NCBI RefSeq assembly: GCF_041022165.1
Contig: NZ_CP163302.1
Location: 992,001 to 1,056,000 of the forward strand
Source of the DNA: Sinomonas sp. P10A9
Lineage (GTDB): Bacteria > Actinomycetota > Actinomycetes > Actinomycetales > Micrococcaceae
Direction of reading: 5' to 3'
Length of the DNA stretch: 64,000 nucleotides
The stretch's first letter is position 1; each line of letters starts with the position of its first letter. This document shows positions 1-64,000 of the stretch, in pieces. The notes under the pieces were generated by a model. It did no database searches and had not been told where the DNA came from. It saw only the letters and a list, made by a program, of their open reading frames with translations. The position numbers were made by a program, and so were the translations under genes.

Positions 1-59
1 AGCTGTACCTGACCCAGTTCTCGGAGGCCTCCGCCACTGCCGACGACTATGCACAGTAG
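1..59 (+). CDS. C-terminal tail of an unidentified protein (partial)
   Basis: An open frame from base 3 reads LYLTQFSEASATADDYAQ and stops with TAG at 57-59. The other two forward frames are interrupted or run into the repeat array that follows. The residue composition looks like a real C-terminus, but 18 residues are too few to name a family. The gene begins outside the window. Confidence 0.45.
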   Translation, partial: LYLTQFSEASATADDYAQ

Positions 60-77
60 AGGCCGTCGGCCCCCGGC

Positions 78-153
78 GCGGGGTCACGTCTCTGCGGTGC
101 GGGGTCAGGTCCCTGCTGTGCGGAGTCACGTCCCTGCGATGCAGGGTCAGCGG
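78..153. repeat. 21-bp-period repeat array E (3.6 units)
   Basis: Units begin at 78, 99, 120 and 141, each exactly 21 bp, with a conserved start GCGGGGTCA/GCGGAGTCAC and a more variable second half. The array fills the gap between the upstream gene end (59) and the promoter of the NUDIX gene. It resembles the GTGAC-core arrays at 598, 20753, 39890, 40165 and 52500, here in the GTCAC orientation. Confidence 0.75.
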
Positions 154-154
154 A

Positions 155-160
155 TAGTCT
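155..160 (+). promoter_or_regulatory. -10 element TAGTCT of a leaderless NUDIX transcript
   Basis: TAGTCT fits the actinobacterial TANNNT -10 pattern and ends exactly six bases before the GTG start at 167, with no ribosome-binding site in between. The same TANNNT-N6-start arrangement occurs at four other genes here, which supports a leaderless mRNA. Inferred from sequence only. Confidence 0.45.
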
Positions 161-166
161 CGGACT

Positions 167-601
167 GTGCCTGACCGGATCATCGTTTCTGCCGTATGCG
201 TCTACGCACCTGACGGGCGCCTCCTGACCGTCCGGAAGCGCGGGACTGACCGATTCATGCACCCGGGTGGCAAGCCTGAGCCTGGCGAGTCCGCGGCCGA
301 GGCCGCGAGCCGGGAGTTGTCCGAAGAGGTCGGGATCGCGATTGCGGCCGAGGACCTTGTGCCGTTTGGCGTCTGGATTGCCAAGGCCGCGAACGAGGCC
401 GGCACCGAGATCGAGGGCACAGTGTTCCTTGCCCCCGGAGAATATGATCCGCGCGAAGTCCGTCCGGCGGCCGAGATCGCTGAACTGCGCTGGATCGACC
501 CGTCGGCGGAACCCGATGCCGACCTCGCGCCGCTCCTCACGGACCACGTTCTCCCCGAGCTCACTCGGCAGCCACCGAGCTCTGCGCGACGAAACGAGTG
601 A
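167..601 (+). CDS. NUDIX hydrolase
   Basis: This is a 144-aa single-domain NUDIX pyrophosphatase that would hydrolyse a nucleoside diphosphate linked to another moiety; the substrate cannot be deduced. The full Nudix box GX5EX7REUXEEXGU is intact at residues 35-57 (GGKPEPGE...RELSEEVGI), with the catalytic glutamates E53/E54. The N-terminus begins directly with the first beta strand (RIIVSAVCVYAPDGR), so the GTG start at 167 is convincing and leaves no room for an extra domain. The -10-like TAGTCT six bases upstream suggests a leaderless transcript. The stop is followed at once by a fragment of the 21-bp repeat and then by IS30 remains. Family call is sure; biological role unknown. Confidence 0.9.
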   Translation: MPDRIIVSAVCVYAPDGRLLTVRKRGTDRFMHPGGKPEPGESAAEAASRELSEEVGIAIAAEDLVPFGVWIAKAANEAGTEIEGTVFLAPGEYDPREVRPAAEIAELRWIDPSAEPDADLAPLLTDHVLPELTRQPPSSARRNE

Positions 602-626
602 CCCCGCATCGCAGAGAGGTGACCGG
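598..626. repeat. Remnant of the 21-bp GTGAC repeat
   Basis: GTGAC occurs at 598-602 and again at 619-623, spaced exactly 21 bp, with CCGCATCG between them as in the array at 20775-20800. It overlaps the NUDIX stop codon and sits next to the IS30 left end. Confidence 0.55.
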
Positions 627-640
627 CGGATTCATACGGT

Positions 641-1795
641 GAGTGCAACATCGTCCGTGTGGGAGGGGTCTGCCGGTGGCCAGTGGTCGGGTTGTGGAGT
701 CGTGGGAGGTTGACGGGGTCTTCGCGGCGTTGAGGCTGGGCGCCTCGATTGCGGAGGCTGCGCGTGTCGTGGGGCGTCCTCGCACGACGGTGAACAGGTG
801 GGTGCGACGCTTTGGGCCCATGGAGATCGTCATGGGCGCGGAGGGCGGGGCGGCCGGGGGCCCGTTCGTCGATGGGGGCGCGGGGTCGGGCCGGCTGCGG
901 TTCCAGGACAGGGTGGTGATCATGATCCGCCTGCGCGAGCGGCCCGGGAGGCCGAACTACGCTCGGATCGCCCGCGAGCTGGGTCGGGACAGGAGTACCG
1001 TCTGGCGGGAGGTGGCCCGCAACGGCGGGCCGGCGCAGTACCAGGCGGACGTGGCCCACATCCGGGCGTGTCAGGGCCTGGCCAGGCCCAAGGAGTCCAA
1101 GCTCGCCCATGCTCCGCTGCGGGAGTTCGTCGAGGACGCGATGGACGAGGGCTGGTCGCCGAAGCTGATCTCGCTGGTCCTGCCGGTGTTCTTCCCCGAC
1201 GATGGGAGGATGCGCATCAGCCACGAGACCGTCTACCGGCACGTGTTCGCCGCGGTCTACGTCCAGGGCCGCGGGCACCTGCGCCAGGACCTCTACCAGT
1301 GCCTGAGCACCGGCAGGAGGCGGATCTGATCCTCTCCGGCGGCGGGTCCAACGCCGCGATCGGGACCCTGGTGGAGCGCTCGAGCCGCTACACGATCCTG
1401 CTGCACCTGCCCGAGGGGCACGCCGCCGAGCACGTCGAGAAGGCCATCGTGGCCGCGATGCGCACCCTGCCGGCGGACTTGCGCCGGACCCTGACCTACG
1501 ACCGGGGCTCGGAGATGGCCCGCTACCGGCAGGTCGAGATGGCCCTGGACCTGCAGGTCTACTTCTGCGACCCGCACTCGCCCTGGCAGCGCGGGACCAA
1601 CGAGAACACCAACCGGCTCCTGCGCCACTGGTTCAAGAAGGCCTCCGACCTCTCCATCCACACCGCCGAGGACCTCAAACGCGTCCAGGACAGCCTCAAC
1701 AACCGCCCCCGCCCCACCCTGAACCTCGCCACCCCGCACCAGCGCATGAAGGAACTCCTCACCGCCGCCTGAGACGTTGCACCGTTCCCTTGACT
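641..1795 (+). mobile_element. Degenerate IS30-family insertion sequence
   Basis: The segment carries a broken IS30-type transposase and is bounded by inverted repeats: GTGCAAC at 643-649 on the left and its complement GTTGCAC at 1776-1782 on the right, with weaker similarity continuing outward (the right end runs into CCGTTCCCTTGACTTCGC). Exact ends and a target-site duplication could not be fixed by eye, so the limits are approximate. The element lies between the NUDIX gene and the phosphoesterase pair. Its transposase has lost an internal piece, so it should be immobile unless helped in trans. Confidence 0.7.
676..1772 (+). pseudogene. IS30-family transposase, internal deletion and frameshift
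   Basis: The first frame (GTG 676, preceded by GGGAGGGG) encodes the N-terminal helix-turn-helix (YARIARELGRDRSTVWREVARNG) and the conserved HETVYRHVF segment, then runs to LSTGRRR and stops at 1329. The DDE catalytic core resumes in another frame at about 1318 (EADLILSG...AIGTLVERSSRYT), continues through the second Asp (TYDRGSEM) and the catalytic Glu region (PWQRGTNENTNRLL), and ends at 1772. In intact IS30 transposases some 40-50 residues, including the WEGD motif, separate TGRRR from DLI. Here the two are fused directly, so an internal deletion rather than a simple frameshift inactivated it. Confidence 0.85.
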
Positions 1796-1962
1796 TCGCA
1801 ACCCCGCATCCGGGGGAGGTGGCCCCGGGTCGTTGGGAGTGCTCGGGGAACATTCAGCTTGGGCCTCGCAGCTGGGAGCCGCGTGGGAAGTCGGTGAACT
1901 TGGGTTGAACACTCGAGGGAACTGGCCATAGTCCTCCCTACTCGCGGGTAGCTTGGTTGACC

Positions 1963-3240
1963 GTGACCTTCTCCCGCCGCAGTTTCCTCTCAGCCGCCTC
2001 CCTCGCGGCAGTCGGCGCGGCAGCCCTTCCCGGCACCGCGCCGTCGCCCGTCCGCAGCGTCGCCCAAGCGGCCTTGCCCAGCCCCGAAGCCTCGGGAATC
2101 GACCACATCATCGTGGTGATGATGGAGAACCGCTCCTTTGACCACTTCCTCGGCTGGCTGCCCGGCGCCAACGGGAAGCAAGCCGGTCTGAGCTATATCG
2201 ACCGATACGGGGTCCCCCACGCGACGCACCACCTCACCGACTACCAGGGCTGCAGCCACCCCGACCCCGACCACTCGTACGAGGGTGGACGCATCCAGTT
2301 CAACAACGGCAAGTGCGACGGCTGGCTCCGCTCCGGAGACAACGACGACTTCGCCGTCGGCTACTACACGTCGGCCGACCTCGCGTTCTGGGCGCAGGCC
2401 GCGCCGGGCTGGACGGTGTGCGACAACTACTACGCGGCCGTCATGGCGGAGACCTACCCGAATCGCTTCTACCAGCACGCCGCGCAGACGGACCGGATCC
2501 ACAACTCAAGCGTCAACGCAACCATGCCGACCATCTGGGACAGCCTCGCCAAGGCGGGGGTCAGCGGGAAGTACTACTACTCCGACGTCCCCTTCCTCGC
2601 TCTGTGGGGCACCAAGTACCTGCCCATCTCGGCTCCGTACGCGACATTCCTGAGCGACTGCGCGGCCGGGACCCTCCCCGCCGTGAGCTTTGTGGACCCG
2701 CGCTTCCTGGAGGAGGGCACCGGCACGTCCGGCGACGACCATCCGCACGCCGACGTCCGCTCGGGCGAGCTGTTCCTCAACGAGGTCTACAGTGCGGTCA
2801 CGAAGTCGCCGCAGTGGTCCCGCACGCTTCTCGTCGTGAACTTCGACGAGTGGGGAGGCTTCTACGACCACGTCGCGCCGACCACAGCCCCCGACGTGAG
2901 CCCGACGACGGCCCTGCGCGGCTTCCGCGTCCCGGCGCTCGCGGTCTCCCCCTATGCGCGCCGTGGGGCAATCGCCTCCGGAACCTACGACCACACGTCC
3001 GTGCTCAAGGCCATCGAGTGGCGCTGGAATCTCCCGGCACTCACCCCGCGCGACGCCAACGCCGCGAACATCGCCGAGGTCCTCGACTTGCGGAGCGCTC
3101 CCAACCTCAGCGCGCCCACCTACCTCGTTCCGCCGTTCGTGGCCGGCACACCGTGCACGCCGCTGCCCGGCGGCGACCCAGAAGACGAGTGGCACCCCCT
3201 CAAGGCCCGCGCCATCGCGGAAGGATGGAAGCTCGCATGA
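1963..3240 (+). CDS. Exported phosphoesterase (phospholipase C / acid phosphatase type)
   Basis: A protein of about 425 aa of the Phosphoesterase family (PF04185; phospholipase C and AcpA relatives), which hydrolyses phosphate esters outside the cell. A twin-arginine signal is visible at the start (SRRSFLSAASLAAVGAAAL), so a folded metalloenzyme is probably exported by Tat. Family hallmarks are the metal/nucleophile segment MMENRSFDHFLGWL soon after the signal and the late NFDEWGGFYDHVAP motif. I chose GTG 1963 because a TAGCTT -10 element lies eight bases upstream (leaderless pattern); TTG 1957 is the alternative. The stop overlaps the ATG of the next gene (ATGA), so the two are translationally coupled. 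Substrate (phospholipid or phosphomonoester) is not determined. Confidence 0.82.
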   Translation: MTFSRRSFLSAASLAAVGAAALPGTAPSPVRSVAQAALPSPEASGIDHIIVVMMENRSFDHFLGWLPGANGKQAGLSYIDRYGVPHATHHLTDYQGCSHPDPDHSYEGGRIQFNNGKCDGWLRSGDNDDFAVGYYTSADLAFWAQAAPGWTVCDNYYAAVMAETYPNRFYQHAAQTDRIHNSSVNATMPTIWDSLAKAGVSGKYYYSDVPFLALWGTKYLPISAPYATFLSDCAAGTLPAVSFVDPRFLEEGTGTSGDDHPHADVRSGELFLNEVYSAVTKSPQWSRTLLVVNFDEWGGFYDHVAPTTAPDVSPTTALRGFRVPALAVSPYARRGAIASGTYDHTSVLKAIEWRWNLPALTPRDANAANIAEVLDLRSAPNLSAPTYLVPPFVAGTPCTPLPGGDPEDEWHPLKARAIAEGWKLA

Positions 3241-4403
3241 CCCGCTCTCGACTTGCCACGGGCGTACTTGCCTCTGCCGCACGACGCCGGCCACTCGCCG
3301 TCGTCCTCGCTGCCCTCGCTGTGCTTGCGCTCGCCGCAGTCGCACTCGTGCGCGGCGGGGCGGACCAGCCCGCTGCCGCGGACGACGCGAACCCGCGCTA
3401 CCTCCCGCCCAGTGCACACGTCTTCGTCATCAACCTCGAGAACAAGGGCTACGACGAGACGTGGGGCCCGGCGTCGAAGGCGCCGTACCTCTCGCAGACG
3501 CTGCGCGGCCAGGGTGTGCTGCTCAACACCTACTACGGGATCGGGCACAACTCCCTCGACAACTACATCGCTGAGGTCTCGGGCCAGGGGCCGAACGGCC
3601 AGACCCAGGCCGACTGCCAGACCTACAGCCCGTTCATCCAGACAGGAACGGCCGCGCAGGGGCAGGCCGTGGGCAGCGGCTGCGTGTACCCCTCCGGCGT
3701 GCCGACCCTGGCGGGCCAGCTCACCCAGGCCGGGAAGACGTGGAAGGGCTACATGGAGGACATGGGCACGCCCTGCCGCCATCCGCAGCTCGGGGCCGTC
3801 GATGACACCCAGAGGGCCCGCGTGGGCGACCAGTACGCCGCTCGACACAATCCCTTCGTGTACTTCGCGGGGATCACGGGCTCTCCGGACTGCGCCGCGA
3901 ACGACGTCGACCTGTCCGCACTGAGCGGCGACGTCTCCTCTCCATCGACCACCCCCACGGTCTCCTTCATCACGCCGAACCTGTGCCACGACGGCCACGA
4001 CTCCCCCTGCGTCGACGGCGAGCCAGGTGGCCTCGTGTCCGCGGACGCGTGGCTCAAGCAGTGGGTCCCAGTGATCACGGGCTCGCCGGCGTTCAAGCAG
4101 GACGGCGTCCTCGTGATCACGTTCGACGAGTCGGACGGTCCCCAGCAGGACGCTAGCGCGTGCTGCGGTGAAGGGCCGGGACCGAACGCCCCGCTGCCCG
4201 GCATCACGGGAATGGGCGGCGGCCGCGTCGGCGCGCTTGTGCTCTCCCCGTTCACCGCGGGCGGCACGTGGTCCACGACCTCGTACAACCACTACAGCCT
4301 GCTCGCCAGCATCGAGGACCTCTACGGCCTGCCGTTCCTCGGCTACGCAGGCGCTCCGGGGCTCAACCGGTTCGGGCTGGATGTGTACAACAAGGGCGTC
4401 TGA
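3237..4403 (+). CDS. Second phosphoesterase-family protein, membrane anchored or secreted
   Basis: This 388-aa protein starts at an ATG that shares bases with the stop of the preceding phosphoesterase. It has a strongly hydrophobic N-terminal segment at about residues 19-43 (PLAVVLAALAVLALAAVALV) with no clear cleavage or lipobox, so it is either anchored or cleaved by Sec. The mature part matches the same phosphoesterase fold: FVINLENKGYDETWG in place of MENRSFDH, HNSLDNYIAEVSG, and VLVITFDESDG for the second metal site. It is paralogous in fold but not closely similar in sequence to its partner, so the pair probably splits substrates or acts in sequence. Cysteine pairs (CCGEG, CRHP) suggest disulfides. 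Function inferred from the family. Confidence 0.78.
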   Translation: MTRSRLATGVLASAARRRPLAVVLAALAVLALAAVALVRGGADQPAAADDANPRYLPPSAHVFVINLENKGYDETWGPASKAPYLSQTLRGQGVLLNTYYGIGHNSLDNYIAEVSGQGPNGQTQADCQTYSPFIQTGTAAQGQAVGSGCVYPSGVPTLAGQLTQAGKTWKGYMEDMGTPCRHPQLGAVDDTQRARVGDQYAARHNPFVYFAGITGSPDCAANDVDLSALSGDVSSPSTTPTVSFITPNLCHDGHDSPCVDGEPGGLVSADAWLKQWVPVITGSPAFKQDGVLVITFDESDGPQQDASACCGEGPGPNAPLPGITGMGGGRVGALVLSPFTAGGTWSTTSYNHYSLLASIEDLYGLPFLGYAGAPGLNRFGLDVYNKGV

Positions 4404-4424
4404 CCCCGGGTCGTGGGGCCAGGG

Positions 4425-4865
4425 TCAGGGCTGGGCCCGGCGCAGGACGCTCTCGAGGAGCAGGTCCTTCGCCGGGCCCTTCACGTCCCACGTGTAGTGC
4501 AGCTCGTTGGGTCCGACGGCGTCGTAGTGGACGCGGTAGTCGTCCGGCGAGCACCAGTGGGCGCCGTCCGCGGCTGCGCCGGTCAGGTCGACGGTGTGGA
4601 AGGGGCGGCCGTCGGGGAAGTGCACGTCCATGGCGCCCGGCGAGGCGGCGGGCCGCCACACGTATTCGCGCTCGGCGTGGCCCTCGTGCGAGCCCCAGCG
4701 CACGGTGCCGTCCTCGCGCTGGAGGAGGGCGCCGTCGTGCGCGGGGTCCGGGAGGGGCGAGAAGGTGGCGGTGCCGCTGAAGCTGCCGCGCGTGCCTGTG
4801 GCACGGTCCAGCATGACCCGCTCGACGGTCCAGGAGCCGGCGAGGTACGCGCGCAGATCAGGCAC
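4425..4865 (-). CDS. DUF6314 family protein
   Basis: A small soluble protein of about 146 aa of unknown function. The pattern YLAGSWTVERVMLDRATGTRGSFSGTATF near the start and WDVKGPAKDLLLESVLRR at the end match what I remember of DUF6314 proteins, which look like a lipocalin-like beta barrel. GTG 4865 is preferred; TTG 4877 would put the start two bases from the 3' end of the tRNA. The gene follows tRNA-Arg directly on the same strand with no room for a promoter, so it is probably made from a tRNA-mRNA read-through transcript. It converges on the phosphoesterase pair 21 bp away. Confidence 0.6.
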   Translation of the reverse strand: MPDLRAYLAGSWTVERVMLDRATGTRGSFSGTATFSPLPDPAHDGALLQREDGTVRWGSHEGHAEREYVWRPAASPGAMDVHFPDGRPFHTVDLTGAAADGAHWCSPDDYRVHYDAVGPNELHYTWDVKGPAKDLLLESVLRRAQP

Positions 4866-4878
4866 TGAATACGACAAG

Positions 4879-4952
4879 TGCCCCCGACCGGAATCGAACC
4901 GATGACCTGCCCTTTAGGAGAGGGCCGCTCTATCCTACTGAGCTACGGGGGC
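4879..4952 (-). tRNA. tRNA-Arg (anticodon CCT)
   Basis: On the minus strand a 74-nt cloverleaf folds cleanly: acceptor GCCCCCG paired with CGGGGGC, D-arm GCTC...GAGC, anticodon stem GCCCT/AGGGC around loop CTCCTAA (anticodon CCT, reading AGG), and T-arm ATCGG-TTCGATT-CCGGT. The discriminator base is A and no CCA is encoded. Confidence 0.96.
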
Positions 4953-5082
4953 CGGCCCGGTGGCCGGGCACGGCATCAAGCATACCGGGTGGCGCGGTGT
5001 CTCCTGACACGTCTGGGCCAGCTGGAACAACGCGCCCGCGCGCGTCGGTGCGCGGCTGGGCTGGGTGGGACGGCTGGGTAGC

Positions 5083-5088
5083 TAGGCT
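5083..5088 (+). promoter_or_regulatory. -10 element TAGGCT of a leaderless transcript
   Basis: TAGGCT ends six bases before GTG 5095 and there is no Shine-Dalgarno sequence. The identical hexamer and spacing recur at 6751-6756 before the inositol phosphatase gene. Confidence 0.45.
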
Positions 5089-5094
5089 GGGCGG

Positions 5095-5988
5095 GTGGCA
5101 CACCCCGACGACGCCGAGCGCACCGAGAACGCTGCGGGCCCTGTCATGACCGACCGCATCCGGCACTACCTCGGGGCATGGTCGGCCGTGAGCGTGGTCC
5201 AGTTCTTCGTCGCCGAGGCCGCCGTGATCGCGGCCTGGCGTGGTCCCGCGCCGTACACCCGCCGCTTGAACCTCATCAGCGACCTGGGCCAGGTGCACTG
5301 TGGACTGCATGGGACCCGTGAGGTCTGCTCGCCACTGCACACACTCATGAACGTCTCGTTCGTGCTCCAAGGGGTCGGAATGGTGATCGCAGCACTGCTC
5401 ATCACCTCGGCGGTGCTGCGCGTCGCGGCGTACGGGCCCGCAGTCCGCGCGGAGGCGAGGCTTTCCGAGGGCCTCGCACGGGCCGGCACGCGACGCACGA
5501 CGCCGCTGCCCGGCTTCCGCGCGCGGGCGGCGGTGGCGCTCGGGGTGGCTCCCGGGGGCGGGCGCGTTTCCCGGCATCGAGCCATCGTCGTGCCCCGCGC
5601 AGCGACCCTCGCCGTCAGAATCCTGCTCGGCGTGGCAGGGGCAGGCGTGGCCGTGGTGGGGTTTGTTCCGCAGGACTCCCAGGAAGCCGTCCACCTCGCG
5701 GGGGCGGGGGCGTACTTCCTCGGGGGCTCGCTTGCGCTCGTGGTCCTCGGCGTCCTGTGGATCAGGCGTACGGCTGCCGCATGGCCCGTGCTGTTGTGCG
5801 GGGCCTCGGCATTCGCCGCCACGGTGATCGGCGGTGCGGTGGCCCTTCACGTGCCCGAGCCCGGAACGCTCGAGCGGTTCATGGGCTATCCGATCACCGC
5901 AGGCATCGCCGTGGCGGGCGCCGTCATCGCCTACAGGCTCGGCGTCCCCGCACGGCAGGCAAGGGCTCTGCGCCGCGCGAGCCGCTGA
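5095..5988 (+). CDS. DUF998 family membrane protein
   Basis: This 297-aa integral membrane protein carries the DUF998 signature: RRLNLISDLG followed by SPLHTLMNVSFVLQGVGM. About six hydrophobic helices are visible (for example VSVVQFFVAEAAVIAA, FVLQGVGMVIAALLIT, ILLGVAGAGVAVVGFV, FLGGSLALVVLGVLWI, WPVLLCGASAFAATVIG and ITAGIAVAGAVIAYR). A hydrophilic loop of roughly 50 residues after helix 3 (AYGPAVRAEARLSEG...VSRHR) is rich in Arg/Gly and longer than I expect for the family. No catalytic residues are recognisable and the function of DUF998 is unknown. GTG 5095 is supported by the leaderless promoter; the ATG at 5146 would also keep every helix. Confidence 0.72.
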   Translation: MAHPDDAERTENAAGPVMTDRIRHYLGAWSAVSVVQFFVAEAAVIAAWRGPAPYTRRLNLISDLGQVHCGLHGTREVCSPLHTLMNVSFVLQGVGMVIAALLITSAVLRVAAYGPAVRAEARLSEGLARAGTRRTTPLPGFRARAAVALGVAPGGGRVSRHRAIVVPRAATLAVRILLGVAGAGVAVVGFVPQDSQEAVHLAGAGAYFLGGSLALVVLGVLWIRRTAAAWPVLLCGASAFAATVIGGAVALHVPEPGTLERFMGYPITAGIAVAGAVIAYRLGVPARQARALRRASR

Positions 5989-6005
5989 CCCCAGCGGAAG
6001 GCGCG

Positions 6006-6659
6006 TCAGTCCGCGGAGGCGGGTACCGGCGTCGTGCGCTCCCGTCGGGCGAGGAGCGCGGCGGCCCCGGCGCCGACCAGGATGAGGAATAGAAGCACCC
6101 ATCCGGCCACGACGAGGGCCGAGGCGAGCACCGCCGAGCCGGCGTCGGCCCCGGGGGACACGGCGGAGTCGACGGCGACGTTGCCCCACAGGCGTACGAC
6201 GGTGAACACGGCGACGAGCGCGAACGCCCCCCAGCGGAGGGCCTTGGACTTGAGCCAGGTTCCGAAGACGAGCAGGAACGTGAAGCCCGCAAGGAGCGGG
6301 AAGATGGTCCCGGCCGTCTTGTGGACGTAGCTGAGCTGCCCGCGCGCGGCGTCGTCGAGGGCGGTCTGCAGCTGGTGCGCGTAGTCGGGCGAGAATCCGC
6401 CGATGAGCGAGTCCGGCATGGGGAGTCCGCCCGAGAGCTGGGTCATCTGCTGGAGCGTGAGCAGGTGGTAGTACCAGAACATGAAGAGGCTCGCCCCGAG
6501 CCCGGCGATGATGATGAGCCGCGCGTTGCCCTGAGCACGTTCGGGGCTACGGGTTGTTGTGGGGTTCGTCGGGTTGACGGGCTGGCCCGAACGGGTGGTG
6601 GGCGCAACGGCCGCGCGGTCGCCATGCTTGCGCGCCCGCTGGGCGGGGGTCTTCGACAT
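6006..6659 (-). CDS. Four-helix membrane protein of unknown function
   Basis: A protein of 217 aa. A charged, Pro/Thr-rich N-terminal tail (residues 1-45) precedes four hydrophobic segments: LIIIAGLGASLFMFWYYHLL, IFPLLAGFTFLLVFGTWL, WGAFALVAVFTVVRLWG and VLASALVVAGWVLLFLILVG. The loop between helices 1 and 2 (about 60 residues, LTLQQMTQLSGG...YVHKTAG) should face outside. No family is recognised. The ATG at 6659 is preceded by GATAAT (6666-6671) with a 6-nt gap, so the message is probably leaderless. The gene is divergent from the inositol phosphatase gene. Confidence 0.65.
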   Translation of the reverse strand: MSKTPAQRARKHGDRAAVAPTTRSGQPVNPTNPTTTRSPERAQGNARLIIIAGLGASLFMFWYYHLLTLQQMTQLSGGLPMPDSLIGGFSPDYAHQLQTALDDAARGQLSYVHKTAGTIFPLLAGFTFLLVFGTWLKSKALRWGAFALVAVFTVVRLWGNVAVDSAVSPGADAGSAVLASALVVAGWVLLFLILVGAGAAALLARRERTTPVPASAD

Positions 6660-6665
6660 GCCCCC

Positions 6666-6671
6666 ATTATC
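6666..6671 (-). promoter_or_regulatory. -10 element GATAAT upstream of the membrane protein gene
   Basis: On the minus strand GATAAT ends six bases before the ATG at 6659. It forms one half of a divergent promoter region; the other half is TAGGCT at 6751-6756. Confidence 0.4.
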
Positions 6672-6750
6672 CGTCCTCGCGTATAGGGGTCCGCGTTCCT
6701 CCTTGATGGCCTCCTCAGTGGTGACCTCGGTGGCGCCCTCGTCCCGCGGG

Positions 6751-6756
6751 TAGGCT
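6751..6756 (+). promoter_or_regulatory. -10 element TAGGCT of the inositol phosphatase gene
   Basis: TAGGCT followed by exactly six bases and GTG 6763, with no ribosome-binding site, which is the leaderless arrangement seen at several genes in the first 20 kb. Confidence 0.45.
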
Positions 6757-6762
6757 GGACGC

Positions 6763-7602
6763 GTGGCTGAGACCAGTAATTCCCTGCGCGCCCTTCCCGA
6801 CCTCGACCCCGCACTCTCTGACGCCGATCTGGCCGCGGCGCTCGTGCGCGCGGCCGGGAACCTCGCGCTAGCCATGCGCAGCGAGGGACTCGACGCCGAG
6901 CGCAAGACGTCCGTCTCCGACATTGTGACCGCCGCGGACAAGGCCGCCGAGGCGTACGTCCTCGCCCAGCTGAGCCGCTGTAGGCCCGATGACGGAGTGT
7001 TCGGCGAGGAGGGCACCGACGTGCCATCCGCGTCGGGCAGGACCTGGGTCATCGATCCCGTGGACGGCACGTACAACTTCTTCGCTGGTTCGACCTACTG
7101 GTGCTCGGCCCTCGCGCTGCGCGGCCCAGCCGCCAGCTCGGACGCCGATCCCGAGTCGCTCCTCGGCGCGATCTACCAGCCGCAGGAGGACAAGCTCTGG
7201 CTCGGCGGCCCGGGCACGCCTTCGATGCTCAATGGCAGCCCGCTCGAAGGCCCAGCCGACGCGCCTCTCGGCATGCTCGGCACCGCGACGTCGATCCAGC
7301 CGCGTTGGCTGGAACAGCCGTACTCGGCGATGCCGTGGCATGCGGCCGCGGTCCAGGCCGCGTCGATCCGTATCCTCGGCTCAGGCTCGTGCGATCTCGC
7401 CCGCGTGGCCGAGGGCGAGATCGGCGCATGGTTCCAGCACTCGTGCCCTCAGTGGGACTGGCTCCCCGGCAAGGCGATCGTCACCGCGGCCGGCGGAACC
7501 ACTGCCACCGTCGAGGTCAACGGCCTCACCTGGTTCGCTGCAGGAGGCACGACGGCGGTCGGCGAGATCGTCGACGCCCTCGCCTCTGCGCGCTTGGTCT
7601 AG
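6763..7602 (+). CDS. Inositol monophosphatase family phosphatase
   Basis: A 279-aa Mg-dependent phosphatase of the IMPase/FBPase/HisN superfamily. Motif A is GEEG at 81-84 and the metal-binding DPVDGT motif is at 98-103 (WVIDPVDGTYNFF); the C-terminal WDWLPGKAIVTAAGG corresponds to the WDxAAG metal motif. YNFF replaces the usual TNF(V/I), and the Ala of WDxAAG is not in its usual place, so the exact substrate may differ (inositol-1-phosphate, histidinol phosphate or a nucleotide phosphate). No his genes are nearby to support HisN. Length is normal for the family. It is divergent from a membrane protein gene with a short shared promoter region. Confidence 0.85.
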   Translation: MAETSNSLRALPDLDPALSDADLAAALVRAAGNLALAMRSEGLDAERKTSVSDIVTAADKAAEAYVLAQLSRCRPDDGVFGEEGTDVPSASGRTWVIDPVDGTYNFFAGSTYWCSALALRGPAASSDADPESLLGAIYQPQEDKLWLGGPGTPSMLNGSPLEGPADAPLGMLGTATSIQPRWLEQPYSAMPWHAAAVQAASIRILGSGSCDLARVAEGEIGAWFQHSCPQWDWLPGKAIVTAAGGTTATVEVNGLTWFAAGGTTAVGEIVDALASARLV

Positions 7603-7849
7603 CCGATTCGTCTAAGACGGTTCGCTTGCGGGGCCCGGAAGCGACTCGCCGGGGCTGGGCGGGGTCGGCCGGGACCGGGCGGGGCTGGACGAGACCGGGA
7701 CTGAACCGGCTGGCCGTGGGTCGGCCGGCGACGGGTCCACGGTGCCTTGACCTTCCGCGGGTGCGGTGTTGTGCTGGAGGGGCCCTGCGGGACTAGTCCC
7801 CAGAGGCAACCGTCCGTGAGCACCACGAGCACCGCCAAGGAGGGCAACG
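7603..7849. other. G-rich intergenic region without a gene
   Basis: These 247 bp hold no credible reading frame. The stretch 7650-7700 has closely spaced runs of G on the plus strand (GGGGCTGGGCGGGG and further GGG tracts), which could in principle form a G-quadruplex or simply reflect composition. The only functional signal I see is the AAGGAGG ribosome-binding site just before 7850. Confidence 0.4.
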
Positions 7850-8053
7850 ATGGCCAGCATCGAAGGTCAGGACCCGGCCCACGTCCGCGCCGAGGAGGAG
7901 GATCCCTCGGTCGACTATCCCGTGGAGCCCGACGAGACTGCCCCCGACGAGAAGGCGTGGGACGAGGAAGACGGACTGATCGACGCTGAGGAAGTGCTCA
8001 TCGAGGCCGACCCCGTGGACGTCGCGGAGCAGCGCCGCAGCGTCGAGGACTAA
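7850..8053 (+). CDS. Small acidic protein of unknown function
   Basis: A 67-aa protein with a well-placed AAGGAGGG ribosome-binding site seven bases before ATG. It is very acidic and lacks cysteine and hydrophobic segments (EEEDPSVDYPVEPDETAPDEKAWDEEDG), so it is probably intrinsically disordered. Many actinobacterial genomes carry such small acidic proteins near stress genes, and here it precedes a ferritin-like DUF892 protein and another small hydrophilic protein. I do not recognise a named family. Confidence 0.6.
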   Translation: MASIEGQDPAHVRAEEEDPSVDYPVEPDETAPDEKAWDEEDGLIDAEEVLIEADPVDVAEQRRSVED

Positions 8054-8232
8054 AGCGACCACTCGAGCGACAGCCGGGACCCGACTCCCGAGCAAACGCG
8101 CCCGCGACGAGGCCGTTCATTGCCCCAATGTCCTCGCGGCGGGAAAATGTAGTCAGGACTGGGGGCGGACGTCTTCGGAGGATCCGCCAGACCTCGCGGC
8201 CGCCGCTGGCCCGCCGGTAGGGAGGTTCTGCC

Positions 8233-8742
8233 ATGTTCGAGTACTTCTCCGAGGCGCATGAACTGTTCGTGTACCGCCTCGGAATTGCCCGCGGGACGAG
8301 CCGCCGCGCGATTGTGACACTTGGGACCCTTGAGCAGGAGTCCCAGCGACGTGAGGTGAGCGCGCTCATGCTCGACCTCAGCGAGGAGGCGCGCCTGCAT
8401 GCAGCAGTCCTCGAGGACTGCTTCGCCGAGCTCAAGCGCAACGTGGGCGTCCCGCCGGGGCACACTGCGGAGGGGCTCGACAGGGAGGCGCACGCCGTGC
8501 TCCGCAAGACCGCCGACGGCATCAAGGACCTCGCCGTCCTACCGCTGGCCCTCGAGGTCCTCTATGAGGCCATCGCGATGTATGAGCCGCTCACTGTCTA
8601 CGCACGCGAGTGGATCAGCGTGCACCTCGCCGAACAGCTCGAGAAGTGCCTCGTGGAGCAGCTTGCCTCACGCAACCGGATTCTGGAGCTCATGCGTGAG
8701 GTCTTCGCGAGCGCTGAGACGGTCGAAGCCAGACCTCAGTGA
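8233..8742 (+). CDS. DUF892-type ferritin-like protein
   Basis: A 169-aa all-helical protein matching the DUF892/YciE-YciF ferritin-like pattern: an N-terminal helix with EAHELFVYRLGIARG, the long helix ALMLDLSEEARLHAAVLEDCFAEL followed by the G-V-P-P linker, then LYEAIAMYEPLTVYAREW and a final helical pair. His/Glu residues on the helices (E9, H10, H48 region, E120s) could bind a di-metal centre as in other family members. The family is linked to stress responses, but its reaction is not established. ATG 8233 has AGGGAGG upstream. It sits between two small hydrophilic proteins, probably one transcription unit. Confidence 0.65.
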   Translation: MFEYFSEAHELFVYRLGIARGTSRRAIVTLGTLEQESQRREVSALMLDLSEEARLHAAVLEDCFAELKRNVGVPPGHTAEGLDREAHAVLRKTADGIKDLAVLPLALEVLYEAIAMYEPLTVYAREWISVHLAEQLEKCLVEQLASRNRILELMREVFASAETVEARPQ

Positions 8743-8808
8743 GACCAGACCCCAGTGAGAAGCGCTAGACCGTGGTGAGAAGGCCGAACCCAGTACGAAG
8801 GTAGGTGC

Positions 8809-9060
8809 ATGATGAGCCATCACGAGCAGGATCAGCACGAGCCGGGCCGGCATGAGACGAAGTCGGAATCGTTCATGCGGACCATGGGCCGCCTGCGCGG
8901 GCTGTACGGCCCGGCCGACCACCGGACCGCCCAGGAGCCCGAACGGCACGGTCACAACCCCGAGGATGTCAAGGAGGAGCAGGAGCTCGCCGGAATCGAC
9001 ATCGAGACGGACAGTGAAGGCCATCACTACGGCGTCCGCAGGGCCGAATCCGCCGACTGA
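8809..9060 (+). CDS. Small hydrophilic protein of unknown function
   Basis: An 83-aa His/Glu-rich protein (MMSHHEQDQHEPGRHETKSES). A central segment MRTMGRLRGLYGPADHRT is followed by NPEDVKEEQELAGIDIETDSEGHHYGVRR, a pattern of conserved-looking polar residues. GAAGGTAGGTGC upstream offers a weak ribosome-binding site, and either ATG 8809 or 8812 could be the start. It follows the DUF892 gene on the same strand. No family recognised. Confidence 0.5.
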   Translation: MMSHHEQDQHEPGRHETKSESFMRTMGRLRGLYGPADHRTAQEPERHGHNPEDVKEEQELAGIDIETDSEGHHYGVRRAESAD

Positions 9061-9105
9061 CGGTGTCTGGATGAACGTCCTGCACCACCGCAGACGTGAC
9101 CGTTG

Positions 9106-10992
9106 TCAGAACGGCGGCGGCTGTTCGGATTGATCCCGCGCGTCCTGCCCACGATCCTGCGCGTCCTGCCCACGATCCTGCGCGTCCTGCCCACGATCCT
9201 TCCGCGCATCCTGCTCCGGATCGTCTCGCGGGTCCTGCCCAAGATCGACGAGGCCACGGAGCGCCGTCGACGGTGTTTCGCGCTCCAGATCAGTGGCGCG
9301 CTGCGCACCCGGTGCTTCAGGTTCGGCAGACGTGAAGGATGAGGATCCCGCCGAGGGGTATTGCGCGCGCGGTGGAGAGTCGTCGATGTAGCCAAGGAGC
9401 CTGTCGCGATCCGACGGGGTGGTGGTCTGGGCGTAAGAGAGCATGGTTGTCCAGACGATCATTCCCGTCGGCTCGGCGTACTGGCCTTCGGGGGCTCTGG
9501 CTGCTGCTGTCTGGCGCGCCTGGACCAGGGCGAGCGACTTGAGGGCGTGGTGCTTTCGGCACAGGTGAGCCAGGTTGTCGGCGTCGGTTCCCCCTCCGTC
9601 CTGCCACTCGTGAGTGTGGTCCAGCTCCGAGGATTCGGCGGGCTGGTTGCAGCCTGGGAATGCGCACGTGCCGTCGCGGTAGCGCAGGAACCGGCGCATG
9701 GCTTCCGGAGGCCGGTACGCCGTCCGGCCGAGTCGAAGCGGCGTCCCGTCGGTGTCCGTGTACAGCCGATGCCAATTCGGCGCGGCGGCCGCGAGTTGGC
9801 GGGCCGCGTCCGCGTCGATGATTCCATAGCCGTCGAGATAGCCGTTGCCGGTGGCGGACCCGAGGAGCACCGCCGCGGGCAAGTGCACAACGATCGCCGC
9901 CTTCACGGAGCCAGCGAATTCCTCCGGAATCGCGAAATTCTCCATCTGGGCTGTGCCCCCTGCGCGCGAAGCAGCCACGGCGTTGGCCGTGCCGCCGACG
10001 ATGTCGTCACCGCCGGCGGACGCGGCGATGACGTCCTGCGCGGCGATGACGTCCGGATGGGTCGGCTCCTTGAGGCCTGTATCCATGCGGGGGTGAGCCG
10101 CCGCGCGCGGGTCCTCCTGAGTGCGCGACCCCGCTGCAGTGGCGTCGGGTGCCTGGCGCACCCCGTTGAGGCCGAGGTGCGTCAGGGCATCGGCCCGCAG
10201 CTGAGACAGGGTGCGGTGCTCATCGGGTGTGCGGTGTTGGGCACGGGCGAGCGAATCGATGCGACGGTACAGGGCCATCCCGGTCTCGGCAGGCATGAGT
10301 GCGGTCAGCGTGACCATTCCGTCTTCCTCGGGACGTTGCCACACCCCGCGTTCCTGCGCCGCAGCTCTGCGGCGGGTCTGGATCGACTCTGGGTGCATCT
10401 TCTCACGGAGGTCCCGGGCGGCCCGCCGGAACTCTGCCGGCGTCCGGAGGCGTCCCGTGCGGGTTCGGCATGCCTTGAGCACGGCGATGCCGTACGCCTC
10501 CCTGACCTCCTCCGGAAGCGAGGCCGCCTGATCGACGATGGCACGCGCATGCGCTTCTGTGATGTCACCGGACTCGATGGCTTCCATCACCGCAACGTGG
10601 GTGGTACTGAGTTCGTGTGCCAGATTCATGAGGCGCGCGGCCGTGGCCTCGGATGTTTCCTGAAGCGTGGCGATCTCGGTTACCGCGAGAGCATGGGCCA
10701 CCTCTCCGGAGAGGCGCTCAGGCTGCCCGTCCCGGGAATCCAAGGGCGCCTGTGCGATCCCCTCGCGCACCCGCTCGATGGCACCCGCCTGGATCGCCGA
10801 GACCCAGGCGATCACGCGTGGCGCCTCTGCAACGAGCGCTGCGGCCTCCTCGAGCGACAGGAGCGACGGTTCCTTGGCCCAGAGCCTTCCTCTGAGCGCG
10901 CCGCCAGACCGTGGCGCGAAGATGTTCAGGTCGGCGATGCACGGGTCGAGCGCGGACGAGAGGGCATCGGACGGCTGCGATGGTGCTTCCAC
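9106..10992 (-). CDS. DUF222 / HNH endonuclease family protein (13E12 type)
   Basis: A protein of about 628 aa. The N-terminal two thirds are the helical DUF222 domain (LSGEVAHALAVTEIA...THVAVMEAIESGDITEAHARAIVD), common in multicopy 13E12-repeat proteins of actinobacteria. The C-terminal third holds an HNH nuclease motif: YRDGTCAFPGCNQPAESSELDHTHEW and ADNLAHLCRKHHALK, with both CxxC-type zinc ligands and the catalytic His present. The extreme C-terminus has three perfect QDAQDRG heptads encoded by a 21-bp tandem repeat. GTG 10992 is chosen for the GGGGGT box seven bases upstream; the frame is open far beyond it into pcrA, so the start is uncertain. Biological role unknown; such genes often spread like mobile elements. 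Confidence 0.8.
   Translation of the reverse strand: MEAPSQPSDALSSALDPCIADLNIFAPRSGGALRGRLWAKEPSLLSLEEAAALVAEAPRVIAWVSAIQAGAIERVREGIAQAPLDSRDGQPERLSGEVAHALAVTEIATLQETSEATAARLMNLAHELSTTHVAVMEAIESGDITEAHARAIVDQAASLPEEVREAYGIAVLKACRTRTGRLRTPAEFRRAARDLREKMHPESIQTRRRAAAQERGVWQRPEEDGMVTLTALMPAETGMALYRRIDSLARAQHRTPDEHRTLSQLRADALTHLGLNGVRQAPDATAAGSRTQEDPRAAAHPRMDTGLKEPTHPDVIAAQDVIAASAGGDDIVGGTANAVAASRAGGTAQMENFAIPEEFAGSVKAAIVVHLPAAVLLGSATGNGYLDGYGIIDADAARQLAAAAPNWHRLYTDTDGTPLRLGRTAYRPPEAMRRFLRYRDGTCAFPGCNQPAESSELDHTHEWQDGGGTDADNLAHLCRKHHALKSLALVQARQTAAARAPEGQYAEPTGMIVWTTMLSYAQTTTPSDRDRLLGYIDDSPPRAQYPSAGSSSFTSAEPEAPGAQRATDLERETPSTALRGLVDLGQDPRDDPEQDARKDRGQDAQDRGQDAQDRGQDARDQSEQPPPF
9139..9201. repeat. 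Three tandem 21-bp repeats inside the HNH gene
   Basis: Units begin at 9139, 9160 and 9181 and are identical apart from the last base; the core is CGCGTCCTGCCCACGATCCT. In the gene's frame each unit encodes one QDAQDRG-type heptad, so unit gain or loss changes tail length without a frameshift. Confidence 0.85.
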
Positions 10993-11056
10993 GAGATCCA
11001 CCCCCAAGACAACGTCCGGTACGAAGCAGTCGAGTACCGAGACTCGAACGGTTTCG

Positions 11057-11082
11057 TTCGAATAATATGGGCGATATTCGAA
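11057..11082. promoter_or_regulatory. Palindrome TTCGAATA-N10-TATTCGAA between HNH gene and pcrA
   Basis: A perfect 8-bp inverted repeat (11057-11064 and 11075-11082) in an unusually AT-rich patch of a GC-rich region, 65 bp upstream of the HNH start and 127 bp upstream of pcrA. A second TCGAAC...GTTCGA pair lies at 11044-11061. Half-sites resemble the SOS box but the spacing does not (see rejected list). Confidence 0.5.
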
Positions 11083-11193
11083 CTGGTATTCCCATCCTAG
11101 TTCATGGTCGCGGGTGATGGAAGGTCCCGAGTCGGACAGCGCACGGCCCAGTGCGCGCGATGGGTGCGTCGGCAGAGTGCTGGCGGCCCGGCC

Positions 11194-11199
11194 TAAAAT
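11194..11199 (+). promoter_or_regulatory. -10 element TAAAAT of pcrA
   Basis: TAAAAT nine bases before the pcrA ATG, with AAAGGA between them acting as a very short leader and ribosome-binding site. Confidence 0.45.
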
Positions 11200-11208
11200 G
11201 AAAGGATC

Positions 11209-13752
11209 ATGGATATGCTTTTCGATCCCTACGCCCACCTGCCCAAGTCCGGCCTGCCCGGCGGGGCGGAGGAACCGGATCGTGACGAGCTTCCACCCCC
11301 GCCCGAGGAGGAGTACGCCCCGGAAGACCTTCCCGCGAGTTGGCTCCCGGCATCGGATCCCGCCGACGACGCGCGGCGCGAGGCCGAGGCCCAGGCTGCG
11401 CACCTCCTCGAGGGCCTCAACCCGGAGCAGCTCGAAGCGGTGACCCACGGGGGCGCTCCCTTGCTCATCGTGGCGGGAGCCGGCTCCGGCAAGACGCGGG
11501 TTCTCTCGCACCGCATCGCCTACCTCATCGCAACCCACCGTGCCCACCACGGCGAAATCCTCGCGATCACGTTCACGAACAAAGCCGCGGCCGAGATGCG
11601 CGAGCGAATCGAGGCTCTCGTCGGGGAGCGCGCCAAGCGCATGTGGATCTCGACCTTCCACTCTTCGTGCGTGCGGATCCTGCGCCGCGAGGCCTCCTCC
11701 GTCGGGCTGAACTCGAACTTCTCGATCTATGACTCAGCGGACTCGCTGCGCCTCATCACGCTCGTCCACAAGGGCCTCGAACTGGACCCGAAGAAAGTGC
11801 CCCCCAAAGCCGTCCAGCACAAGATCTCCTCGCTCAAGAACGAGCTCATCGACGCCGACGACTTCGCTGCGCGCGCGAACCTGAAGGATCCATTCGAGGC
11901 CGGTGTATCCGAGGTCTACAAGGGCTACACGCAGCGACTGCGCCAGGCGAACGCCATGGACTTCGACGATCTCATCGCCGAGACCGTGTACATGTTCCGG
12001 GCCTTTCCTGCACTCGCCGAGACATACCGCCGCCGCTTCCGGCACGTGCTCGTGGACGAGTACCAGGACACGAACCACGCGCAGTACTCACTGGTCCGCG
12101 AGATTGTCGGAGAGGGCCCTGAATCGTCGGAGCTGACGGTTGTCGGCGACTCGGACCAGTCGATCTACGCGTTCCGCGGCGCGGACATCCGCAACATCGT
12201 GGAGTTCGAGAAGGACTACCCCAACGCGCGGACCATCAAGCTCGAGCAGAACTACCGCTCTACCCAGACGATCCTTTCCGCCGCCAACGCCGTCATCTCA
12301 CGCAACCCGAACCGGCCCGAGAAGCGCCTCTGGACGGCGGAGGGCGACGGCGAGAAAATTATCGGCTACGCGGCCGAGAACGAGCACGAGGAAGCCCGAT
12401 TCATTGCGGGCGAGATCGACCGCCTGACGGACTCGGGGGAGTTCCGCCCGGGCGACGTCGCGGTGTTCTACCGCACCAACGCCCAGTCCCGCAGCCTCGA
12501 GGAGATCCTCATGCGCGTGGGCCTGCCGTACAAGGTGGTTGGTGGGACGCGCTTCTACGAACGCAAGGAGATCAAGGACGCCCTCGCGTATCTCCGGGTT
12601 CTCGTGAACCCGGACGACGACGTCAATCTCCGCCGCGTCCTCAACGAGCCCAAGCGTGGAATCGGCGAGCGGGCCGAGGGCACGATTGCGGCGCTGGCCG
12701 AGCGGGACAGGACCTCATTCATGGCCGCCATGCGCCGCGCCGACGAGGCACCCGGTATTGCCACGCGCTCACTCAACTCCGTCAAGGGGTTCGTCAAGCT
12801 GCTCGACGACCTCGCGGGGGTGGCCGAGGGCTCGGGCGCCGCCGAATCTCTCGAAGCAGTACTCGAACAGACCGGGTACCTCGCGGGCCTGAGGAGCTCT
12901 ACGGACCCCCAGGACGAGTCGCGCGTCGAAAACCTGGCCGAGCTGGTCGCCGTCGTGCGCGAATACGAGAGGGAGAATCCCGAGGGGACCCTCCAGACGT
13001 TCCTGGAGCAGGTCTCCCTTGTCGCGGATGCGGACCAGATTCCGGACGCGCCTGAGGGTGCGTCTCAGGCGGAGGTGGACGCGGCCGTGGCCGAGGCGAA
13101 GCAGCAGGGCGTCGTGACGCTCATGACGTTGCACACCGCCAAGGGCCTCGAGTTTCCCGTCGTGTTCCTCACCGGCATGGAGCACGGCGTGTTCCCGCAC
13201 CGACGGTCGGCGACGGACCCGGAGGAACTAGCGGAAGAGCGGCGGCTCGCCTACGTCGGGCTCACGCGGGCCCGCAAGCGCCTCTACCTCACCCGCTCCG
13301 AAGTGCGCAGCCTCTGGGGGCAGAGCGAGTACTACCCCGCCAGCCAGTTCATCGGCGAGGTCCCGGCCGAGCTCATCGACTGGAAACGCGAGGGTACCAA
13401 GCGGCCACCCGCCGTCGGGACTGCCGGAGACGGCACAAACAGCCGCTACGACCGCGTCGGGTCGCGGTTCGGAGGATCCTCGTGGGGGGCCGGGACGAGC
13501 CGGAACACGAGCTTCTCCTCGATCTCTCCTGCGTCGTCCGCCCCCTCCGCGGCCGAGAAGAAGGGCCGCGTTCAGCCGCAGAAGGAGGTCATCTCCGTGG
13601 TGGTGGGGGACAAAGTCAACCACACGGCGTTCGGCAACGGGACCGTGATCGGGGTCGAGGGCGCCGGGGACAAGACGGTTGCAAAGGTGAGCTTCGACAT
13701 CGGCGAGAAGCGGCTCCTCCTGCGGTACGCGCCCCTGACCAAGGTGAGCTGA
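11209..13752 (+). CDS. pcrA: ATP-dependent 3'-5' DNA helicase PcrA/UvrD
   Basis: An 847-aa superfamily 1A helicase that unwinds DNA in repair and replication restart. Motifs run in order: Q motif LNPEQLEAV, Walker A AGAGSGKT at 89-96, ITFTNKAAAEM (Ia), VDEYQDTNHAQY (Walker B), VVGDSDQSIYAFRGAD (III), LEQNYRSTQTI (IV), TLMTLHTAKGLEFPVVFLTGM (V) and EERRLAYVGLTRARKRLYL (VI). The N-terminal 60 residues are an acidic Pro-rich tail typical of actinobacterial PcrA. The C-terminal about 60 residues (GDKVNHTAFGNGTVIGVEG...) form the Tudor-like RNA-polymerase-binding domain. A TAAAAT -10 and AAAGGA lie just before ATG 11209. Confidence 0.95.
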   Translation: MDMLFDPYAHLPKSGLPGGAEEPDRDELPPPPEEEYAPEDLPASWLPASDPADDARREAEAQAAHLLEGLNPEQLEAVTHGGAPLLIVAGAGSGKTRVLSHRIAYLIATHRAHHGEILAITFTNKAAAEMRERIEALVGERAKRMWISTFHSSCVRILRREASSVGLNSNFSIYDSADSLRLITLVHKGLELDPKKVPPKAVQHKISSLKNELIDADDFAARANLKDPFEAGVSEVYKGYTQRLRQANAMDFDDLIAETVYMFRAFPALAETYRRRFRHVLVDEYQDTNHAQYSLVREIVGEGPESSELTVVGDSDQSIYAFRGADIRNIVEFEKDYPNARTIKLEQNYRSTQTILSAANAVISRNPNRPEKRLWTAEGDGEKIIGYAAENEHEEARFIAGEIDRLTDSGEFRPGDVAVFYRTNAQSRSLEEILMRVGLPYKVVGGTRFYERKEIKDALAYLRVLVNPDDDVNLRRVLNEPKRGIGERAEGTIAALAERDRTSFMAAMRRADEAPGIATRSLNSVKGFVKLLDDLAGVAEGSGAAESLEAVLEQTGYLAGLRSSTDPQDESRVENLAELVAVVREYERENPEGTLQTFLEQVSLVADADQIPDAPEGASQAEVDAAVAEAKQQGVVTLMTLHTAKGLEFPVVFLTGMEHGVFPHRRSATDPEELAEERRLAYVGLTRARKRLYLTRSEVRSLWGQSEYYPASQFIGEVPAELIDWKREGTKRPPAVGTAGDGTNSRYDRVGSRFGGSSWGAGTSRNTSFSSISPASSAPSAAEKKGRVQPQKEVISVVVGDKVNHTAFGNGTVIGVEGAGDKTVAKVSFDIGEKRLLLRYAPLTKVS

Positions 13753-13828
13753 ATTCGCGACCCGGCCGTGCGCCGTCGTGCGCTGAATTCTACATGTTGT
13801 AGAGCTGTGCCGTTTGTCACGAAAGGGG

Positions 13829-13856
13829 CCTCGGCGCGCCTCGGGACGCGCCGAGG
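13829..13856 (+). terminator. Hairpin downstream of pcrA
   Basis: CCTCGGCGCG (13829-13838) pairs perfectly with CGCGCCGAGG (13847-13856) around an 8-nt loop. It lies between the pcrA stop and the sucC promoter region. No U-tract follows, as is usual in high-GC actinobacteria. Confidence 0.55.
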
Positions 13857-13959
13857 GATTAGAGTTCCCTTGGAGCATCAGGCCCGCCGAGGGGAGCTCC
13901 CCGCGGCACACTCGTGCGTGCTCCGAGTCAGAACTACTTCGACGTAGAGGACCTGAACC

Positions 13960-15138
13960 GTGGACCTGTTTGAATATCAGGCGCGCGATCTGTTTGAGGC
14001 GCACGGTGTTCCCGTGCTTGCCGGCATCGTTGCGCACACCCCCGAGGAAGCCAAGGCTGCGGCCGAGAAGATTGGCGGGGTCACCGTCGTCAAGGCTCAG
14101 GTGAAGGTCGGAGGCCGCGGCAAGGCTGGCGGCGTCAAGGTCGCGAAGACCGCAGATGAGGCCTTCCAGTACGCGAGCGACATCCTCGGCATGGACATCA
14201 AGGGCCACACCGTCAAGAAGGTCATGATCGCCGCCGGTGCGGACATTGCCGAGGAGTTCTACTTCTCGGTCCTGCTGGACCGCGCCAACCGCAACTACCT
14301 GGCCATGTGCTCGGATGAGGGCGGCATGGAGATCGAGCAGCTGGCCGTCGAGCGCCCGGACGCGCTCGCCAAGGTCGCCGTCGACCCGGCCATGGGCATC
14401 GACGCGGCCAAGGCCGCTGAGATCGTCGAGACGGCGGGCTTCGCCCCCGAGCTGCGCGAGAAGGTCGCGGCCGTCATCGTCAAGCTGTGGGACGTCTTCA
14501 AGGGCGAGGACGCCACGCTCGTCGAGGTCAACCCGCTCGTGCGCACCGGTGCCGGGGATATCATCGCCCTCGACGGCAAGGTCTCCCTCGACGAGAACGC
14601 CGGCTTCCGCCACGCGGAGCACGAGGAGCTCGCGGACAAGGATTCCGAGGACCCGCTCGAGGCCAAGGCCAAGGCGCTGGACCTGAACTACGTCAAGCTC
14701 GACGGCGAGGTCGGCATCATCGGCAACGGCGCCGGACTCGTGATGTCCACGCTCGACGTCGTGGCCTACGCGGGCGAGAAGCACGGCAACGTCAAGCCGG
14801 CCAACTTCCTGGACATCGGTGGCGGCGCCTCGGCCGAGGTCATGGCGAACGGCCTCTCGATCATCCTCGGCGACGAGCAGGTCAAGAGCGTGTTCGTGAA
14901 CGTCTTCGGCGGCATCACCGCGTGCGACGCGGTCGCCAACGGCATCGTCGGCGCCCTGCACAAGCTCGGCGACGCGGCTGACAAGCCCCTCATCGTGCGT
15001 CTCGACGGCAACAACGTCGACGAGGGTCGCCGCATCCTGCACGAGGCCAACCACCCGCTGGTGACCCTCGCCGAGAACATGGACCAGGGCGCCGACAAGG
15101 CCGCCGAGCTCGCGAACTCCGCAAGCAGCGGGAAGTAA
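13960..15138 (+). CDS. sucC: Succinate-CoA ligase (ADP-forming) subunit beta
   Basis: A 392-aa beta subunit of succinyl-CoA synthetase, the TCA-cycle step that makes ATP/GTP from succinyl-CoA. It starts with the family's [19 protein letters not shown] and carries the ATP-grasp lysine region [19 protein letters not shown], the nucleotide/Mg segment VEVNPLVRT, and the GGGASAEVM and [17 protein letters not shown] motifs of the CoA-ligase domain. The GTG start is fixed by alignment with that N-terminus. sucD follows 13 bp later, so the two form the usual operon for the alpha2-beta2 or alpha-beta enzyme. Confidence 0.96.
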
Positions 15139-15151
15139 GGGACGAGAGAAA

Positions 15152-16087
15152 ATGTCGATCTTCCTCAACAAGGACAACAAGGTCATCGTCCAGGGCATCA
15201 CCGGCGGTGAGGGCTCCAAGCACACCGCCCGCATGCTCGCGGCCGGCACCAACATCGTCGGTGGCGTCAACGCGCGCAAGGCCGGCACCACGGTGAGCCA
15301 CCAGGACCAGCACGGCAACACGCTCGAGCTGCCCGTGTTCGGCTCCGTCAAGGAGGCCATGGCCGAGACCGGCGCCGACACCTCGATCGTGTTCGTCCCG
15401 CCGGCCTTCACGAAGGACGCCGTGGTCGAGGCCATCGAGGCCGAGATCGGCCTCGTCGTGGTCATCACCGAGGGTGTCCCGGTTCAGGACTCGGCCGAGT
15501 TCTGGGCTCTCGCCCAGGCGACCAAGGACGCCGACGGCAACCAGACCACGCGCATCATCGGCCCGAACTGCCCCGGCATCATCACCCCGGGCGAGGCCCT
15601 CGTGGGCATCACTCCGGCGAACATCACCGGCAAGGGCGGCGTCGGCCTCGTGTCCAAGTCGGGCACGCTGACCTACCAGATGATGTACGAGCTCCGTGAC
15701 CTCGGCTTCTCCACCGCCATCGGCATCGGCGGAGACCCGGTCATCGGCACCACCCACATCGACGCGCTCGCGGCGTTCGAGGCGGACCCGGACACGAAGG
15801 CGATCGTCATGATCGGCGAGATCGGCGGCGACGCCGAGGAGCGCGCGGCCGAGTTCATCAAGAACAACGTCACTAAGCCGGTTGTCGGCTACGTGGCCGG
15901 CTTCACCGCCCCGGAGGGCAAGACCATGGGCCACGCCGGCGCCATCGTCTCCGGCTCCTCCGGCACCGCCCAGGCGAAGAAGGAGGCCCTCGAGGCCGCA
16001 GGTGTCAAGGTCGGCAAGACGCCGTCCGAGACCGCCCACCTCCTCCGCTCGGTCTACCCCGTGCACACCCCGGATTCGAACCTCTGA
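15152..16087 (+). CDS. sucD: Succinate-CoA ligase subunit alpha
   Basis: A 311-aa alpha subunit that binds CoA and carries the phosphorylated histidine. Visible motifs are the CoA-binding Rossmann segment [32 protein letters not shown], the [10 protein letters not shown] turn, [14 protein letters not shown] and the phosphohistidine motif [15 protein letters not shown]. The length is slightly above the usual 290-300 because of an insertion around residues 124-132 (TKDADGNQT). ATG 15152 has GGGACGAGAG upstream. It is the second gene of the sucCD operon, which ends at paired hairpins. Confidence 0.96.
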
Positions 16088-16097
16088 TCCACCCGGC

Positions 16098-16175
16098 GGT
16101 TTCGCTCAGGCGAAACCACTGACCCACGACGGCGGTCGGTCACCTTCCCCACGGATGGCGGCCGGCCGCCGTCGT
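16098..16175. terminator. Double hairpin at the end of sucCD
   Basis: A tight hairpin GGTTTCG-CTCAGG-CGAAACC (16098-16117) is followed by a second stem ACGACGGCGG (16126-16135) / CCGCCGTCGT (16166-16175). It separates sucCD from the convergent flavin monooxygenase gene and could terminate both. Confidence 0.6.
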
Positions 16176-16212
16176 CGTGTGCTCGGGCGAGAAGACCCTC
16201 AGGACATGACCG

Positions 16213-17337
16213 TCAGGTGGTGACCCCCAGACGCGAGCGGGCGGCGATCATGTCCGCGACGAGCTTCGCGTCCCGGCCCACTCCACCCACGAGGTGCGAG
16301 CTGAACGTCCGCTGGAACACGAGGCCCACGAAGAACAGACCCCGAACGCCGTCGGCCGCGCCGTCCGTCTCGGCGGGGAAGCCATCCGGGCCGATCGGTG
16401 CCGCGGGCACGAACGAGTAGTCGCCCCGGTACCCCGTGCACCACAGGACGTTGGCGACATCGAGGATTGTGCCGTCGTCGAGCTGCGGCTTGCCGTCGAC
16501 GGCTCCGACGGTCCGGGCCTGAGTGCGCCGGACCCCCGCCGCGTCGAGGTCGGCGCGCTTCGTGCGCACAAGGGGCGCGCTGCCAGCACGTATCTTCGGG
16601 CGGGCCATGCGCCCGATCGGGTTCTTGAGTGTCAGGACATACCGCGCGACGAACGCGAAGAGGGGGCCACGGACGCGTTCGTTGAAGGGGATCTCACCCG
16701 GATGCCGGCCGGACAGCCAGGTCTCGTGGCCGGACTGTACAGACTCCAGCGCAAGATCTGCGCCCGAGGTGCCGGCTCCGACCACCAGCACCGGTCCCGG
16801 TAGGAGCTGACCCGGATTCCGGTACTTGCTCGAGTGGATCTGGCGGATGCCCGGGTCGAGCTGCGATGCGACGTCCGGGACCTTGGGCGTCGAGTCGGAA
16901 CCGATAGCGATGACGACGTTCTCGGCGGTGTAGTCGCCGGCGTCTGTAGCGACGTGGAATCCGCCGCTGCCCAGCGGACTCACGGAGATGACGCGGACGC
17001 CGGTGCGGATCCGGTCAGCGATGGGCGCGGCGTAAGACTCGAGGAAGTCGCCGAGCTCCCGGGCAGTCGGGAACGCGAAACGGGGTCCCGGGAACGGGGC
17101 GCCAGGGAGTCCGTTGGCGAGTGCCGGGGTGAAGAGGCGCAGCGAGTCGTAACGTTCGCGCCACTGCTCGCCGATCCGCTCGGACGCCTCGATGACGAGG
17201 AACTCGCGGCCGGTCTCGGCGAGCGAATGCGCCGTCGCCAGTCCGGCCTGGCCGCCGCCGACGATGATCGTCTCGATGCGCCGCTGGCCGCCGTCGTCCT
17301 GGAGTGGGATGGGTGTCTGGGGCTGGGTGTTGGTCAT
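16213..17337 (-). CDS. FAD-dependent monooxygenase (CzcO/flavin-containing monooxygenase type)
   Basis: A 374-aa flavoprotein with two Rossmann motifs: the FAD site IIVGGGQAGLATAHSL at about residue 24 and the NADPH site VLVVGAGTSGADLALE near residue 185. The flavin-monooxygenase segments RYDSLRLFTPAL and LWCTGYRGDYSFV are present, the last matching the family ATG motif. Such enzymes hydroxylate soft nucleophiles or perform Baeyer-Villiger oxidations; the substrate cannot be told. It is transcribed away from the TPR-LuxR gene's stop side, with about 150 bp between the two minus-strand genes. ATG 17337 is a plausible start, with a polar tail before the first beta strand. Confidence 0.82.
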   Translation of the reverse strand: MTNTQPQTPIPLQDDGGQRRIETIIVGGGQAGLATAHSLAETGREFLVIEASERIGEQWRERYDSLRLFTPALANGLPGAPFPGPRFAFPTARELGDFLESYAAPIADRIRTGVRVISVSPLGSGGFHVATDAGDYTAENVVIAIGSDSTPKVPDVASQLDPGIRQIHSSKYRNPGQLLPGPVLVVGAGTSGADLALESVQSGHETWLSGRHPGEIPFNERVRGPLFAFVARYVLTLKNPIGRMARPKIRAGSAPLVRTKRADLDAAGVRRTQARTVGAVDGKPQLDDGTILDVANVLWCTGYRGDYSFVPAAPIGPDGFPAETDGAADGVRGLFFVGLVFQRTFSSHLVGGVGRDAKLVADMIAARSRLGVTT

Positions 17338-17487
17338 GCCTCGACGGTACGGCGGGGGTGGGAGCCGGCGCTTCGGGTGGATTGCCCATTAGGGCCCTCG
17401 CGGAGTGGGCAGTTCTGTGCAGGTTCCCGGGCGGCGGACGGTCGGCACCCGAGGTGGGGACGGAGGCGACTCCGAGGCGGGGAAGGG

Positions 17488-19176
17488 TCAGACGAGGCCG
17501 TGGTCGTAGGCGTAGGCGGTGGCTGCCGCGCGGGAGGCGATGCCGAGCTTCGCGTAGATGTTCGCCAGATGCCGCGCCACGGTCTTCTCGCTCAGGACGA
17601 GCTCTTTCGCGATCGCCCTGTTGGTGAGGCCCGCGGTCACGAGCCGCACGACCTCCACTTCCCGCTCGGTGAGCGGAGTCGCGGACGACGTCGCGTGCTC
17701 CGCTCGCGCTGTGCCCTTCGGCAGGGCCTCGAGGTCCGGCGCGGCACCGAGCCGCTCGAAGGTGGCCCGGGCCGCCTCAACCTCGAGGGCGGCGGCCTCG
17801 TCGTCCCCGAGCGCCGCGTAGCAGCGGCCGAGCGTCGCACGGGCGCGCGCCTCGAGATACGGCATGCCGAGGTCGTGCCACGCGAGCGACGCGTCGCGGA
17901 GGCTCCTCACCGCGACCGCCGCCTCGCCCGCCGCGCAGCAGGCCGTGCCCTCGGCGGTGAGCGCGCGAGCCCGCGGCATGCCGGAGAGAGCGGCCCCGCT
18001 CTGCCGGGCCTGGTCTGCGAGCTCGGCCAGCTCCGCGGCGCCCGCATGCGCGGCCTCGGAGTCGCCCGCGGCGGCCATGACTTCGACGTAGGCCGGCAGG
18101 AACTCCTCGCGCTCGGCGCGCCGGGTGAGCTCGGAATAGAGCCGCCGGGCCGAGACAGCCGCCGCGTCCGTGCGCCCCTCCGCGAGGCGCAGCAGCATGA
18201 GGCCCGGCTCGGGGCGGCGTCCGGCAGCGTTGGCAAGACGGTAGGCGCCCTCGGCCTCAGTGAAGCGACCGGAAAGCCGGTGGAGCTCGCCCAGCTGGTA
18301 GCTGGCCAGACCGGCATCCGCGGGGCGGACCCGCTGAGACGCACTGATGGCCTCCTCGAGCGCGCCCTGCCAGTCGCCGTCGAGCATCTTGACCACCGAG
18401 CGGTGCACGAGGCACTGGCCGCGGAACGGCACGAGATCCTGGTGGCGCTCGCACCAGTCGGTGGCGGCGGACGTCCAGTCCCGGGCGCGGGCGACGTCGT
18501 CCGCTAGCAGGGACGCCGAGATCACCGAGCAGTACGCGACACCGTTCACGATGGGCGTCTGCACCTCGCCGGATGTCACGGTGGCCATCGCCTCGTCGAG
18601 CTCGGCGAGCCCTTCCGAGGTACTACCGAGCCGGAGGAGTGCCCAGCCGGCGCCGAGCCGCGAGAAGACCTCGGCGTCGGTGTCCCGCACGCGGCGCGCG
18701 ATCGCGGTGGCCTCCCGGGAGAGCCCGAGGGCGCGGCGTGTCTCGGCCGGGTCGGGAGAGGCGAGGGAGCGGTGGCCGAGACCGGACAGGAGCAGGGCGC
18801 GCTCCGCGCTCAGTCCGTGCTCGTCGACGATCCCCGCGAGGCGCAGGCCCCAGGCCTCGGCCCGGGCGAGGTCACCGCGCGTGTCGTGCGCGAAGGAGAG
18901 CCAGAAGGCGGCGCGGGCGGCAGCGGCGCCGTCGTGCGCGTCCAGGAACTCCCGGAAGGCGCGTCCGAGGAGGTCGATGCTGCGCTCCTCGCGGCCGAGC
19001 AGGTACGCGCTGAAAGCCGTGAGCATGAGGTCCCGGCCGGGCAGCGGCGCGGACGAGTCCGCGCGCTCGAAGGCCTCGAGTGCGCTTGTCCAGGAGCCCG
19101 ACTCATAGAGCCGGCGCCCTTCGTCAAGGGGCGGCGCGGGATGGGGGAGTCGGGCTGCGGAGCGGGGGACCGCCAC
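17488..19176 (-). CDS. LuxR-family regulator with TPR-like repeats
   Basis: About 562 aa. The C-terminal 62 residues are a complete LuxR helix-turn-helix (LTEREVEVVRLVTAGLTNRAIAKELVLSEKTVARHLANIYAKLG). The remainder is alpha-helical with TPR-like repeats rich in Ala/Leu/Arg (LYESGSWTSALEAFERAD, LGELHRLSGRFTEAEGAYRLA, ATLGRCYAALGDDEAAALE). There is no P-loop, so it is a MalT-like regulator without the ATPase. GTG 19176 is selected because -35 TTCAGA and -10 TATCCT, 17 bp apart, end six bases before it; ATG 19215 is an in-frame alternative but would lie inside the promoter. It is divergent from the zinc alcohol dehydrogenase gene, a likely target. Confidence 0.8.
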   Translation of the reverse strand: MAVPRSAARLPHPAPPLDEGRRLYESGSWTSALEAFERADSSAPLPGRDLMLTAFSAYLLGREERSIDLLGRAFREFLDAHDGAAAARAAFWLSFAHDTRGDLARAEAWGLRLAGIVDEHGLSAERALLLSGLGHRSLASPDPAETRRALGLSREATAIARRVRDTDAEVFSRLGAGWALLRLGSTSEGLAELDEAMATVTSGEVQTPIVNGVAYCSVISASLLADDVARARDWTSAATDWCERHQDLVPFRGQCLVHRSVVKMLDGDWQGALEEAISASQRVRPADAGLASYQLGELHRLSGRFTEAEGAYRLANAAGRRPEPGLMLLRLAEGRTDAAAVSARRLYSELTRRAEREEFLPAYVEVMAAAGDSEAAHAGAAELAELADQARQSGAALSGMPRARALTAEGTACCAAGEAAVAVRSLRDASLAWHDLGMPYLEARARATLGRCYAALGDDEAAALEVEAARATFERLGAAPDLEALPKGTARAEHATSSATPLTEREVEVVRLVTAGLTNRAIAKELVLSEKTVARHLANIYAKLGIASRAAATAYAYDHGLV

Positions 19177-19182
19177 GCTTCG

Positions 19183-19211
19183 AGGATAGACCAGAGTAGG
19201 TTTGTTCTGAA
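19183..19211 (-). promoter_or_regulatory. Promoter of the TPR-LuxR gene
   Basis: On the minus strand, -35 TTCAGA (19211-19206) and -10 TATCCT (19188-19183) are separated by 17 bp, and the -10 ends six bases before GTG 19176. This decides the start codon and implies a leaderless mRNA. Confidence 0.5.
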
Positions 19212-19254
19212 CCATCGGGCCCCCGAACCGCCCTTTCCCTGACGAGGAGCACCC

Positions 19255-20325
19255 ATGCGCGCCACCATGATCTACGGAACCCGTGATATCCGCGTCGAGG
19301 ACCGCCCCGACCCCGACGTGCTGCTTCCCGGAGACGCCGTGGTGCGCGTGACCGCCGCGTGTGTGTGCGGTTCTGACCTCTGGCCCTACCGGGGCGTCCG
19401 GGAGATCACCGAGGCCAAGCCGATCGGACACGAGTTCGTGGGCGTCGTCGAGGCAGTGGGTGCGGACGTCACGGCGGTCAAGGTCCGGGACTTCGTCGTG
19501 GCGCCGTGGGCTATCTCGTGCGGGGAGTGCCCGCCGTGCCGCAACGGGGTGCAGGTCGCCTGCGAGCACCGTGCGGCCTGGGGTGCGACCGACGAGCATG
19601 GACTCCCGGTCGACGGCGGCCAGAGCGAGCGCGTGCGGGTCCCCATGGCCAACGGCACGCTCGTGCCGGTCCCCGGAGTCACCGAGCCTGACGCGGCCCT
19701 CACGAAGAGCCTCCTGACCCTCTCCGACGTTATGGGCACGGGCCATCACGCGGCGCTCGCCGCGGGCGTGGGTCCGGGCCGGAGCGTCGTAGTGGTGGGC
19801 GACGGCGCCGTGGGCCTCTGCGGGGTCCTCGCGGCGAAGCGTTTGGGGGCCGAGCGGATCATCGCGATGTCCCGGCACGAGGACCGGGCCGCAATTGCAC
19901 GGCAGTTCGGGGCGACGGACGTTGTCGCGGTGCGCGGCAAGGAGGCCGCCGAGACGGTTCGCGGGCTGCTCGGCGGCGTCCTCGCCGATTCGGTCCTCGA
20001 ATGCGTCGGGACCCACGAGTCGATGGATCAGGCGCTGCGCTGCACGCGGCCCGGCGGAAGCCTCGGATTCGTCGGGGTGCCCGCGGGAGGTTCCGACCTT
20101 CCGATCGGAACCCTGTTCTCGAAGAACATCTCCGTGGGCGGTGGCGCGGCCTCGACGCGCCACTACCTTCCCGAGCTGCTTGCCGATGTCCTCTCGGGCG
20201 CCATCAATCCCGGGCTCGTCTTCGACTCGGTCATGCCGCTCGAGGATGCGGCCGAAGCCTACAAGGCCATGGACGAGCGCCGCGCGACCAAGGTCATGCT
20301 CGTCCCCGCTGCGGCGGCGCGATGA
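19255..20325 (+). CDS. Zinc-dependent alcohol dehydrogenase family protein
   Basis: A 356-aa medium-chain dehydrogenase/reductase. Catalytic zinc ligands are present (CVCGSDLWPYRG and GHEFVGVVEAVG), the structural zinc cysteines are CGECPPCRNGVQVACEH, and the NAD(P) site is VVVVGDGAVGLCGVLAAK. The substrate, probably an alcohol or polyol, cannot be predicted. GAGGAG precedes ATG 19255. The stop codon overlaps the start of the cytosine deaminase gene (ATGA), so the two are translationally coupled. The divergent TPR-LuxR gene is the obvious candidate regulator. Confidence 0.88.
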   Translation: MRATMIYGTRDIRVEDRPDPDVLLPGDAVVRVTAACVCGSDLWPYRGVREITEAKPIGHEFVGVVEAVGADVTAVKVRDFVVAPWAISCGECPPCRNGVQVACEHRAAWGATDEHGLPVDGGQSERVRVPMANGTLVPVPGVTEPDAALTKSLLTLSDVMGTGHHAALAAGVGPGRSVVVVGDGAVGLCGVLAAKRLGAERIIAMSRHEDRAAIARQFGATDVVAVRGKEAAETVRGLLGGVLADSVLECVGTHESMDQALRCTRPGGSLGFVGVPAGGSDLPIGTLFSKNISVGGGAASTRHYLPELLADVLSGAINPGLVFDSVMPLEDAAEAYKAMDERRATKVMLVPAAAAR

Positions 20326-20756
20326 GTGACGCCGGGTTCGAGGCGGCGCTCGCGGCAGCCCGAGATGGTCTAGCGGAGGGCGGCATCCCGATCGGCGCAG
20401 CGATCCTGCGCGGAGGCGAGGTGATCGCCGTGGGGCACAATGAGCGCGTCCAGAGCGGGGATCCGATCGCCCACGGGGAGATGGCCGCGCTCCGCGCGGC
20501 GGGGCGTCAACGCACGTACCGTGACACGGTCCTCTACACGACGCTCGCCCCGTGCGCGATGTGCTCGGGAACGATCATCCAGTTCAAGATTCCGCGCGTT
20601 GTGGTGGGGGAGGCCCGCACGTTTCCCGGCGAGATCGAGCTGTTGCGCTCGCGGGGCGTGGAGGTCGAGGTGCTTGACGATTCGCGCTGCGTCGAGATGA
20701 TGCGCGACTTCCAGCGTGAACGGCCTGCGCTGTGGGCGGAGGACATCGGAGAGTGA
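20322..20756 (+). CDS. Cytosine deaminase, yeast Fcy1 type
   Basis: A 144-aa zinc nucleobase deaminase. Zinc ligands are H51 and C78/C81 in AHGEMAAL and APCAMCSG, with E53 as the proton shuttle. Beyond these, the pattern follows yeast Fcy1 as I remember it: GGIPIGAAIL, GHNERVQSGDP, YRDTVLYTTLAPCAMC, IPRVVVGEARTF, DDSRCVEMMRDF and the distinctive C-terminus ERPALWAEDIGE. This makes cytosine-to-uracil deamination more likely than tRNA adenosine or guanine deamination. Bacterial CodA belongs to an unrelated fold. It is coupled to the zinc alcohol dehydrogenase, a partner that does not explain itself. Confidence 0.8.
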   Translation: MSDAGFEAALAAARDGLAEGGIPIGAAILRGGEVIAVGHNERVQSGDPIAHGEMAALRAAGRQRTYRDTVLYTTLAPCAMCSGTIIQFKIPRVVVGEARTFPGEIELLRSRGVEVEVLDDSRCVEMMRDFQRERPALWAEDIGE

Positions 20757-20819
20757 CCCTCGGGTTGCAGGGAGGTGACTCCGCATCGTGGGGAGGTGAC
20801 TCCGCATCGTGGGGAGGTC
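20753..20819. repeat. 21-bp-period repeat array D
   Basis: GTGAC cores start at 20753, 20775 and 20796 and a truncated one at 20817, giving spacings of 22, 21 and 21 bp. The two central units share GGGAGGTGACTCCGCATCGT. The array fills the whole gap between the convergent cytosine deaminase and IclR genes and overlaps both stop codons. Confidence 0.8.
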
Positions 20820-21636
20820 AGGAAGCGCCCTTCGCGGGGTTCCCGCCGAGCCGGCGCGTGATGTCCGCAGCCGCCCGCGCGCACGCTTCCCCGAGCGCCG
20901 CGAGATGCTCGGGCGAGACCCGGAACCGTGGCGCGGACACGAGCACTGCGGCGACCACTTCGCCGCGGTGGTCGTGCACGGGGGAGGAGACTCCGACCTC
21001 CTCGATCGATGTCTCGCCGTAGTTCACGGCATAGCCTCGCGCCGTCGCGTCGGCGAGGCGGTCCGCAAAGGCGGTCAGGCCGGCGTCGTCCGCATCCCGA
21101 TACGCGACGATGCCGCCCGTGAGGAGCGCGTGGACCCGTTCGGGCGGCAGCGCCGCGAGGAAGACCTGGACCGAGGCGGAGAGCGCGGTCGCGTAGCGGG
21201 TGCCGAGCGTCGTGGTGTGCTTGACCTGATGCCTGCTCGGGACCTGCTCGACCGAGACGGCCTCCTGTCCGTTCCACAGCAGGAGGGCGCTCGTCTCCCC
21301 GGTCGTCTCGGTGAGGTCCCGCAGCACGGGGTAGGCCGCCCGCCGCACGTCCAGATCGGCCAGGAGCGGGCCCGCGACGCCGATGATCCCGAGGCCGAGC
21401 CGGTACCGGCGCGACGTGATGTCCCGCTCGACGAGGTCCTCCGACTCGAGGGTCGAGAGGATGCGGGACGCCGAGCTCTTGTGCAGGCCCAGGCGGGCCG
21501 CGATCTCCGTGACACCGAGGAGCGGCTCGTCGACGCTGAAGCAGCGCAGCACCGCGATCGCATTCGAGATGGGGGAGGTGCCGCGCGCCTCGGCGTCGCC
21601 GGTGGCTGCGCGCGGGGCCGGGTCGTTCTCAGTCAT
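20818..21636 (-). CDS. IclR-family regulator, copy 1
   Basis: A 272-aa regulator with an N-terminal winged helix (SNAIAVLRCFSVDEPLLGVTEIAARLGLHKSSASRILSTLE) and a C-terminal IclR effector domain (NGQEAVSVEQVPSRHQVKHTT, YAVNYGETSIEEVGVSSPV). Most residues are identical to the IclR protein at 23257-24042. The two genes bracket the MHS transporter and share the terminator-like sequence upstream, so one arose by duplication. -10-like TAAGGT lies seven bases before ATG 21636. IclR proteins bind short palindromes; GTTGCR-N5-YGCAAC, present upstream of neighbouring catabolic genes, is the best candidate site. Effector could be creatinine, creatine, sarcosine or betaine. Confidence 0.88.
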   Translation of the reverse strand: MTENDPAPRAATGDAEARGTSPISNAIAVLRCFSVDEPLLGVTEIAARLGLHKSSASRILSTLESEDLVERDITSRRYRLGLGIIGVAGPLLADLDVRRAAYPVLRDLTETTGETSALLLWNGQEAVSVEQVPSRHQVKHTTTLGTRYATALSASVQVFLAALPPERVHALLTGGIVAYRDADDAGLTAFADRLADATARGYAVNYGETSIEEVGVSSPVHDHRGEVVAAVLVSAPRFRVSPEHLAALGEACARAAADITRRLGGNPAKGAS

Positions 21637-21665
21637 GGATCTCACCTTAGGCGGTGCGGCGGTGT

Positions 21666-21698
21666 GGGGTGCGGCGGACGACGGCGGCGCCGCACCCC
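21666..21698 (-). terminator. Hairpin between MHS transporter and IclR copy 1
   Basis: GGGGTGCGGCG (21666-21676) pairs perfectly with CGCCGCACCCC (21688-21698). It lies after the stop of the transporter on the minus strand. Part of it matches the hairpin upstream of IclR copy 2 (24077-24120). Confidence 0.6.
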
Positions 21699-21760
21699 CG
21701 CTGACAGTGTCAGCCGGGATGCGGCGCACCTGTACCGTTGCAGACCACGCGGCGCAGCGG

Positions 21761-23128
21761 TCAGTGCGTGAGCGGCCTGCGCGAGGTCTCCTTGGCGCAC
21801 AACACCGCGACGAGGGAGATGGCCGCGGCGGCCACGAGGTACCAAGCGGGGGCGAGGTTCGTGTGCAGGAGCCCGATGAGGAGGGTGGCCATGAACGGCG
21901 CCGTCCCGCCGAACACCGCGTTGGCGAGGTTGAAGCTGACCGCGAAGCCCGAGTAGCGGATGCGGGTCGGGAAGAGTTCCGCAAGGAAGCTCGGCAGGGT
22001 GCCGTCATTGAGCGTGAGCATCGCGCCCAGCCCGATCTCGACGAGCAGGATGACGGCGAAGTTGCCCGTGTTCAGCAGCGCGAAGGCCGGGACCGTGAGC
22101 ACGATGAACAGCACGGACGCGGTGAGCAGCACGGCCTTGCGTCCGTACCGGTCCGAGGCGAGGCCCGTCAGGAAGATGAACCCGATGTACGTCAGGAGTG
22201 CCACCGTCGTGGCGAAGAAGGACTCGGTCTCGCCGAAACCGAGCTCGGTCGAGAGGTACGTGGGCATGTAGGAGAGGATCACGTAGAAGCCCACCGCGTT
22301 CAGGAGCACAGCGCCGACGGCGAGCACGAGCGAGCGCCAGTGGTGGGCGAACATGTCCTTGACGGGGGCGTGGATCACCTCGTCCTCCTTCGCGAGATCA
22401 CGGAAGACGGGCGTGTCCTCGAGCTTGGTGCGGATGTACCGGCCGATGAGGCCCATGGGGGCCGCGAGGAGGAACGGCAGGCGCCAGCCCCACGAGGCCA
22501 TCTCGTCCGCGCTGAGGGTGAGGGAGAGGACAGCGGCCAGGAGCGAGCCGAGGAGGAGCCCGGCTGCCGTCGACGCGGGGACGACGGCCGCGTAGAGGCC
22601 GCGGCGGTTCGCCGGGGCATACTCGACCAGGAACGCCGAGGCGCCCGCATACTCGCCGGCGGCGGAGAAGCCCTGGATCACGCGGATCACGAGCAGGATG
22701 ATCGGGGCGCCCATGCCGATGAGGCTGTACGAGGGGATGAGGGCAATGCAGAACGTCGCGCCGCTCATGATGAGGATGGAGAGGGAGAGGGCCGTGCGGC
22801 GGCCGAGCCGGTCACCGATGTGGCCCCACACGAAGCCGCCCAGCGGGCGGACGAAGAATGAGATCGCGAACACGGCAAACGTGGCCAGGAGCGCCGTCTG
22901 ATGGTCCGACTCGGGGAAGAAGGCCGTCGCGATCGTCGAGGCGAGATAGCCATACACCGCGTAGTCGAACCACTCGACGAAGTTGCCGATGAAGCTGCCC
23001 CAGATGACCCGGCGGCGTGCCTGCTTGCCGATGCCCTGGCCATCGTTGGGACGGGGGTGACCGCTCAGGGAGGCGTCGCCGTCGACGCCCTCTCCTGTGG
23101 CCAGCTGGGGGAGGTGCTCGGTGCTCAT
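21761..23128 (-). CDS. MFS transporter, metabolite:H+ symporter (MHS/ProP) family
   Basis: A 455-aa twelve-helix transporter of the MHS family, whose members import proline, betaine, dicarboxylates and similar small zwitterions with protons. Hallmarks are GNFVEWFDYAVYGYLAS at helix 1, the loop motif GHIGDRLGRRTAL, RVIQGFSAAGEYAGASAFLVEY and the second loop GLASDRYGRKAVLL. ATG 23128 is preferred over an upstream ATG at 23161 because the operator-like palindrome sits at 23155-23171. Location between two IclR genes and behind creatinase suggests uptake of creatine, sarcosine or a related methylamine (inference). Confidence 0.85.
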   Translation of the reverse strand: MSTEHLPQLATGEGVDGDASLSGHPRPNDGQGIGKQARRRVIWGSFIGNFVEWFDYAVYGYLASTIATAFFPESDHQTALLATFAVFAISFFVRPLGGFVWGHIGDRLGRRTALSLSILIMSGATFCIALIPSYSLIGMGAPIILLVIRVIQGFSAAGEYAGASAFLVEYAPANRRGLYAAVVPASTAAGLLLGSLLAAVLSLTLSADEMASWGWRLPFLLAAPMGLIGRYIRTKLEDTPVFRDLAKEDEVIHAPVKDMFAHHWRSLVLAVGAVLLNAVGFYVILSYMPTYLSTELGFGETESFFATTVALLTYIGFIFLTGLASDRYGRKAVLLTASVLFIVLTVPAFALLNTGNFAVILLVEIGLGAMLTLNDGTLPSFLAELFPTRIRYSGFAVSFNLANAVFGGTAPFMATLLIGLLHTNLAPAWYLVAAAAISLVAVLCAKETSRRPLTH

Positions 23129-23154
23129 GGGATAGAAACCACCTGAACTCAAGG

Positions 23155-23180
23155 GTTGCAATTAGTGCAACTCGGTTGCA
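23155..23180. promoter_or_regulatory. Operator palindrome GTTGCA-N5-TGCAAC before the MHS transporter
   Basis: GTTGCA ATTAG TGCAAC at 23155-23171 is a perfect 6+5+6 palindrome, followed by another half-site GTTGCA at 23175-23180. It lies 27 bp before the transporter start and downstream of IclR copy 2. The same palindrome occurs twice before the creatinase gene. Confidence 0.7.
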
Positions 23181-23256
23181 CCAGAATACGTGTGGTTCGC
23201 GTCACGAACAAGGGCTACCCGGGAGTTGCCCTTCCAGATCGTCCCTGAGCCCCTGC

Positions 23257-24042
23257 TCAGCCCGCCACGCGCTGTGCGGGGGCACCGCCGAGCCTGCGCG
23301 TGATGTCGGCAGCCGAATCGGCGCAGGCCTCGCCGAGGGCAGCGAGTTGCTCAGGGGACACGCGGAACCGCGGGGCCGAGACGAGGACTGCGGCGGTCAC
23401 GTCGCCGCGGTGGTCGAAGACGGGCGAGGAGACGCCGACCTCCTCGATCGAGGTCTCCCCGTAGTTGACGGCATAGCCCCTCGCGGTCGCCTCGGCGAGG
23501 CGGTCCGCGAAGGCGGCCAGGCCGGCGTCGTCCGTCTGGGTGTACGCGATCGTGCCGTCTGTCAGCAGGGTCTTCCGATGGGCGGCCGGCAGCGCCGCGA
23601 GGAAGACCTGGACGGAGGCCGAGAGCGCCGTCCGGTAGCGGGTGCCGAGGGAGGTGGTGTGCTTGACCAGATGTGGACTCGGCACCTGCTCCACGGACAC
23701 CGCATGGTGGCCGTTCCACAGCAGCAGCGCGCTCGTCTCCCCGGTCCGCTCGGCGAGGTCGCGCAGGACGGGCCGCGCGACGCGCCGCTCCTCGAGGTCG
23801 GCCAGAAGCGGCCCTGCGATGCCGATGACCCCGAGCCCGAGCCGGTACCGGCGCGTCACCGGGTCCCGTTCGACCACGTCCTCGGCCTCGAGTGTTGCAA
23901 GGATCCGCGAGACGGAACTCTTGTGCAGGCCAACGCGGGCCGCGATCTCCGTGACGCCCAGCATCGGCTCATCGACGCTGAAGCAGCGCAGCACCGCGAT
24001 CGCATTCGAGATCGGGGATGCGCCGCGAAGGTCCTCGGGCAT
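23257..24042 (-). CDS. IclR-family regulator, copy 2
   Basis: A 261-aa protein with the same two-domain layout as the copy at 20818-21636: winged helix SNAIAVLRCFSVDEPMLGVTEIAARVGLHKSSVSRILATLE, then the effector domain with NGHHAVSVEQVPSPHLVKHTTSLGTRY and YAVNYGETSIEEVGVSSPVFDHRGD. It follows the creatinase gene on the minus strand after a strong hairpin, so it probably has its own promoter. The closeness of the two copies suggests a recent duplication, with either redundant or heteromeric control of the creatinine genes. Confidence 0.88.
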   Translation of the reverse strand: MPEDLRGASPISNAIAVLRCFSVDEPMLGVTEIAARVGLHKSSVSRILATLEAEDVVERDPVTRRYRLGLGVIGIAGPLLADLEERRVARPVLRDLAERTGETSALLLWNGHHAVSVEQVPSPHLVKHTTSLGTRYRTALSASVQVFLAALPAAHRKTLLTDGTIAYTQTDDAGLAAFADRLAEATARGYAVNYGETSIEEVGVSSPVFDHRGDVTAAVLVSAPRFRVSPEQLAALGEACADSAADITRRLGGAPAQRVAG

Positions 24043-24076
24043 CGTCGCGTTCCTTTCCGTGGTCTGGGGGCAGACG

Positions 24077-24120
24077 ACGGCGGCGCCGCACCCCGCGTGG
24101 GCGAGGTGCGGCGCCGCCGT
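24077..24120 (-). terminator. Strong hairpin downstream of creatinase
   Basis: A perfect 16-bp stem, 24077-24092 with 24105-24120, around a 12-nt loop. It lies 96 bp beyond the creatinase stop on the minus strand and 35 bp before IclR copy 2. The sequence GACGACGGCGGCGCCGCACC is shared with the hairpin before IclR copy 1. Confidence 0.75.
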
Positions 24121-24215
24121 GCTTGCGCTCGCAGTCAGGGTCTGCAGTCCATCCGCGTGCGCGCTTCCGGGGCCGTCCGCGTGACGGAGCGGCCCCGGGG
24201 TCTGGACGCCGGGGA

Positions 24216-25475
24216 TCAGGCCTCGACGATGTTGTGCTCCGGGCCGAACCCGAACTTGGTGATGTTCTCGACCGAGTCCTCGCCGATCACGAGGATGTCG
24301 TGCTCGCGGTAGCCACCGGCGCCCGGGAGGCCGTCCGCGACCGTGATCATCGGCTCCATCGAGACGACCATGCCCGGCTCGAGCACCGTGTCGATGTCCT
24401 CGCGGAGCTCAAGGCCCGCCTCGCGGCCGTAGTAGTGGGAGAGGACGCCGAACGAGTGGCCGTAGCCGAACGTGCGGTTGGCCAGGAGGCCGTAGCCGAT
24501 GTAGATCTCGTTGAGCTCCGCGGCGATGTCCTTGCAGACCGCGCCCGGCTTGATGAGCTCGAGGCCGCGGCGGTGCACCTCGACGTTGATGTTCCACAGG
24601 CGCAGGCTCTCCTCGTCCGGCTGGCCGAGGAAGAGGGTGCGCTCGAGGGCCGTGTAGTAGCCGGAGGTCATCGGGAAGCAGTTCAGGGAGAGGATGTCGC
24701 CCTTCTCCAGCTTGCGGGTCGTGGCCCAGTTGTGGGCGCCGTCCGTGTTGATGCCGGACTGGAACCAGACCCAGGTGTCGCGGACTTCGCGGTGCGGGAA
24801 GGTCTTGGCGATCTCGTGGACCATGGCCTCGGTGCCGATGAGGGCGACCTCGTACTCGGTGATGCCCTCGCGGATCGCATTGCGGATGGCCTCGCCGCCG
24901 AGGTCGCCGATGCGGGCGCCGTGCTTGATGACCTCGATCTCTTCGGCCGACTTGAACATGCGCTGGCGCATGGCGTCCTGGGAGACGTCGAGGAGCTCGG
25001 CGCCCGGGAAGGCGGCGGCGATCTTCTCGCGGACCAGGGTCGGGAGGGCGTCGTCCTCGACGCCGAGGCGGGTGGCCTTGACGCCGCGCTGGCGCAGCGC
25101 CTCCTGCAGGCCGAAGAAGAAGTTGTCGCGGCGCCAGTCCGTGTAGACGATGTTCTCGCCGTACGAGGTGCGCCACGGCATGCCGGCGTCGATGTTCGCG
25201 GTGATGGTGACCGAGTCGTCGGCGGTGACGACCAGGGCGTAGTTGCGGCCGAACGTCGTGTAGAGGAAGTCCGAGTAGTACTTGATGCCGTGGTAGGAGG
25301 TCAGGATGACCGCGTCCAGGCCCTTGGCGGACATGATCTGGCGGAGGCCGGAGAGGCGACGCTCAAACTCCGCATCGGAGAACGTGAGCTGGCCCTTGGT
25401 GCCGTTGTGGAGCACCTTGAGGCGCTCGAGCTCGGCGACGTCGGTAACGGACGTGGGGTTCAGGTCGACGGACAT
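24216..25475 (-). CDS. Creatinase (creatine amidinohydrolase)
   Basis: A 419-aa pita-bread enzyme that hydrolyses creatine to sarcosine and urea (EC 3.5.3.3). Although it scores as an M24 peptidase relative, specific stretches match Pseudomonas creatinase as I remember it: ILTSYHGIKYYSDFLY, NIVYTDWRRDN, DTWVWFQSGINTDGAHN with the catalytic histidine at H248, GDILSLNCFPM, TFGYGHSFGVLSHYYGREAG and LPGAGGYREHDIL. The metal ligands of true M24 peptidases are not in place, as expected for creatinase. AAGGAG precedes ATG 25475. Two GTTGC palindromes lie 130-220 bp upstream. It follows creatininase, so the order matches the pathway creatinine, creatine, sarcosine. Confidence 0.93.
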   Translation of the reverse strand: MSVDLNPTSVTDVAELERLKVLHNGTKGQLTFSDAEFERRLSGLRQIMSAKGLDAVILTSYHGIKYYSDFLYTTFGRNYALVVTADDSVTITANIDAGMPWRTSYGENIVYTDWRRDNFFFGLQEALRQRGVKATRLGVEDDALPTLVREKIAAAFPGAELLDVSQDAMRQRMFKSAEEIEVIKHGARIGDLGGEAIRNAIREGITEYEVALIGTEAMVHEIAKTFPHREVRDTWVWFQSGINTDGAHNWATTRKLEKGDILSLNCFPMTSGYYTALERTLFLGQPDEESLRLWNINVEVHRRGLELIKPGAVCKDIAAELNEIYIGYGLLANRTFGYGHSFGVLSHYYGREAGLELREDIDTVLEPGMVVSMEPMITVADGLPGAGGYREHDILVIGEDSVENITKFGFGPEHNIVEA

Positions 25476-25603
25476 GGTGGGACTCCTTGTCTGGGGGTTC
25501 TGCGTGGGTTGGTGTCCTGGGCCTGGTCCGTGCTGCTCTGCGCGGACTGCTGTGTGGGGCTGTCCGCGGACTGCACTGTCAGGCTGTGACCGGTGAAATC
25601 TTG

Positions 25604-25620
25604 GTTGCGATAAACGCAAC
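25604..25620. promoter_or_regulatory. Operator palindrome GTTGCG-N5-CGCAAC before creatinase
   Basis: GTTGCG ATAAA CGCAAC is a perfect 6+5+6 palindrome in an AT-rich patch about 130 bp upstream of the creatinase start. A half-site GTTGCA follows at 25624-25629. Confidence 0.7.
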
Positions 25621-25676
25621 CTTGTTGCATCAAACTATCCGTGAATGGAATCACTGTCAAGCAATTGCCCAACTGC

Positions 25677-25693
25677 GTTGCATTCATTGCAAC
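25677..25693. promoter_or_regulatory. Second operator palindrome GTTGCA-N5-TGCAAC before creatinase
   Basis: GTTGCA TTCAT TGCAAC is a perfect palindrome immediately past the creatininase stop codon (25697). Its centre is 73 bp, about seven helical turns, from the palindrome at 25604, which would allow looping or cooperative binding. Confidence 0.7.
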
Positions 25694-25696
25694 TGC

Positions 25697-26470
25697 TCAG
25701 TTTCGGGGTGCGCGGATCTCCGCACCGATCTCGTCGGCGAGGGCCTTCGAGGTGCGTTCGAGGAGCAGCTCTCCCGCCGCTTCCGAGGCTGCCGCCGCCG
25801 ATGAGAGGCAGCCCGAGGCCGGTGTCAGTTCGCGACGCACGGGCAGCACGTCGTAGCGCGGCAGCAGCGCCGGCGGGAGGTCCATGACCTTGTCGAGGCG
25901 CACGAGCTCCGGGTGCAGGTGGAGCATGAGCGAGGTCTCGAGAACTCCGCCGTGCTCCACGTCCCAGCCGGGGAAGGCGCCCTGGTAGATCTCGTCGATC
26001 GTTTCCTGATCCACGAAGTCCCAGTAGGAGACGAGGACGGCCGAGACGTCCTGGCCCCGCGCGGCGAGCTCACTCGTGGCCTGCTCGGCGCCCTCGTAGA
26101 GGAACTGGTAGTTCTCGTAGTGGCCGTTGAGGAAGATGATCCGGCTGGCCCCGTGGCGCGCGAACTCGAGCACGAGCGTGCGGGCGATCGAGATGAGCGT
26201 CGTCGCGTCCAGACTCGTGGTGCCGCCGAGGTGATTGCCGCCGCCCGAGCGCTGCTGCGACTTGTACCCATACACGATCGGGGCCGCGACGAGTCCGTTG
26301 AGCGAGCGTGCGAGCTGCTCGCTCATCGCCTTCGAGAGCAGGACGTCCGTGTTGAGCGGGAGGTGCGGGCCGTGCTGCTCTACCGAGCCGACGGGGATGA
26401 TGATCGGGGCCCCGCCGGCGACGGCCTCGCGGTAGGTGAAGGCGTCGATCTCTTCCATGAAGACAGACAT
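25697..26470 (-). CDS. Creatininase (creatinine amidohydrolase)
   Basis: A 257-aa metal-dependent cyclic amidohydrolase (EC 3.5.2.10) converting creatinine to creatine. The metal ligands of Pseudomonas creatininase are all found: E31 and H33 in PVGSVEQHGPHLPLNTDVLL, D42, and H117/E119 in FLNGHYENYQ. Specific substrate-loop sequences YGYKSQQRSGGGNHLGGTTSLD, LVSYWDF and WDVEHGGVLETSLML distinguish it from MftE-type family members. GGAG precedes ATG 26470. It lies between the NCS1 permease gene and creatinase on the same strand, with a hairpin separating it from the permease. Confidence 0.93.
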   Translation of the reverse strand: MSVFMEEIDAFTYREAVAGGAPIIIPVGSVEQHGPHLPLNTDVLLSKAMSEQLARSLNGLVAAPIVYGYKSQQRSGGGNHLGGTTSLDATTLISIARTLVLEFARHGASRIIFLNGHYENYQFLYEGAEQATSELAARGQDVSAVLVSYWDFVDQETIDEIYQGAFPGWDVEHGGVLETSLMLHLHPELVRLDKVMDLPPALLPRYDVLPVRRELTPASGCLSSAAAASEAAGELLLERTSKALADEIGAEIRAPRN

Positions 26471-26512
26471 GGGGATTCTCCTAGGTGTCGGAACACAGGG
26501 GTCAGAACGCAG

Positions 26513-26543
26513 AGGGCCGGCCCGAAGGGTGGGCCGGCCCTCA
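26513..26543 (-). terminator. Hairpin between permease and creatininase genes
   Basis: GAGGGCCGGCCC (26513-26524) pairs perfectly with GGGCCGGCCCTC (26532-26543). It could end the permease transcript or act as a partial terminator setting the permease/enzyme ratio. Confidence 0.6.
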
Positions 26544-26562
26544 GCGTGTGGTTCGTGGCAGG

Positions 26563-28161
26563 TCAGACGGCTGGAGCTGGGTTCCGCTCCGGGGTCTGGG
26601 TGTCGCCCGCGGCTTCAGTTGCTGGTGCGGGGACCTGCTCCGCGTCCGGGCGATGCTGGGTCGCATCGCCGTGCGTGTCGAGGAAGTGCTCGTCGCTCAC
26701 GTCCGCCCTGATCCCCAGGGGGATGCCCTGATGGATGCGGTTCTTGAACCGGGGGTAGCCGATGGCGAAGTACAGGACGCCAGAGGTCAGGGTTCCGGCG
26801 AGCCAGGAGAGGTCGACGCCGCCCATCGCGGTAGCCATCGGGCCCTGGAGGACCGGGTCCGATCCGTACATGAACACCCAGGTCATGAACAGGCCGACGA
26901 TGAACGAGATGAGCGCTGCAGGGTTGACGGCCTTGAGGTGAGTGTCCTTCGGGCTGAGGAACAGGTAGCCGAAGTTCTTGTGCTTGCGCTCGAAGACGAA
27001 GTAGTGGACCACCATGATGCCGCCCCACGTCGCGACCCAGGCGACGATTGCGCCGAGCCAGTTGTCAAGGAGCGTCGCGAAGTCCTCGGCGAAGAGGAAG
27101 AAGATGACCGCCACCATCGAGAGGCAGCCGACGAGGATCGAGAGCGCCTTGCGGCCGATCCGGATGTCGAGGGCCTGAGCGGCAACGCCGAACGTGTACA
27201 GGTTGATGATGTTGGTGGCGATCGGGCCGTGGATCACGAGCAGGATCACCGGGATGGCCATGACGCCGAAGCTCTTGACGATCAGCTCGCCGGGATCCGC
27301 CGTGCCGTTCATCGTTGCGAGGCTCGCGCCCAGGAGACCGAGCCACACGACAGGAAGGAACTGGCCCAGGACCGAGGTGAAGTACAGCTTCCTCTTCGGG
27401 ATGCTCTGGGAGACAAAGCGGGAGTAGTCGGGGGCGTAGGTGAACCAGCCGATGCCCCAGCCGATGCCGATGGCGGTCATGATCCCGGACATCGCGGCGA
27501 TGCGCTCAGGGCCTTCCAGAATGGCGCCAGCAGCACCCTGGTAGTTCCAGTCGATGGGGAGCTGGGTCCAGGCGATGATGGACATGCCCACGAGGACGAG
27601 AAGGGTGGGCGGCATGGTGATGCGCTCGAACTTGGCGATCGCTCCATAGCCGCGGTAGCAGATCGCGACCTGCACCCCCATGATGATCGCAGCGATGACG
27701 ATCTTCCAGGCGAGGTTCTGCTGGGTCGGATCGACCCAGCCGATCATGCCGAAGAGTGCCATGACCAGATCCAGGATGACCCATGTGTTCACGGCGGACC
27801 AGCCGACCGCCACGAGCGCCTGGATGGCCGCGGGGAGATAGGCGCCGCGGCGGCCGAACGCGCCGCGGGCGAGGAGCATGCCGGTTGCGCCGGTCTTCTG
27901 TCCGAGGAGGACGAAGAAGCCGAAGCCGACCATGCCGATGAGGTTGCCGACGACGAGGACCGTCATGGTGTCGGCGAGCCCGAGGCCCATGTTGATGCCC
28001 AAGGCGCCGAGGATCCAGTTGATGGGGGCAACATTGGCCCCAGCCCAGATCCAGAACTGCCCGGAAACCTTGGTGGTGCGAGCTGACTCTGGAACGGGCT
28101 GCAGGACGTCTTCGACGACGTGCGTGGCGTTCTCAGTCTTGCTCTGAGTACGAAGGCTCAT
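26563..28161 (-). CDS. NCS1-family permease (purine/cytosine permease type), probable creatinine importer
   Basis: A 532-aa membrane protein of the nucleobase:cation symporter-1 family, with about twelve hydrophobic segments. Family marks are the start NVAPINWILGALGINMGLGL, GRRGAYLPAAIQALVAVGWSAVNTWV, IGWGIGWFTYAPDYSRFV and VWLGLLGASLAT. The C-terminal about 60 residues are a hydrophilic tail (SDEHFLDTHGDATQH...). The family imports cytosine, allantoin, hydantoins and similar ring amides. Because it sits directly before creatininase and the ring of creatinine resembles hydantoin, creatinine is the likely substrate (inference). ATG 28161 was chosen to keep the usual tail; it is divergent from a PucR regulator with a large palindrome between. 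Confidence 0.82.
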   Translation of the reverse strand: MSLRTQSKTENATHVVEDVLQPVPESARTTKVSGQFWIWAGANVAPINWILGALGINMGLGLADTMTVLVVGNLIGMVGFGFFVLLGQKTGATGMLLARGAFGRRGAYLPAAIQALVAVGWSAVNTWVILDLVMALFGMIGWVDPTQQNLAWKIVIAAIIMGVQVAICYRGYGAIAKFERITMPPTLLVLVGMSIIAWTQLPIDWNYQGAAGAILEGPERIAAMSGIMTAIGIGWGIGWFTYAPDYSRFVSQSIPKRKLYFTSVLGQFLPVVWLGLLGASLATMNGTADPGELIVKSFGVMAIPVILLVIHGPIATNIINLYTFGVAAQALDIRIGRKALSILVGCLSMVAVIFFLFAEDFATLLDNWLGAIVAWVATWGGIMVVHYFVFERKHKNFGYLFLSPKDTHLKAVNPAALISFIVGLFMTWVFMYGSDPVLQGPMATAMGGVDLSWLAGTLTSGVLYFAIGYPRFKNRIHQGIPLGIRADVSDEHFLDTHGDATQHRPDAEQVPAPATEAAGDTQTPERNPAPAV

Positions 28162-28230
28162 GTGAGACTGCTTTCTTGAAGGGGACCGCTGGGGGGAGCG
28201 AGCCGGCTTGGTTTCAAGCGTAGGTGTGGG

Positions 28231-28303
28231 GTGAGTCACCTCATAGACTCTTTCTGTCGCCTACCCATGAGTCATCGGGCGACTATCTGTCTCCTATGAG
28301 GTG
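28231..28303. promoter_or_regulatory. Nested palindromes between permease and pucR-type gene
   Basis: CACCTCATAG (28237-28246) and CTATGAGGTG (28294-28303) form a perfect 10-bp inverted repeat 47 bp apart. Inside it lie GTCGCC (28256-28261) / GGCGAC (28278-28283) with almost the same centre, and the palindromes GTGAGTCAC (28231-28239) and ATGAGTCAT (28267-28275). This region separates two divergent genes, so it is probably a large operator for the PucR protein or a co-regulator. Confidence 0.6.
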
Positions 28304-28312
28304 CGGTTGCCA

Positions 28313-29818
28313 ATGTCTCTTCCCCTGAGCGAAATCCTTGCTGGCGGTGTGCTCTCCTTGGGTGCGCCCGTCGTGATCGGCGGAGCGTCCGCCGTTGGCC
28401 GGGCACGTGTCCGATGGGTCCATTCGAGCGAGGTGCTCGAGATCGCTCCGCTGCTCTCCGGCGGGGAGCTGCTGCTCACCGGAGGCGCGGCGCTGCTGGC
28501 GCTCAAGCCCGCAGCACAGGTGGAATATGTGTGGAGCCTCGCGTCCCGACGGGTCGCCGCGCTTGCCGTCGAGACCGCCGGCACCGGGCGCCATCTGCCC
28601 GCCGAGCTGGTTGCCGCCGCCGACGAGGCGGGGCTCCCCCTCGTCGAGCTGCGCCAGGTGGTGCCGTTCGTCGAGGTCGCCGAGGCCGTGAACCGGCGGA
28701 TCGTCTCGGGCCAGGTGAATGCGCTTCAGATTGCCGACCGGCTGTCGCAGGACCTCACCGAGCGGATTGCGAGCTCTGGCGCCCAGCTCAGCCCGCTCGT
28801 CGCGCTCATCGCCGAGACCCTCGGGGTGTTCGTCCGTGTGGTTGACACGCGGGGCTCGCTGCTCGCCGTCGCCGGTCCCGAGCCGATGGAGGGTGCCCAC
28901 GGCCCGGAGACCGAACTCGCGGTAGGAGGGATCGGCGTCGCCCGCCTTGAACTCATCGGCGGCCCGGCAGCGGACGTCGAGCTGCTCGAGACGGTGATCG
29001 CCCGGGTGCGGAGCATCGTGGCGCTTGCCCTCGCGCAGCAGCACCGGCCGAGTCTGGCGCGGCTCGCCGAAGACGAGCTGCTGAGGCTCATCGGAGCCGG
29101 TGGGGGAGGCGACCGCCTCGTCGAGCTGTGCCAGGCGGCGGGGATCGGGCCCGAGCAGCCTGTCGTCATGGCCGTGGTGCGGCGGCCCGCCGAGGGATCG
29201 GCGGACATCGAGCAGCGTGCCCGTCAGGCCCTGCCCTCGGCTCGGCTGATCGTGGACGGCGCGTGGGTGGACATGCTCATCCCGCTCCCCGCACCCAGCC
29301 ATCATGCGGAGCGCGAGCTCCTCCTGGGGGAGCTGAGGCAGGCTGTGTCCCGCGCTGGACTCACGGGTGCCCTCGGGCCGACGGCGGCAACCATCCGCCA
29401 GGCGGCCTTCTCGCTCGCGGAGGCGCGGGTGACGTGGCGGCTGGGCCGCTCGTCTAAATGGACGGACGCGATCCATGACGCCTCTGACTTCCTCGTCGAG
29501 CGCACGGCCGAGCGTTCGCTCCCACGCGGCGTCGTGGACGCCATCGTGGAGGAGGCGCTCGGTGAACTCATCAGGCTTGACCAGCGCAACGGCGGCGAAC
29601 TGGTCCGTACCCTCGACGTGTGGATCGCGTCCGGCTGCAATGCGACCGAGTCTGCCGAGATCCTCTTCCTCGAACGGCAGTCGCTGCACAAGCGGCTGCG
29701 CCGCATCTTCGGCGCGATCGGCGGCGATCCGCGCGGACGGGGCAAACTCGGGGGTCTGGCCTTTGCGGCCAAGCTCGTGCGCGGCAACGCACAACTGCGG
29801 GAGGATCTCCGTCCGTGA
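28313..29818 (+). CDS. PucR-family transcriptional regulator
   Basis: A 501-aa regulator with the PucR N-terminal ligand-sensing domain (RWVHSSEVLEIAPLLSGGELLLTGG), a central region containing the GGDEF-like segment, and a C-terminal helix-turn-helix of the HTH_30 class (TLDVWIASGCNATESAEILFLERQSLHKRLRRIFGAIGGDP). PucR-type proteins control purine, ureide and amine catabolism and usually sense a pathway metabolite. ATG 28313 is preferred over GTG 28301, because 28301 lies inside the inverted repeat and GAGG is correctly placed for 28313. Divergence from the NCS1 permease makes that gene its likely target. Confidence 0.85.
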   Translation: MSLPLSEILAGGVLSLGAPVVIGGASAVGRARVRWVHSSEVLEIAPLLSGGELLLTGGAALLALKPAAQVEYVWSLASRRVAALAVETAGTGRHLPAELVAAADEAGLPLVELRQVVPFVEVAEAVNRRIVSGQVNALQIADRLSQDLTERIASSGAQLSPLVALIAETLGVFVRVVDTRGSLLAVAGPEPMEGAHGPETELAVGGIGVARLELIGGPAADVELLETVIARVRSIVALALAQQHRPSLARLAEDELLRLIGAGGGGDRLVELCQAAGIGPEQPVVMAVVRRPAEGSADIEQRARQALPSARLIVDGAWVDMLIPLPAPSHHAERELLLGELRQAVSRAGLTGALGPTAATIRQAAFSLAEARVTWRLGRSSKWTDAIHDASDFLVERTAERSLPRGVVDAIVEEALGELIRLDQRNGGELVRTLDVWIASGCNATESAEILFLERQSLHKRLRRIFGAIGGDPRGRGKLGGLAFAAKLVRGNAQLREDLRP

Positions 29819-29885
29819 GGCCACCGTCCGCGACGGCGGCCCGCGTTCCCGGGCGTCCTGGTACGTGGCGCGGGAGGCACACGTC

Positions 29886-29895
29886 TGATATATCT
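29886..29895. promoter_or_regulatory. TGATATATCA-type operator before GntR copy 1
   Basis: TGATATATCT at 29886-29895, nine of ten positions of the palindrome TGATATATCA, 41 bp before the GntR start. Similar sites precede purU/dmgO, mscR and the second GntR/glyA promoter region. Confidence 0.6.
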
Positions 29896-29935
29896 ATGGG
29901 AGCCACTCCGGGTGGCTGGACCGGACGGAGGCTTC

Positions 29936-30598
29936 ATGTCGGGCGGAAGAACTGCCAATGCGGCGGGCCGCACGCTCGCGGAGCACGCGTACCTCGAGCT
30001 GCGTGAGCGCATCATCGACATGCGACTGCGCCCGGGGTCGGCTCTCGATGAGGAAGAGCTCATGAGGGAGCTCGGCGTGGGCCGGACCCCGATGCGTGAG
30101 GCCGTCAAGCGGCTCGAATCGGACCGCATGCTCACCGTCTACCCGAGGCGCGGGACGATCGTCTCCGACGTCAACATCAAGGATCTGCGCGCGATCTCCG
30201 ACGCCCGCCGTGTGCTCGAGGCCTTCGCCGCCAGGCGGGCTGCCGAGCAGGTCACCGATGAGGACCGGGTGCTCCTGCGTGCGTGCCTGGACGATCTCGC
30301 CCGGGACGGCGCCACCTCCAACGTGGACGCCATGGACGTCGACGAGCGCATCCACCGCACGGTCTACACGATCATGCGCAACACGTACGTCGAGGCGACC
30401 CTCCTGCAGTACTTCAACCTGTCGCAGCGCATGTGGAACTTCGTGCTGGCGGGGCTGGCTCCGATCACGGCCAATGTCCACGAGCACACGGACCTCCTGA
30501 CGGCGATCATGGACGGCGATCCTGACCGCGCGGCCGCCCTTGCAGAGCAGCATGTGACGCACTTCGAGGACCTCGTCCGGAACGCTCTGATCCGCTGA
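29936..30598 (+). CDS. GntR-family regulator, FCD (FadR) subfamily, copy 1
   Basis: A 220-aa protein with an N-terminal winged helix (LAEHAYLELRERIIDMRLRPGSALDEEELMRELGVGRTPMREAVKRLE) and a C-terminal all-helical FCD ligand domain. The metal-binding Asp/His set is visible (DVDERIHRTVYTIMR, HEHTDLLTAI, EQHVTHFEDL). CGGAGG five bases upstream fixes ATG 29936; GTG 29912 is less likely. A TGATATATCT site in its own promoter suggests autoregulation. It converges on the dimethylglycine oxidase gene and is separated from it by a strong hairpin. Confidence 0.88.
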   Translation: MSGGRTANAAGRTLAEHAYLELRERIIDMRLRPGSALDEEELMRELGVGRTPMREAVKRLESDRMLTVYPRRGTIVSDVNIKDLRAISDARRVLEAFAARRAAEQVTDEDRVLLRACLDDLARDGATSNVDAMDVDERIHRTVYTIMRNTYVEATLLQYFNLSQRMWNFVLAGLAPITANVHEHTDLLTAIMDGDPDRAAALAEQHVTHFEDLVRNALIR

Positions 30599-30673
30599 TC
30601 CGGCTGATCGGCTGATCCGGGCCAGACCGGGCCGGCCTGACCTCCCGAGGCCGTGACGCAGCCGGACGACGGC

Positions 30674-30714
30674 GGGCCCCGCCTCACCGGGACAGTGCCG
30701 GTGAGTCGGGGCCC
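30674..30714. terminator. Bidirectional hairpin between GntR copy 1 and dimethylglycine oxidase
   Basis: Arms 30674-30690 and 30698-30714 form two 8-bp helices (GGGCCCCG/CGGGGCCC and CTCACCGG/CCGGTGAG) with one mismatch around a 7-nt loop, between convergent genes. Confidence 0.8.
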
Positions 30715-30734
30715 GACTCGTGCGTCGTGGTGCC

Positions 30735-34192
<3,458 letters not shown>

Positions 34193-34264
34193 GGGAGATC
34201 CTTCGGGGTCTTCGATCCGTGGCCTCCGGGAGGCCGGTCCTATCCGGTTGCATTCGCATACAAC

Positions 34265-34274
34265 TGATATATGA
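34265..34274. promoter_or_regulatory. TGATATATCA-type operator before purU/dmg
   Basis: TGATATATGA, nine of ten positions of the palindrome, 73 bp upstream of the purU start. Next to it at 34247 is a degenerate GTTGCA half-site. Confidence 0.5.
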
Positions 34275-34322
34275 CGACGGTAGTGGTCTGGATCACGATC
34301 GGTCAAGGGTTCCTTCGAGGGT

Positions 34323-34386
34323 CTTGACGGCTGCTGTGAGATGAGTCACTGTTGTGAATGTCGAAATGAGTTGCGCTAATCGCAAT
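34323..34386 (+). promoter_or_regulatory. Promoter module of the betaine oxygenase operon
   Basis: Contains CTTGAC at 34323-34328 (-35-like), the palindrome ATGAGTCAC at 34341-34349, CACTGTTGTG, and the operator GTTGCG CTAAT CGCAAT at 34370-34386 (one mismatch to a perfect palindrome), 38 bp before the reductase ATG. The whole block is repeated with many identities at 42247-42311 before the choline operon. Confidence 0.65.
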
Positions 34387-34423
34387 TCTCGAAGAATGTA
34401 CCCGCCGTCACATCAGGAGCGCA

Positions 34424-35623
34424 ATGAAGACGCTGGCCATCGTTGGCTCATCCCTCGCTGGGCTTGCCGCCGCCCGTGCCGCCCGCGCGCAGGGATTCGA
34501 CGGCCGACTCGTTCTCGTGGGTGACGAGCCCCACCGCCCCTACGATCGGCCGCCCCTGAGCAAGGACTTCCTGAGCGGGAAGATCGGCGCCGAGGCACTG
34601 CGCCTCGAGGACGAGGGCGAGGACCTCGCTGCCGAATGGATGCTCGGCGTGCGGGCCGCTGCCCTCGACGCCGGGGGACGCGCCGTCGTCCTCGACGGCG
34701 GACGGCGGCTGGAGGCAGACGGCGTCGTCCTCGCCACCGGATCGACGGCGCGCACGCTGCCGCAGTTCGCCGGCTGCGAGAACGTCCATACCCTGCGGAC
34801 GCTCGACGACGCGCGGCTGCTCCGCGAGGAGCTCCGCCCGGGTGCGCGGCTGCTCGTGGTCGGCGCGGGACTCATCGGCGCGGAGGTGGCTTCCACGGCG
34901 CGAACCGCCGGAGCGGACGTCGTCATCCTCGCGGGAGCAGGCATCCCGCTGGTCCGAAGCGTCGGTGCGCAGATGGGCGGTGTCCTCGCCGGCCTCCACG
35001 CGGCGCACGGCGTCGAGCTCGTCCAGGGTGCGGCCATCGCGGGTGTCCGGACCGACGGCACACGACTCGTCGCCGTCGAGCTGACGGACGGGCGGGTGAT
35101 CGAGCCCGACGCCGTGCTGGTCGCCGTCGGCGGGGAGGCGGCGACGGGCTGGCTTGCGGGCTCCGGCGTGCAGGTGGCCGACGGCGTCGTCTGCGATGAC
35201 CACGGCCGCACGAGCCTGCCGGGCGTCGTCGCCGTAGGCGACTGCGCGGCGTGGCGCGACCCCCATCTGGGCCGGCCGCATCGGCTCGGCCACTGGAACG
35301 CCGCCCTCGCCCAGCCAGCCCGCGCAGTCAGGGCCCTTCTGGGGGCCACGGATCCTGAGCCGGCCAAGGCGCTCCCGTACTTCTGGTCAGACCAGTACGG
35401 CATCCGCATCCAGTTCAGCGGACATGCCGAGTTGGCCGACCGGATCGAGATTGAGGCCGGAACCGCGCAGGACCATAGCTTCCTCGCCGCCTACTACCGG
35501 GGGGATGCCCCCGTCGGCCTCCTCAGCAGCGGCCAGCCGAGGCTCTTCGCCAAACGGCGCCGCGACGTCGAACGCTCACAGCACCTCCACGCCGCAGAGA
35601 CGCTCGCTGCGCTCGCTGGCTAG
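34424..35623 (+). CDS. FAD-dependent ferredoxin reductase
   Basis: A 399-aa NADH:ferredoxin reductase of the rhodocoxin/putidaredoxin reductase type. The FAD site is IVGSSLAGLAAARAARA at residue 6, followed by YDRPPLSKDFLSG; the NADH site is LLVVGAGLIGAEVASTA near residue 146, and the flavin C-motif VVAVGDCAAWRDP near 270. C-terminal domain YFWSDQYGIRIQFSGHA is typical. It is the first gene of an operon with a Rieske oxygenase and a Rieske ferredoxin and should supply their electrons. The usual fused CntB/GbcB-type reductase is absent. Confidence 0.9.
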   Translation: MKTLAIVGSSLAGLAAARAARAQGFDGRLVLVGDEPHRPYDRPPLSKDFLSGKIGAEALRLEDEGEDLAAEWMLGVRAAALDAGGRAVVLDGGRRLEADGVVLATGSTARTLPQFAGCENVHTLRTLDDARLLREELRPGARLLVVGAGLIGAEVASTARTAGADVVILAGAGIPLVRSVGAQMGGVLAGLHAAHGVELVQGAAIAGVRTDGTRLVAVELTDGRVIEPDAVLVAVGGEAATGWLAGSGVQVADGVVCDDHGRTSLPGVVAVGDCAAWRDPHLGRPHRLGHWNAALAQPARAVRALLGATDPEPAKALPYFWSDQYGIRIQFSGHAELADRIEIEAGTAQDHSFLAAYYRGDAPVGLLSSGQPRLFAKRRRDVERSQHLHAAETLAALAG

Positions 35624-35680
35624 CCCCAAGACTTCCCCACCCTTTCCGACATTCAACCAACCACCCACACAGGAGTAGAC

Positions 35681-36850
35681 ATGACGACTGCACCCGAGAA
35701 GATCGAGGCACCCAAGGGCGGAGTGAAGATCTCCGAGAGCCTCATCGCCACCCTCCCCGGGTCCGCTTACGTCGACGAGGCCGTCTTCCGGGCCGAGCAG
35801 GAGCGGATCTTCGAGCAGATGTGGTTCTGCGCGGTGCGCTCGGCCGACCTCGAAGGGCCCGGCACGTTCAAGACGGTCCAGGTCGGGCGCGAGAGTGTGA
35901 TCGTGAGCCGCAACCGCAAGGGCGAGATCCGGGCATTCTTCAACATCTGTCGCCACCGCGGGGTGAAGCTCTGCATGGAGGACTCGGGCAAGGCCGAGCG
36001 CTCGTTCCAGTGCCCGTACCACGCCTGGACCTACGACCTCGACGGCAAGCTCATCGCGGCGCCGAACCTCACGAAGATGCCGGACATCGACCGTCAGGAG
36101 TACGGTCTGGTCAAGGTCCACATCCGCGAGTACCTCGGGTACGTGTGGCTGTGCCTGGCCGAGGAGCCTCCCTCGTTCGAGGACGAGGTCATGGGCGCGA
36201 TCGAGACGCGCCTCGGCGACGTGCACCGGATCGACGGCTACGACGTGGCGAACCTGAGTCTGGGCCGCCGCATCACGTATGACGTGAAGGCCAACTGGAA
36301 GCTCATCATCGAGAACTTCATGGAGTGCTACCACTGCGCCACCATCCACCCCGAGCTGACCGAGGTGCTCCCGGAGTTCGCCGACGGCCTGGCAGCGCAG
36401 TACTTCGTGGGCCACGGCGCCGAGTTCGGCGACGAGGTCAAGGGCTTCACCATCGACGGCTCCGAGGGCCTGGACGTGATCCCCGGTGTCGCCGAGGACC
36501 AGGACCGCCGCTACTACGCGATCACCATCAAGCCGACCGTGTTCATCAACCTCGTCCCGGACCACGTCATCATCCACCGCATGTTCCCCATGGCCGCGGA
36601 CCGCACGATCGTGGAGTGCGACTGGCTCTACCTCCCCCACGTGGTCGAGAGCGGCAAGGACCTCGACGCCTCGGTGGAGCTGTTCAACCGCGTGAACCTG
36701 CAGGACTTCGACGCGTGCGAGCGCACCCAGCCCGGCATGGCCTCGCGCATCTACGCCAACGGCGGCGTGCTCGTCCCGAGCGAGCACCACATCGGCGAGT
36801 TCCACGATTGGGTGGCGTCCATGGTCGGTGACGTCATCCCGACGAACTGA
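35681..36850 (+). CDS. Rieske oxygenase alpha subunit, probable glycine betaine monooxygenase
   Basis: A 389-aa oxygenase. The Rieske [2Fe-2S] ligands are C90/H92 (CRHRG) and C111/H114 (CPYHAW). The mononuclear iron is held by H218 and H223 in ENFMECYHCATIHPEL and by D342 in the LQDFDACE motif. The residue bridging the two centres is Glu (E215) rather than the Asp of aromatic dioxygenases; I recall this from carnitine monooxygenase CntA, which supports a quaternary-amine substrate. With BetA/BetB upstream in the pathway and dimethylglycine oxidase next door, betaine to dimethylglycine plus formaldehyde is the likely reaction. Naming it an aromatic dioxygenase would be misleading. Confidence 0.85.
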   Translation: MTTAPEKIEAPKGGVKISESLIATLPGSAYVDEAVFRAEQERIFEQMWFCAVRSADLEGPGTFKTVQVGRESVIVSRNRKGEIRAFFNICRHRGVKLCMEDSGKAERSFQCPYHAWTYDLDGKLIAAPNLTKMPDIDRQEYGLVKVHIREYLGYVWLCLAEEPPSFEDEVMGAIETRLGDVHRIDGYDVANLSLGRRITYDVKANWKLIIENFMECYHCATIHPELTEVLPEFADGLAAQYFVGHGAEFGDEVKGFTIDGSEGLDVIPGVAEDQDRRYYAITIKPTVFINLVPDHVIIHRMFPMAADRTIVECDWLYLPHVVESGKDLDASVELFNRVNLQDFDACERTQPGMASRIYANGGVLVPSEHHIGEFHDWVASMVGDVIPTN

Positions 36851-36897
36851 CGCCGCCACGAGAACGACCGAGATCGACCGAGTGAAGGAGTTGCGCC

Positions 36898-37260
36898 ATG
36901 AGTGATGGAATGACGCGCATCTGCCCCCTGTCCCAGCTCGTCCGCGGGGACGCGATGCGCCTGGAGACGCGGCCGCCGATCGCCCTCTTCCACACGGAGG
37001 AGGGGGAACTGTTCGCGATCGACGACACCTGCACGCACCAGGACGCGTCGCTGGCCGACGGGTATGTGGAGGGCTGCGAGGTCGAATGCCCCCTGCACGC
37101 CTCCAAGTTCAACCTGCGGACGGGGACCGTGGATGCCCCGCCGGCGAAGCTGCCGGTCCGCGTCCATGCGGTTGAGGTGCGCGATGGGGACATCTACCTG
37201 AAGGAGTCCGACGAGATTCCGAACCTTCCGCCGGGGATCACAGTTGACGGCCACGTCTGA
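36898..37260 (+). CDS. Rieske-type ferredoxin
   Basis: A 120-aa small electron carrier with one Rieske [2Fe-2S] cluster: DTCTHQDASLADG and VECPLHASKFNL give the CxH and CxxH ligands. This type normally shuttles electrons from a flavoprotein reductase to a Rieske oxygenase, and both partners are encoded immediately upstream. ATG 36898 has AAGGAG. The stop (37260) is followed seven bases later by the MHS transporter start, so the gene is in the middle of the operon. Confidence 0.92.
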   Translation: MSDGMTRICPLSQLVRGDAMRLETRPPIALFHTEEGELFAIDDTCTHQDASLADGYVEGCEVECPLHASKFNLRTGTVDAPPAKLPVRVHAVEVRDGDIYLKESDEIPNLPPGITVDGHV

Positions 37261-37266
37261 GGAGTG

Positions 37267-38958
37267 ATGACAATGAGAGGCAGTCAGACAGAACAGGACA
37301 TCTCCGTGACGAATGTGCCGGGGGCAGGAGCGTGGCAAGGCCGGATCACGTTCCGGAAGCGCCGGCTCCGGTTCGGCGACGTCAACGTCGTCGACCGCGC
37401 CATGCTGCGGCGGGCGGTCGGCGGAGCCGTCGTGGGCAACACCATGGAGTGGTACGACGTCGGTGTGTTCGGCTACCTCATCACCACGATGGGACCGGTC
37501 TTCCTGCCCGAGGCAGACAAAACGGTCCAGACCCTCTTCCTGCTCGGGACGTTCGCCGCGACGTTCGTGGCGCGCCCCTTCGGCGGCGTCTTCTTCGGGT
37601 GGCTGGGCGACAGGATCGGCAGGCAGAGGGTCCTCGCGGCGACGCTCATCATGATGTCCGCGGCGACCTTCGCCCTGGGCCTCCTGCCGGGGTATGCCCA
37701 GATCGGCGTGGGGGCTGCCGTCCTCCTCGTGGTGGTCAAGCTCCTCCAGGGGTTCTCGACCGGCGGCGAATACGCGGGCGCCACGACCTTCGTGAGCGAG
37801 TACGCGGCCGACCGCAGGAGGGGCTACTTCGCGAGCTTCCTGGACATGGGCTCCTACCTCGGCTTCGCCGCCGGTGCGGCCCTCGTCTCGGTCCTCCAGC
37901 TCGTGCTCGGCCAGGCGGCGATGGGAGAGTTCGGCTGGCGGATCCCCTTCCTCGTGGCGGGACCGCTCGGGGCGATCGCCATCTACTTCCGGCTCAGGAT
38001 TGAGGAGAGTCCCACCTTCCAGGCCGCCCTGGACACGCAGGAGCGTGCGGTCAACGAGCGTGCCGCGGCAGACGCTACGGCCCGGAGGGGCCCGTTCGCG
38101 GTGGTCCGCGCCTACTGGCGTCCGATCCTCGTGTCCATGGTCGTCGTCGCCGCAGCCAACACCGTGGGCTATGCCCTGACCTCCTACATGCCCACGTACC
38201 TGACGGAGTCGAAGGGCTACGACGAGGTCCACGGGACCCTCCTGACCATCCCGGTGCTGCTCGTCATGAGCCTGTGCATCCCCCTGGCCGGGCGGCTGTC
38301 GGACAAGATCGGCCGTAGGCCCGTCCTGTGGATCGGCGCCCTCAGCACGGTTATCCTCGCGATCCCCGCGTTCCTCCTCGTGGGCCTCGGCACGGTGCCG
38401 GCGACGCTCGCTGGCCTGGCCTTGGTCGCGTTCCCGGTGACGTTCTACGTGCCGATTCTCGCGTCCACTCTGCCCGCCCAGTTCCCGACCTCCTGCCGGT
38501 ACTTCAGCATGGGGATCGCCTACAACTTCTCCGTGGCGATCTTCGGGGGGACAACGCCCGTCATCGTCGACGGACTCATCCAGGGCACAGGCAACGACAT
38601 GATGCCCGCGTACTACCTCATGGGCACGTCCATCGTGGGTGCGCTCGCGGTCTTCTTCCTGCGGGAGCCCGCGGGGCGGCCGCTGCCGGGTTCGATGCCG
38701 AGCGTTGACACGCCCGCGGAGGCGCGCGCCGTCGTCGAACATCAGGAGGAGGATCCGCGGATCGATCTGGAGCAGATGCCGCTCAGCCGGGTGCCTGTCG
38801 CGGTGGCGCACGACGGCGCGGCGGTGCAACTCCCGCTCGACGACCCGTACGCCCTCGCGGCGGCCGAGGGCGAGGGGATTGACCTGGAGGCCACGGCCCT
38901 CGAGGCCCGGTCCTGCGGTGAGCAGCCGGTCGCAACGGGGCTGCGCCCAGTGGCCTGA
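37267..38958 (+). CDS. MHS-family transporter with long C-terminal tail
   Basis: A 563-aa MFS symporter. Helix 1 signature VGNTMEWYDVGVFGYL, loop GWLGDRIGRQRVL, LLQGFSTGGEYAGATTFVSEYAADRR and RLSDKIGRRPVLW mark it as a ProP/MHS protein, of the kind that takes up betaine, proline or related zwitterions. After the last helix (ALAVFFLREPAGRPLPG) there is a hydrophilic tail of about 90 residues, acidic and without the coiled coil of E. coli ProP. GAGGAG suits ATG 37267; GTG 37264 is possible. It is the last gene of the betaine-oxygenase operon, so betaine or dimethylglycine uptake is likely (inference). Confidence 0.85.
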   Translation: MTMRGSQTEQDISVTNVPGAGAWQGRITFRKRRLRFGDVNVVDRAMLRRAVGGAVVGNTMEWYDVGVFGYLITTMGPVFLPEADKTVQTLFLLGTFAATFVARPFGGVFFGWLGDRIGRQRVLAATLIMMSAATFALGLLPGYAQIGVGAAVLLVVVKLLQGFSTGGEYAGATTFVSEYAADRRRGYFASFLDMGSYLGFAAGAALVSVLQLVLGQAAMGEFGWRIPFLVAGPLGAIAIYFRLRIEESPTFQAALDTQERAVNERAAADATARRGPFAVVRAYWRPILVSMVVVAAANTVGYALTSYMPTYLTESKGYDEVHGTLLTIPVLLVMSLCIPLAGRLSDKIGRRPVLWIGALSTVILAIPAFLLVGLGTVPATLAGLALVAFPVTFYVPILASTLPAQFPTSCRYFSMGIAYNFSVAIFGGTTPVIVDGLIQGTGNDMMPAYYLMGTSIVGALAVFFLREPAGRPLPGSMPSVDTPAEARAVVEHQEEDPRIDLEQMPLSRVPVAVAHDGAAVQLPLDDPYALAAAEGEGIDLEATALEARSCGEQPVATGLRPVA

Positions 38959-38995
38959 GACCCGGCCGCTCGGTCCGTCCACTTGGTCCGGCCGC

Positions 38996-39808
38996 TCAGG
39001 AGCGATCCTGGGCGGCCGGACCTCCCATGAGCTCGGTGATCTCCGCGCCAGCGGCGACGATTGCCTTGATCAACCCGGGGTCCTTCTCGGGATCGAAGCG
39101 GAACGCCGGGCCCGAGATGCTCACCGAGCCGATCACGTCCCCGGTATGGCCGAACACGGGCGCGGCGATTGCGTTGAGGCCGTCTTCGAGTTCCCCGCGG
39201 GTCGCGGCGTAGCCCAACCGCACAATCTCCGGGAGTTCGGCCTCGAGCCGGTCCCTCGTGAGCGTGTGCGAGGTGAGCGGCTCGGGCGGCGCCTCGCGCA
39301 GCGCCTGGTCCCGTTGGGCTGGCGGCATGTAGGCGAGGAAGACCTTCCCGCTCGAGGTCGCGTGCAGAGGCGTGAGGTTCCCAATCCAGTCGAAGCTCGC
39401 GACGTTCGCCGCGCCCATCGCCTGGTCGACGTTCACGGCGAAGGACGACCGGAGCACCGCGAGATTGACGGTCTCGCCGAACTGCTGCGCGAGGTCTTCG
39501 AGGACCGGCCGCGCGGTGTGGACGAGGCTGAGGCGCCGCGGGATCGAGCTCGCGATGCGCAGCAGCCCGACTCCGAGCTGGTATCTGCCCCGCCGTGAGC
39601 TCTGCTGCACGAAGCCGTGGGTCTCGAGGGCGGCGAGAATGCGTGACGCCGTCGACTTGTGCACGCCCATGCGCTCGGCCATGTCGCCGACGGCCGCGCT
39701 GCCCTCTTCTGCGAGGACCTCGAGCGCCTGCACAACGCGCTCGACCGAATGAACACCGTTGGCTGAACGTCCCCCGTCGGGATCCTCCGGATCCGATGAC
39801 TTGCTCAT
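38996..39808 (-). CDS. IclR-family regulator, third type
   Basis: A 270-aa IclR protein with winged helix VERVVQALEVLAEEGSAAVGDMAERMGVHKSTASRILAALE and effector domain (LHATSSGKVFLAYMPPAQRD, YAATRGELEDGLNAIAAPVFGHTGDV). It is clearly diverged from the two near-identical IclR copies at 20818 and 23257, so it may sense a different ligand. It converges on the betaine-oxygenase operon (38 bp between stops) and has the 21-bp repeat arrays and a terminator upstream of its start. Confidence 0.88.
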   Translation of the reverse strand: MSKSSDPEDPDGGRSANGVHSVERVVQALEVLAEEGSAAVGDMAERMGVHKSTASRILAALETHGFVQQSSRRGRYQLGVGLLRIASSIPRRLSLVHTARPVLEDLAQQFGETVNLAVLRSSFAVNVDQAMGAANVASFDWIGNLTPLHATSSGKVFLAYMPPAQRDQALREAPPEPLTSHTLTRDRLEAELPEIVRLGYAATRGELEDGLNAIAAPVFGHTGDVIGSVSISGPAFRFDPEKDPGLIKAIVAAGAEITELMGGPAAQDRS

Positions 39809-39889
39809 GGGCCGATTGTGCCAGAGAACACCGGCACCCTCGGGAGGCAAGGAAGGAACGATGCCCCGCTCGCCAGGCAAGCTGCGTGC

Positions 39890-40028
39890 CGAAGTCACCC
39901 CAGGTGGACGCCAAGTCACCCCGTGCGGGCGCGAAGTCACCCCCGGGGAACGCGAAGTCACCCCGTGTAGGCGCGAGGTCACCCCGTGGGAACAGCGAGG
40001 TCACCCCGTGTGGGCTTGAGATCACCCC
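39890..40028. repeat. 21-bp-period repeat array A (seven units)
   Basis: Seven copies of the core CGAAGTCACCCC (variants CCAAGTC, CGAGGTC, TGAGATC) begin at 39890, 39911, 39932, 39953, 39974, 39996 and 40017: six steps of 21, 21, 21, 21, 22 and 21 bp. The roughly nine bases between cores vary. The array lies just upstream of the third IclR gene and is inverted relative to array B on the other side of the terminator. Confidence 0.9.
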
Positions 40029-40075
40029 TCCGGGAGTTTGAAGATCAGGTAAACAGCGTGCTGCTGTGTCAACGC

Positions 40076-40123
40076 ACGACGACGGCCGGTGCCTTCCGCA
40101 GGGAAAGCACCGGCCGTCGTCGT
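40076..40123 (-). terminator. Strong hairpin between the two repeat arrays
   Basis: A perfect 17-bp stem, 40076-40092 with 40107-40123, extended inward by CTTCC/GGAAA-type pairing. It lies 120 bp past the stop of the metallo-beta-lactamase gene on the minus strand and is flanked on both sides by inverted repeat arrays. Confidence 0.8.
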
Positions 40124-40164
40124 CACCCACGAGGTTCTATCCGGATCGCATGTCTCGTCCGTAC

Positions 40165-40239
40165 GGGGTGACCTCCGGGTCGTACGGGGTGACTTCGCGC
40201 CTACACGGGGTGACCTCGCGTCCACACGGGGTGACTTCG
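40165..40239. repeat. 21-bp-period repeat array B (four units)
   Basis: Four copies of the core GGGGTGACYTCG begin at 40165, 40186, 40207 and 40228, exactly 21 bp apart, in the orientation opposite to array A. The array abuts the stop of the metallo-beta-lactamase gene (40245). The whole gap 39809-40244 contains only arrays A and B, the hairpin and the IclR promoter. Confidence 0.9.
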
Positions 40240-40244
40240 GCCTG

Positions 40245-40886
40245 TCAGTGGCCGCGCGCGATCCATTCCTGCAGGTGCGGCGCCTCGGCGCCGACGGTCG
40301 TCGAGTCGCCGTGGCCCGTGTTGACCTCAGTGTCCCCGGGGAGCGTGAGCAGCCGGGTCCGGATGGACTCGATGATCGTGGGGAAATCCGAGTAGGACCG
40401 TCCGGTCGCCCCGGGACCACCCTGGAACAGGGTGTCCCCGGTGAACACGGTCCCCAGGCTCTCGGCCCGGAAGCACACGGACCCGGGGGAGTGGCCCGGC
40501 GTGTGTATGGCCACCAGCTCCGAGCCCGCGACCGAGAAGACCTCCCCGTCCGCAATCTCCGCGTCCGGCGCGGTGCCCGGATACACCGCGTCCCACAGCA
40601 TGAGGTCGGCCGGGTGGAGGAGCACCGGCGCGCCTACCTTGTCCGCGAACTCTCTGGCGTGGCGGATGTGGTCGTCGTGGCCGTGAGTGAGGAGCACCGC
40701 GGTTACGGTGCGGTCGCCGACTGCGTCGGCGACAGCGCCGGCGTCGTGCGCGGGGTCGATCACGATCGCCTCCGCGTCGTCGCCCACGATCCAGACGTTG
40801 TTGTCCACGTCCCACGTGCCGCCGTCGAGGGAGAACGTGCCGGACGTGACGAGGCGCTCGATCCTGGCCCTGCCTTCGGCGCCCAT
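40245..40886 (-). CDS. Metallo-beta-lactamase fold hydrolase, probable formaldehyde-pathway partner of MscR
   Basis: A 213-aa glyoxalase II-like hydrolase. The metal motif THGHDDH is at 67-73, with further ligands in HTPGHSPGSVCF, FTGDTLFQGG and VNTGHGDST. Its ATG shares a base with the mscR stop (TGATG), so the two proteins are made in a fixed ratio. A similar pairing occurs in Mycobacterium tuberculosis (Rv2259-Rv2260, from memory). By analogy with glyoxalase II it may hydrolyse S-formylmycothiol or another mycothiol thioester; that is inference. The hairpin and arrays follow its stop. Confidence 0.85.
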   Translation of the reverse strand: MGAEGRARIERLVTSGTFSLDGGTWDVDNNVWIVGDDAEAIVIDPAHDAGAVADAVGDRTVTAVLLTHGHDDHIRHAREFADKVGAPVLLHPADLMLWDAVYPGTAPDAEIADGEVFSVAGSELVAIHTPGHSPGSVCFRAESLGTVFTGDTLFQGGPGATGRSYSDFPTIIESIRTRLLTLPGDTEVNTGHGDSTTVGAEAPHLQEWIARGH

Positions 40887-41995
40887 CAGATCTCCACCAC
40901 GGAGCGCAGGACAGTGCCAGAGTGCATCTTCTCGAAGGCCGCCTCGACGTCGCCGAGGCCGATGCGCTCGGTCACGAACGCATCCAGCGGGAGGCGTCCG
41001 AGCTTGAACTGCTCGACGAGCATCGGGAAGTCGCGGCTCGGGAGGCAGTCGCCGTACCACGAGGACTTGAGCGAGCCGCCGCGGCCGAACACATCCAGGA
41101 GCGGCAGGTCGAGCGTCATCTCGGGCGTCGGGACGCCTACGAGGACCACACGGCCGGCCAGGTCGCGCGCGTAGAAGGCCTGCTTGTACGTCTCGGGGCG
41201 GCCGACGGCGTCGATGACCACGTCCGCGCCGAAGCCGCCCGTGAGGTCGCGGATCGCCTCGACAGGGTCCGTCTCACGCGAGACGACGCCGTGAGTCGCG
41301 CCGAGGCTCTTGGCGAGCTCCACCTTGGCGGGATCGAGGTCCACGGCGATGATTGTCGTCGCGCCCGCGAGCTTCGCGCCCGCGATCGCCGCGATGCCCA
41401 CGCCGCCGCAGCCGATCACGGCCACGGACTCCCCGCGCTTGACCTCGCCGGTGTTGATGGTGGCGCCGATGCCGGCCATGATCCCGCAGCCGAGCAGGCC
41501 GACCGCGGCGGGATCGACGTCGTCGTCGATCTTGGTGCACTGTCCGGCCGCGACGAGGGTCTTCTCGGCGAAGGAGCCGATGCCGAGCGCCGCGGTCAGC
41601 GGGGTGCCGTCGGCGAGGGTCATCTTCTGGGTCGCGTTGTGCGTGGCGAAGCAGTACTGCGGCTGGCCCTTTGCGCAGGCCCGGCATTGCCCGCACACCG
41701 CGCGCCAGTTCAGAATCACACGGTCGCCGGGCTTGAGGTCCGTCACGTCCGGGCCGACCGAGCTGACCACCGCGGTGGACTCGTGGCCGAGGAGGTAGGG
41801 GTAGTCGTTGCCGATCCCGCCGAGCTTGTAGTGCAGGTCCGTGTGGCAGACGCCGCACGTGAGGACGTCAACCAGCGCCTCGCCTGGGCCGGGGTCCGGG
41901 ACCAGGATCGTCTCGACGGTCGCCGGCGCGTTCTTCTCGCGCACGACGACGGCCCTCACCTCGTGCATGTTCGTTCCGCGGGGTGCGTTGGTCAT
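40886..41995 (-). CDS. mscR: S-(hydroxymethyl)mycothiol dehydrogenase (mycothiol-dependent formaldehyde dehydrogenase)
   Basis: A 369-aa zinc alcohol dehydrogenase that oxidises the formaldehyde-mycothiol adduct and can also reduce S-nitrosomycothiol. Catalytic zinc ligands are in [12 protein letters not shown] and GHESTAVV, the structural zinc cysteines in [15 protein letters not shown], and the NAD site in [21 protein letters not shown]. The [10 protein letters not shown] and [15 protein letters not shown] segments are characteristic of the MscR/AdhE group. Here it would remove formaldehyde released by betaine, dimethylglycine and sarcosine demethylation. It is divergent from betA; TGATATATCA lies 149 bp upstream. 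Confidence 0.92.
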
Positions 41996-42143
41996 GGAAA
42001 TCCTCCTGTGGTGTTCAAACGTGGGCCGTGCCCATCATGACCAGCGCCGCTCTCGCGTGTCCACGTGGCCCGCGGCATGAGACGCCGGCACCCCGACATG
42101 GTCGTATGGCCGGCCCTAGGACCGGTCAGCGCTGGTATAGATC

Positions 42144-42153
42144 TGATATATCA
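42144..42153. promoter_or_regulatory. Perfect TGATATATCA operator between mscR and betA
   Basis: TGATATATCA is a perfect 10-bp palindrome. It lies on the mscR side of a 382-bp divergent intergenic region (41996-42377) which otherwise holds the choline promoter module and no gene. Confidence 0.65.
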
Positions 42154-42246
42154 CCACAGCCTACGGGCGGAAGTGCGGGCGGTCAATGGGCATCGCCTGC
42201 ATCACGTTTCGATCTCGTGAAATTCTTCCGGGCGCCCAGAAAGGTG

Positions 42247-42311
42247 CTTGACAGCCGTCTGTGACGTGACTCACTGTTGTGCATGCCGAATCACGTTGCA
42301 GCTTGTGCAAT
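42247..42311 (+). promoter_or_regulatory. Promoter module of the choline operon
   Basis: CTTGAC at 42247-42252, palindrome GTGACTCAC at 42266-42274, CACTGTTGTG, and operator GTTGCA GCTTG TGCAAT at 42295-42311. Order and spacing match the module at 34323-34386; the two palindromes are separated by the same 20 bp in both. Confidence 0.65.
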
Positions 42312-42377
42312 TCACCGCGGTGTCTCGGACTCTGGGGGAAGGTCCGAGGCTCACTCTCTAAGGAGCAGCACGCATTC

Positions 42378-44054
42378 ATGACAGCCAAGCACTTCGACTA
42401 CATCATCGTCGGCGGCGGCAGCGCCGGCTCTGTCCTGGCCGACCGGTTGAGCGCGGGAGGGGACCGCACGGTGCTCGTCCTCGAGGCCGGCCGAAGCGAC
42501 TACCCGTGGGACCTGTTCATCCAGATGCCCGCCGCACTCACGTTCCCGAGCGGGAACCCGCTCTATGACTGGCGCTATGAGTCTGATCCCGAGCCGTTTA
42601 TGCGGGGTCGGCGGGTGGCGCATGCGCGCGGCAAGGTCCTGGGAGGCTCGAGCTCGATCAACGGCATGATCTTCCAGCGGGGCAACCCTCTGGACTACGA
42701 GCGATGGGGCGCAGACTCCGGCATGGAGTCATGGGACTTCGCCCACTGCCTGCCCTACTTCAAGCGCATGGAGAACTGCCTCGCGGCCGCTCCCGAGGAT
42801 CCATACCGAGGCCACGACGGTCCCCTCATCCTCGAGCGCGGCCCCGCCACGAACCCGCTGTTCCAGGCCTTCTTCGATGCGGCCGTGGAGGCCGGCTACC
42901 CGCGTACCGACGACGTCAACGGCTTCAGGCAGGAGGGATTCGGCCCGTTCGATCGCAACGTGCACAAGGGCGAGCGCTACTCGGCGTCGCGCGGATATCT
43001 CCGGCCGGCCCGCACGCGGCCGAACGTGACGGTTCGGACCCTCTCGTTCGTCACCGGGATCGAGTTCCGGGGAACGCGCGCAAGCGGCGTCACCTACCGC
43101 CGGGGCGGGCAGAACCACACGGTGAGCGGTGGCGAGGTCATCCTGTGCGGGGGCGCCTTCAACACGCCACAGCTGCTCCAACTCGCGGGCATCGGCGAAC
43201 CGGAGCACCTCCGCTCCGTCGGTGTCACGCCCCGGGTCGGGCTTCCGGGCGTCGGGGAGAACCTCCAGGACCACCTCGAGGTCTACATCCAGCACGCATG
43301 CCTCGCTCCCGTGTCGCAACAGCCATCCCTCGACCTGTGGCGCATGCCCTTCATCGGCCTCGAGTGGCTCCTCGGCCGAAAGGGCCCCGCGGCCACGAAC
43401 CACTTCGAGGGAGGCGGCTTTGCCCGGTCGAACAGCGACGTGGCCTACCCGAACCTCATGTACCACTTCCTTCCCGTGGCGGTGCGGTACGACGGCAAGA
43501 AGGCCGACGTCGAGCACGGCTACCAGGTCCATGTCGGGCCCATGTACTCCGACGCGCGCGGGCGGCTGAGGATACGCTCTGCCGACGCCTCGGGGCGCCC
43601 ATCGATCCTCTTCAACTACCTCTCGACCGAGCAGGACCGGCGCGAGTGGATCGAAGCGATCCGCGTCTCCCGAGAGATCCTCCGGCAGCCGGCCATGGCG
43701 CCGTTCAACGGCGGCGAGATCTCGCCCGGGCTTGCCGTCAGCACGGACGAGGAGATCCTCGACTGGGTCGCCCGGGACGCGGAGACCGCACTCCATCCGT
43801 CCTGCACGGCGAAGATGGGCCCGGACTCGGACCCCATGGCCGTCGTCGACCCGCTCACCATGAAGGTCCACGGCACGGAGGGGCTGCGCGTCGTGGACGC
43901 GTCGGCCATGCCCTACGTGACGAACGGCAACATCTTCGCACCGGTCATGATGCTCGCCGAGAAGGCCGCCGACCTCATCCTCGGCCGGGCGCTCCCGGCC
44001 GAATCCGAGCCCTACCACCGACACGCCGTGAGCCAGACCGAGGAGGCAGCATGA
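42378..44054 (+). CDS. betA: Choline dehydrogenase (GMC flavoprotein)
   Basis: A 558-aa glucose-methanol-choline oxidoreductase that oxidises choline toward betaine aldehyde. The FAD site is [19 protein letters not shown] at the N-terminus; GMC signature 1 is [19 protein letters not shown], signature 2 [16 protein letters not shown], and the catalytic His/Asn pair is in [11 protein letters not shown] and [20 protein letters not shown]. Substrate is inferred from context, since betB and a ProVWX-type system follow in the operon. ATG 42378 has AAGGAG. The stop overlaps the proV ATG (ATGA). Confidence 0.92.
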
Positions 44055-45160
44055 GCGCCAGTGTCCTAGAACCCAGTACCGCCCGTCACGCGGCCGCCAG
44101 CGGCCCTTCGGAACCAGCCCTCAAGGTCGAGGGCCTCTGGAAGATCTTCGGGGCGAAGGCGGACAAGATCATCGGCACGCCCGACGAGCACCTCACGCGC
44201 AAGGAGCTCCAGTCCAAGACCGGGTGCCTCGCGGCCGTCAAGGACGTCTCCTTCGAGGTGGCCCCCGGCGAGGTCTTCGTCGTCATGGGCCTCTCTGGAT
44301 CGGGCAAGTCGACGCTCGTGCGCCTGCTGACACGGCTCATCGAGCCGACGGCGGGTCGCGTCACGATCGACGGCGAGGACGTCACCTGCGCGAGCAAGGC
44401 GAAGCTGCGCGAGATGCGCCGCAGCCACATGGCCATGGTCTTCCAGCAGTTCGGCCTCCTCCCACACCGCAAGGTCATCGACAACATCGCCTACGGCCTC
44501 GAGGTCCGGGGCGAAGGCAAGGCCAAACGCCTCGCCCGCGCCCAGGAGATGGTCGATCTCGTCGGCCTGTCCGGCTATGAGAACTCGTTCCCCGACCAGC
44601 TCTCCGGCGGCATGCAGCAGCGCGTCGGCCTGGCCCGGGCCCTCGCGGTCGACCCCCAGGTCCTGCTGTTCGACGAGCCCTTCTCCGCGCTCGACCCTCT
44701 CATCCGGCGGGACATGCAGAACGAGGTGTGCCGCCTTCACGAGGAGGTCGGGAAGACGATGGTCTTCATCACCCACGACCTCCAGGAAGCGCTCAAGCTG
44801 GGCGACCGCATCCTCATCATGCGTGACGGCGAGGTCGTCCAGATCGGCACCCCAGCCGAGGTTGTGGCGAACCCGGCCGACGACTATGTGCGCGATTTCG
44901 TCTCTGACGTCCCGCGCTCGCACGTGCTCACGCTCCGCTACGTGGTCCGGGCCCCCCGCGCGGGGGAGTCCCTCGACGGGCCGGCCATGCGCGCGGACTG
45001 CGTGGTGCGCGACGCAGCGCGCCAGGTCCTGGAGTCGTCGCTCCCGGTCCGCGTCTACGAGGGCGAGCGGTTCCTCGGCGTGGTCGACGACGAGGACATC
45101 CTCCGCGTCGTCGTCGCCGAAGAGGCGTCCCCCGCAGTGGGCAACGGTGGTGCGGCATGA
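44051..45160 (+). CDS. proV: Glycine betaine/choline ABC transporter ATPase (ProV type)
   Basis: A 369-aa ATPase of the osmoprotectant ABC family. Walker A is GLSGSGKST at 80-88, the signature [16 protein letters not shown], Walker [14 protein letters not shown] and the switch His in FITHDLQE. The N-terminal region [12 protein letters not shown] and the [23 protein letters not shown] loop are ProV-specific. The C-terminal about 90 residues resemble a CBS region but are short and degenerate. Because it is encoded between betA and betB rather than with osmotic genes, it probably imports choline or betaine for catabolism. Confidence 0.92.
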
Positions 45161-47235
45161 GCACGATGGCCACCGACTGCGACCGGGTGGACACCGCCGC
45201 GATCCCTCCCGGGGGCGCGAGGGAACGGGCGTCGGAACCCGCGACCCGCCCGCCGACAGGCGGCCCGCGCGCCTTCACCCGCCGACACTGGCGCTCGCTC
45301 GTGGGCGCCGCCGTCGTCGCGGCGTGGCTCGTGCTGTGGGCGCTCCTGAGGGGAACGCAGACCCTCGAACTCGGAGGGGCCGAGAAGACCGACGTCCACG
45401 TCTGGTTCAACGGCCTGCGGGACGGCTTCGACGCGGCCCGGGCGAACTCGGCGTTCTTCGAGTACGTCGTCCAGCCGATCACGAATGGCCTCAACGGGAC
45501 CGTCGCGTTCCTCCAGCATCTGGCCAGCCAGCCCTCGGTGGGGCGTCCGGTTCCGGAGGTCGGCTGGCTGGGCGTCGTCGTGCTCCTCGCCTGGCTCACC
45601 TTCACCTTCGCCGGTGTGCGGCTGATGCTCCTGGTCGCCGCGTGCGTGCTCCTGTTCGGCTTCTTCGGCTACTGGCAGCAGAGCATCGACACGCTCATCG
45701 TGACGTTCGTGGCCGTCCTCGTCTGCGTGCTCCTGGGGCTCCCGCTGGGCATTCTTACCGCGCGGAACGCCAGGGTCGCGGCCGTGGTCACCCCGGTGCT
45801 GGACCTCATGCAGACCCTCCCGTCGTTCGCGTACCTCGCGCCCCTGGCCCTCGTTTTCGGCATCGGCCCGGCCGCGGCCATCGTCACGACGGTCATCTAC
45901 TCGCTCCCGCCGCTCGTGCGCATCACCGAGCACGGCATCCGCAACGTCTCGCCCGTCACGCTCGAAGCCGTGGCCTCGATGGGCGGCACCGCCTGGCAGA
46001 CACTGGCCAAGGTGGAGCTGCCCATGGCCCGGCGCACGATCGTCGTGGGCGTCAACCAGTGCACCATGGCCGCGCTCTCCATGGCGACCATCGCCACGCT
46101 CATCAACGGGCCCGGCCTCGGCGGCCCTGTGCTCCAGGCGCTCCAGTCCCTCGACGTCGGCTCGGCCTTCGTCTCGGGCCTCGCGATCGTGCTCATGGCC
46201 ATCATGCTGGACCGCACGACGACGGCCGCCTCCGAACGCTCGGGGATCGAGGCCCGCGTCCAGCGCGGCACGGGCCCGGCGGGCCTGCGCGGCGCACGGG
46301 GGCGACGGGCCGCCGTCGTCATCGGTGCGGTGCTCACCGCGGTCGCCGTCTACCTCTCCCGCACCTACCTCGCGCTGGCGAAGTTCCCGCCGTCCCCCGA
46401 CCTCGGCACGCCGCTCGCCAAGGCGGTTTCGGCCGCCACGGCATGGGCTGTGGGGACGCTCTCCGGCTTCACGGGCTGGCTCAAGGACGCTGTGACCGCC
46501 GTGCTCGTCAACCCGCTCGAGTCGCTCCTGGCGCAGTCGCCCTGGTGGGTCATGGCGCTCGTGCTCCTGGGCGTCGCGCTCGCGCTCGGCCGCTGGCGCA
46601 CCGCTCTGGTCACGCTCGCGTGCGAGGCCGTGATCCTGGGCACGGGCCTCTGGAACGAGAGCATGAAGACGCTCGCCACGACCCTCGTCGCCACCCTCCT
46701 CGTTGTCGTCGCGGCGGTGGCCGTCGGAGTCTTGATGGGCAGGAGCAGGCTCGTCGACTCGATCGTCCGACCGGTGCTGGACGCGTTCCAGACCATCCCG
46801 CCGTTCGTGTACCTCGTCCCGGCGCTTGCCCTCTTCGGCCCCACCAGGTTCACCGCGATCGCCGCCGCCCTCGCCTACGGCGTGCCGATCGCCACCAAGC
46901 TCGTTGCCGACGGCATCCGGGGCGTCTCCCCGGTCGCCGTCGAGGCCTCCGAATCGATGGGGACCACGACGTGGCAGATGGTGTCCAAGGTCCAGTTGCC
47001 CATGGCGCGCGCCGCCGTCGTCCTCGCCGCCAATCAGGGCCTCCTGTACGTGCTCGCGATGGTCGTCGTCGGCGGCCTCGTCGGAGGCGGGGGACTCGGA
47101 TATCTCGTGGTCTCCGGCTTCTCGCAGGGCCAGCTCTTCGGCAAGGGCCTCGCCGCCGGCATCGCCATCACCGCCCTCGGAATCATGCTCGACCGCATCG
47201 CCCAGCACGCCGCTGCCCGCTTCGGCAGCGCCTGA
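45157..47235 (+). CDS. proW: Tandem-duplicated ABC permease of the betaine/choline uptake system (ProW type)
   Basis: A 692-aa permease, about twice the normal ProW length. Two complete permease domains are present: the first holds [20 protein letters not shown] and the EAA loop [20 protein letters not shown]; the second holds [18 protein letters not shown] and [20 protein letters not shown]. About fourteen hydrophobic segments are visible and an Arg/Gly-rich linker ([19 protein letters not shown]) joins the halves. A single chain could thus replace the usual homodimer. ATG 45157 overlaps the proV stop. The mature complex would be ProV2-ProW-ProX. Confidence 0.9.
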
Positions 47236-47249
47236 TCAAGGAAGATCCC

Positions 47250-48212
47250 ATGAATAGAACAGCGAAGACAAAGGCGCTCGGCGCCCTGGCCCTCACCGCC
47301 GTCCTCGGCCTGACCGCGTGCGGCGGGGACATCTCCTCCGCGTCCCCCGCCTCCGGGAGCGCAGCGAACTGCGGCACGTTCAACCTCGCCGTCAACCCCT
47401 GGGTCGGCTACGAGGCGGACGCCTATGTGGTCGGAACCCTGGCCAAGGAGAAGCTCGGCTGCACCGTCAACTACAAGACCCTCAAGGAAGAGGTCGCGTG
47501 GCAGGGCTTCGGCAGCGGCGAGGTGGACGCCGTCATCGAGAACTGGGGTCACCCTGACCTCACCGAGAAGTACATCACCCAGCAGAAGACCGCCGTGGAC
47601 GCCGGCCTCACCGGGAACACCGGAGTGATCGGCTGGTTCGTGCCGCCATGGATGGCCAAGCAGTACCCCGACATCACGGACTCGAAGAACCTGAACAAGT
47701 ACGCGGACCTCTTCAAGACCTCCGAGTCCGGCGGGCAGGGCCAGCTCCTCGACGGCGACCCCTCCTTCGTCACGAACGACGAGGCCCTCGTGAAGAACCT
47801 CGGCCTGAACTTCAAGGTCGTGTACGCCGGCAGCGAGCCCGCCCTCATCCAGGCCTTCCGCCAGGCCGAGCAGAACCACACGCCGCTCATCGGCTACTTC
47901 TACGACCCCCAGTGGTTCATGGCCGAGGTCCCACTCGTGAAGGTCAACCTCCCCGCCTACACCGACGGATGTGACGCCGACGCAGCCAAGGTCGCCTGCG
48001 ACTACCCGAAGTACGACCTGAACAAGATCGCCTCCACCAAGTTCGCCAACTCCGGCAGCCCCGCCTACCAGCTCGTGAAGAAGTTCAGCTGGACCAACCA
48101 GGACCAGAACACCGTGGCCGGCTACATCGCCCGCGACGGCATGACCCCTGAGGCCGCCGCCAAGAAGTGGATCGACGCCAACCCCGACAAGGCCGCCGCA
48201 TGGCTCAAGTAG
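47250..48212 (+). CDS. proX: Glycine betaine/choline-binding lipoprotein (ProX/OpuAC type)
   Basis: A 320-aa solute-binding protein. The signal peptide ends with the lipobox LGLTAC, so C24 would be lipidated and the protein anchored to the outer face of the membrane. The mature domain matches OpuAC: NLAVNPWVGYEADAYVVG, EVDAVIENWGHPDLTEKY and GVIGWFVPPWMAKQYPDI; the aromatic residues needed for a quaternary-ammonium cage are abundant (W, Y and F in these motifs and in FYDPQWFM). Fourteen bases separate it from proW. The betB ATG lies inside its last codons (13-nt overlap). Confidence 0.92.
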   Translation: MNRTAKTKALGALALTAVLGLTACGGDISSASPASGSAANCGTFNLAVNPWVGYEADAYVVGTLAKEKLGCTVNYKTLKEEVAWQGFGSGEVDAVIENWGHPDLTEKYITQQKTAVDAGLTGNTGVIGWFVPPWMAKQYPDITDSKNLNKYADLFKTSESGGQGQLLDGDPSFVTNDEALVKNLGLNFKVVYAGSEPALIQAFRQAEQNHTPLIGYFYDPQWFMAEVPLVKVNLPAYTDGCDADAAKVACDYPKYDLNKIASTKFANSGSPAYQLVKKFSWTNQDQNTVAGYIARDGMTPEAAAKKWIDANPDKAAAWLK

Positions 48213-49723
48213 CCACCCTCGCCCCCGACACCACGACAACCACCATCAGGGGCCTCTATATCGGCGGCGCGTGGCACGAGGCGCACGACGGCGGCACAGC
48301 CGCCGTGCGGTGCCCGGCGGACGGGCGCGAGGTGGCGGTCGTCGTCTCGGCCACCGCCGCCGACTCGGAGCGGGCCATCGCCAGCGCCCGGGCCGCGTTT
48401 GACGGCGGCCCGTGGCGGCGCATGACCGACATCGAGCGCGGCGACGTGATGCTCCGCGTCGCGGACCTGCTCGAGCGGGACAAGGCGGCATATGCCCGCG
48501 CCGAGGCGCTCGACACGGGCAAGCGACTCGTCGAGGCAGAGTACGACATGGACGACATCGCAGCGTGCTTCCGCTACTACGGGAAGATCGCCGGGCTCGA
48601 CGCGGGCCGGGTCGTCGACACGGGGCGCGCTGGCGCCATCAGCCGTGTCGTGTACGAGCCGGTCGGCGTCTGCGCCCTCATCGCTCCGTGGAACTACCCG
48701 CTCCTGCAGGCCGCCTGGAAGGTCGCCCCGGCGCTCGTGGCCGGCAACTCGTTCGTGCTCAAGCCCAGCGAGCTCACGCCGTCGACCTCGATCCTGCTCA
48801 TGGAGACCCTCGCCGAGGCCGGCGTCCCTGCGGGCGTGGCCAACCTCGTGACGGGCAGGGGCTCGGTGGTGGGCGGCCCGCTGAGCTCGGACCCGCGCGT
48901 CGATCTCGTCTCCCTCACGGGGAGCCTCGCCACGGGACAGACGATCATGGCCGCCGCGGCCGAGACCGTCAAGCGCGTAGCCTTCGAGCTCGGCGGGAAG
49001 AACCCCAACGTCGTCTTCGCGGACGCGGACTGGGACGCCGCCGTCGACAATGCGCTGACGGCAGTCTTCCTGCACTCGGGCCAGGTCTGCTCGGCGGGCG
49101 CCCGGCTCGTCGTGGAGGCAACGATCGCGGAGCGCTTCGTCTCCGAGGTGGTCGCGAAGGCCCAGCGGATCCGGCTCGGCGGGCCCTTCGACCCGGAGGC
49201 CGAGACGGGTCCGCTCATCTCGGCCGGGCACCGAGAGAAGGTCCACACGTACGTCCAGGCCGGCATCGCCGAGGGGGCGGAGCTCCTTTGCGGGGGCTAC
49301 ATCCCCGACGAGCCACGCCTCGCGGATGGCTACTTCTACCCGCCCACCGTGCTCGGCGGCTGCCGCTCGGGCATGAGCGTGGTCAGGGAGGAGTCATTCG
49401 GGCCCGTGCTCACCGTCGAGACGTTCCGGGACGAGGCTGAGGCGATCGCGATCGCCAACGACACCGAGTACGGACTCGCTGGTGCCGTCTGGACCTCGGA
49501 CGCGTCGAGGGCCCAGCGCGTGGCCGGAGCACTGCGGCACGGGACGGTGTGGATCAACGACTACCACCCGTACGTCCCGCAGGCCGAGTGGGGCGGCTTC
49601 GGCAAGTCCGGCGTCGGCCGTGAGCTGGGCCGCGCGGGGCTCGACGAGTACCGCGAGGCGAAGCACATCTGGCAGAACGTCAGCCCATCGCCGAGCGGGT
49701 GGTTCGGCGGCACCCACGCCTGA
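48200..49723 (+). CDS. betB: Betaine-aldehyde dehydrogenase
   Basis: A 507-aa aldehyde dehydrogenase converting betaine aldehyde to glycine betaine with NAD(P). Catalytic residues are N165 (APWNYPLLQ), E263 (AFELGGKNP) and C297 (HSGQVCSAG). NVVFADADWD and REESFGPVLTVE are typical of BetB-like enzymes. ATG 48200 overlaps the end of proX, so translation is coupled; an upstream in-frame start would extend into proX further and is unlikely. It is the last gene of the choline operon and converges on the kinase-like LuxR gene nine bases later. Confidence 0.92.
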   Translation: MAQVATLAPDTTTTTIRGLYIGGAWHEAHDGGTAAVRCPADGREVAVVVSATAADSERAIASARAAFDGGPWRRMTDIERGDVMLRVADLLERDKAAYARAEALDTGKRLVEAEYDMDDIAACFRYYGKIAGLDAGRVVDTGRAGAISRVVYEPVGVCALIAPWNYPLLQAAWKVAPALVAGNSFVLKPSELTPSTSILLMETLAEAGVPAGVANLVTGRGSVVGGPLSSDPRVDLVSLTGSLATGQTIMAAAAETVKRVAFELGGKNPNVVFADADWDAAVDNALTAVFLHSGQVCSAGARLVVEATIAERFVSEVVAKAQRIRLGGPFDPEAETGPLISAGHREKVHTYVQAGIAEGAELLCGGYIPDEPRLADGYFYPPTVLGGCRSGMSVVREESFGPVLTVETFRDEAEAIAIANDTEYGLAGAVWTSDASRAQRVAGALRHGTVWINDYHPYVPQAEWGGFGKSGVGRELGRAGLDEYREAKHIWQNVSPSPSGWFGGTHA

Positions 49724-49732
49724 GGACGATGC

Positions 49733-51010
49733 TCAGGTGCGGGTGCCCGACCGGGCCTCCGCGGCAACCGCGATCGCCTCAGCGCGCGAGCTGACGCCGA
49801 GCTTCCTGAAGAGGTTCCTCAGGTGGAACTTGACGGTGTTCTCGCTGACGTTGAGCTCGGCGGCGATCGCACGGTTCCGCAGACCGCCCGAGAGCAACCC
49901 CAGCACCTGCTCCTCGCGTTCGCCCAGCCCCCATTCCGCGCCCTCGCGGGATGGGGGCATCGGCGCGTCGAGGGGCAGTCTCACGAACACATCCGCTCCC
50001 CAGCTGGCCATGACCTCGATACGCAGCTCCCCGTCGAGCGCCTGCACGCGCTGCTCGATGCGACGCATCCCGTCCTCGCCGAGCGAGAGGCACCCCTCGC
50101 CGTCGTCCCGGATGTCGATGAGGAGGTTAGTCCCGTCGCAGCCCCACTGCACCCGGATCCGGCGAACATCGTCCTGCTCGACCATGGCCAGCACCAGCGA
50201 GCGGACGATAGCCCGGGCGGCGTGGGCCACCTCGCCCGGGAGCGCGCGTCCGTCGGCGGGCGGCTCGACGAACTGGACCGCGATCCCGCTGAACCGCTGG
50301 AGGGGGCGCAGATCGCTCTGGAGGCGTTCGAAGGCCTTGGCGACCGGTTCCTCGAGCAGGGCCGCGGTCCGGTCCGCGGACGACCGGAGTCGGACCAGGG
50401 CCCCCGCGGCGAGGTCGGCGGCGGCCTGCCGCGCCGCTGCGTCCGACTGATGCGGCGAGCGCAGCGCGGCGAGCATCGTCTCGAGTGTGGTCGAGTGCTG
50501 GTCCGTCAGCTCGGCCGTGAGGCGCGCCCTCTCGGCGGATGCCGCGCGGGACTCGCGCAGGTACGACGGCGCCGCTTCCGCCACCTTGTCGCGGATGCGC
50601 ACCGCGGCGAGGTGCCACAGGCGCACGACGACGTCCATCGCCTCCGCTGCTGATCGCCCGCCCGCGGGGGACGGCTCGGTGAGCACCAGGAGCGCGTTCG
50701 TCGAGGATCGGGCGGCCAGGACGGGGCGCACCCGGCCGGCGATCTCCTCCTCGGACCAGCGCGGCGCGAGATCCGGGAGGGACGAGCGGACGGCGTCGAG
50801 CTCGTCGAGGGTGACGCGGCTGATGATGTGCTCCGCTCCGGCCTTCTTCTGCGGCCGGCCCGTGCAGTCCTCGGTGAAAACAATGAGCGCCGAGCACGCG
50901 ACATACGGGGCGATGGCCTTTCGCAGCCTCTCCGCGATGGCCAGCAGCGGCGCATCCGCCAGCTCGGCGGCAGAGTCGAGGAGGGACAGCGCATCAGGGG
51001 CGGGGGTCAT
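49733..51010 (-). CDS. LuxR regulator fused to a degenerate sensor-kinase-like region
   Basis: A 425-aa protein. The C-terminal 65 residues are a complete LuxR/NarL helix-turn-helix (LGEREEQVLGLLSGGLRNRAIAAELNVSENTVKFHLRNLFRKLG). Residues about 1-145 look GAF-like. Residues 157-215 resemble the HisKA_3 dimerisation helix of DesK/NarX kinases (ERARLTAELTDQHSTTLETMLAALR, with H172 shifted from the usual site), and 260-345 a GHKL ATPase with a G1 box (IDIRDDGEGCL) but no canonical N-box Asn. Such an all-in-one protein would sense and bind DNA without a phosphorelay. It lies between betB and the divergent hxlBA genes, which it may control. Confidence 0.75.
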   Translation of the reverse strand: MTPAPDALSLLDSAAELADAPLLAIAERLRKAIAPYVACSALIVFTEDCTGRPQKKAGAEHIISRVTLDELDAVRSSLPDLAPRWSEEEIAGRVRPVLAARSSTNALLVLTEPSPAGGRSAAEAMDVVVRLWHLAAVRIRDKVAEAAPSYLRESRAASAERARLTAELTDQHSTTLETMLAALRSPHQSDAAARQAAADLAAGALVRLRSSADRTAALLEEPVAKAFERLQSDLRPLQRFSGIAVQFVEPPADGRALPGEVAHAARAIVRSLVLAMVEQDDVRRIRVQWGCDGTNLLIDIRDDGEGCLSLGEDGMRRIEQRVQALDGELRIEVMASWGADVFVRLPLDAPMPPSREGAEWGLGEREEQVLGLLSGGLRNRAIAAELNVSENTVKFHLRNLFRKLGVSSRAEAIAVAAEARSGTRT

Positions 51011-51145
51011 CGGCCCAGTCTAGGGATGACCTGCCCGAATGGGTAGGCATTGCCGCCCGAGCAGGCGGTGTCTCACCCTTTCAGGTGGTCCGATGCTGGA
51101 TGTAGAGCCCACCGGGGGCTCGCTTAGTACAGCAGAGGAGTGTCC

Positions 51146-51742
51146 ATGAGCGTGGAGACGATGACGACGCCGCGTCCGGTCACGGCCGACGGCGTCCACC
51201 ACAGCCTCGGCCTCATCCAGGGCGAGGTCTTCGCGGCAGCCAGCTCGCTGCACCGCGGGGAGATGGCCGAGGTCGCCCGACTGGTCCGTGATGCGCCGCG
51301 GGTCTTCCTCGCCGGCGCCGGCCGCAGCGGGCTCGTGCTCCGCATGGCGGCGATGCGCCTCATGCACCTCGGTCTCGAGGTCCACGTCGCGGGGGACACG
51401 ACGACCCCGGCCATCCGCTCGGGCGACCTCCTCATCGCCGCCTCGGGTTCCGGCACGACGGCCGGCGTCGTGAAGGCGGCGAGCACCGCCGCGGCGGTCG
51501 GGGCACGCATCGCGGTCTTCACGACGGACGGTGACTCGCCGCTGGCGGCCCGCGCCGACGCCGTCGTGATCATCCCGGCCGCACGCAAGACGGACCACGG
51601 CGGCACGGCCTCCCAGCAGTACTCGGGGAGCCTGTTCGAGCAAGTGCTGCTCGTGGCCACCGAGGCCGTGTTCCAGAGCCTCTGGGACGCCGACGGGACC
51701 CCGGCGGAGGAGCTCTGGCTCCGGCACGCCAACATCGAGTAG
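51146..51742 (+). CDS. hxlB: 6-phospho-3-hexuloisomerase
   Basis: A 198-aa SIS-domain isomerase that converts hexulose-6-phosphate to fructose-6-phosphate, the second fixing step of the ribulose monophosphate pathway. SIS motifs are FLAGAGRSGLVLRMAAMRLMHLG, HVAGDTTTPAIRSGDLLIAASGSGTT and the conserved C-terminal QQYSGSLFEQVLL. AGAGGAG places ATG 51146 correctly; GTG 51140 is the longer alternative. hxlA follows 50 bp later. In this cluster the pair would assimilate formaldehyde from demethylation. Confidence 0.92.
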   Translation: MSVETMTTPRPVTADGVHHSLGLIQGEVFAAASSLHRGEMAEVARLVRDAPRVFLAGAGRSGLVLRMAAMRLMHLGLEVHVAGDTTTPAIRSGDLLIAASGSGTTAGVVKAASTAAAVGARIAVFTTDGDSPLAARADAVVIIPAARKTDHGGTASQQYSGSLFEQVLLVATEAVFQSLWDADGTPAEELWLRHANIE

Positions 51743-51792
51743 CCCAACCTCCCGATCCTCGCACCACCTCAACCCACAGAAGGAAACACACT

Positions 51793-52416
51793 ATGAAGCT
51801 TCAGGTCGCCATGGACGTCCTCACCGTCGACGAGGCTCTCGCACTGGCCGCGCAGGTCGCAGAGCACGTGGACATCATCGAGCTCGGCACCCCGCTCGTG
51901 AAGAATGCCGGGCTCTCGGCAGTCACCGCCATCAAGGAGGCGCACCCCGGCAAGGTGGTCTTCGCCGACCTCAAGACGATGGACGCCGGGGAGCTCGAGG
52001 CGGAGCTCGCCTTCAAGGCCGGCGCCGATCTGGTGTCCGTCCTGGGCAGCGCCGATGACTCGACGATTGCGGGAGCGGTCAAGGCCGCGCGCGCCCACAA
52101 CAAGGGCGTGGTCGTGGACCTCATCGGCGTCCAGGACAAGGTCACCCGGGCCCAGGAGGCCCGCCAGCTCGGCGCGAAGTACGTCGAGTTCCACGCGGGC
52201 CTCGACGAGCAGGCCAAGCCGGGCTACGACTTGAGCGTTCTCCTGACCGCGGGCGAACTGGCCCGCGTGCCGTTCTCCGTGGCCGGCGGCGTCAACGCCT
52301 CCACGATTGCGGCCGTGCAGCGCTCGGGCGCTGACGTGGCCGTGGCCGGCGGCTCCATCTACGGCGCCGCTGACCCGGCGGCAGCCGCGCGGGAGCTCAG
52401 GGCAGCCATTATCTGA
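51793..52416 (+). CDS. hxlA: 3-hexulose-6-phosphate synthase
   Basis: A 207-aa (beta/alpha)8 enzyme that condenses formaldehyde with ribulose-5-phosphate. The orotidine-decarboxylase-superfamily catalytic set D59-x-K61-x-x-D64 (FADLKTMDAGELEA) is intact, along with LQVAMDVLTVDEAL at the start, DIIELGTPLVKNAG and the phosphate-binding SVAGGVNASTI and VAVAGGSIYGAADP loops. AGAAGGA precedes ATG 51793. It ends at a strong hairpin and is followed by the longest 21-bp repeat array of the window. Confidence 0.94.
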   Translation: MKLQVAMDVLTVDEALALAAQVAEHVDIIELGTPLVKNAGLSAVTAIKEAHPGKVVFADLKTMDAGELEAELAFKAGADLVSVLGSADDSTIAGAVKAARAHNKGVVVDLIGVQDKVTRAQEARQLGAKYVEFHAGLDEQAKPGYDLSVLLTAGELARVPFSVAGGVNASTIAAVQRSGADVAVAGGSIYGAADPAAAARELRAAII

Positions 52417-52440
52417 TCGTGCGCGAGCTGGATTGAGCAC

Positions 52441-52480
52441 AAGGCCGTGGAGGGCCAGAGGTTCGGCCCTCCGCGGCCTT
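52441..52480. terminator. Hairpin after hxlA
   Basis: Arms 52441-52456 and 52465-52480 pair over 16 bp with a single T-G wobble around an 8-nt loop. It lies 24 bp after the hxlA stop in the convergent gap 52417-52728, whose remainder is repeat array C. Confidence 0.8.
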
Positions 52481-52499
52481 TGGCGTGTCCGCGTGCCAG

Positions 52500-52676
52500 G
52501 GGGTGACTTCGCACACTGGGGGTGACCTCGGCATCACTGGGGGTGATCTCGGCGTCACAGGGGTGACTTCGCGCTCGTACGGGGTGACTTCGCGCTCCCA
52601 TGGGGTGATCTCGCGGTCAGGCGGGGTGATCTCGCGGTCAGGCGGGGTGATCTCGCGGTCAGGCGGGGTGATCTCG
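52500..52676. repeat. 21-bp-period repeat array C (nine units)
   Basis: Nine copies of the core GGGGTGAYYTCG start at 52500, 52519, 52540, 52560, 52581, 52602, 52623, 52644 and 52665. Spacing is 21 bp except for one 19 and one 20. Units at 52623 and 52644 are identical, which shows recent tandem duplication, while the first ones have diverged. The array sits between the hxlA terminator and the stop of GntR copy 2. Confidence 0.92.
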
Positions 52677-52728
52677 GCGGAAGTGGTGGCGGGGTAGCCG
52701 GGTGGCTGGGTGGCCGCCTCTGCGTTTC

Positions 52729-53454
52729 CTAGAGGGCCTTGCGGATCGTCGCCTCGAAGCTCGTGACGTGCTCGAGGGCCATGCGGCCCGCGTCCTCGGC
52801 CCGGCCGTCGGCGATGGTCCGCAGCATCTCGGCATGCTCCTGGATGTGCCCCGCGACGGAGGGCACCTTGTCCAGGACGAGGCACCAGATGCGCGTGGCG
52901 AGGTTGTCGTAGCGGATGAGGGCGTCGGTGAGGTGCGGATTGCCGGCCGCGGCGTAGATGAGCCGGTGCACCGTGATGTCGTACCGCATGAGCTCGCGCT
53001 GGTCGATCGGCTCGGCGAGCGCCTCGATCGCGTCGGCCGTCTCGCGCAGCCGTTCCCGCATCGCGGGGGAGGCGTCCCGCGCCGCGCGGCGCGCTGCGAG
53101 CGGTTCGAGCTGCTCGCGGATCTCCGACACGTCGGCGAGCTCGGTGATGTCGACAGCGGTCGCGAACGTCCCGCGCCGGGGGTAGGAGACCACGAGGTGG
53201 TCCACCTCGAGCCGCTTGAGCGCCTCGCGCACAGGGGTGCGCCCCACGCCGAGCTCTGCGGCGAGCGCGGTGTCATTGATCGGGGCGCCGGGCTTGATCT
53301 CGAGCATGATCAGCCGGTCCCGGAGTGTGAGGTACGCCTGCTCGGCGAGGGAGACGGACGACGCCGCCTGCTCGCCGTTTGCAGTCGGCTCGGCCAGCGC
53401 GTCGCGCGGCTCGCCGGGAGCTGGGGCCTCTGATGCTACGGCGGTGCTTGTCAT
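52729..53454 (-). CDS. GntR-family regulator, FCD subfamily, copy 2
   Basis: A 241-aa protein with a 33-residue unstructured N-terminus, winged helix LAEQAYLTLRDRLIMLEIKPGAPINDTALAAELGVGRTPVREALKRLE, and an FCD domain with metal-ligand candidates (RYDITVHRLIYAAAGN, HIQEHAEMLRTI, EHVTSFEATI). It is divergent from glyA-soxBDAG-purU and shares with it a 138-bp promoter region containing TAATATATCA, so it is the natural regulator of sarcosine oxidation and probably of itself. Its sequence is related to, but distinct from, GntR copy 1. Confidence 0.88.
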   Translation of the reverse strand: MTSTAVASEAPAPGEPRDALAEPTANGEQAASSVSLAEQAYLTLRDRLIMLEIKPGAPINDTALAAELGVGRTPVREALKRLEVDHLVVSYPRRGTFATAVDITELADVSEIREQLEPLAARRAARDASPAMRERLRETADAIEALAEPIDQRELMRYDITVHRLIYAAAGNPHLTDALIRYDNLATRIWCLVLDKVPSVAGHIQEHAEMLRTIADGRAEDAGRMALEHVTSFEATIRKAL

Positions 53455-53518
53455 GCTGGGGGCTCCTTCCGGGAGGGGTTGACCGCGGTGTGATGCTCAC
53501 CATAGTATCTGGTCTAGA

Positions 53519-53543
53519 ACTAATATATCAGTTGATGATTAGT
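53519..53543. promoter_or_regulatory. Operator region between GntR copy 2 and glyA
   Basis: TAATATATCA at 53521-53530 matches nine of ten positions of TGATATATCA. It is embedded in the inverted repeat ACTAAT (53519-53524) / ATTAGT (53538-53543). It lies 67 bp before the GntR start and 63 bp before glyA, in a strikingly AT-rich stretch. Confidence 0.6.
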
Positions 53544-53592
53544 TAGATATCAAGCCAGACAACGCGCTGGATGCCAGTCCCAAGGAGGCACC

Positions 53593-54909
53593 ATGGAGAA
53601 CCTTCTCGATCTCCCGCTCGCGAGCGCCGACCCAGAGGTCGCCGCCGCCATCGATGCAGAGCTCGCCCGCCAGCAGGGCACGCTCGAGATGATCGCGTCG
53701 GAGAACTTCGCGCCGGCCGCGGTGATGGAGGCGCAGGGCTCGGTCCTGACCAACAAGTACGCCGAGGGCTACCCCGGACGCCGCTACTACGGCGGCTGCG
53801 AGCACGTCGACGTGATCGAGCAGCTGGCCATCGACCGGGCCAAGTCCCTCTTCGGCGCCGGGTTCGCGAACGTCCAGCCGCACTCGGGTGCGCAGGCCAA
53901 TGCCGCCGCGATGCATGCCCTCATCCAGCCCGGCGACACGATCATGGGCCTCGACCTGGCCCATGGCGGGCACCTCACGCACGGGATGAAGCTCAACTTC
54001 TCCGGCAAGCTCTACAAGGTCGTCCCGTACCAGGTCTCCGAGACGGACCACCGGATCGACATGGCGCAGGTAGAGAAGCTCGCCGACGAGCACCGGCCGC
54101 AGCTCATGATCGCCGGCTGGTCCGCGTACTCGCGCCAGCTCGACTTCGCGGAGTTCCGCCGCATCGCCGACAAGGTCGGCGCCTACCTGCTTGTGGACAT
54201 GAGCCACTTCGCGGGCCTCGTGGCCGCGGGCCTGCACCCCAACCCGGTCCCGCATGCCCACGTGACCACGACGACCACGCACAAGACCCTCGGCGGTCCG
54301 CGCGGCGGCATCATCCTCACCAACGACCCCGCGCTGGCGAAGAAAATCAACTCGGCGGTGTTCCCGGGCCAGCAGGGCGGCCCGCTCGAGCACGTGATCG
54401 CCGGCAAGGCCGTCGCGTTCAAGTTCGCCGCGACCGAGGAGTTCGCGGACCGCCAGGCGCGCACGCTCGAAGGCGCCCGCATCCTGGCCGGGCGGCTCCT
54501 GCAGGACGACCTCGCGGCCGCGGGGATCGGCGTCGTCAACGGCGGGACCGACGTGCACCTGGTGCTCGTGGACCTGCGCCACTCCGAGCTCGACGGCCAG
54601 CAGGGCGAGGACCGCCTGCATCGGATCGGCATCACGGTCAACCGCAACGCCGTCCCGTTCGACCCGCGCCCGCCGATGGTCTCCTCTGGCCTGCGGATCG
54701 GCACGCCGGCCCTGGCCACCCGCGGATTCGGTGCCGCCGAGTTCACCGAGGTCGCGGACATCATCGCCGCAGCCCTCAAGCCCGAGTTCGACGACGAGCT
54801 GGCCGCCTCGCTGCGCTCGCGCGTGGCCGTCCTCGCCGACAAGCACCCCCTCTACCCCAACCTCACCCCGGCCAGCGCCGGGGCCGATCACGAGAACGGA
54901 GCCCAGTGA
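53593..54909 (+). CDS. glyA: Serine hydroxymethyltransferase (catabolic copy)
   Basis: A 438-aa PLP enzyme interconverting glycine plus methylene-THF with serine. The PLP lysine is K231 in [22 protein letters not shown] context; [37 protein letters not shown] and [15 protein letters not shown] are all typical. Placement at the head of the sarcosine oxidase operon marks it as the copy that uses both products of sarcosine oxidation, glycine and methylene-THF. AAGGAGG precedes ATG 53593. The stop overlaps the soxB start (TGATG). Confidence 0.95.
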
Positions 54910-56126
54910 TGGCGGATCTGCTGCCCGAACACCCGGACTTCCTCTGGCACAACCCGGACCCCAAGCCCTCGTATGACGCGGTCATCGTGGGCGGCGGCGG
55001 CCACGGTCTCGCCACGGCGTACTACCTCGCCAAGAACCACGGGATGACCAACATCGCGGTCCTCGAGCGCGGCTGGCTCGCCGGCGGCAACATGGCCCGC
55101 AACACGACGATCATCCGCTCGAACTACCTGTGGGACGAGTCGGCGGCGATCTACGAGCACTCCCTCAAGCTCTGGGAGCAGCTCCCCGAGGAGCTCGAGT
55201 ACGACTTCCTGTTCAGCCAGCGCGGCGTCATGAACCTCGCGCACACGCTCCAGGACGTGCGCGAGTCCGTCCGCCGCGTGGGCGCGAACAAGCTCAACGG
55301 CGTGGATGCCGAGTGGCTCGATGCCGACCAGGTCAAGGAACTCTGCCCGATCATCAACGTCAGCGAGGACATCCGCTACCCGGTCCTCGGTGCCACGTAC
55401 CAGCCGCGCGCCGGCATCGCGAAGCACGACCACGTCGCGTGGGCCTTCGCCCGCAAGGCGGACGAGCTCGGCGTCGACATCATCCAGAACTGCGAGGTCA
55501 CGGGCTTCGTCAAGGACGGCAACCGTGTGGTCGGCGTCCAGACGAACCGGGGCACGATCGCCACGGGCAAGGTAGCCCTCTGCGCGGCGGGCCACTCGAG
55601 CGTGCTGGCCAAGCTCGCCGGCTTCGACCTCCCGATCCAGTCGCACCCCCTCCAGGCGCTCGTCTCCGAGCTCCACCACAAGGTGCACCCCACGGTCGTC
55701 ATGTCCAACCACGTCCACGTGTACGTCTCCCAGGCGCACAAGGGCGAGCTGGTCATGGGCGCGGGCATCGACTCCTACAACGGCTACGGCCAGCGCGGGG
55801 CGTTCCACGTCATCGAGGAGCAGATGGCAGCCGCCGTCGAGCTCTTCCCGATCTTCGCCCGGGCGCACCTTCTGCGCACGTGGGGCGGCATCGTCGACGT
55901 GACGCTCGATGCGTCCCCGATCGTCGGCAAGGCCCCGGTCGAGGGCATGTACGTCAACTGCGGCTGGGGCACGGGAGGCTTCAAGGGCACCCCGGGCGCC
56001 GGCTGGAGCATGGCGCACACCATCGCCACGGACGAGGCCCACGCCCTCAACGCACCCTTCGCCCTCGAGCGCTTCGAGACCGGCGCCCTCATCGACGAGC
56101 ACGGCGCCGCCGCCGTGGCCCACTGA
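54909..56126 (+). CDS. soxB: Sarcosine oxidase subunit beta
   Basis: A 405-aa flavoprotein subunit of heterotetrameric sarcosine oxidase, which oxidises the N-methyl group of sarcosine to give glycine, H2O2 and methylene-THF or formaldehyde. The FAD site is [18 protein letters not shown], and H173 in [10 protein letters not shown] is where I recall covalent FMN attachment. [15 protein letters not shown] and [17 protein letters not shown] are family-specific. The start shares a base with the glyA stop. Confidence 0.95.
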
Positions 56127-56163
56127 GCCCCAGGCTCAGGTAAGCACAGAAAGGAGCCAGAGC

Positions 56164-56466
56164 ATGCTTCTCATCACCTGCCCGAACTGCGGCCCGCGCG
56201 ACGAGACCGAGTTCCACTACGGCGGCCAGGCCCACGTGGCCTACCCCGAGAACCCCGCCGAGCTGACCGACACCGAATGGTCGCGGTACCTCTTCTACCG
56301 CGAGAACCCCAAGGGCACCTTCGCCGAGCGCTGGGTCCACACCGCGGGCTGCCGCAAGTGGTTCAATGCCCTGCGCGACACCGTGACCTACGAGTTCAAG
56401 TCCGTCTACACCGGCGCAGCCCCCGCAGCAGCGCCAGCTTCAACCCCGACAGGAGGCCAGAAGTGA
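56164..56466 (+). CDS. soxD: Sarcosine oxidase subunit delta
   Basis: A 100-aa zinc-binding subunit. C6 and C9 ([12 protein letters not shown]) with H59 and C63 ([17 protein letters not shown]) give the four zinc ligands known in this family. [14 protein letters not shown] and [16 protein letters not shown] are strongly characteristic. AAAGGAG precedes ATG 56164, and the stop overlaps the soxA GTG (GTGA). The C-terminal tail is Ala/Pro-rich and probably disordered. Confidence 0.95.
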
Positions 56467-59438
56467 GCCACCCGACCCAGTCGTTCCGCCTCCCCGCCGA
56501 GAAGGCGGCGGCCGCGCGGATCTCGCGCGACGCCGTCGTGCGCTTCACCGTGGACGGCACCGAGTACGAAGGCCTCGCGGGCGACACGGTCGCCTCGGCG
56601 CTCCTTGCCAACGGCGTGGCCGAGGCCGGGCCGTCCATGTACCTGCGCCGCCCGCGCGGCATCCTCGCCGCAGGCGTCGAGGAGCCCAACGCCCTCCTCA
56701 CGGTCAAGGACCGGGGAGCCGGCGGCGTCGACGAGACGATGCTCCCTGCCACGATCGTCGAGCTCACGGACGGGCTTGAGGCCACGTACCTGTCCGGCCT
56801 CGGCACTCTCGATCCGCGTACCGATAACGCCGTCTACGACAAGAAGCACGTCCACGCCGACGTCCTCGTCATCGGCGCAGGGCCGTCCGGCCTCTCCGCG
56901 GCCCGCGAGGCCGCCAGGACCGGCGCCCGCGTCATCCTCATCGACGACCAGCCCGAGCTGGGCGGCTCGCTGCTCTCCGCTCCGTCGGAAACGGTCGACG
57001 GCGTCGCCGCACCCGAGTGGATCGCCGCGGCTGCCGCCGAGCTCGCCGCGGCGGACGAGGTCACGGTCCTGACCCGCACGAACGCGTTCGGCTCCTACGA
57101 TTCGAACTACGTCGTGGCGCTCGAGTCCCGGACCGACCACCTCGGCACCGTCAAGGCCCGCGAACTGGACGCACAGGGCGTCTCGCGCCAGCGGCTGTGG
57201 CACATCCGTGCCGGACAGGTGGTCATCGCGACCGGCGCCCACGAGCGTCCGATCGTGTTCGCGGACAACGACCGCCCGGGCATTATGCTCGCCTCCGCGG
57301 CCCGCACGTACCTCAACCGGTACGGCGTTCGCCCCGGCTCCGCCGCCGTCGTGTTCACCACGAATGACTCGGCGTACGCCACCGCGACGGACCTCGTCGC
57401 TGCGGGCGTCCCCGTGGCCGCCGTCGTTGATGCGCGGCCTGCGAAGACCGCCGTGGCCCTCGCGGCTGAGTCGGCCGGCCTCCGGGTCATCTCCGGCTCC
57501 GCGGTTGTCTCCACCGAGGCGAGCGCAGCGGAAGGCGACAGCAGCGGCCGGGTGAGCGGCGTCGTCGTGCGCGGGCTCGATGCGGCTGGCAACCTGAGCG
57601 GCGCCTCCGAACGACTCGAGGCTGACCTCCTGGCCGTCTCGGGCGGCTGGAGCCCGCTCGTGCACCTGTTCAGCCAGCGCCAGGGCAAGCTGCGCTGGGA
57701 CGAGGAGCTGGCCGGGTTCGTGCCCGCCACGACCGTCGAGGCCCAGCAGGTCGTGGGTGCGGCGCGGGGCTCCTACGAGCTCGCCGACGCCCTCGCCGAG
57801 GGCTCCCACGCGGGCGCCGTCGCGGCGTTCAACGCGGGCTTCGTGACCGAGGCCGGCGAGCACGCCTCAAGCCTCCCCTCACACCCCGCCACCGCCTCGG
57901 CCCCGACCCGCCAGGTCTGGCTCGTCCCGGGGGAGACCGGAGGCCCCGCCGACTGGAACACCCACTTCGTGGACTTTCAGCGCGACCAGACGGTCCACGA
58001 CGTGCTCCGTGCGACCGGCGCGGGCATGCGCTCGGTCGAGCACGTCAAGCGGTACACCTCGATTTCCACCGCGAACGATCAGGGCAAGACGTCCGGAGTG
58101 AACGCGATCGGCGTCATCGCTGCCGCGCTGAAGGGCGAGGGGTCTGCTGCCCCCGGCATCGGCGAGATCGGCACGACGACGTTCCGCGCCCCCTACGCGC
58201 CGGTCGCCTTCGCGGCGATGGCCGGGCGCAAGCGCGGCGAGTTGTTCGACCCCGAGCGCATCTCCTCGGTCCATCCGTGGCACGTCGCGCAGGGCGCCAA
58301 GTTCGAGTTCGTCGGCCAGTGGCTGCGTCCGTGGTACTTCCCCCAGGGCGAGGAGACCATGGACGAGGCCGTGCTGCGCGAGTGCGCCGCCGTGCGCGAG
58401 TCCGTGGGCTTCATGGACGCCACGACCCTCGGCAAGATCGAGATCTGGGGCGCGGACGCGGGCGAGTTCCTCAACCGCATCTACACGAACGCGTTCAAGA
58501 AGCTCGCCCCGGGCATGGGCCGCTACGGCGTCATGTGCGGCCCGGACGGCATGATCTTCGACGACGGCGTGACCCTGCGCCTGGACGCGGACCGCTACTT
58601 CATGACCACCACGACCGGCGGGGCCGCGAAGGTCCTCGACTGGCTCGAGGAGTGGCACCAGACGGAGTGGCCCGAGCTCGACGCGAACTTCACCTCCGTC
58701 ACCGAGCAGTGGACCACCGTGGCCGTGGTCGGCCCGAAGTCCCGCGAGGTCATCTCGAAGGTCGCCCCGGAGTTGGACGTGGACAACGGCGCCTTCCCGT
58801 TCATGGCGTGGCGCGACACGACCCTCGCTTCCGGCATCCCGGCCCGCGTGTGCCGCATTTCGTTCTCCGGCGAGCTCGCCTACGAGATCAACGTGGCCAC
58901 CTGGTACGGGCTGCAGGTCTGGGAGGACGTCGCCGAGGCCGGAGCGGAGTTCAACATCACCCCGTACGGCACCGAGACCATGCACGTGCTGCGCGCCGAG
59001 AAGGGCTACCCGATCGTCGGCCAGGACACTGACGGCACCATCACCCCGCAGGACGCGGGCATGGAGTGGATCGTGTCCAAGGCGAAGGACTTCGTAGGCA
59101 AGCGCTCGTACTCCCGCGAGGACACGGCCCGCACCGACCGCAAGCACCTCATCTCGCTCACGCCCGTGGATCCGTCCTTCCGCCTCCCGGAGGGCACGCA
59201 GGTCATCGAGCAGGGCATCCCCACGGACTCCTCCAACGGCCCCGTGCCGATGCAGGGATTCGTCACGTCGAGCTACCACTCGGCGGCGCTGGGGCGGTCG
59301 TTCGCCCTGGCCCTCATCAAGAACGGCCGCAACCGCATCGGCGAGGTCCTCACCGCCGTCGCCGGGGACCGGCTCGTTGACGTCACGGTCGGGGAGACCG
59401 TCCTGTTTGATCCTGAAGGGAAGCGCCGTGATGGCTGA
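56463..59438 (+). CDS. soxA: Sarcosine oxidase subunit alpha
   Basis: A 991-aa subunit with three regions: an N-terminal 2Fe-2S-like/ubiquitin-fold segment ([24 protein letters not shown]), an NAD-binding domain ([22 protein letters not shown]), and a C-terminal GcvT-like folate domain ([60 protein letters not shown]). The folate domain captures formaldehyde as methylene-THF. GTG 56463 overlaps the soxD stop. Its end overlaps soxG by eight bases, so the whole operon is translationally coupled. Confidence 0.95.
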
Positions 59439-60147
59439 GACGACTGTTGTGACACCGCTTGCATCCACCCACGCCCCCCTCGCGGGCCCCGGGGCGCCCG
59501 GCCTGCGCCGCAGCCCCGCGGCGCAGCTCGCCGATGCTTTCGCCGCCGCGACCGCTGCCACCGCCGCTGACGCCGCGCGTGCCGTTGCGGTGCGCGAGGT
59601 GCCCTTCCTGCCCCAGCTCGGCCTGCGGGCCGTGGCAGGCTCGGCGGGTGCCGCCGCGCTCGAGTCTGCGCTCGGCGTGTCCCTGCCCTCCGGGCACGGG
59701 AACACCACGTCCGGCGGCGGCTTCACGGTCCTGTGGATCGGGCCGGATGAGTTCCTCGCCGTCGGCGACGAGGGCGGCGCCGCGACCTCGGACCGCGGCC
59801 CCGCCGAGGCCGCACGGGTGGGCGCAGCGCTGGGCGAGGTGGGCGCGCGGACGCCGGGCGCCGTCGTCGACCTCTCCGCGAACCGGACGACGTTCGAGCT
59901 GACCGGCCCAAGCGCCCGGACAGTGCTCGAGAAGGGCGTTTCGTTCGACCTGCACCCGCGCCACTTCGCCGTGGGCCAGGCCATCGCGACCGTTCTGGAC
60001 CACGTCCCCGTGCTCGTGTGGAAGACGGGGGAGGACGCCTACCGGATCCTGCCCCGGGCGTCCTTCGCGGACCACGTGGGCCGGTGGCTCATCGACGCGA
60101 TGCGCGAATTCGCGGTTCGCGAGCTGACGGCGCCGGGCGCGCGGTGA
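59431..60147 (+). CDS. soxG: Sarcosine oxidase subunit gamma
   Basis: A 238-aa subunit, longer than the usual 190-200 because of an Ala/Thr-rich N-terminal extension (residues 1-60). The family core is recognisable: [54 protein letters not shown] and [26 protein letters not shown], related to the GcvT fold. ATG 59431 lies within the end of soxA. It completes the SoxBDAG heterotetramer. Confidence 0.92.
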
Positions 60148-60151
60148 CGGC

Positions 60152-61045
60152 ATGACGACTGAATACGTCCTGACGCTCGACTGCGCCGAGGGACCCGGGA
60201 TCGTGTTCGCGGTCTCAGGATTCCTCGCGGAGCACGGGTGCGACATCGTGGACATCAAGCAGTTCGGGGACCGGCGCGCGGGGCACTTCTACATGCGGGT
60301 GCATTTCGAGGCCCCCGCCGGCGACGCCGCGGCGCTCGGCTCGCAGGCCCTCTCGGATGCCGACGACGACATCGATCGCCTCCGCGCCGACTTCGCCCCG
60401 GTCGGAGCGAAGTTCGGCATGGCGTGGCAGCTGCGTCCCGCGGGGGAGAAGACCCGCGTGCTGCTCATGGTCTCCAAGTTCGGGCACTGCCTCAACGACC
60501 TGCTCTTCCGGGCGCGGATCGGCGAGCTCCCGGTTGACATCGTCGCCGTCGTGTCCAACCACGAGGACCAGCGGAGCCTCGTGGAATGGCACGGCATCCC
60601 GTACCACCACATTCCGGTGACGAAGGAGACCAAGCCGGAGGCCGAGGAGAAGCTGCTCTCGCTCGTCGACGCGTATGCGGTGGAGCTCGTGGTGCTGGCC
60701 CGCTACATGCAGGTCCTCTCCGACGCGCTCGCCACGAAGATGGCCGGACGAGTGATCAACATCCACCACTCGTTCCTGCCTTCCTTCAAGGGCGCCAAAC
60801 CTTACCACCAGGCGTGGGACCGGGGTGTCAAGACGGTCGGTGCCACGGCGCACTACGTGAACGCAGAGCTCGACGAGGGGCCGATCATCGCCCAGCAGGT
60901 CATCGAGGTGGACCACACCCACTCGCCCGAGGACCTCGTCGCGGTGGGCCGCGACGCCGAAACGAAGGCGCTCTCCAACGCGGTTCGCTGGCACTGCGAG
61001 GGCCGCGTGATCCTCAACGGCAACCGCACGGTGGTGCTGCGGTAG
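60152..61045 (+). CDS. purU: Formyltetrahydrofolate deformylase, copy 2
   Basis: A 297-aa PurU with ACT domain (YVLTLDCAEGPGIVFAVSGFLAEHGCDI) and catalytic domain ([42 protein letters not shown]). It begins four bases after the soxG stop, so it is in the glyA-soxBDAG operon. As with copy 1 beside dimethylglycine oxidase, it would regenerate THF and discharge one-carbon units as formate. The two copies differ at many positions, so they are old duplicates or separately acquired. Confidence 0.94.
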   Translation: MTTEYVLTLDCAEGPGIVFAVSGFLAEHGCDIVDIKQFGDRRAGHFYMRVHFEAPAGDAAALGSQALSDADDDIDRLRADFAPVGAKFGMAWQLRPAGEKTRVLLMVSKFGHCLNDLLFRARIGELPVDIVAVVSNHEDQRSLVEWHGIPYHHIPVTKETKPEAEEKLLSLVDAYAVELVVLARYMQVLSDALATKMAGRVINIHHSFLPSFKGAKPYHQAWDRGVKTVGATAHYVNAELDEGPIIAQQVIEVDHTHSPEDLVAVGRDAETKALSNAVRWHCEGRVILNGNRTVVLR

Positions 61046-61074
61046 CAGGCCACCGTCTGACGCCATCCGCCCCC

Positions 61075-61117
61075 GTCAGAGGGTCACCTCCTGAACATCA
61101 GGAGGTGACCCTCTGAC
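61075..61117. terminator. Bidirectional terminator with a 20-bp perfect stem
   Basis: Arms 61075-61094 and 61098-61117 pair perfectly around a 3-nt loop. It lies between the convergent purU and EamA genes; the EamA stop is inside the right arm. The stem contains GGAGGTGACC, the core of the 21-bp repeat family. Confidence 0.88.
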
Positions 61118-62054
61118 GTTTCCTGCCCTCGGAGGCTCCCGAGCGGCGGCGTCCTGGCCTCCGCGTGTGCATTCCCGCGTACGCCCCTCCCACCACGAGC
61201 AGGCCGCCGAGGAAGAGCGTCGGCGTGAGCGGCTCCGCATCCAGGAGCGAGGACAGGATGACGGAGGGGATGGGGATGAGCAGGAACTGGTAGGTCGTCG
61301 CAGAGGCGCTCCATCGCCTCAGCACGAATAGGAAGGCCGCGAAGATGATGACGGTCGAGACGATGAGGAAGCCCACCGCCACGAGCGTGGTGCCCTGGGT
61401 GGGCAGCGCCCACCGTTCACCCGATGCGGCAGAGGCGAGGGCCAGCAGAAGGGCCCCCACCCCCATGCCGATTGCGTTGAGCGAGGCCGCCGGCGCCCGG
61501 GGGAACCGTTTGACAGCTACGGCGCCGCCCGCGATGGACACCGCCGCGGCGACCATCGCCGCCATGCCGACGAGGGACGACGCGGACAGCATGCTCGTGC
61601 CGATCCCACTGATGACGGCAATGCCGAGGATGGCGACGAGGGTTCCCCCCAGACGTCTCCAGCGGAACACCTCGATCCTGAAGGCCGCCGCGAGGAGGAT
61701 CGTGGCGAGCGGAGCGGCCGCCAGCACGATCTGGGCAAGCCCGGCGTGCACGGTGCGGAGTCCCTCGTAGATGAACCCGTAGGCGAGCCCGAAGTTCAGC
61801 ACGCCGTAGAGCAGGGCCCCGACGAGCTGCCGTCCGCGCGGGAAGGCCGTGCGCTGGGCCGCCATGACCGCCCCGAAGACGAGCGCCGCGAGCGCGAAGC
61901 GCAATGCCGCCCCGAACAGGGGGTCGAGTTCGCGGTTGCTGTAGCGGATTGCGACAGCATTCCCGCCCGTGACGATGAGGGCGCCGACGAAGACCAGAAC
62001 GGTCAGGGCGTTCTTGCCTCCGGCAGTGCTCACTCCATCTCCGGAAGCGTTCAT
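61098..62054 (-). CDS. EamA/DMT-family transporter
   Basis: A 318-aa membrane protein with about ten hydrophobic helices in two EamA repeats (NALTVLVFVGALIVTGGNAVAIRY...PLFGAALRFALAALVFG and SLVGMAAMVAAAVSIAGGAVAVKR...LLVVGGAYAGM). Such proteins export or exchange small metabolites or amino acids. The start is uncertain: ATG 62054 keeps all helices but has no good ribosome-binding site, and ATG 62090 is possible. It is convergent with the sarcosine operon; no substrate can be inferred. Confidence 0.82.
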   Translation of the reverse strand: MNASGDGVSTAGGKNALTVLVFVGALIVTGGNAVAIRYSNRELDPLFGAALRFALAALVFGAVMAAQRTAFPRGRQLVGALLYGVLNFGLAYGFIYEGLRTVHAGLAQIVLAAAPLATILLAAAFRIEVFRWRRLGGTLVAILGIAVISGIGTSMLSASSLVGMAAMVAAAVSIAGGAVAVKRFPRAPAASLNAIGMGVGALLLALASAASGERWALPTQGTTLVAVGFLIVSTVIIFAAFLFVLRRWSASATTYQFLLIPIPSVILSSLLDAEPLTPTLFLGGLLVVGGAYAGMHTRRPGRRRSGASEGRKRQRVTS

Positions 62055-62157
62055 GCCATCAGTGTGCGCGCCCGGTGCCTTCCGGACCATCGCGTGATCG
62101 CGCTATCCGACGCGGGCCCACCGCCCTTGCTTGCCCGCAGCGCTATTCCGCGGCGTT

Positions 62158-62505
62158 CTATTCCGCGGCGCGCGTGGTGCCGCTGCCCCCCACCCAGTCC
62201 TCGGTCACCGCAGGGGGGAAGTCCACCGTCTGGAGCGTCTCGACGACGGCGGAGACCTCGGGATGCGTCTTGGTGAGCCGGGCGCGGAGGAGAGCAATGA
62301 CCGAGATGAGGAACCACGCGATGTTCGTCACCACAGAGGGCCACGCGCCGTGGTAGGCGCCGTTGACCATGAAGGCGCACGAACCCAGGAGGTTCGCCGT
62401 CTGGAATCGGCGGCCCGGCCGCAGCCAGCCCATGGAGACAGACAGGTACGCCACCAGGACTGCGACCGCTCCGGCCCATCCGGTGACTTCAATCGGCACG
62501 TCCAC
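62158..62505 (-). CDS. CBU_0592-type small membrane protein
   Basis: A 115-aa protein with three hydrophobic segments: VTGWAGAVAVLVAYLSVSMG, FQTANLLGSCAFMVNGAYHG and PSVVTNIAWFLISVIALLRA. The GW.GA...L.AYL...G and N.LGS pattern is that of CBU_0592/YgjV-like proteins of unknown function. GTG 62505 has AAGGGAG upstream. The start overlaps the end of the GntR-Cache gene by 17 bases on the same strand, so the two are probably coupled. Confidence 0.68.
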   Translation of the reverse strand: MDVPIEVTGWAGAVAVLVAYLSVSMGWLRPGRRFQTANLLGSCAFMVNGAYHGAWPSVVTNIAWFLISVIALLRARLTKTHPEVSAVVETLQTVDFPPAVTEDWVGGSGTTRAAE

Positions 62506-63994
62506 GGGCGCTCCCTTCAGATGTCTGCATTGCTTGCGGGCTGCGGGACGGCGTGGCCGTCGGCCGCGGCGCCTGCGCCAGATGGAGGCGCCAGGGGACG
62601 GGTGGGAGGGCGATGGTCCGGGCCACCTCGGCGGTGGAGGAGAAGATGTCGCCGACAAGGCTGCCGGAGTTGGCTGCGATGACAACGTCCATCTGGTCGA
62701 CGATGCACGATCCCCACGGAAGCGATTCGAGGAACGGCGCGAATCCCGCCTGGAGTTGGCTCACCAGGACATCGGCCACCGCGGCCCCGATCATCCGCCC
62801 CTCCCTCATCACGCATTTGCTGAACGTGACGATGTACGCGTTCGAGCCGTTCGCGTCGACATAGGCGTAGCTGGCCTGGACCGGTTCTGTGGCCCCTTCC
62901 CGGGGCCACCAGGGAGCGGTGGCGTAGTCGTAGTACTCGAGGTCCATCTCGAGCCGCTGCGGGGTGCTGCGGCCAGGCGGAACATAGGCCCACACGAAGC
63001 CTGACTCGCCGAAGAACCTCGAGTCCGCGAGGAATCCCGTCCCGTAGAGGATGGGATGCGTCTCGACCAGAGTGTCGTGCGCGATCTGATAGACGCCTTC
63101 CAGCTCGTCCAGGCCTCCGCCCGGGGCAGCATCGAGGGCGGCGTGGACGGCCTCTTCGACGACGTGGATCGACGCGACGGCCGTCTTCTCGATCTCGGCG
63201 GCGAGCGCTCCGATGGACGTGATGGCACCTTCTTCCCCCAGGCCGCCGCGCAGAGCAGCGTCCTGGGGTGCGGTGTCCATGGACATGCGCAGGTCGATCA
63301 GAGCGTTCATCTCGCGGCGGACGTGCCCTTCGGCCCGGGTGCGCGCGAGGAGGGTATCGCCACTGCCGATGGCCCCCACGATCTCGGCATGCTCGCGCGC
63401 GGCCGTGAGGCCTTCGCCCGCGGTGCTCGTCCAGATCAGGGGCCCGACCTCGGCCTGGAGCGCCATCTCCTGCCGGGTGAGCCGGACGGACCGTGACGCG
63501 GCCGCGAGTTCAAGGTGGAACTTGCTGTCCGCGCGGGCCATGTCTGCGGGTTCATGGGCTGTCCCGACCATGGCCCCGAGGGATGCGAGGCGCGCGACCG
63601 AGATCTGCTGCGGCCGTGCGGCCGCTGCCGCCGCGGCTGAGCCCGCCAGGACCGCCCGGTACTCGCGGATGTCGCGGAGGGCGTCAAGGGAGTAGGCGCC
63701 CAGCGCATCCCTCCGCGCCCGGGCCAACTGGCCCGTGTTCGCCTTGACGAAGCTTCCACCGCCACGGCCTCGGCGTGTTTCCACGAGTCCCAGGTGGCGG
63801 AGCTCGGCCAGGGCTGAGCGCAGCGTCTGCGTCGAGACGCCCATCATCGCCGCGAGGTCGTTCTCGCTGGGCAGCTGGGTCTCGTCCTCGAGGACCCCCA
63901 GCTCGATCGCCTGCCTGATCCGGCGTCCGATCTCCTCGCCGCGCTCGGCGGTCTCAAGGGGGGCGAAGGCGAGTTGTTCCCTCCAACTGCTCAC
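62489..63994 (-). CDS. GntR-family regulator with C-terminal Cache-like domain
   Basis: A 501-aa protein, twice normal GntR length. Residues 21-85 are a GntR winged helix (EIGRRIRQAIELGVLEDETQLPSENDLAAMMGVSTQTLRSALAELR), 100-240 an FCD-like helical domain (RDIREYRAVLAG, DSKFHLELAAASRS, EHAEIVGAI), and about 255-450 look like a PDC/Cache sensor (HPILYGTGFL, LDLEYYDY..PWW-type patterns, SYAYVDANGSNAYIVTFSKCV, RMIGAAVADVL). Cache domains are normally extracytoplasmic; none of the protein is hydrophobic enough to span a membrane, so sensing would be cytosolic. GTG 63994 is six bases from the window edge; a longer form outside cannot be excluded. Confidence 0.78.
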   Translation of the reverse strand: MSSWREQLAFAPLETAERGEEIGRRIRQAIELGVLEDETQLPSENDLAAMMGVSTQTLRSALAELRHLGLVETRRGRGGGSFVKANTGQLARARRDALGAYSLDALRDIREYRAVLAGSAAAAAAARPQQISVARLASLGAMVGTAHEPADMARADSKFHLELAAASRSVRLTRQEMALQAEVGPLIWTSTAGEGLTAAREHAEIVGAIGSGDTLLARTRAEGHVRREMNALIDLRMSMDTAPQDAALRGGLGEEGAITSIGALAAEIEKTAVASIHVVEEAVHAALDAAPGGGLDELEGVYQIAHDTLVETHPILYGTGFLADSRFFGESGFVWAYVPPGRSTPQRLEMDLEYYDYATAPWWPREGATEPVQASYAYVDANGSNAYIVTFSKCVMREGRMIGAAVADVLVSQLQAGFAPFLESLPWGSCIVDQMDVVIAANSGSLVGDIFSSTAEVARTIALPPVPWRLHLAQAPRPTATPSRSPQAMQTSEGSARGRAD

Positions 63995-64000
63995 GAGTCC

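Follow-up and report, generated by a model that had tools for sequence, protein, structure and literature searches.

Among described systems, the operators of IclR group 1 regulators in the GTT-11-AAC subgroup are closest to the sites reported here. According to the main text of Suvorova and Gelfand (2021, PMC8222616), three-box sites were predicted in 32 orthologous groups of the family, and the shared features are a 17-bp palindrome and outer GTT and AAC separated by 11 bp. The operators of PcaU, PobR and HmgR likewise combine a palindrome with an external direct box, but differ from the creatine sites in box sequence and pathway. GenR of Corynebacterium glutamicum is also an IclR protein with a 5-N7-5 palindrome, ATTCC-N7(5)-GGAAT (same main text), although its half-sites have other letters and it serves the 3-hydroxybenzoate/gentisate pathway. 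The string "creatin" is absent from that main text. As described in the main text of PMC8864220, actinobacterial creatine and creatinine genes are under repression by AmtR in C. glutamicum ATCC 14067; AmtR, unlike IclR, is a TetR-family nitrogen regulator, and "IclR" occurs 0 times in that text.

The window, a 64,000-nucleotide stretch of the Sinomonas sp. P10A9 genome, contains five copies of a related palindrome (Table 1). A reading of the sequence alone had placed three perfect and two one-mismatch copies of GTTGCR-N5-YGCAAC before the MHS transporter gene, the creatinase gene (two sites), the betaine-oxygenase operon and the choline operon. All five were recovered, each upstream of the likely ATG of MHS, creatinase (two sites), gbcB or betA. 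Sites 1 to 3 match GTT-11-AAC exactly, while sites 4 and 5 read GTT-11-AAT. The published consensus GTTYC...GRAAC (PMC8222616, main text) has Y at position 4 and R at position 14, where sites 1 to 5 carry G and C; in relatives these two positions are uninformative because the search pattern fixed their letters. Published IclR residue-base correlations were considered as the cause of G at position 4 and rejected, since His27 is reported for positions 10/22, by our count the third letter and not the fourth. A third box, forming a second palindrome of opposite arrangement, is exact at sites 1 and 2 and has one mismatch at site 3.

Table 1. Genes, candidate operators and predicted promoters in the window
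Feature	Position	Strand	Remarks
IclR2 regulator, downstream of MHS	20818..21636	-	81% identical to IclR1
MHS/MFS transporter	21761..23128	-	ATG 23128; MFS_1 above Pfam cut-off; metabolite/H+ symporter TIGR00883 394 bits, under cut-off 443
Site 1 (O3), perfect GTTGC-N7-GCAAC before MHS transporter	23155..23171; three-box operator 23155-23179	-	GCAAC-CGA-GTTGC-N7-GCAAC on - strand
Predicted core promoter, MHS-IclR2 unit	23183..23211	-	TTGTTC-N17-TATTCT; from sequence and layout in relatives
IclR1 regulator, downstream of creatinase	23257..24042	-	
Creatinase (presumed), M24-type hydrolase	24216..25475	-	Well under cut-off in NCBIfam: Xaa-Pro dipeptidase, ectoine hydrolase
Site 2 (O1), perfect palindrome downstream of creatinase -10	25604..25620; three-box operator 25604-25628	-	
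Predicted creatinase promoter, between O1 and O2	25632..25660	-	TTGACA-N17-TAGTTT
Site 3 (O2), perfect palindrome upstream of creatinase promoter	25677..25693		Partial third box on promoter side, 25670-25693
Creatininase	25697..26470	-	TIGR04448, 325 bits vs cut-off 235
Predicted gbcB promoter	34324..34352	+	TTGACG-N17-CACTGT
Site 4 before gbcB, candidate IclR3-class operator	34370..34386; extended element 34351-34386		GTTGCGCTAATCGCAAT
GbcB-like ferredoxin reductase, first gene of betaine oxygenase operon	34424..35623	+	
GbcA-like Rieske oxygenase	35681..36850	+	Best NCBIfam match GbcA, 228 bits, under cut-off 670
Rieske ferredoxin and ProP-like transporter	36898..38958	+	36898-37260 and 37264-38958
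IclR3, distant IclR paralogue, proposed reader of sites 4/5	38996..39982	-	33% identical to IclR1
Predicted betA promoter	42248..42277	+	TTGACA-N18-CACTGT
Site 5 before betA, candidate IclR3-class operator	42295..42311; extended element 42276-42311		GTTGCAGCTTGTGCAAT
Choline dehydrogenase BetA	42378..44054	+	TIGR01810, 843 bits vs cut-off 732

The M24-type hydrolase is taken to be creatinase from the sequence-only reading, its creatininase neighbour and general knowledge. IclR1, IclR2 and IclR3 all carry HTH_IclR and IclR_C domains above the Pfam cut-off; the first two are close duplicates and IclR3 belongs to a distant, separate clade. The closest solved sequence relative of IclR1 (E 4e-60) is 3OBF, an effector domain of an IclR protein; the structure covers residues 82-254 only, with no effector named for it. 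In sister Sinomonas species, a further paralogue, IclR4, adjoins hydantoinase genes with TTTGCT-N5-AGCAAC sites.

The sites of the creatine genes recur in relatives. Thirty-five named loci around IclR1 relatives were counted, after removal of four distant matches (L069-L072, 27-34% identity). A creatinase gene is present in 31. In 25 of them a perfect GTTGC-N7-GCAAC lies no more than 300 bp upstream of that gene or of the gene for its MHS transporter. The six creatinase loci with no nearby site are from Saccharomonospora (three, none found) and Prauserella (three, site about 2.6 kb away). The spacer of seven gave 52 matches in 30 of the 35 loci, against 0-5 at the other lengths tested between 0 and 25, and the everted form GCAAC-N3-GTTGC gave 38 matches in 24 loci. 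Among 16 further Micrococcaceae loci, which are the best matches outside Sinomonas with G050 (contig end) left out, the (MHS-)creatinase unit is preceded by a perfect site in 15. Of the Sinomonas genomes, 12 carry an IclR1-type gene, and each of these has such a site within 3 kb. The inner R...Y bases of the original pattern proved not to be universal, as Sinomonas G008, G013 and G014 combine an IclR1-type gene with perfect GTTGC-N7-GCAAC sites and no R...Y match.

Conservation thus strongly supports the reading of the palindrome as an IclR operator, and comparison of sequences indicates that it is very probably a real set of switch sites for IclR-type repressors of creatine breakdown in Sinomonas and other actinobacteria. 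IclR1 and IclR2 had been named as the leading candidates to bind all five sites. The motif does track IclR1-type genes across many genera, but sites 4 and 5 track IclR3. We consider it likely, from these co-occurrences, that sites 1-3 are repressor operators of IclR1/IclR2 for the creatine genes and that sites 4-5 are read mainly by IclR3 for betaine and choline.

In the proposed mechanism, IclR1 and IclR2 would be encoded within the units that they control, O1/O2-creatinase-IclR1 and O3-MHS-IclR2. Each main operator has three alternating boxes, GCAAC-N3-GTTGC-N7-GCAAC, which begin some 3 bp past the predicted -10 box and would thus cover the transcription start; the predicted MHS-IclR2 promoter ends 3 bp before its three-box operator. 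This location directly after the -10 box suggests repression, in which a bound IclR dimer or tetramer would obstruct RNA polymerase. The second operator of the creatinase gene, O2, whose centre is 73 bp from that of O1 across the promoter, may strengthen repression, perhaps by looping. The O1-O2 spacing is 71-73 bp in Sinomonas loci with the pair, though the spacers differ. Outside Sinomonas, pairs of this type are 96-161 bp apart and helical phase is not constant, so that a 73-bp spacing was rejected as a universal looping signature. A creatine-pathway metabolite, creatine as a first guess and sarcosine as a second, would release the repressor. Release would also raise the repressor's own synthesis, giving a self-limiting loop.

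The sequence-only reading had joined all five sites in one methylamine regulon, in which IclR1/IclR2, and possibly IclR3, bind every site and the catabolism of creatine, betaine and choline is controlled jointly. This view draws on the identical 8-base core of the five sites, the recognition-helix motif common to the three IclR proteins, converging pathways, the betaine and creatine routes both leading to sarcosine, and the location in one 19-kb neighbourhood. It probably holds for sites 1-3 with IclR1/IclR2. Sites 4 and 5, by contrast, fall into a related but separate class, GTTGC-N7-GCAAT: they end in GCAAT, no third GCAAC box was seen at them, and an extra GTTKCAYATRGCGA-like element lies upstream, all differences that recur in relatives. 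Among 15 gbcB genes of IclR3-positive genomes (leaving out the second copy of G096), a proximal site was found at one mismatch in nine, all ending in T, and at two mismatches in six. Two of the nine, G009 and G043, carry no IclR1/2. The gbcB site is absent in G028, G057 and G081, which have IclR1 and no IclR3, so that the strict one-mismatch rule gives 9/15 against 0/3; these three belong to one genus, and the absence perhaps reflects one event. G057 also has no creatinase site. For betA, a site within 350 bp was found in only 4 of 16 loci. In G009, which lacks IclR1, an alcohol dehydrogenase gene is preceded by a perfect ...GCAAC site, so the final T is not absolute for IclR3.

Sites 4 and 5 hence follow IclR3 and not IclR1/2, in few independent lineages, and a single regulon appears unlikely. 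They look like a sister operator class, on this comparative evidence, in which GTTGC-N7-GCAAT and the upstream element, read mainly by IclR3, would control betaine and choline breakdown. Of 109 aligned IclR proteins from all classes, 108 have the motif HKS[ST]xSR; with recognition helices so nearly identical, the assignment of sites to regulators may not be strict, and cross-talk is possible.

Activation is the role of PcaU and PobR, which are IclR regulators with three-box sites. The IclR proteins of this locus could act in the same way; O2, which lies upstream of the -35 box, would then be the site of activation, and the operator at the start site would serve autoregulation. In a set of 55 three-box stretches, of which 50 remained once those sharing 90% identity or more had been removed, the boxes directly follow the promoter in most cases, with an exact TTGAC in the -35 area of 41/50. 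Only the flanks of this set are informative, since it was picked by the three-box pattern, and a few of its entries are not promoters but second sites farther upstream. An operator that covers the start region is in a position typical of repression, and the MHS gene has one site only, in just that position. Activation therefore seems improbable, somewhat more so than a single regulon.

Another regulator of the cluster, PucR (28301) or GntR (29912), might read the palindrome, and both genes are nearby and recurrent in many of these loci. Yet L237 and L241, where an IclR gene adjoins creatinase and the perfect site is present, contain nothing in 14 kb that matches the PucR or GntR of the window. 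As the three-box GTT-11-AAC layout is also the one published for IclR, such a reader is very unlikely.

The sequence-only reading had judged the palindromes unlikely by chance and proposed a genome scan. The 4.29-Mb Sinomonas genome has exactly three copies of GTTGCRNNNNNYGCAAC, all in this region, and the three-box pattern at 0-1 mismatch occurs at sites 1-3 only. With up to one mismatch the motif has 24 matches, 5 of them inside this 19-kb stretch, and the core TTGC-N7-GCAA has 15, of which five are sites 1-5. Reversed-pattern controls gave more matches, 65 and 36 respectively, so the signal is local clustering with no genome-wide excess. The Poisson P values for at least five matches in 19,157 bp, about 1e-7 (up to one mismatch) and 1e-8 (core), are both post hoc because the sites themselves defined the stretch. 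By a crude ORF/GC3 test, coding-like ORFs hold 3 of the 10 core matches outside the window and 7 of the 10 with loci among 19 one-mismatch matches outside it; the same test assigns sites 2 and 5 to mechanical ORFs as well, an effect solely of the upstream TTG/GTG codons at which these ORFs start (likely ATGs at 25475 and 42378). The neighbours of three non-window core matches, TetR and a dicarboxylate symporter, an ArsR-type regulator and MFS, and a sigma factor and DUF4192, revealed no further methylamine target by their Pfam names. The chance judgement thus stands for copies with no or one mismatch and fails at up to two, where the whole window has 11 matches against a shuffle mean of 8.87 and 27 of 100 shuffles reach 11; two-mismatch matches in the window were rejected as uninformative. 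Chance palindromes would fit that lack of enrichment, but given the genomic clustering and the conservation across genera they can hardly be the explanation; for sites 1-3 this conservation already refutes it.

Taken together, these features point to a candidate regulator, with its operator, of the genes for creatinase and creatine transport in several actinobacterial families; in the literature searched, none of the IclR type was found for creatinase. Enzymatic assays of creatinine make use of creatinase (PMC7568399), and a creatine-responsive IclR protein with a compact operator, if confirmed, would be a candidate biosensor. More tentatively, and with somewhat less than even confidence, paralogous IclR repressors with near-identical helices may split N-methyl-amine catabolism into insulated regulons (creatine; betaine/choline; IclR4/hydantoinase in sister Sinomonas) through the way the boxes are arranged and the bases that flank them, instead of the core half-site. 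The paralogue set makes operator discrimination directly testable, and if the regulons are indeed insulated, it would be a natural system for testing how IclR paralogues avoid cross-talk.

All five palindromes that the sequence-only reading described as GTTGCR-N5-YGCAAC are present (see table). The genome (4,289,660 bases) holds three exact copies of the pattern, all of them in this stretch. Matches with at most one mismatch number 24, five of them within the 19-kb stretch, and the core TTGC-N7-GCAA occurs 15 times, five copies being sites 1 to 5. Post hoc Poisson tail probabilities for this local clustering were about 1e-7 and 1e-8. Reversed-pattern controls gave 65 and 36 matches, above the real counts (24 and 15), so local clustering, not genome-wide excess, carries the weight. 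The signal lies in the copies with zero or one mismatch; at two mismatches, the 11 matches in the window versus 8.87 expected are noise.

Read along the minus strand, NCS1 transporter and creatininase genes come first, then sites 3 and 2, creatinase and IclR1, then site 1, the MHS transporter and IclR2. The plus strand carries gbcB-gbcA-ferredoxin-ProP with site 4 in front and betA with site 5 in front; IclR3 lies between these units on the minus strand. The closest named relative, Sinomonas sp. ASV486 (Micrococcaceae), has an IclR1 98% identical to that of the window. IclR1 shares 81% identity with IclR2 and 33% with IclR3. Among 99 IclR proteins placed in a tree, IclR1 and IclR2 grouped together (support 93/96) in a set of 18 rows, 17 from Sinomonas; IclR3 fell in a separate clade (100/100), and long branches joined the two clades. 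HKS[ST]xSR in the recognition helix is common to 108 of 109 aligned relatives, across all classes. PucR and GntR genes separate the creatine genes from a sarcosine/dimethylglycine dehydrogenase-like gene, which also adjoins a GntR gene in genomes G057 and G081, both without IclR3.

Features of the window and of one compared locus
Feature	Position	Strand	Element
IclR2	20818..21636	-	helix GLHKSSASR
Site 1	23155-23171
Predicted MHS promoter	23183-23211		TTGTTC-N17-TATTCT; GTGA-N6/7-CAC
IclR1	23257..24042	-	helix GLHKSSVSR
Site 2	25604-25620
Predicted creatinase promoter	25632-25660		TTGACA-N17-TAGTTT; GTGA-N6/7-CAC
Site 3	25677-25693
PucR	28301-29818
GntR	29912-30598
Predicted gbcB promoter	34324-34352		GTGA-N6/7-CAC
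Site 4	34370-34386
IclR3	38996..39982	-	helix GVHKSTASR
Predicted betA promoter	42248-42277		GTGA-N6/7-CAC
Site 5	42295-42311
Sites near the fourth IclR, genome G005	L104:2139-2223 and 7775-7791

By sequence comparison, sites 1 to 3, as candidate operators, track IclR1-type proteins across loci. We compared the surroundings of IclR1 relatives at 35 named loci (Sinomonas, Arthrobacter, Glutamicibacter, Citricoccus, Streptomyces, Actinomadura, Blastococcus, Geodermatophilus, Planosporangium, Saccharomonospora, Prauserella, Nocardioidaceae and Nostocoides). The perfect site, GTTGC-N7-GCAAC, was found in 52 copies at 30 loci; spacers of 0-6 and 8-25 gave 0 to 5 copies, and the 29 other orderings of the same five letters a mean of 0.41. 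GTTGC ranked third among the 1024 five-mers, behind two purely C/G words. Creatinase was present at 31 loci. At 25 of these, the creatinase or MHS match had a perfect site no more than 300 bp upstream; the exceptions were three Saccharomonospora loci, where it was missing, and three Prauserella loci, where it lay about 2.6 kb off. Two Streptomyces loci without creatinase had no site either. Among 16 further Micrococcaceae loci, all except that of G057 carried a perfect site before creatinase or an MHS-creatinase unit (15/16). An IclR1-type gene (E <= 1e-60) was found in 12 of 15 Sinomonas genomes, each time with a perfect site within 3 kb, and such a gene lay no more than 6 kb from 25 of the 45 perfect sites that the 15 genomes contain. 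The inner R...Y initially proposed was exact in 11 of the 15 but is not required, since G008, G013 and G014 combine an IclR1-type gene with perfect sites not matching it.

The operator of sites 1 to 3 is larger than the bare palindrome. Everted GCAAC-N3-GTTGC occurred 38 times (24/35 loci) and direct GCAAC-N15-GCAAC, on either strand, 44 times (31/35); other spacings gave 0-3 everted and 0-5 direct copies, except N7 (8 copies, 8 loci) and N16 (14 copies, 4 loci). Genome-wide, GCAAC-N3-GTTGC-N7-GCAAC with at most one mismatch was confined to sites 1 to 3. Among 50 distinct stretches with this three-box pattern, 41 had an exact TTGAC in the -35 area and at least 25, counted among the listed commonest hexamers, a TAnnnT hexamer at a fixed position, 3 bp ahead of the first box; in some others TAnnnT was moved by 1-2 bases, and a few were upstream second sites. 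Site 3 lies on the far side of the creatinase promoter, its centre 73 bp from site 2; paired sites are 71-73 bp apart in Sinomonas loci with a pair and 96-161 bp elsewhere. This layout suggests repression by blocking of the start region, to which looping would perhaps add in Sinomonas, and the IclR genes would be autoregulated. Genomes G002-G004 have a single unit of MHS, creatinase and then one IclR gene, versus two IclR copies and two units at 20818-24042 of the window, from which operator and IclR gene appear to have been duplicated within Sinomonas.

The single five-site regulon first proposed is only partly supported: sites 1 to 3 follow IclR1-type proteins, and sites 4 and 5 are candidate operators of a sister class, ending in GCAAT, without the third box and co-occurring with IclR3. 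In a sample of 120 Micrococcaceae genomes, the best gbcB matches fell in 15, all with IclR3. The proximal gbcB site had one mismatch in nine of these 15 genes, always ending GCAAT, and two in six. Most of these gbcB promoters combine TTGAC, then a -10 resembling CAnnCT, with a GTTKCAYATRGCGA-like element preceding the site, and lack the GCAAC third box. G009 and G043 retain the gbcB site and have IclR3, which is itself their best IclR1 match (E ~1e-31, 33-34%). G028, G057 and G081 carry IclR1-type genes, no IclR3 at E <= 1e-50 and no [GA]TTGC-N7-GCAA[CT] in the 12-16 kb around gbcB-gbcA; belonging to one genus, they represent few independent events. The betA site was found at 4 of 16 loci (window, G005, G004, G050), with a GCAAG variant in G006. 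In G009, which lacks IclR1, a perfect site ending in GCAAC precedes an alcohol dehydrogenase gene; this counts against a strict split of site classes between regulators.

At loci L125-L128, L131 and L134-L137, a second site, of the type GTTYCG-N5-NNCAAC, lies some 139-184 bp ahead of the proximal gbcB one; it is absent within 350 bp of the window gbcB. Mapping of three genomes (G009, G020, G096) placed a divergent Rieske ferredoxin gene at this second site. GTGA-N6/7-CAC stands between -35 and -10 in four window promoters and in 35 of 50 aligned stretches (shuffle mean 0.14, maximum 2). We take it to resemble a CRP/GlxR site; the genome has two strong Crp-type HTH matches (70.9 and 63.2 bits), and a second, global regulator may act on the same promoters. 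A fourth IclR, 52-55% identical to IclR2, occurs in G005 and, similarly, in G002-G004 and G006, near pairs of TTTGCT/TTTGCN-type sites with GCAAC, spaced by 66-68 bp. In G005 it is flanked by genes for hydantoinase A/B and an isochorismatase-family protein, perhaps the methylhydantoin route of creatinine breakdown under a sister regulator.

The main text of Suvorova and Gelfand (2021, PMC8222616) defines, in IclR group 1, a GTT-11-AAC subgroup whose layout the present motif fits, although position 4 is Y there and G here. It also predicts sites with three boxes for 32 orthologous groups and notes PcaU, PobR and HmgR among IclR regulators; 'creatin' is absent from it. In Corynebacterium glutamicum ATCC 14067, the creatine genes are governed by AmtR (PMC8864220), a TetR-family regulator, unlike the IclR candidates of the window. 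In PMC3141670, IclR and creatine-type words both occur, in unrelated places. A literature search covering few subscription papers returned no IclR regulator of creatine genes, a weak sign of novelty. The operator layout is of an already known IclR kind, and its link to creatine genes may be new.
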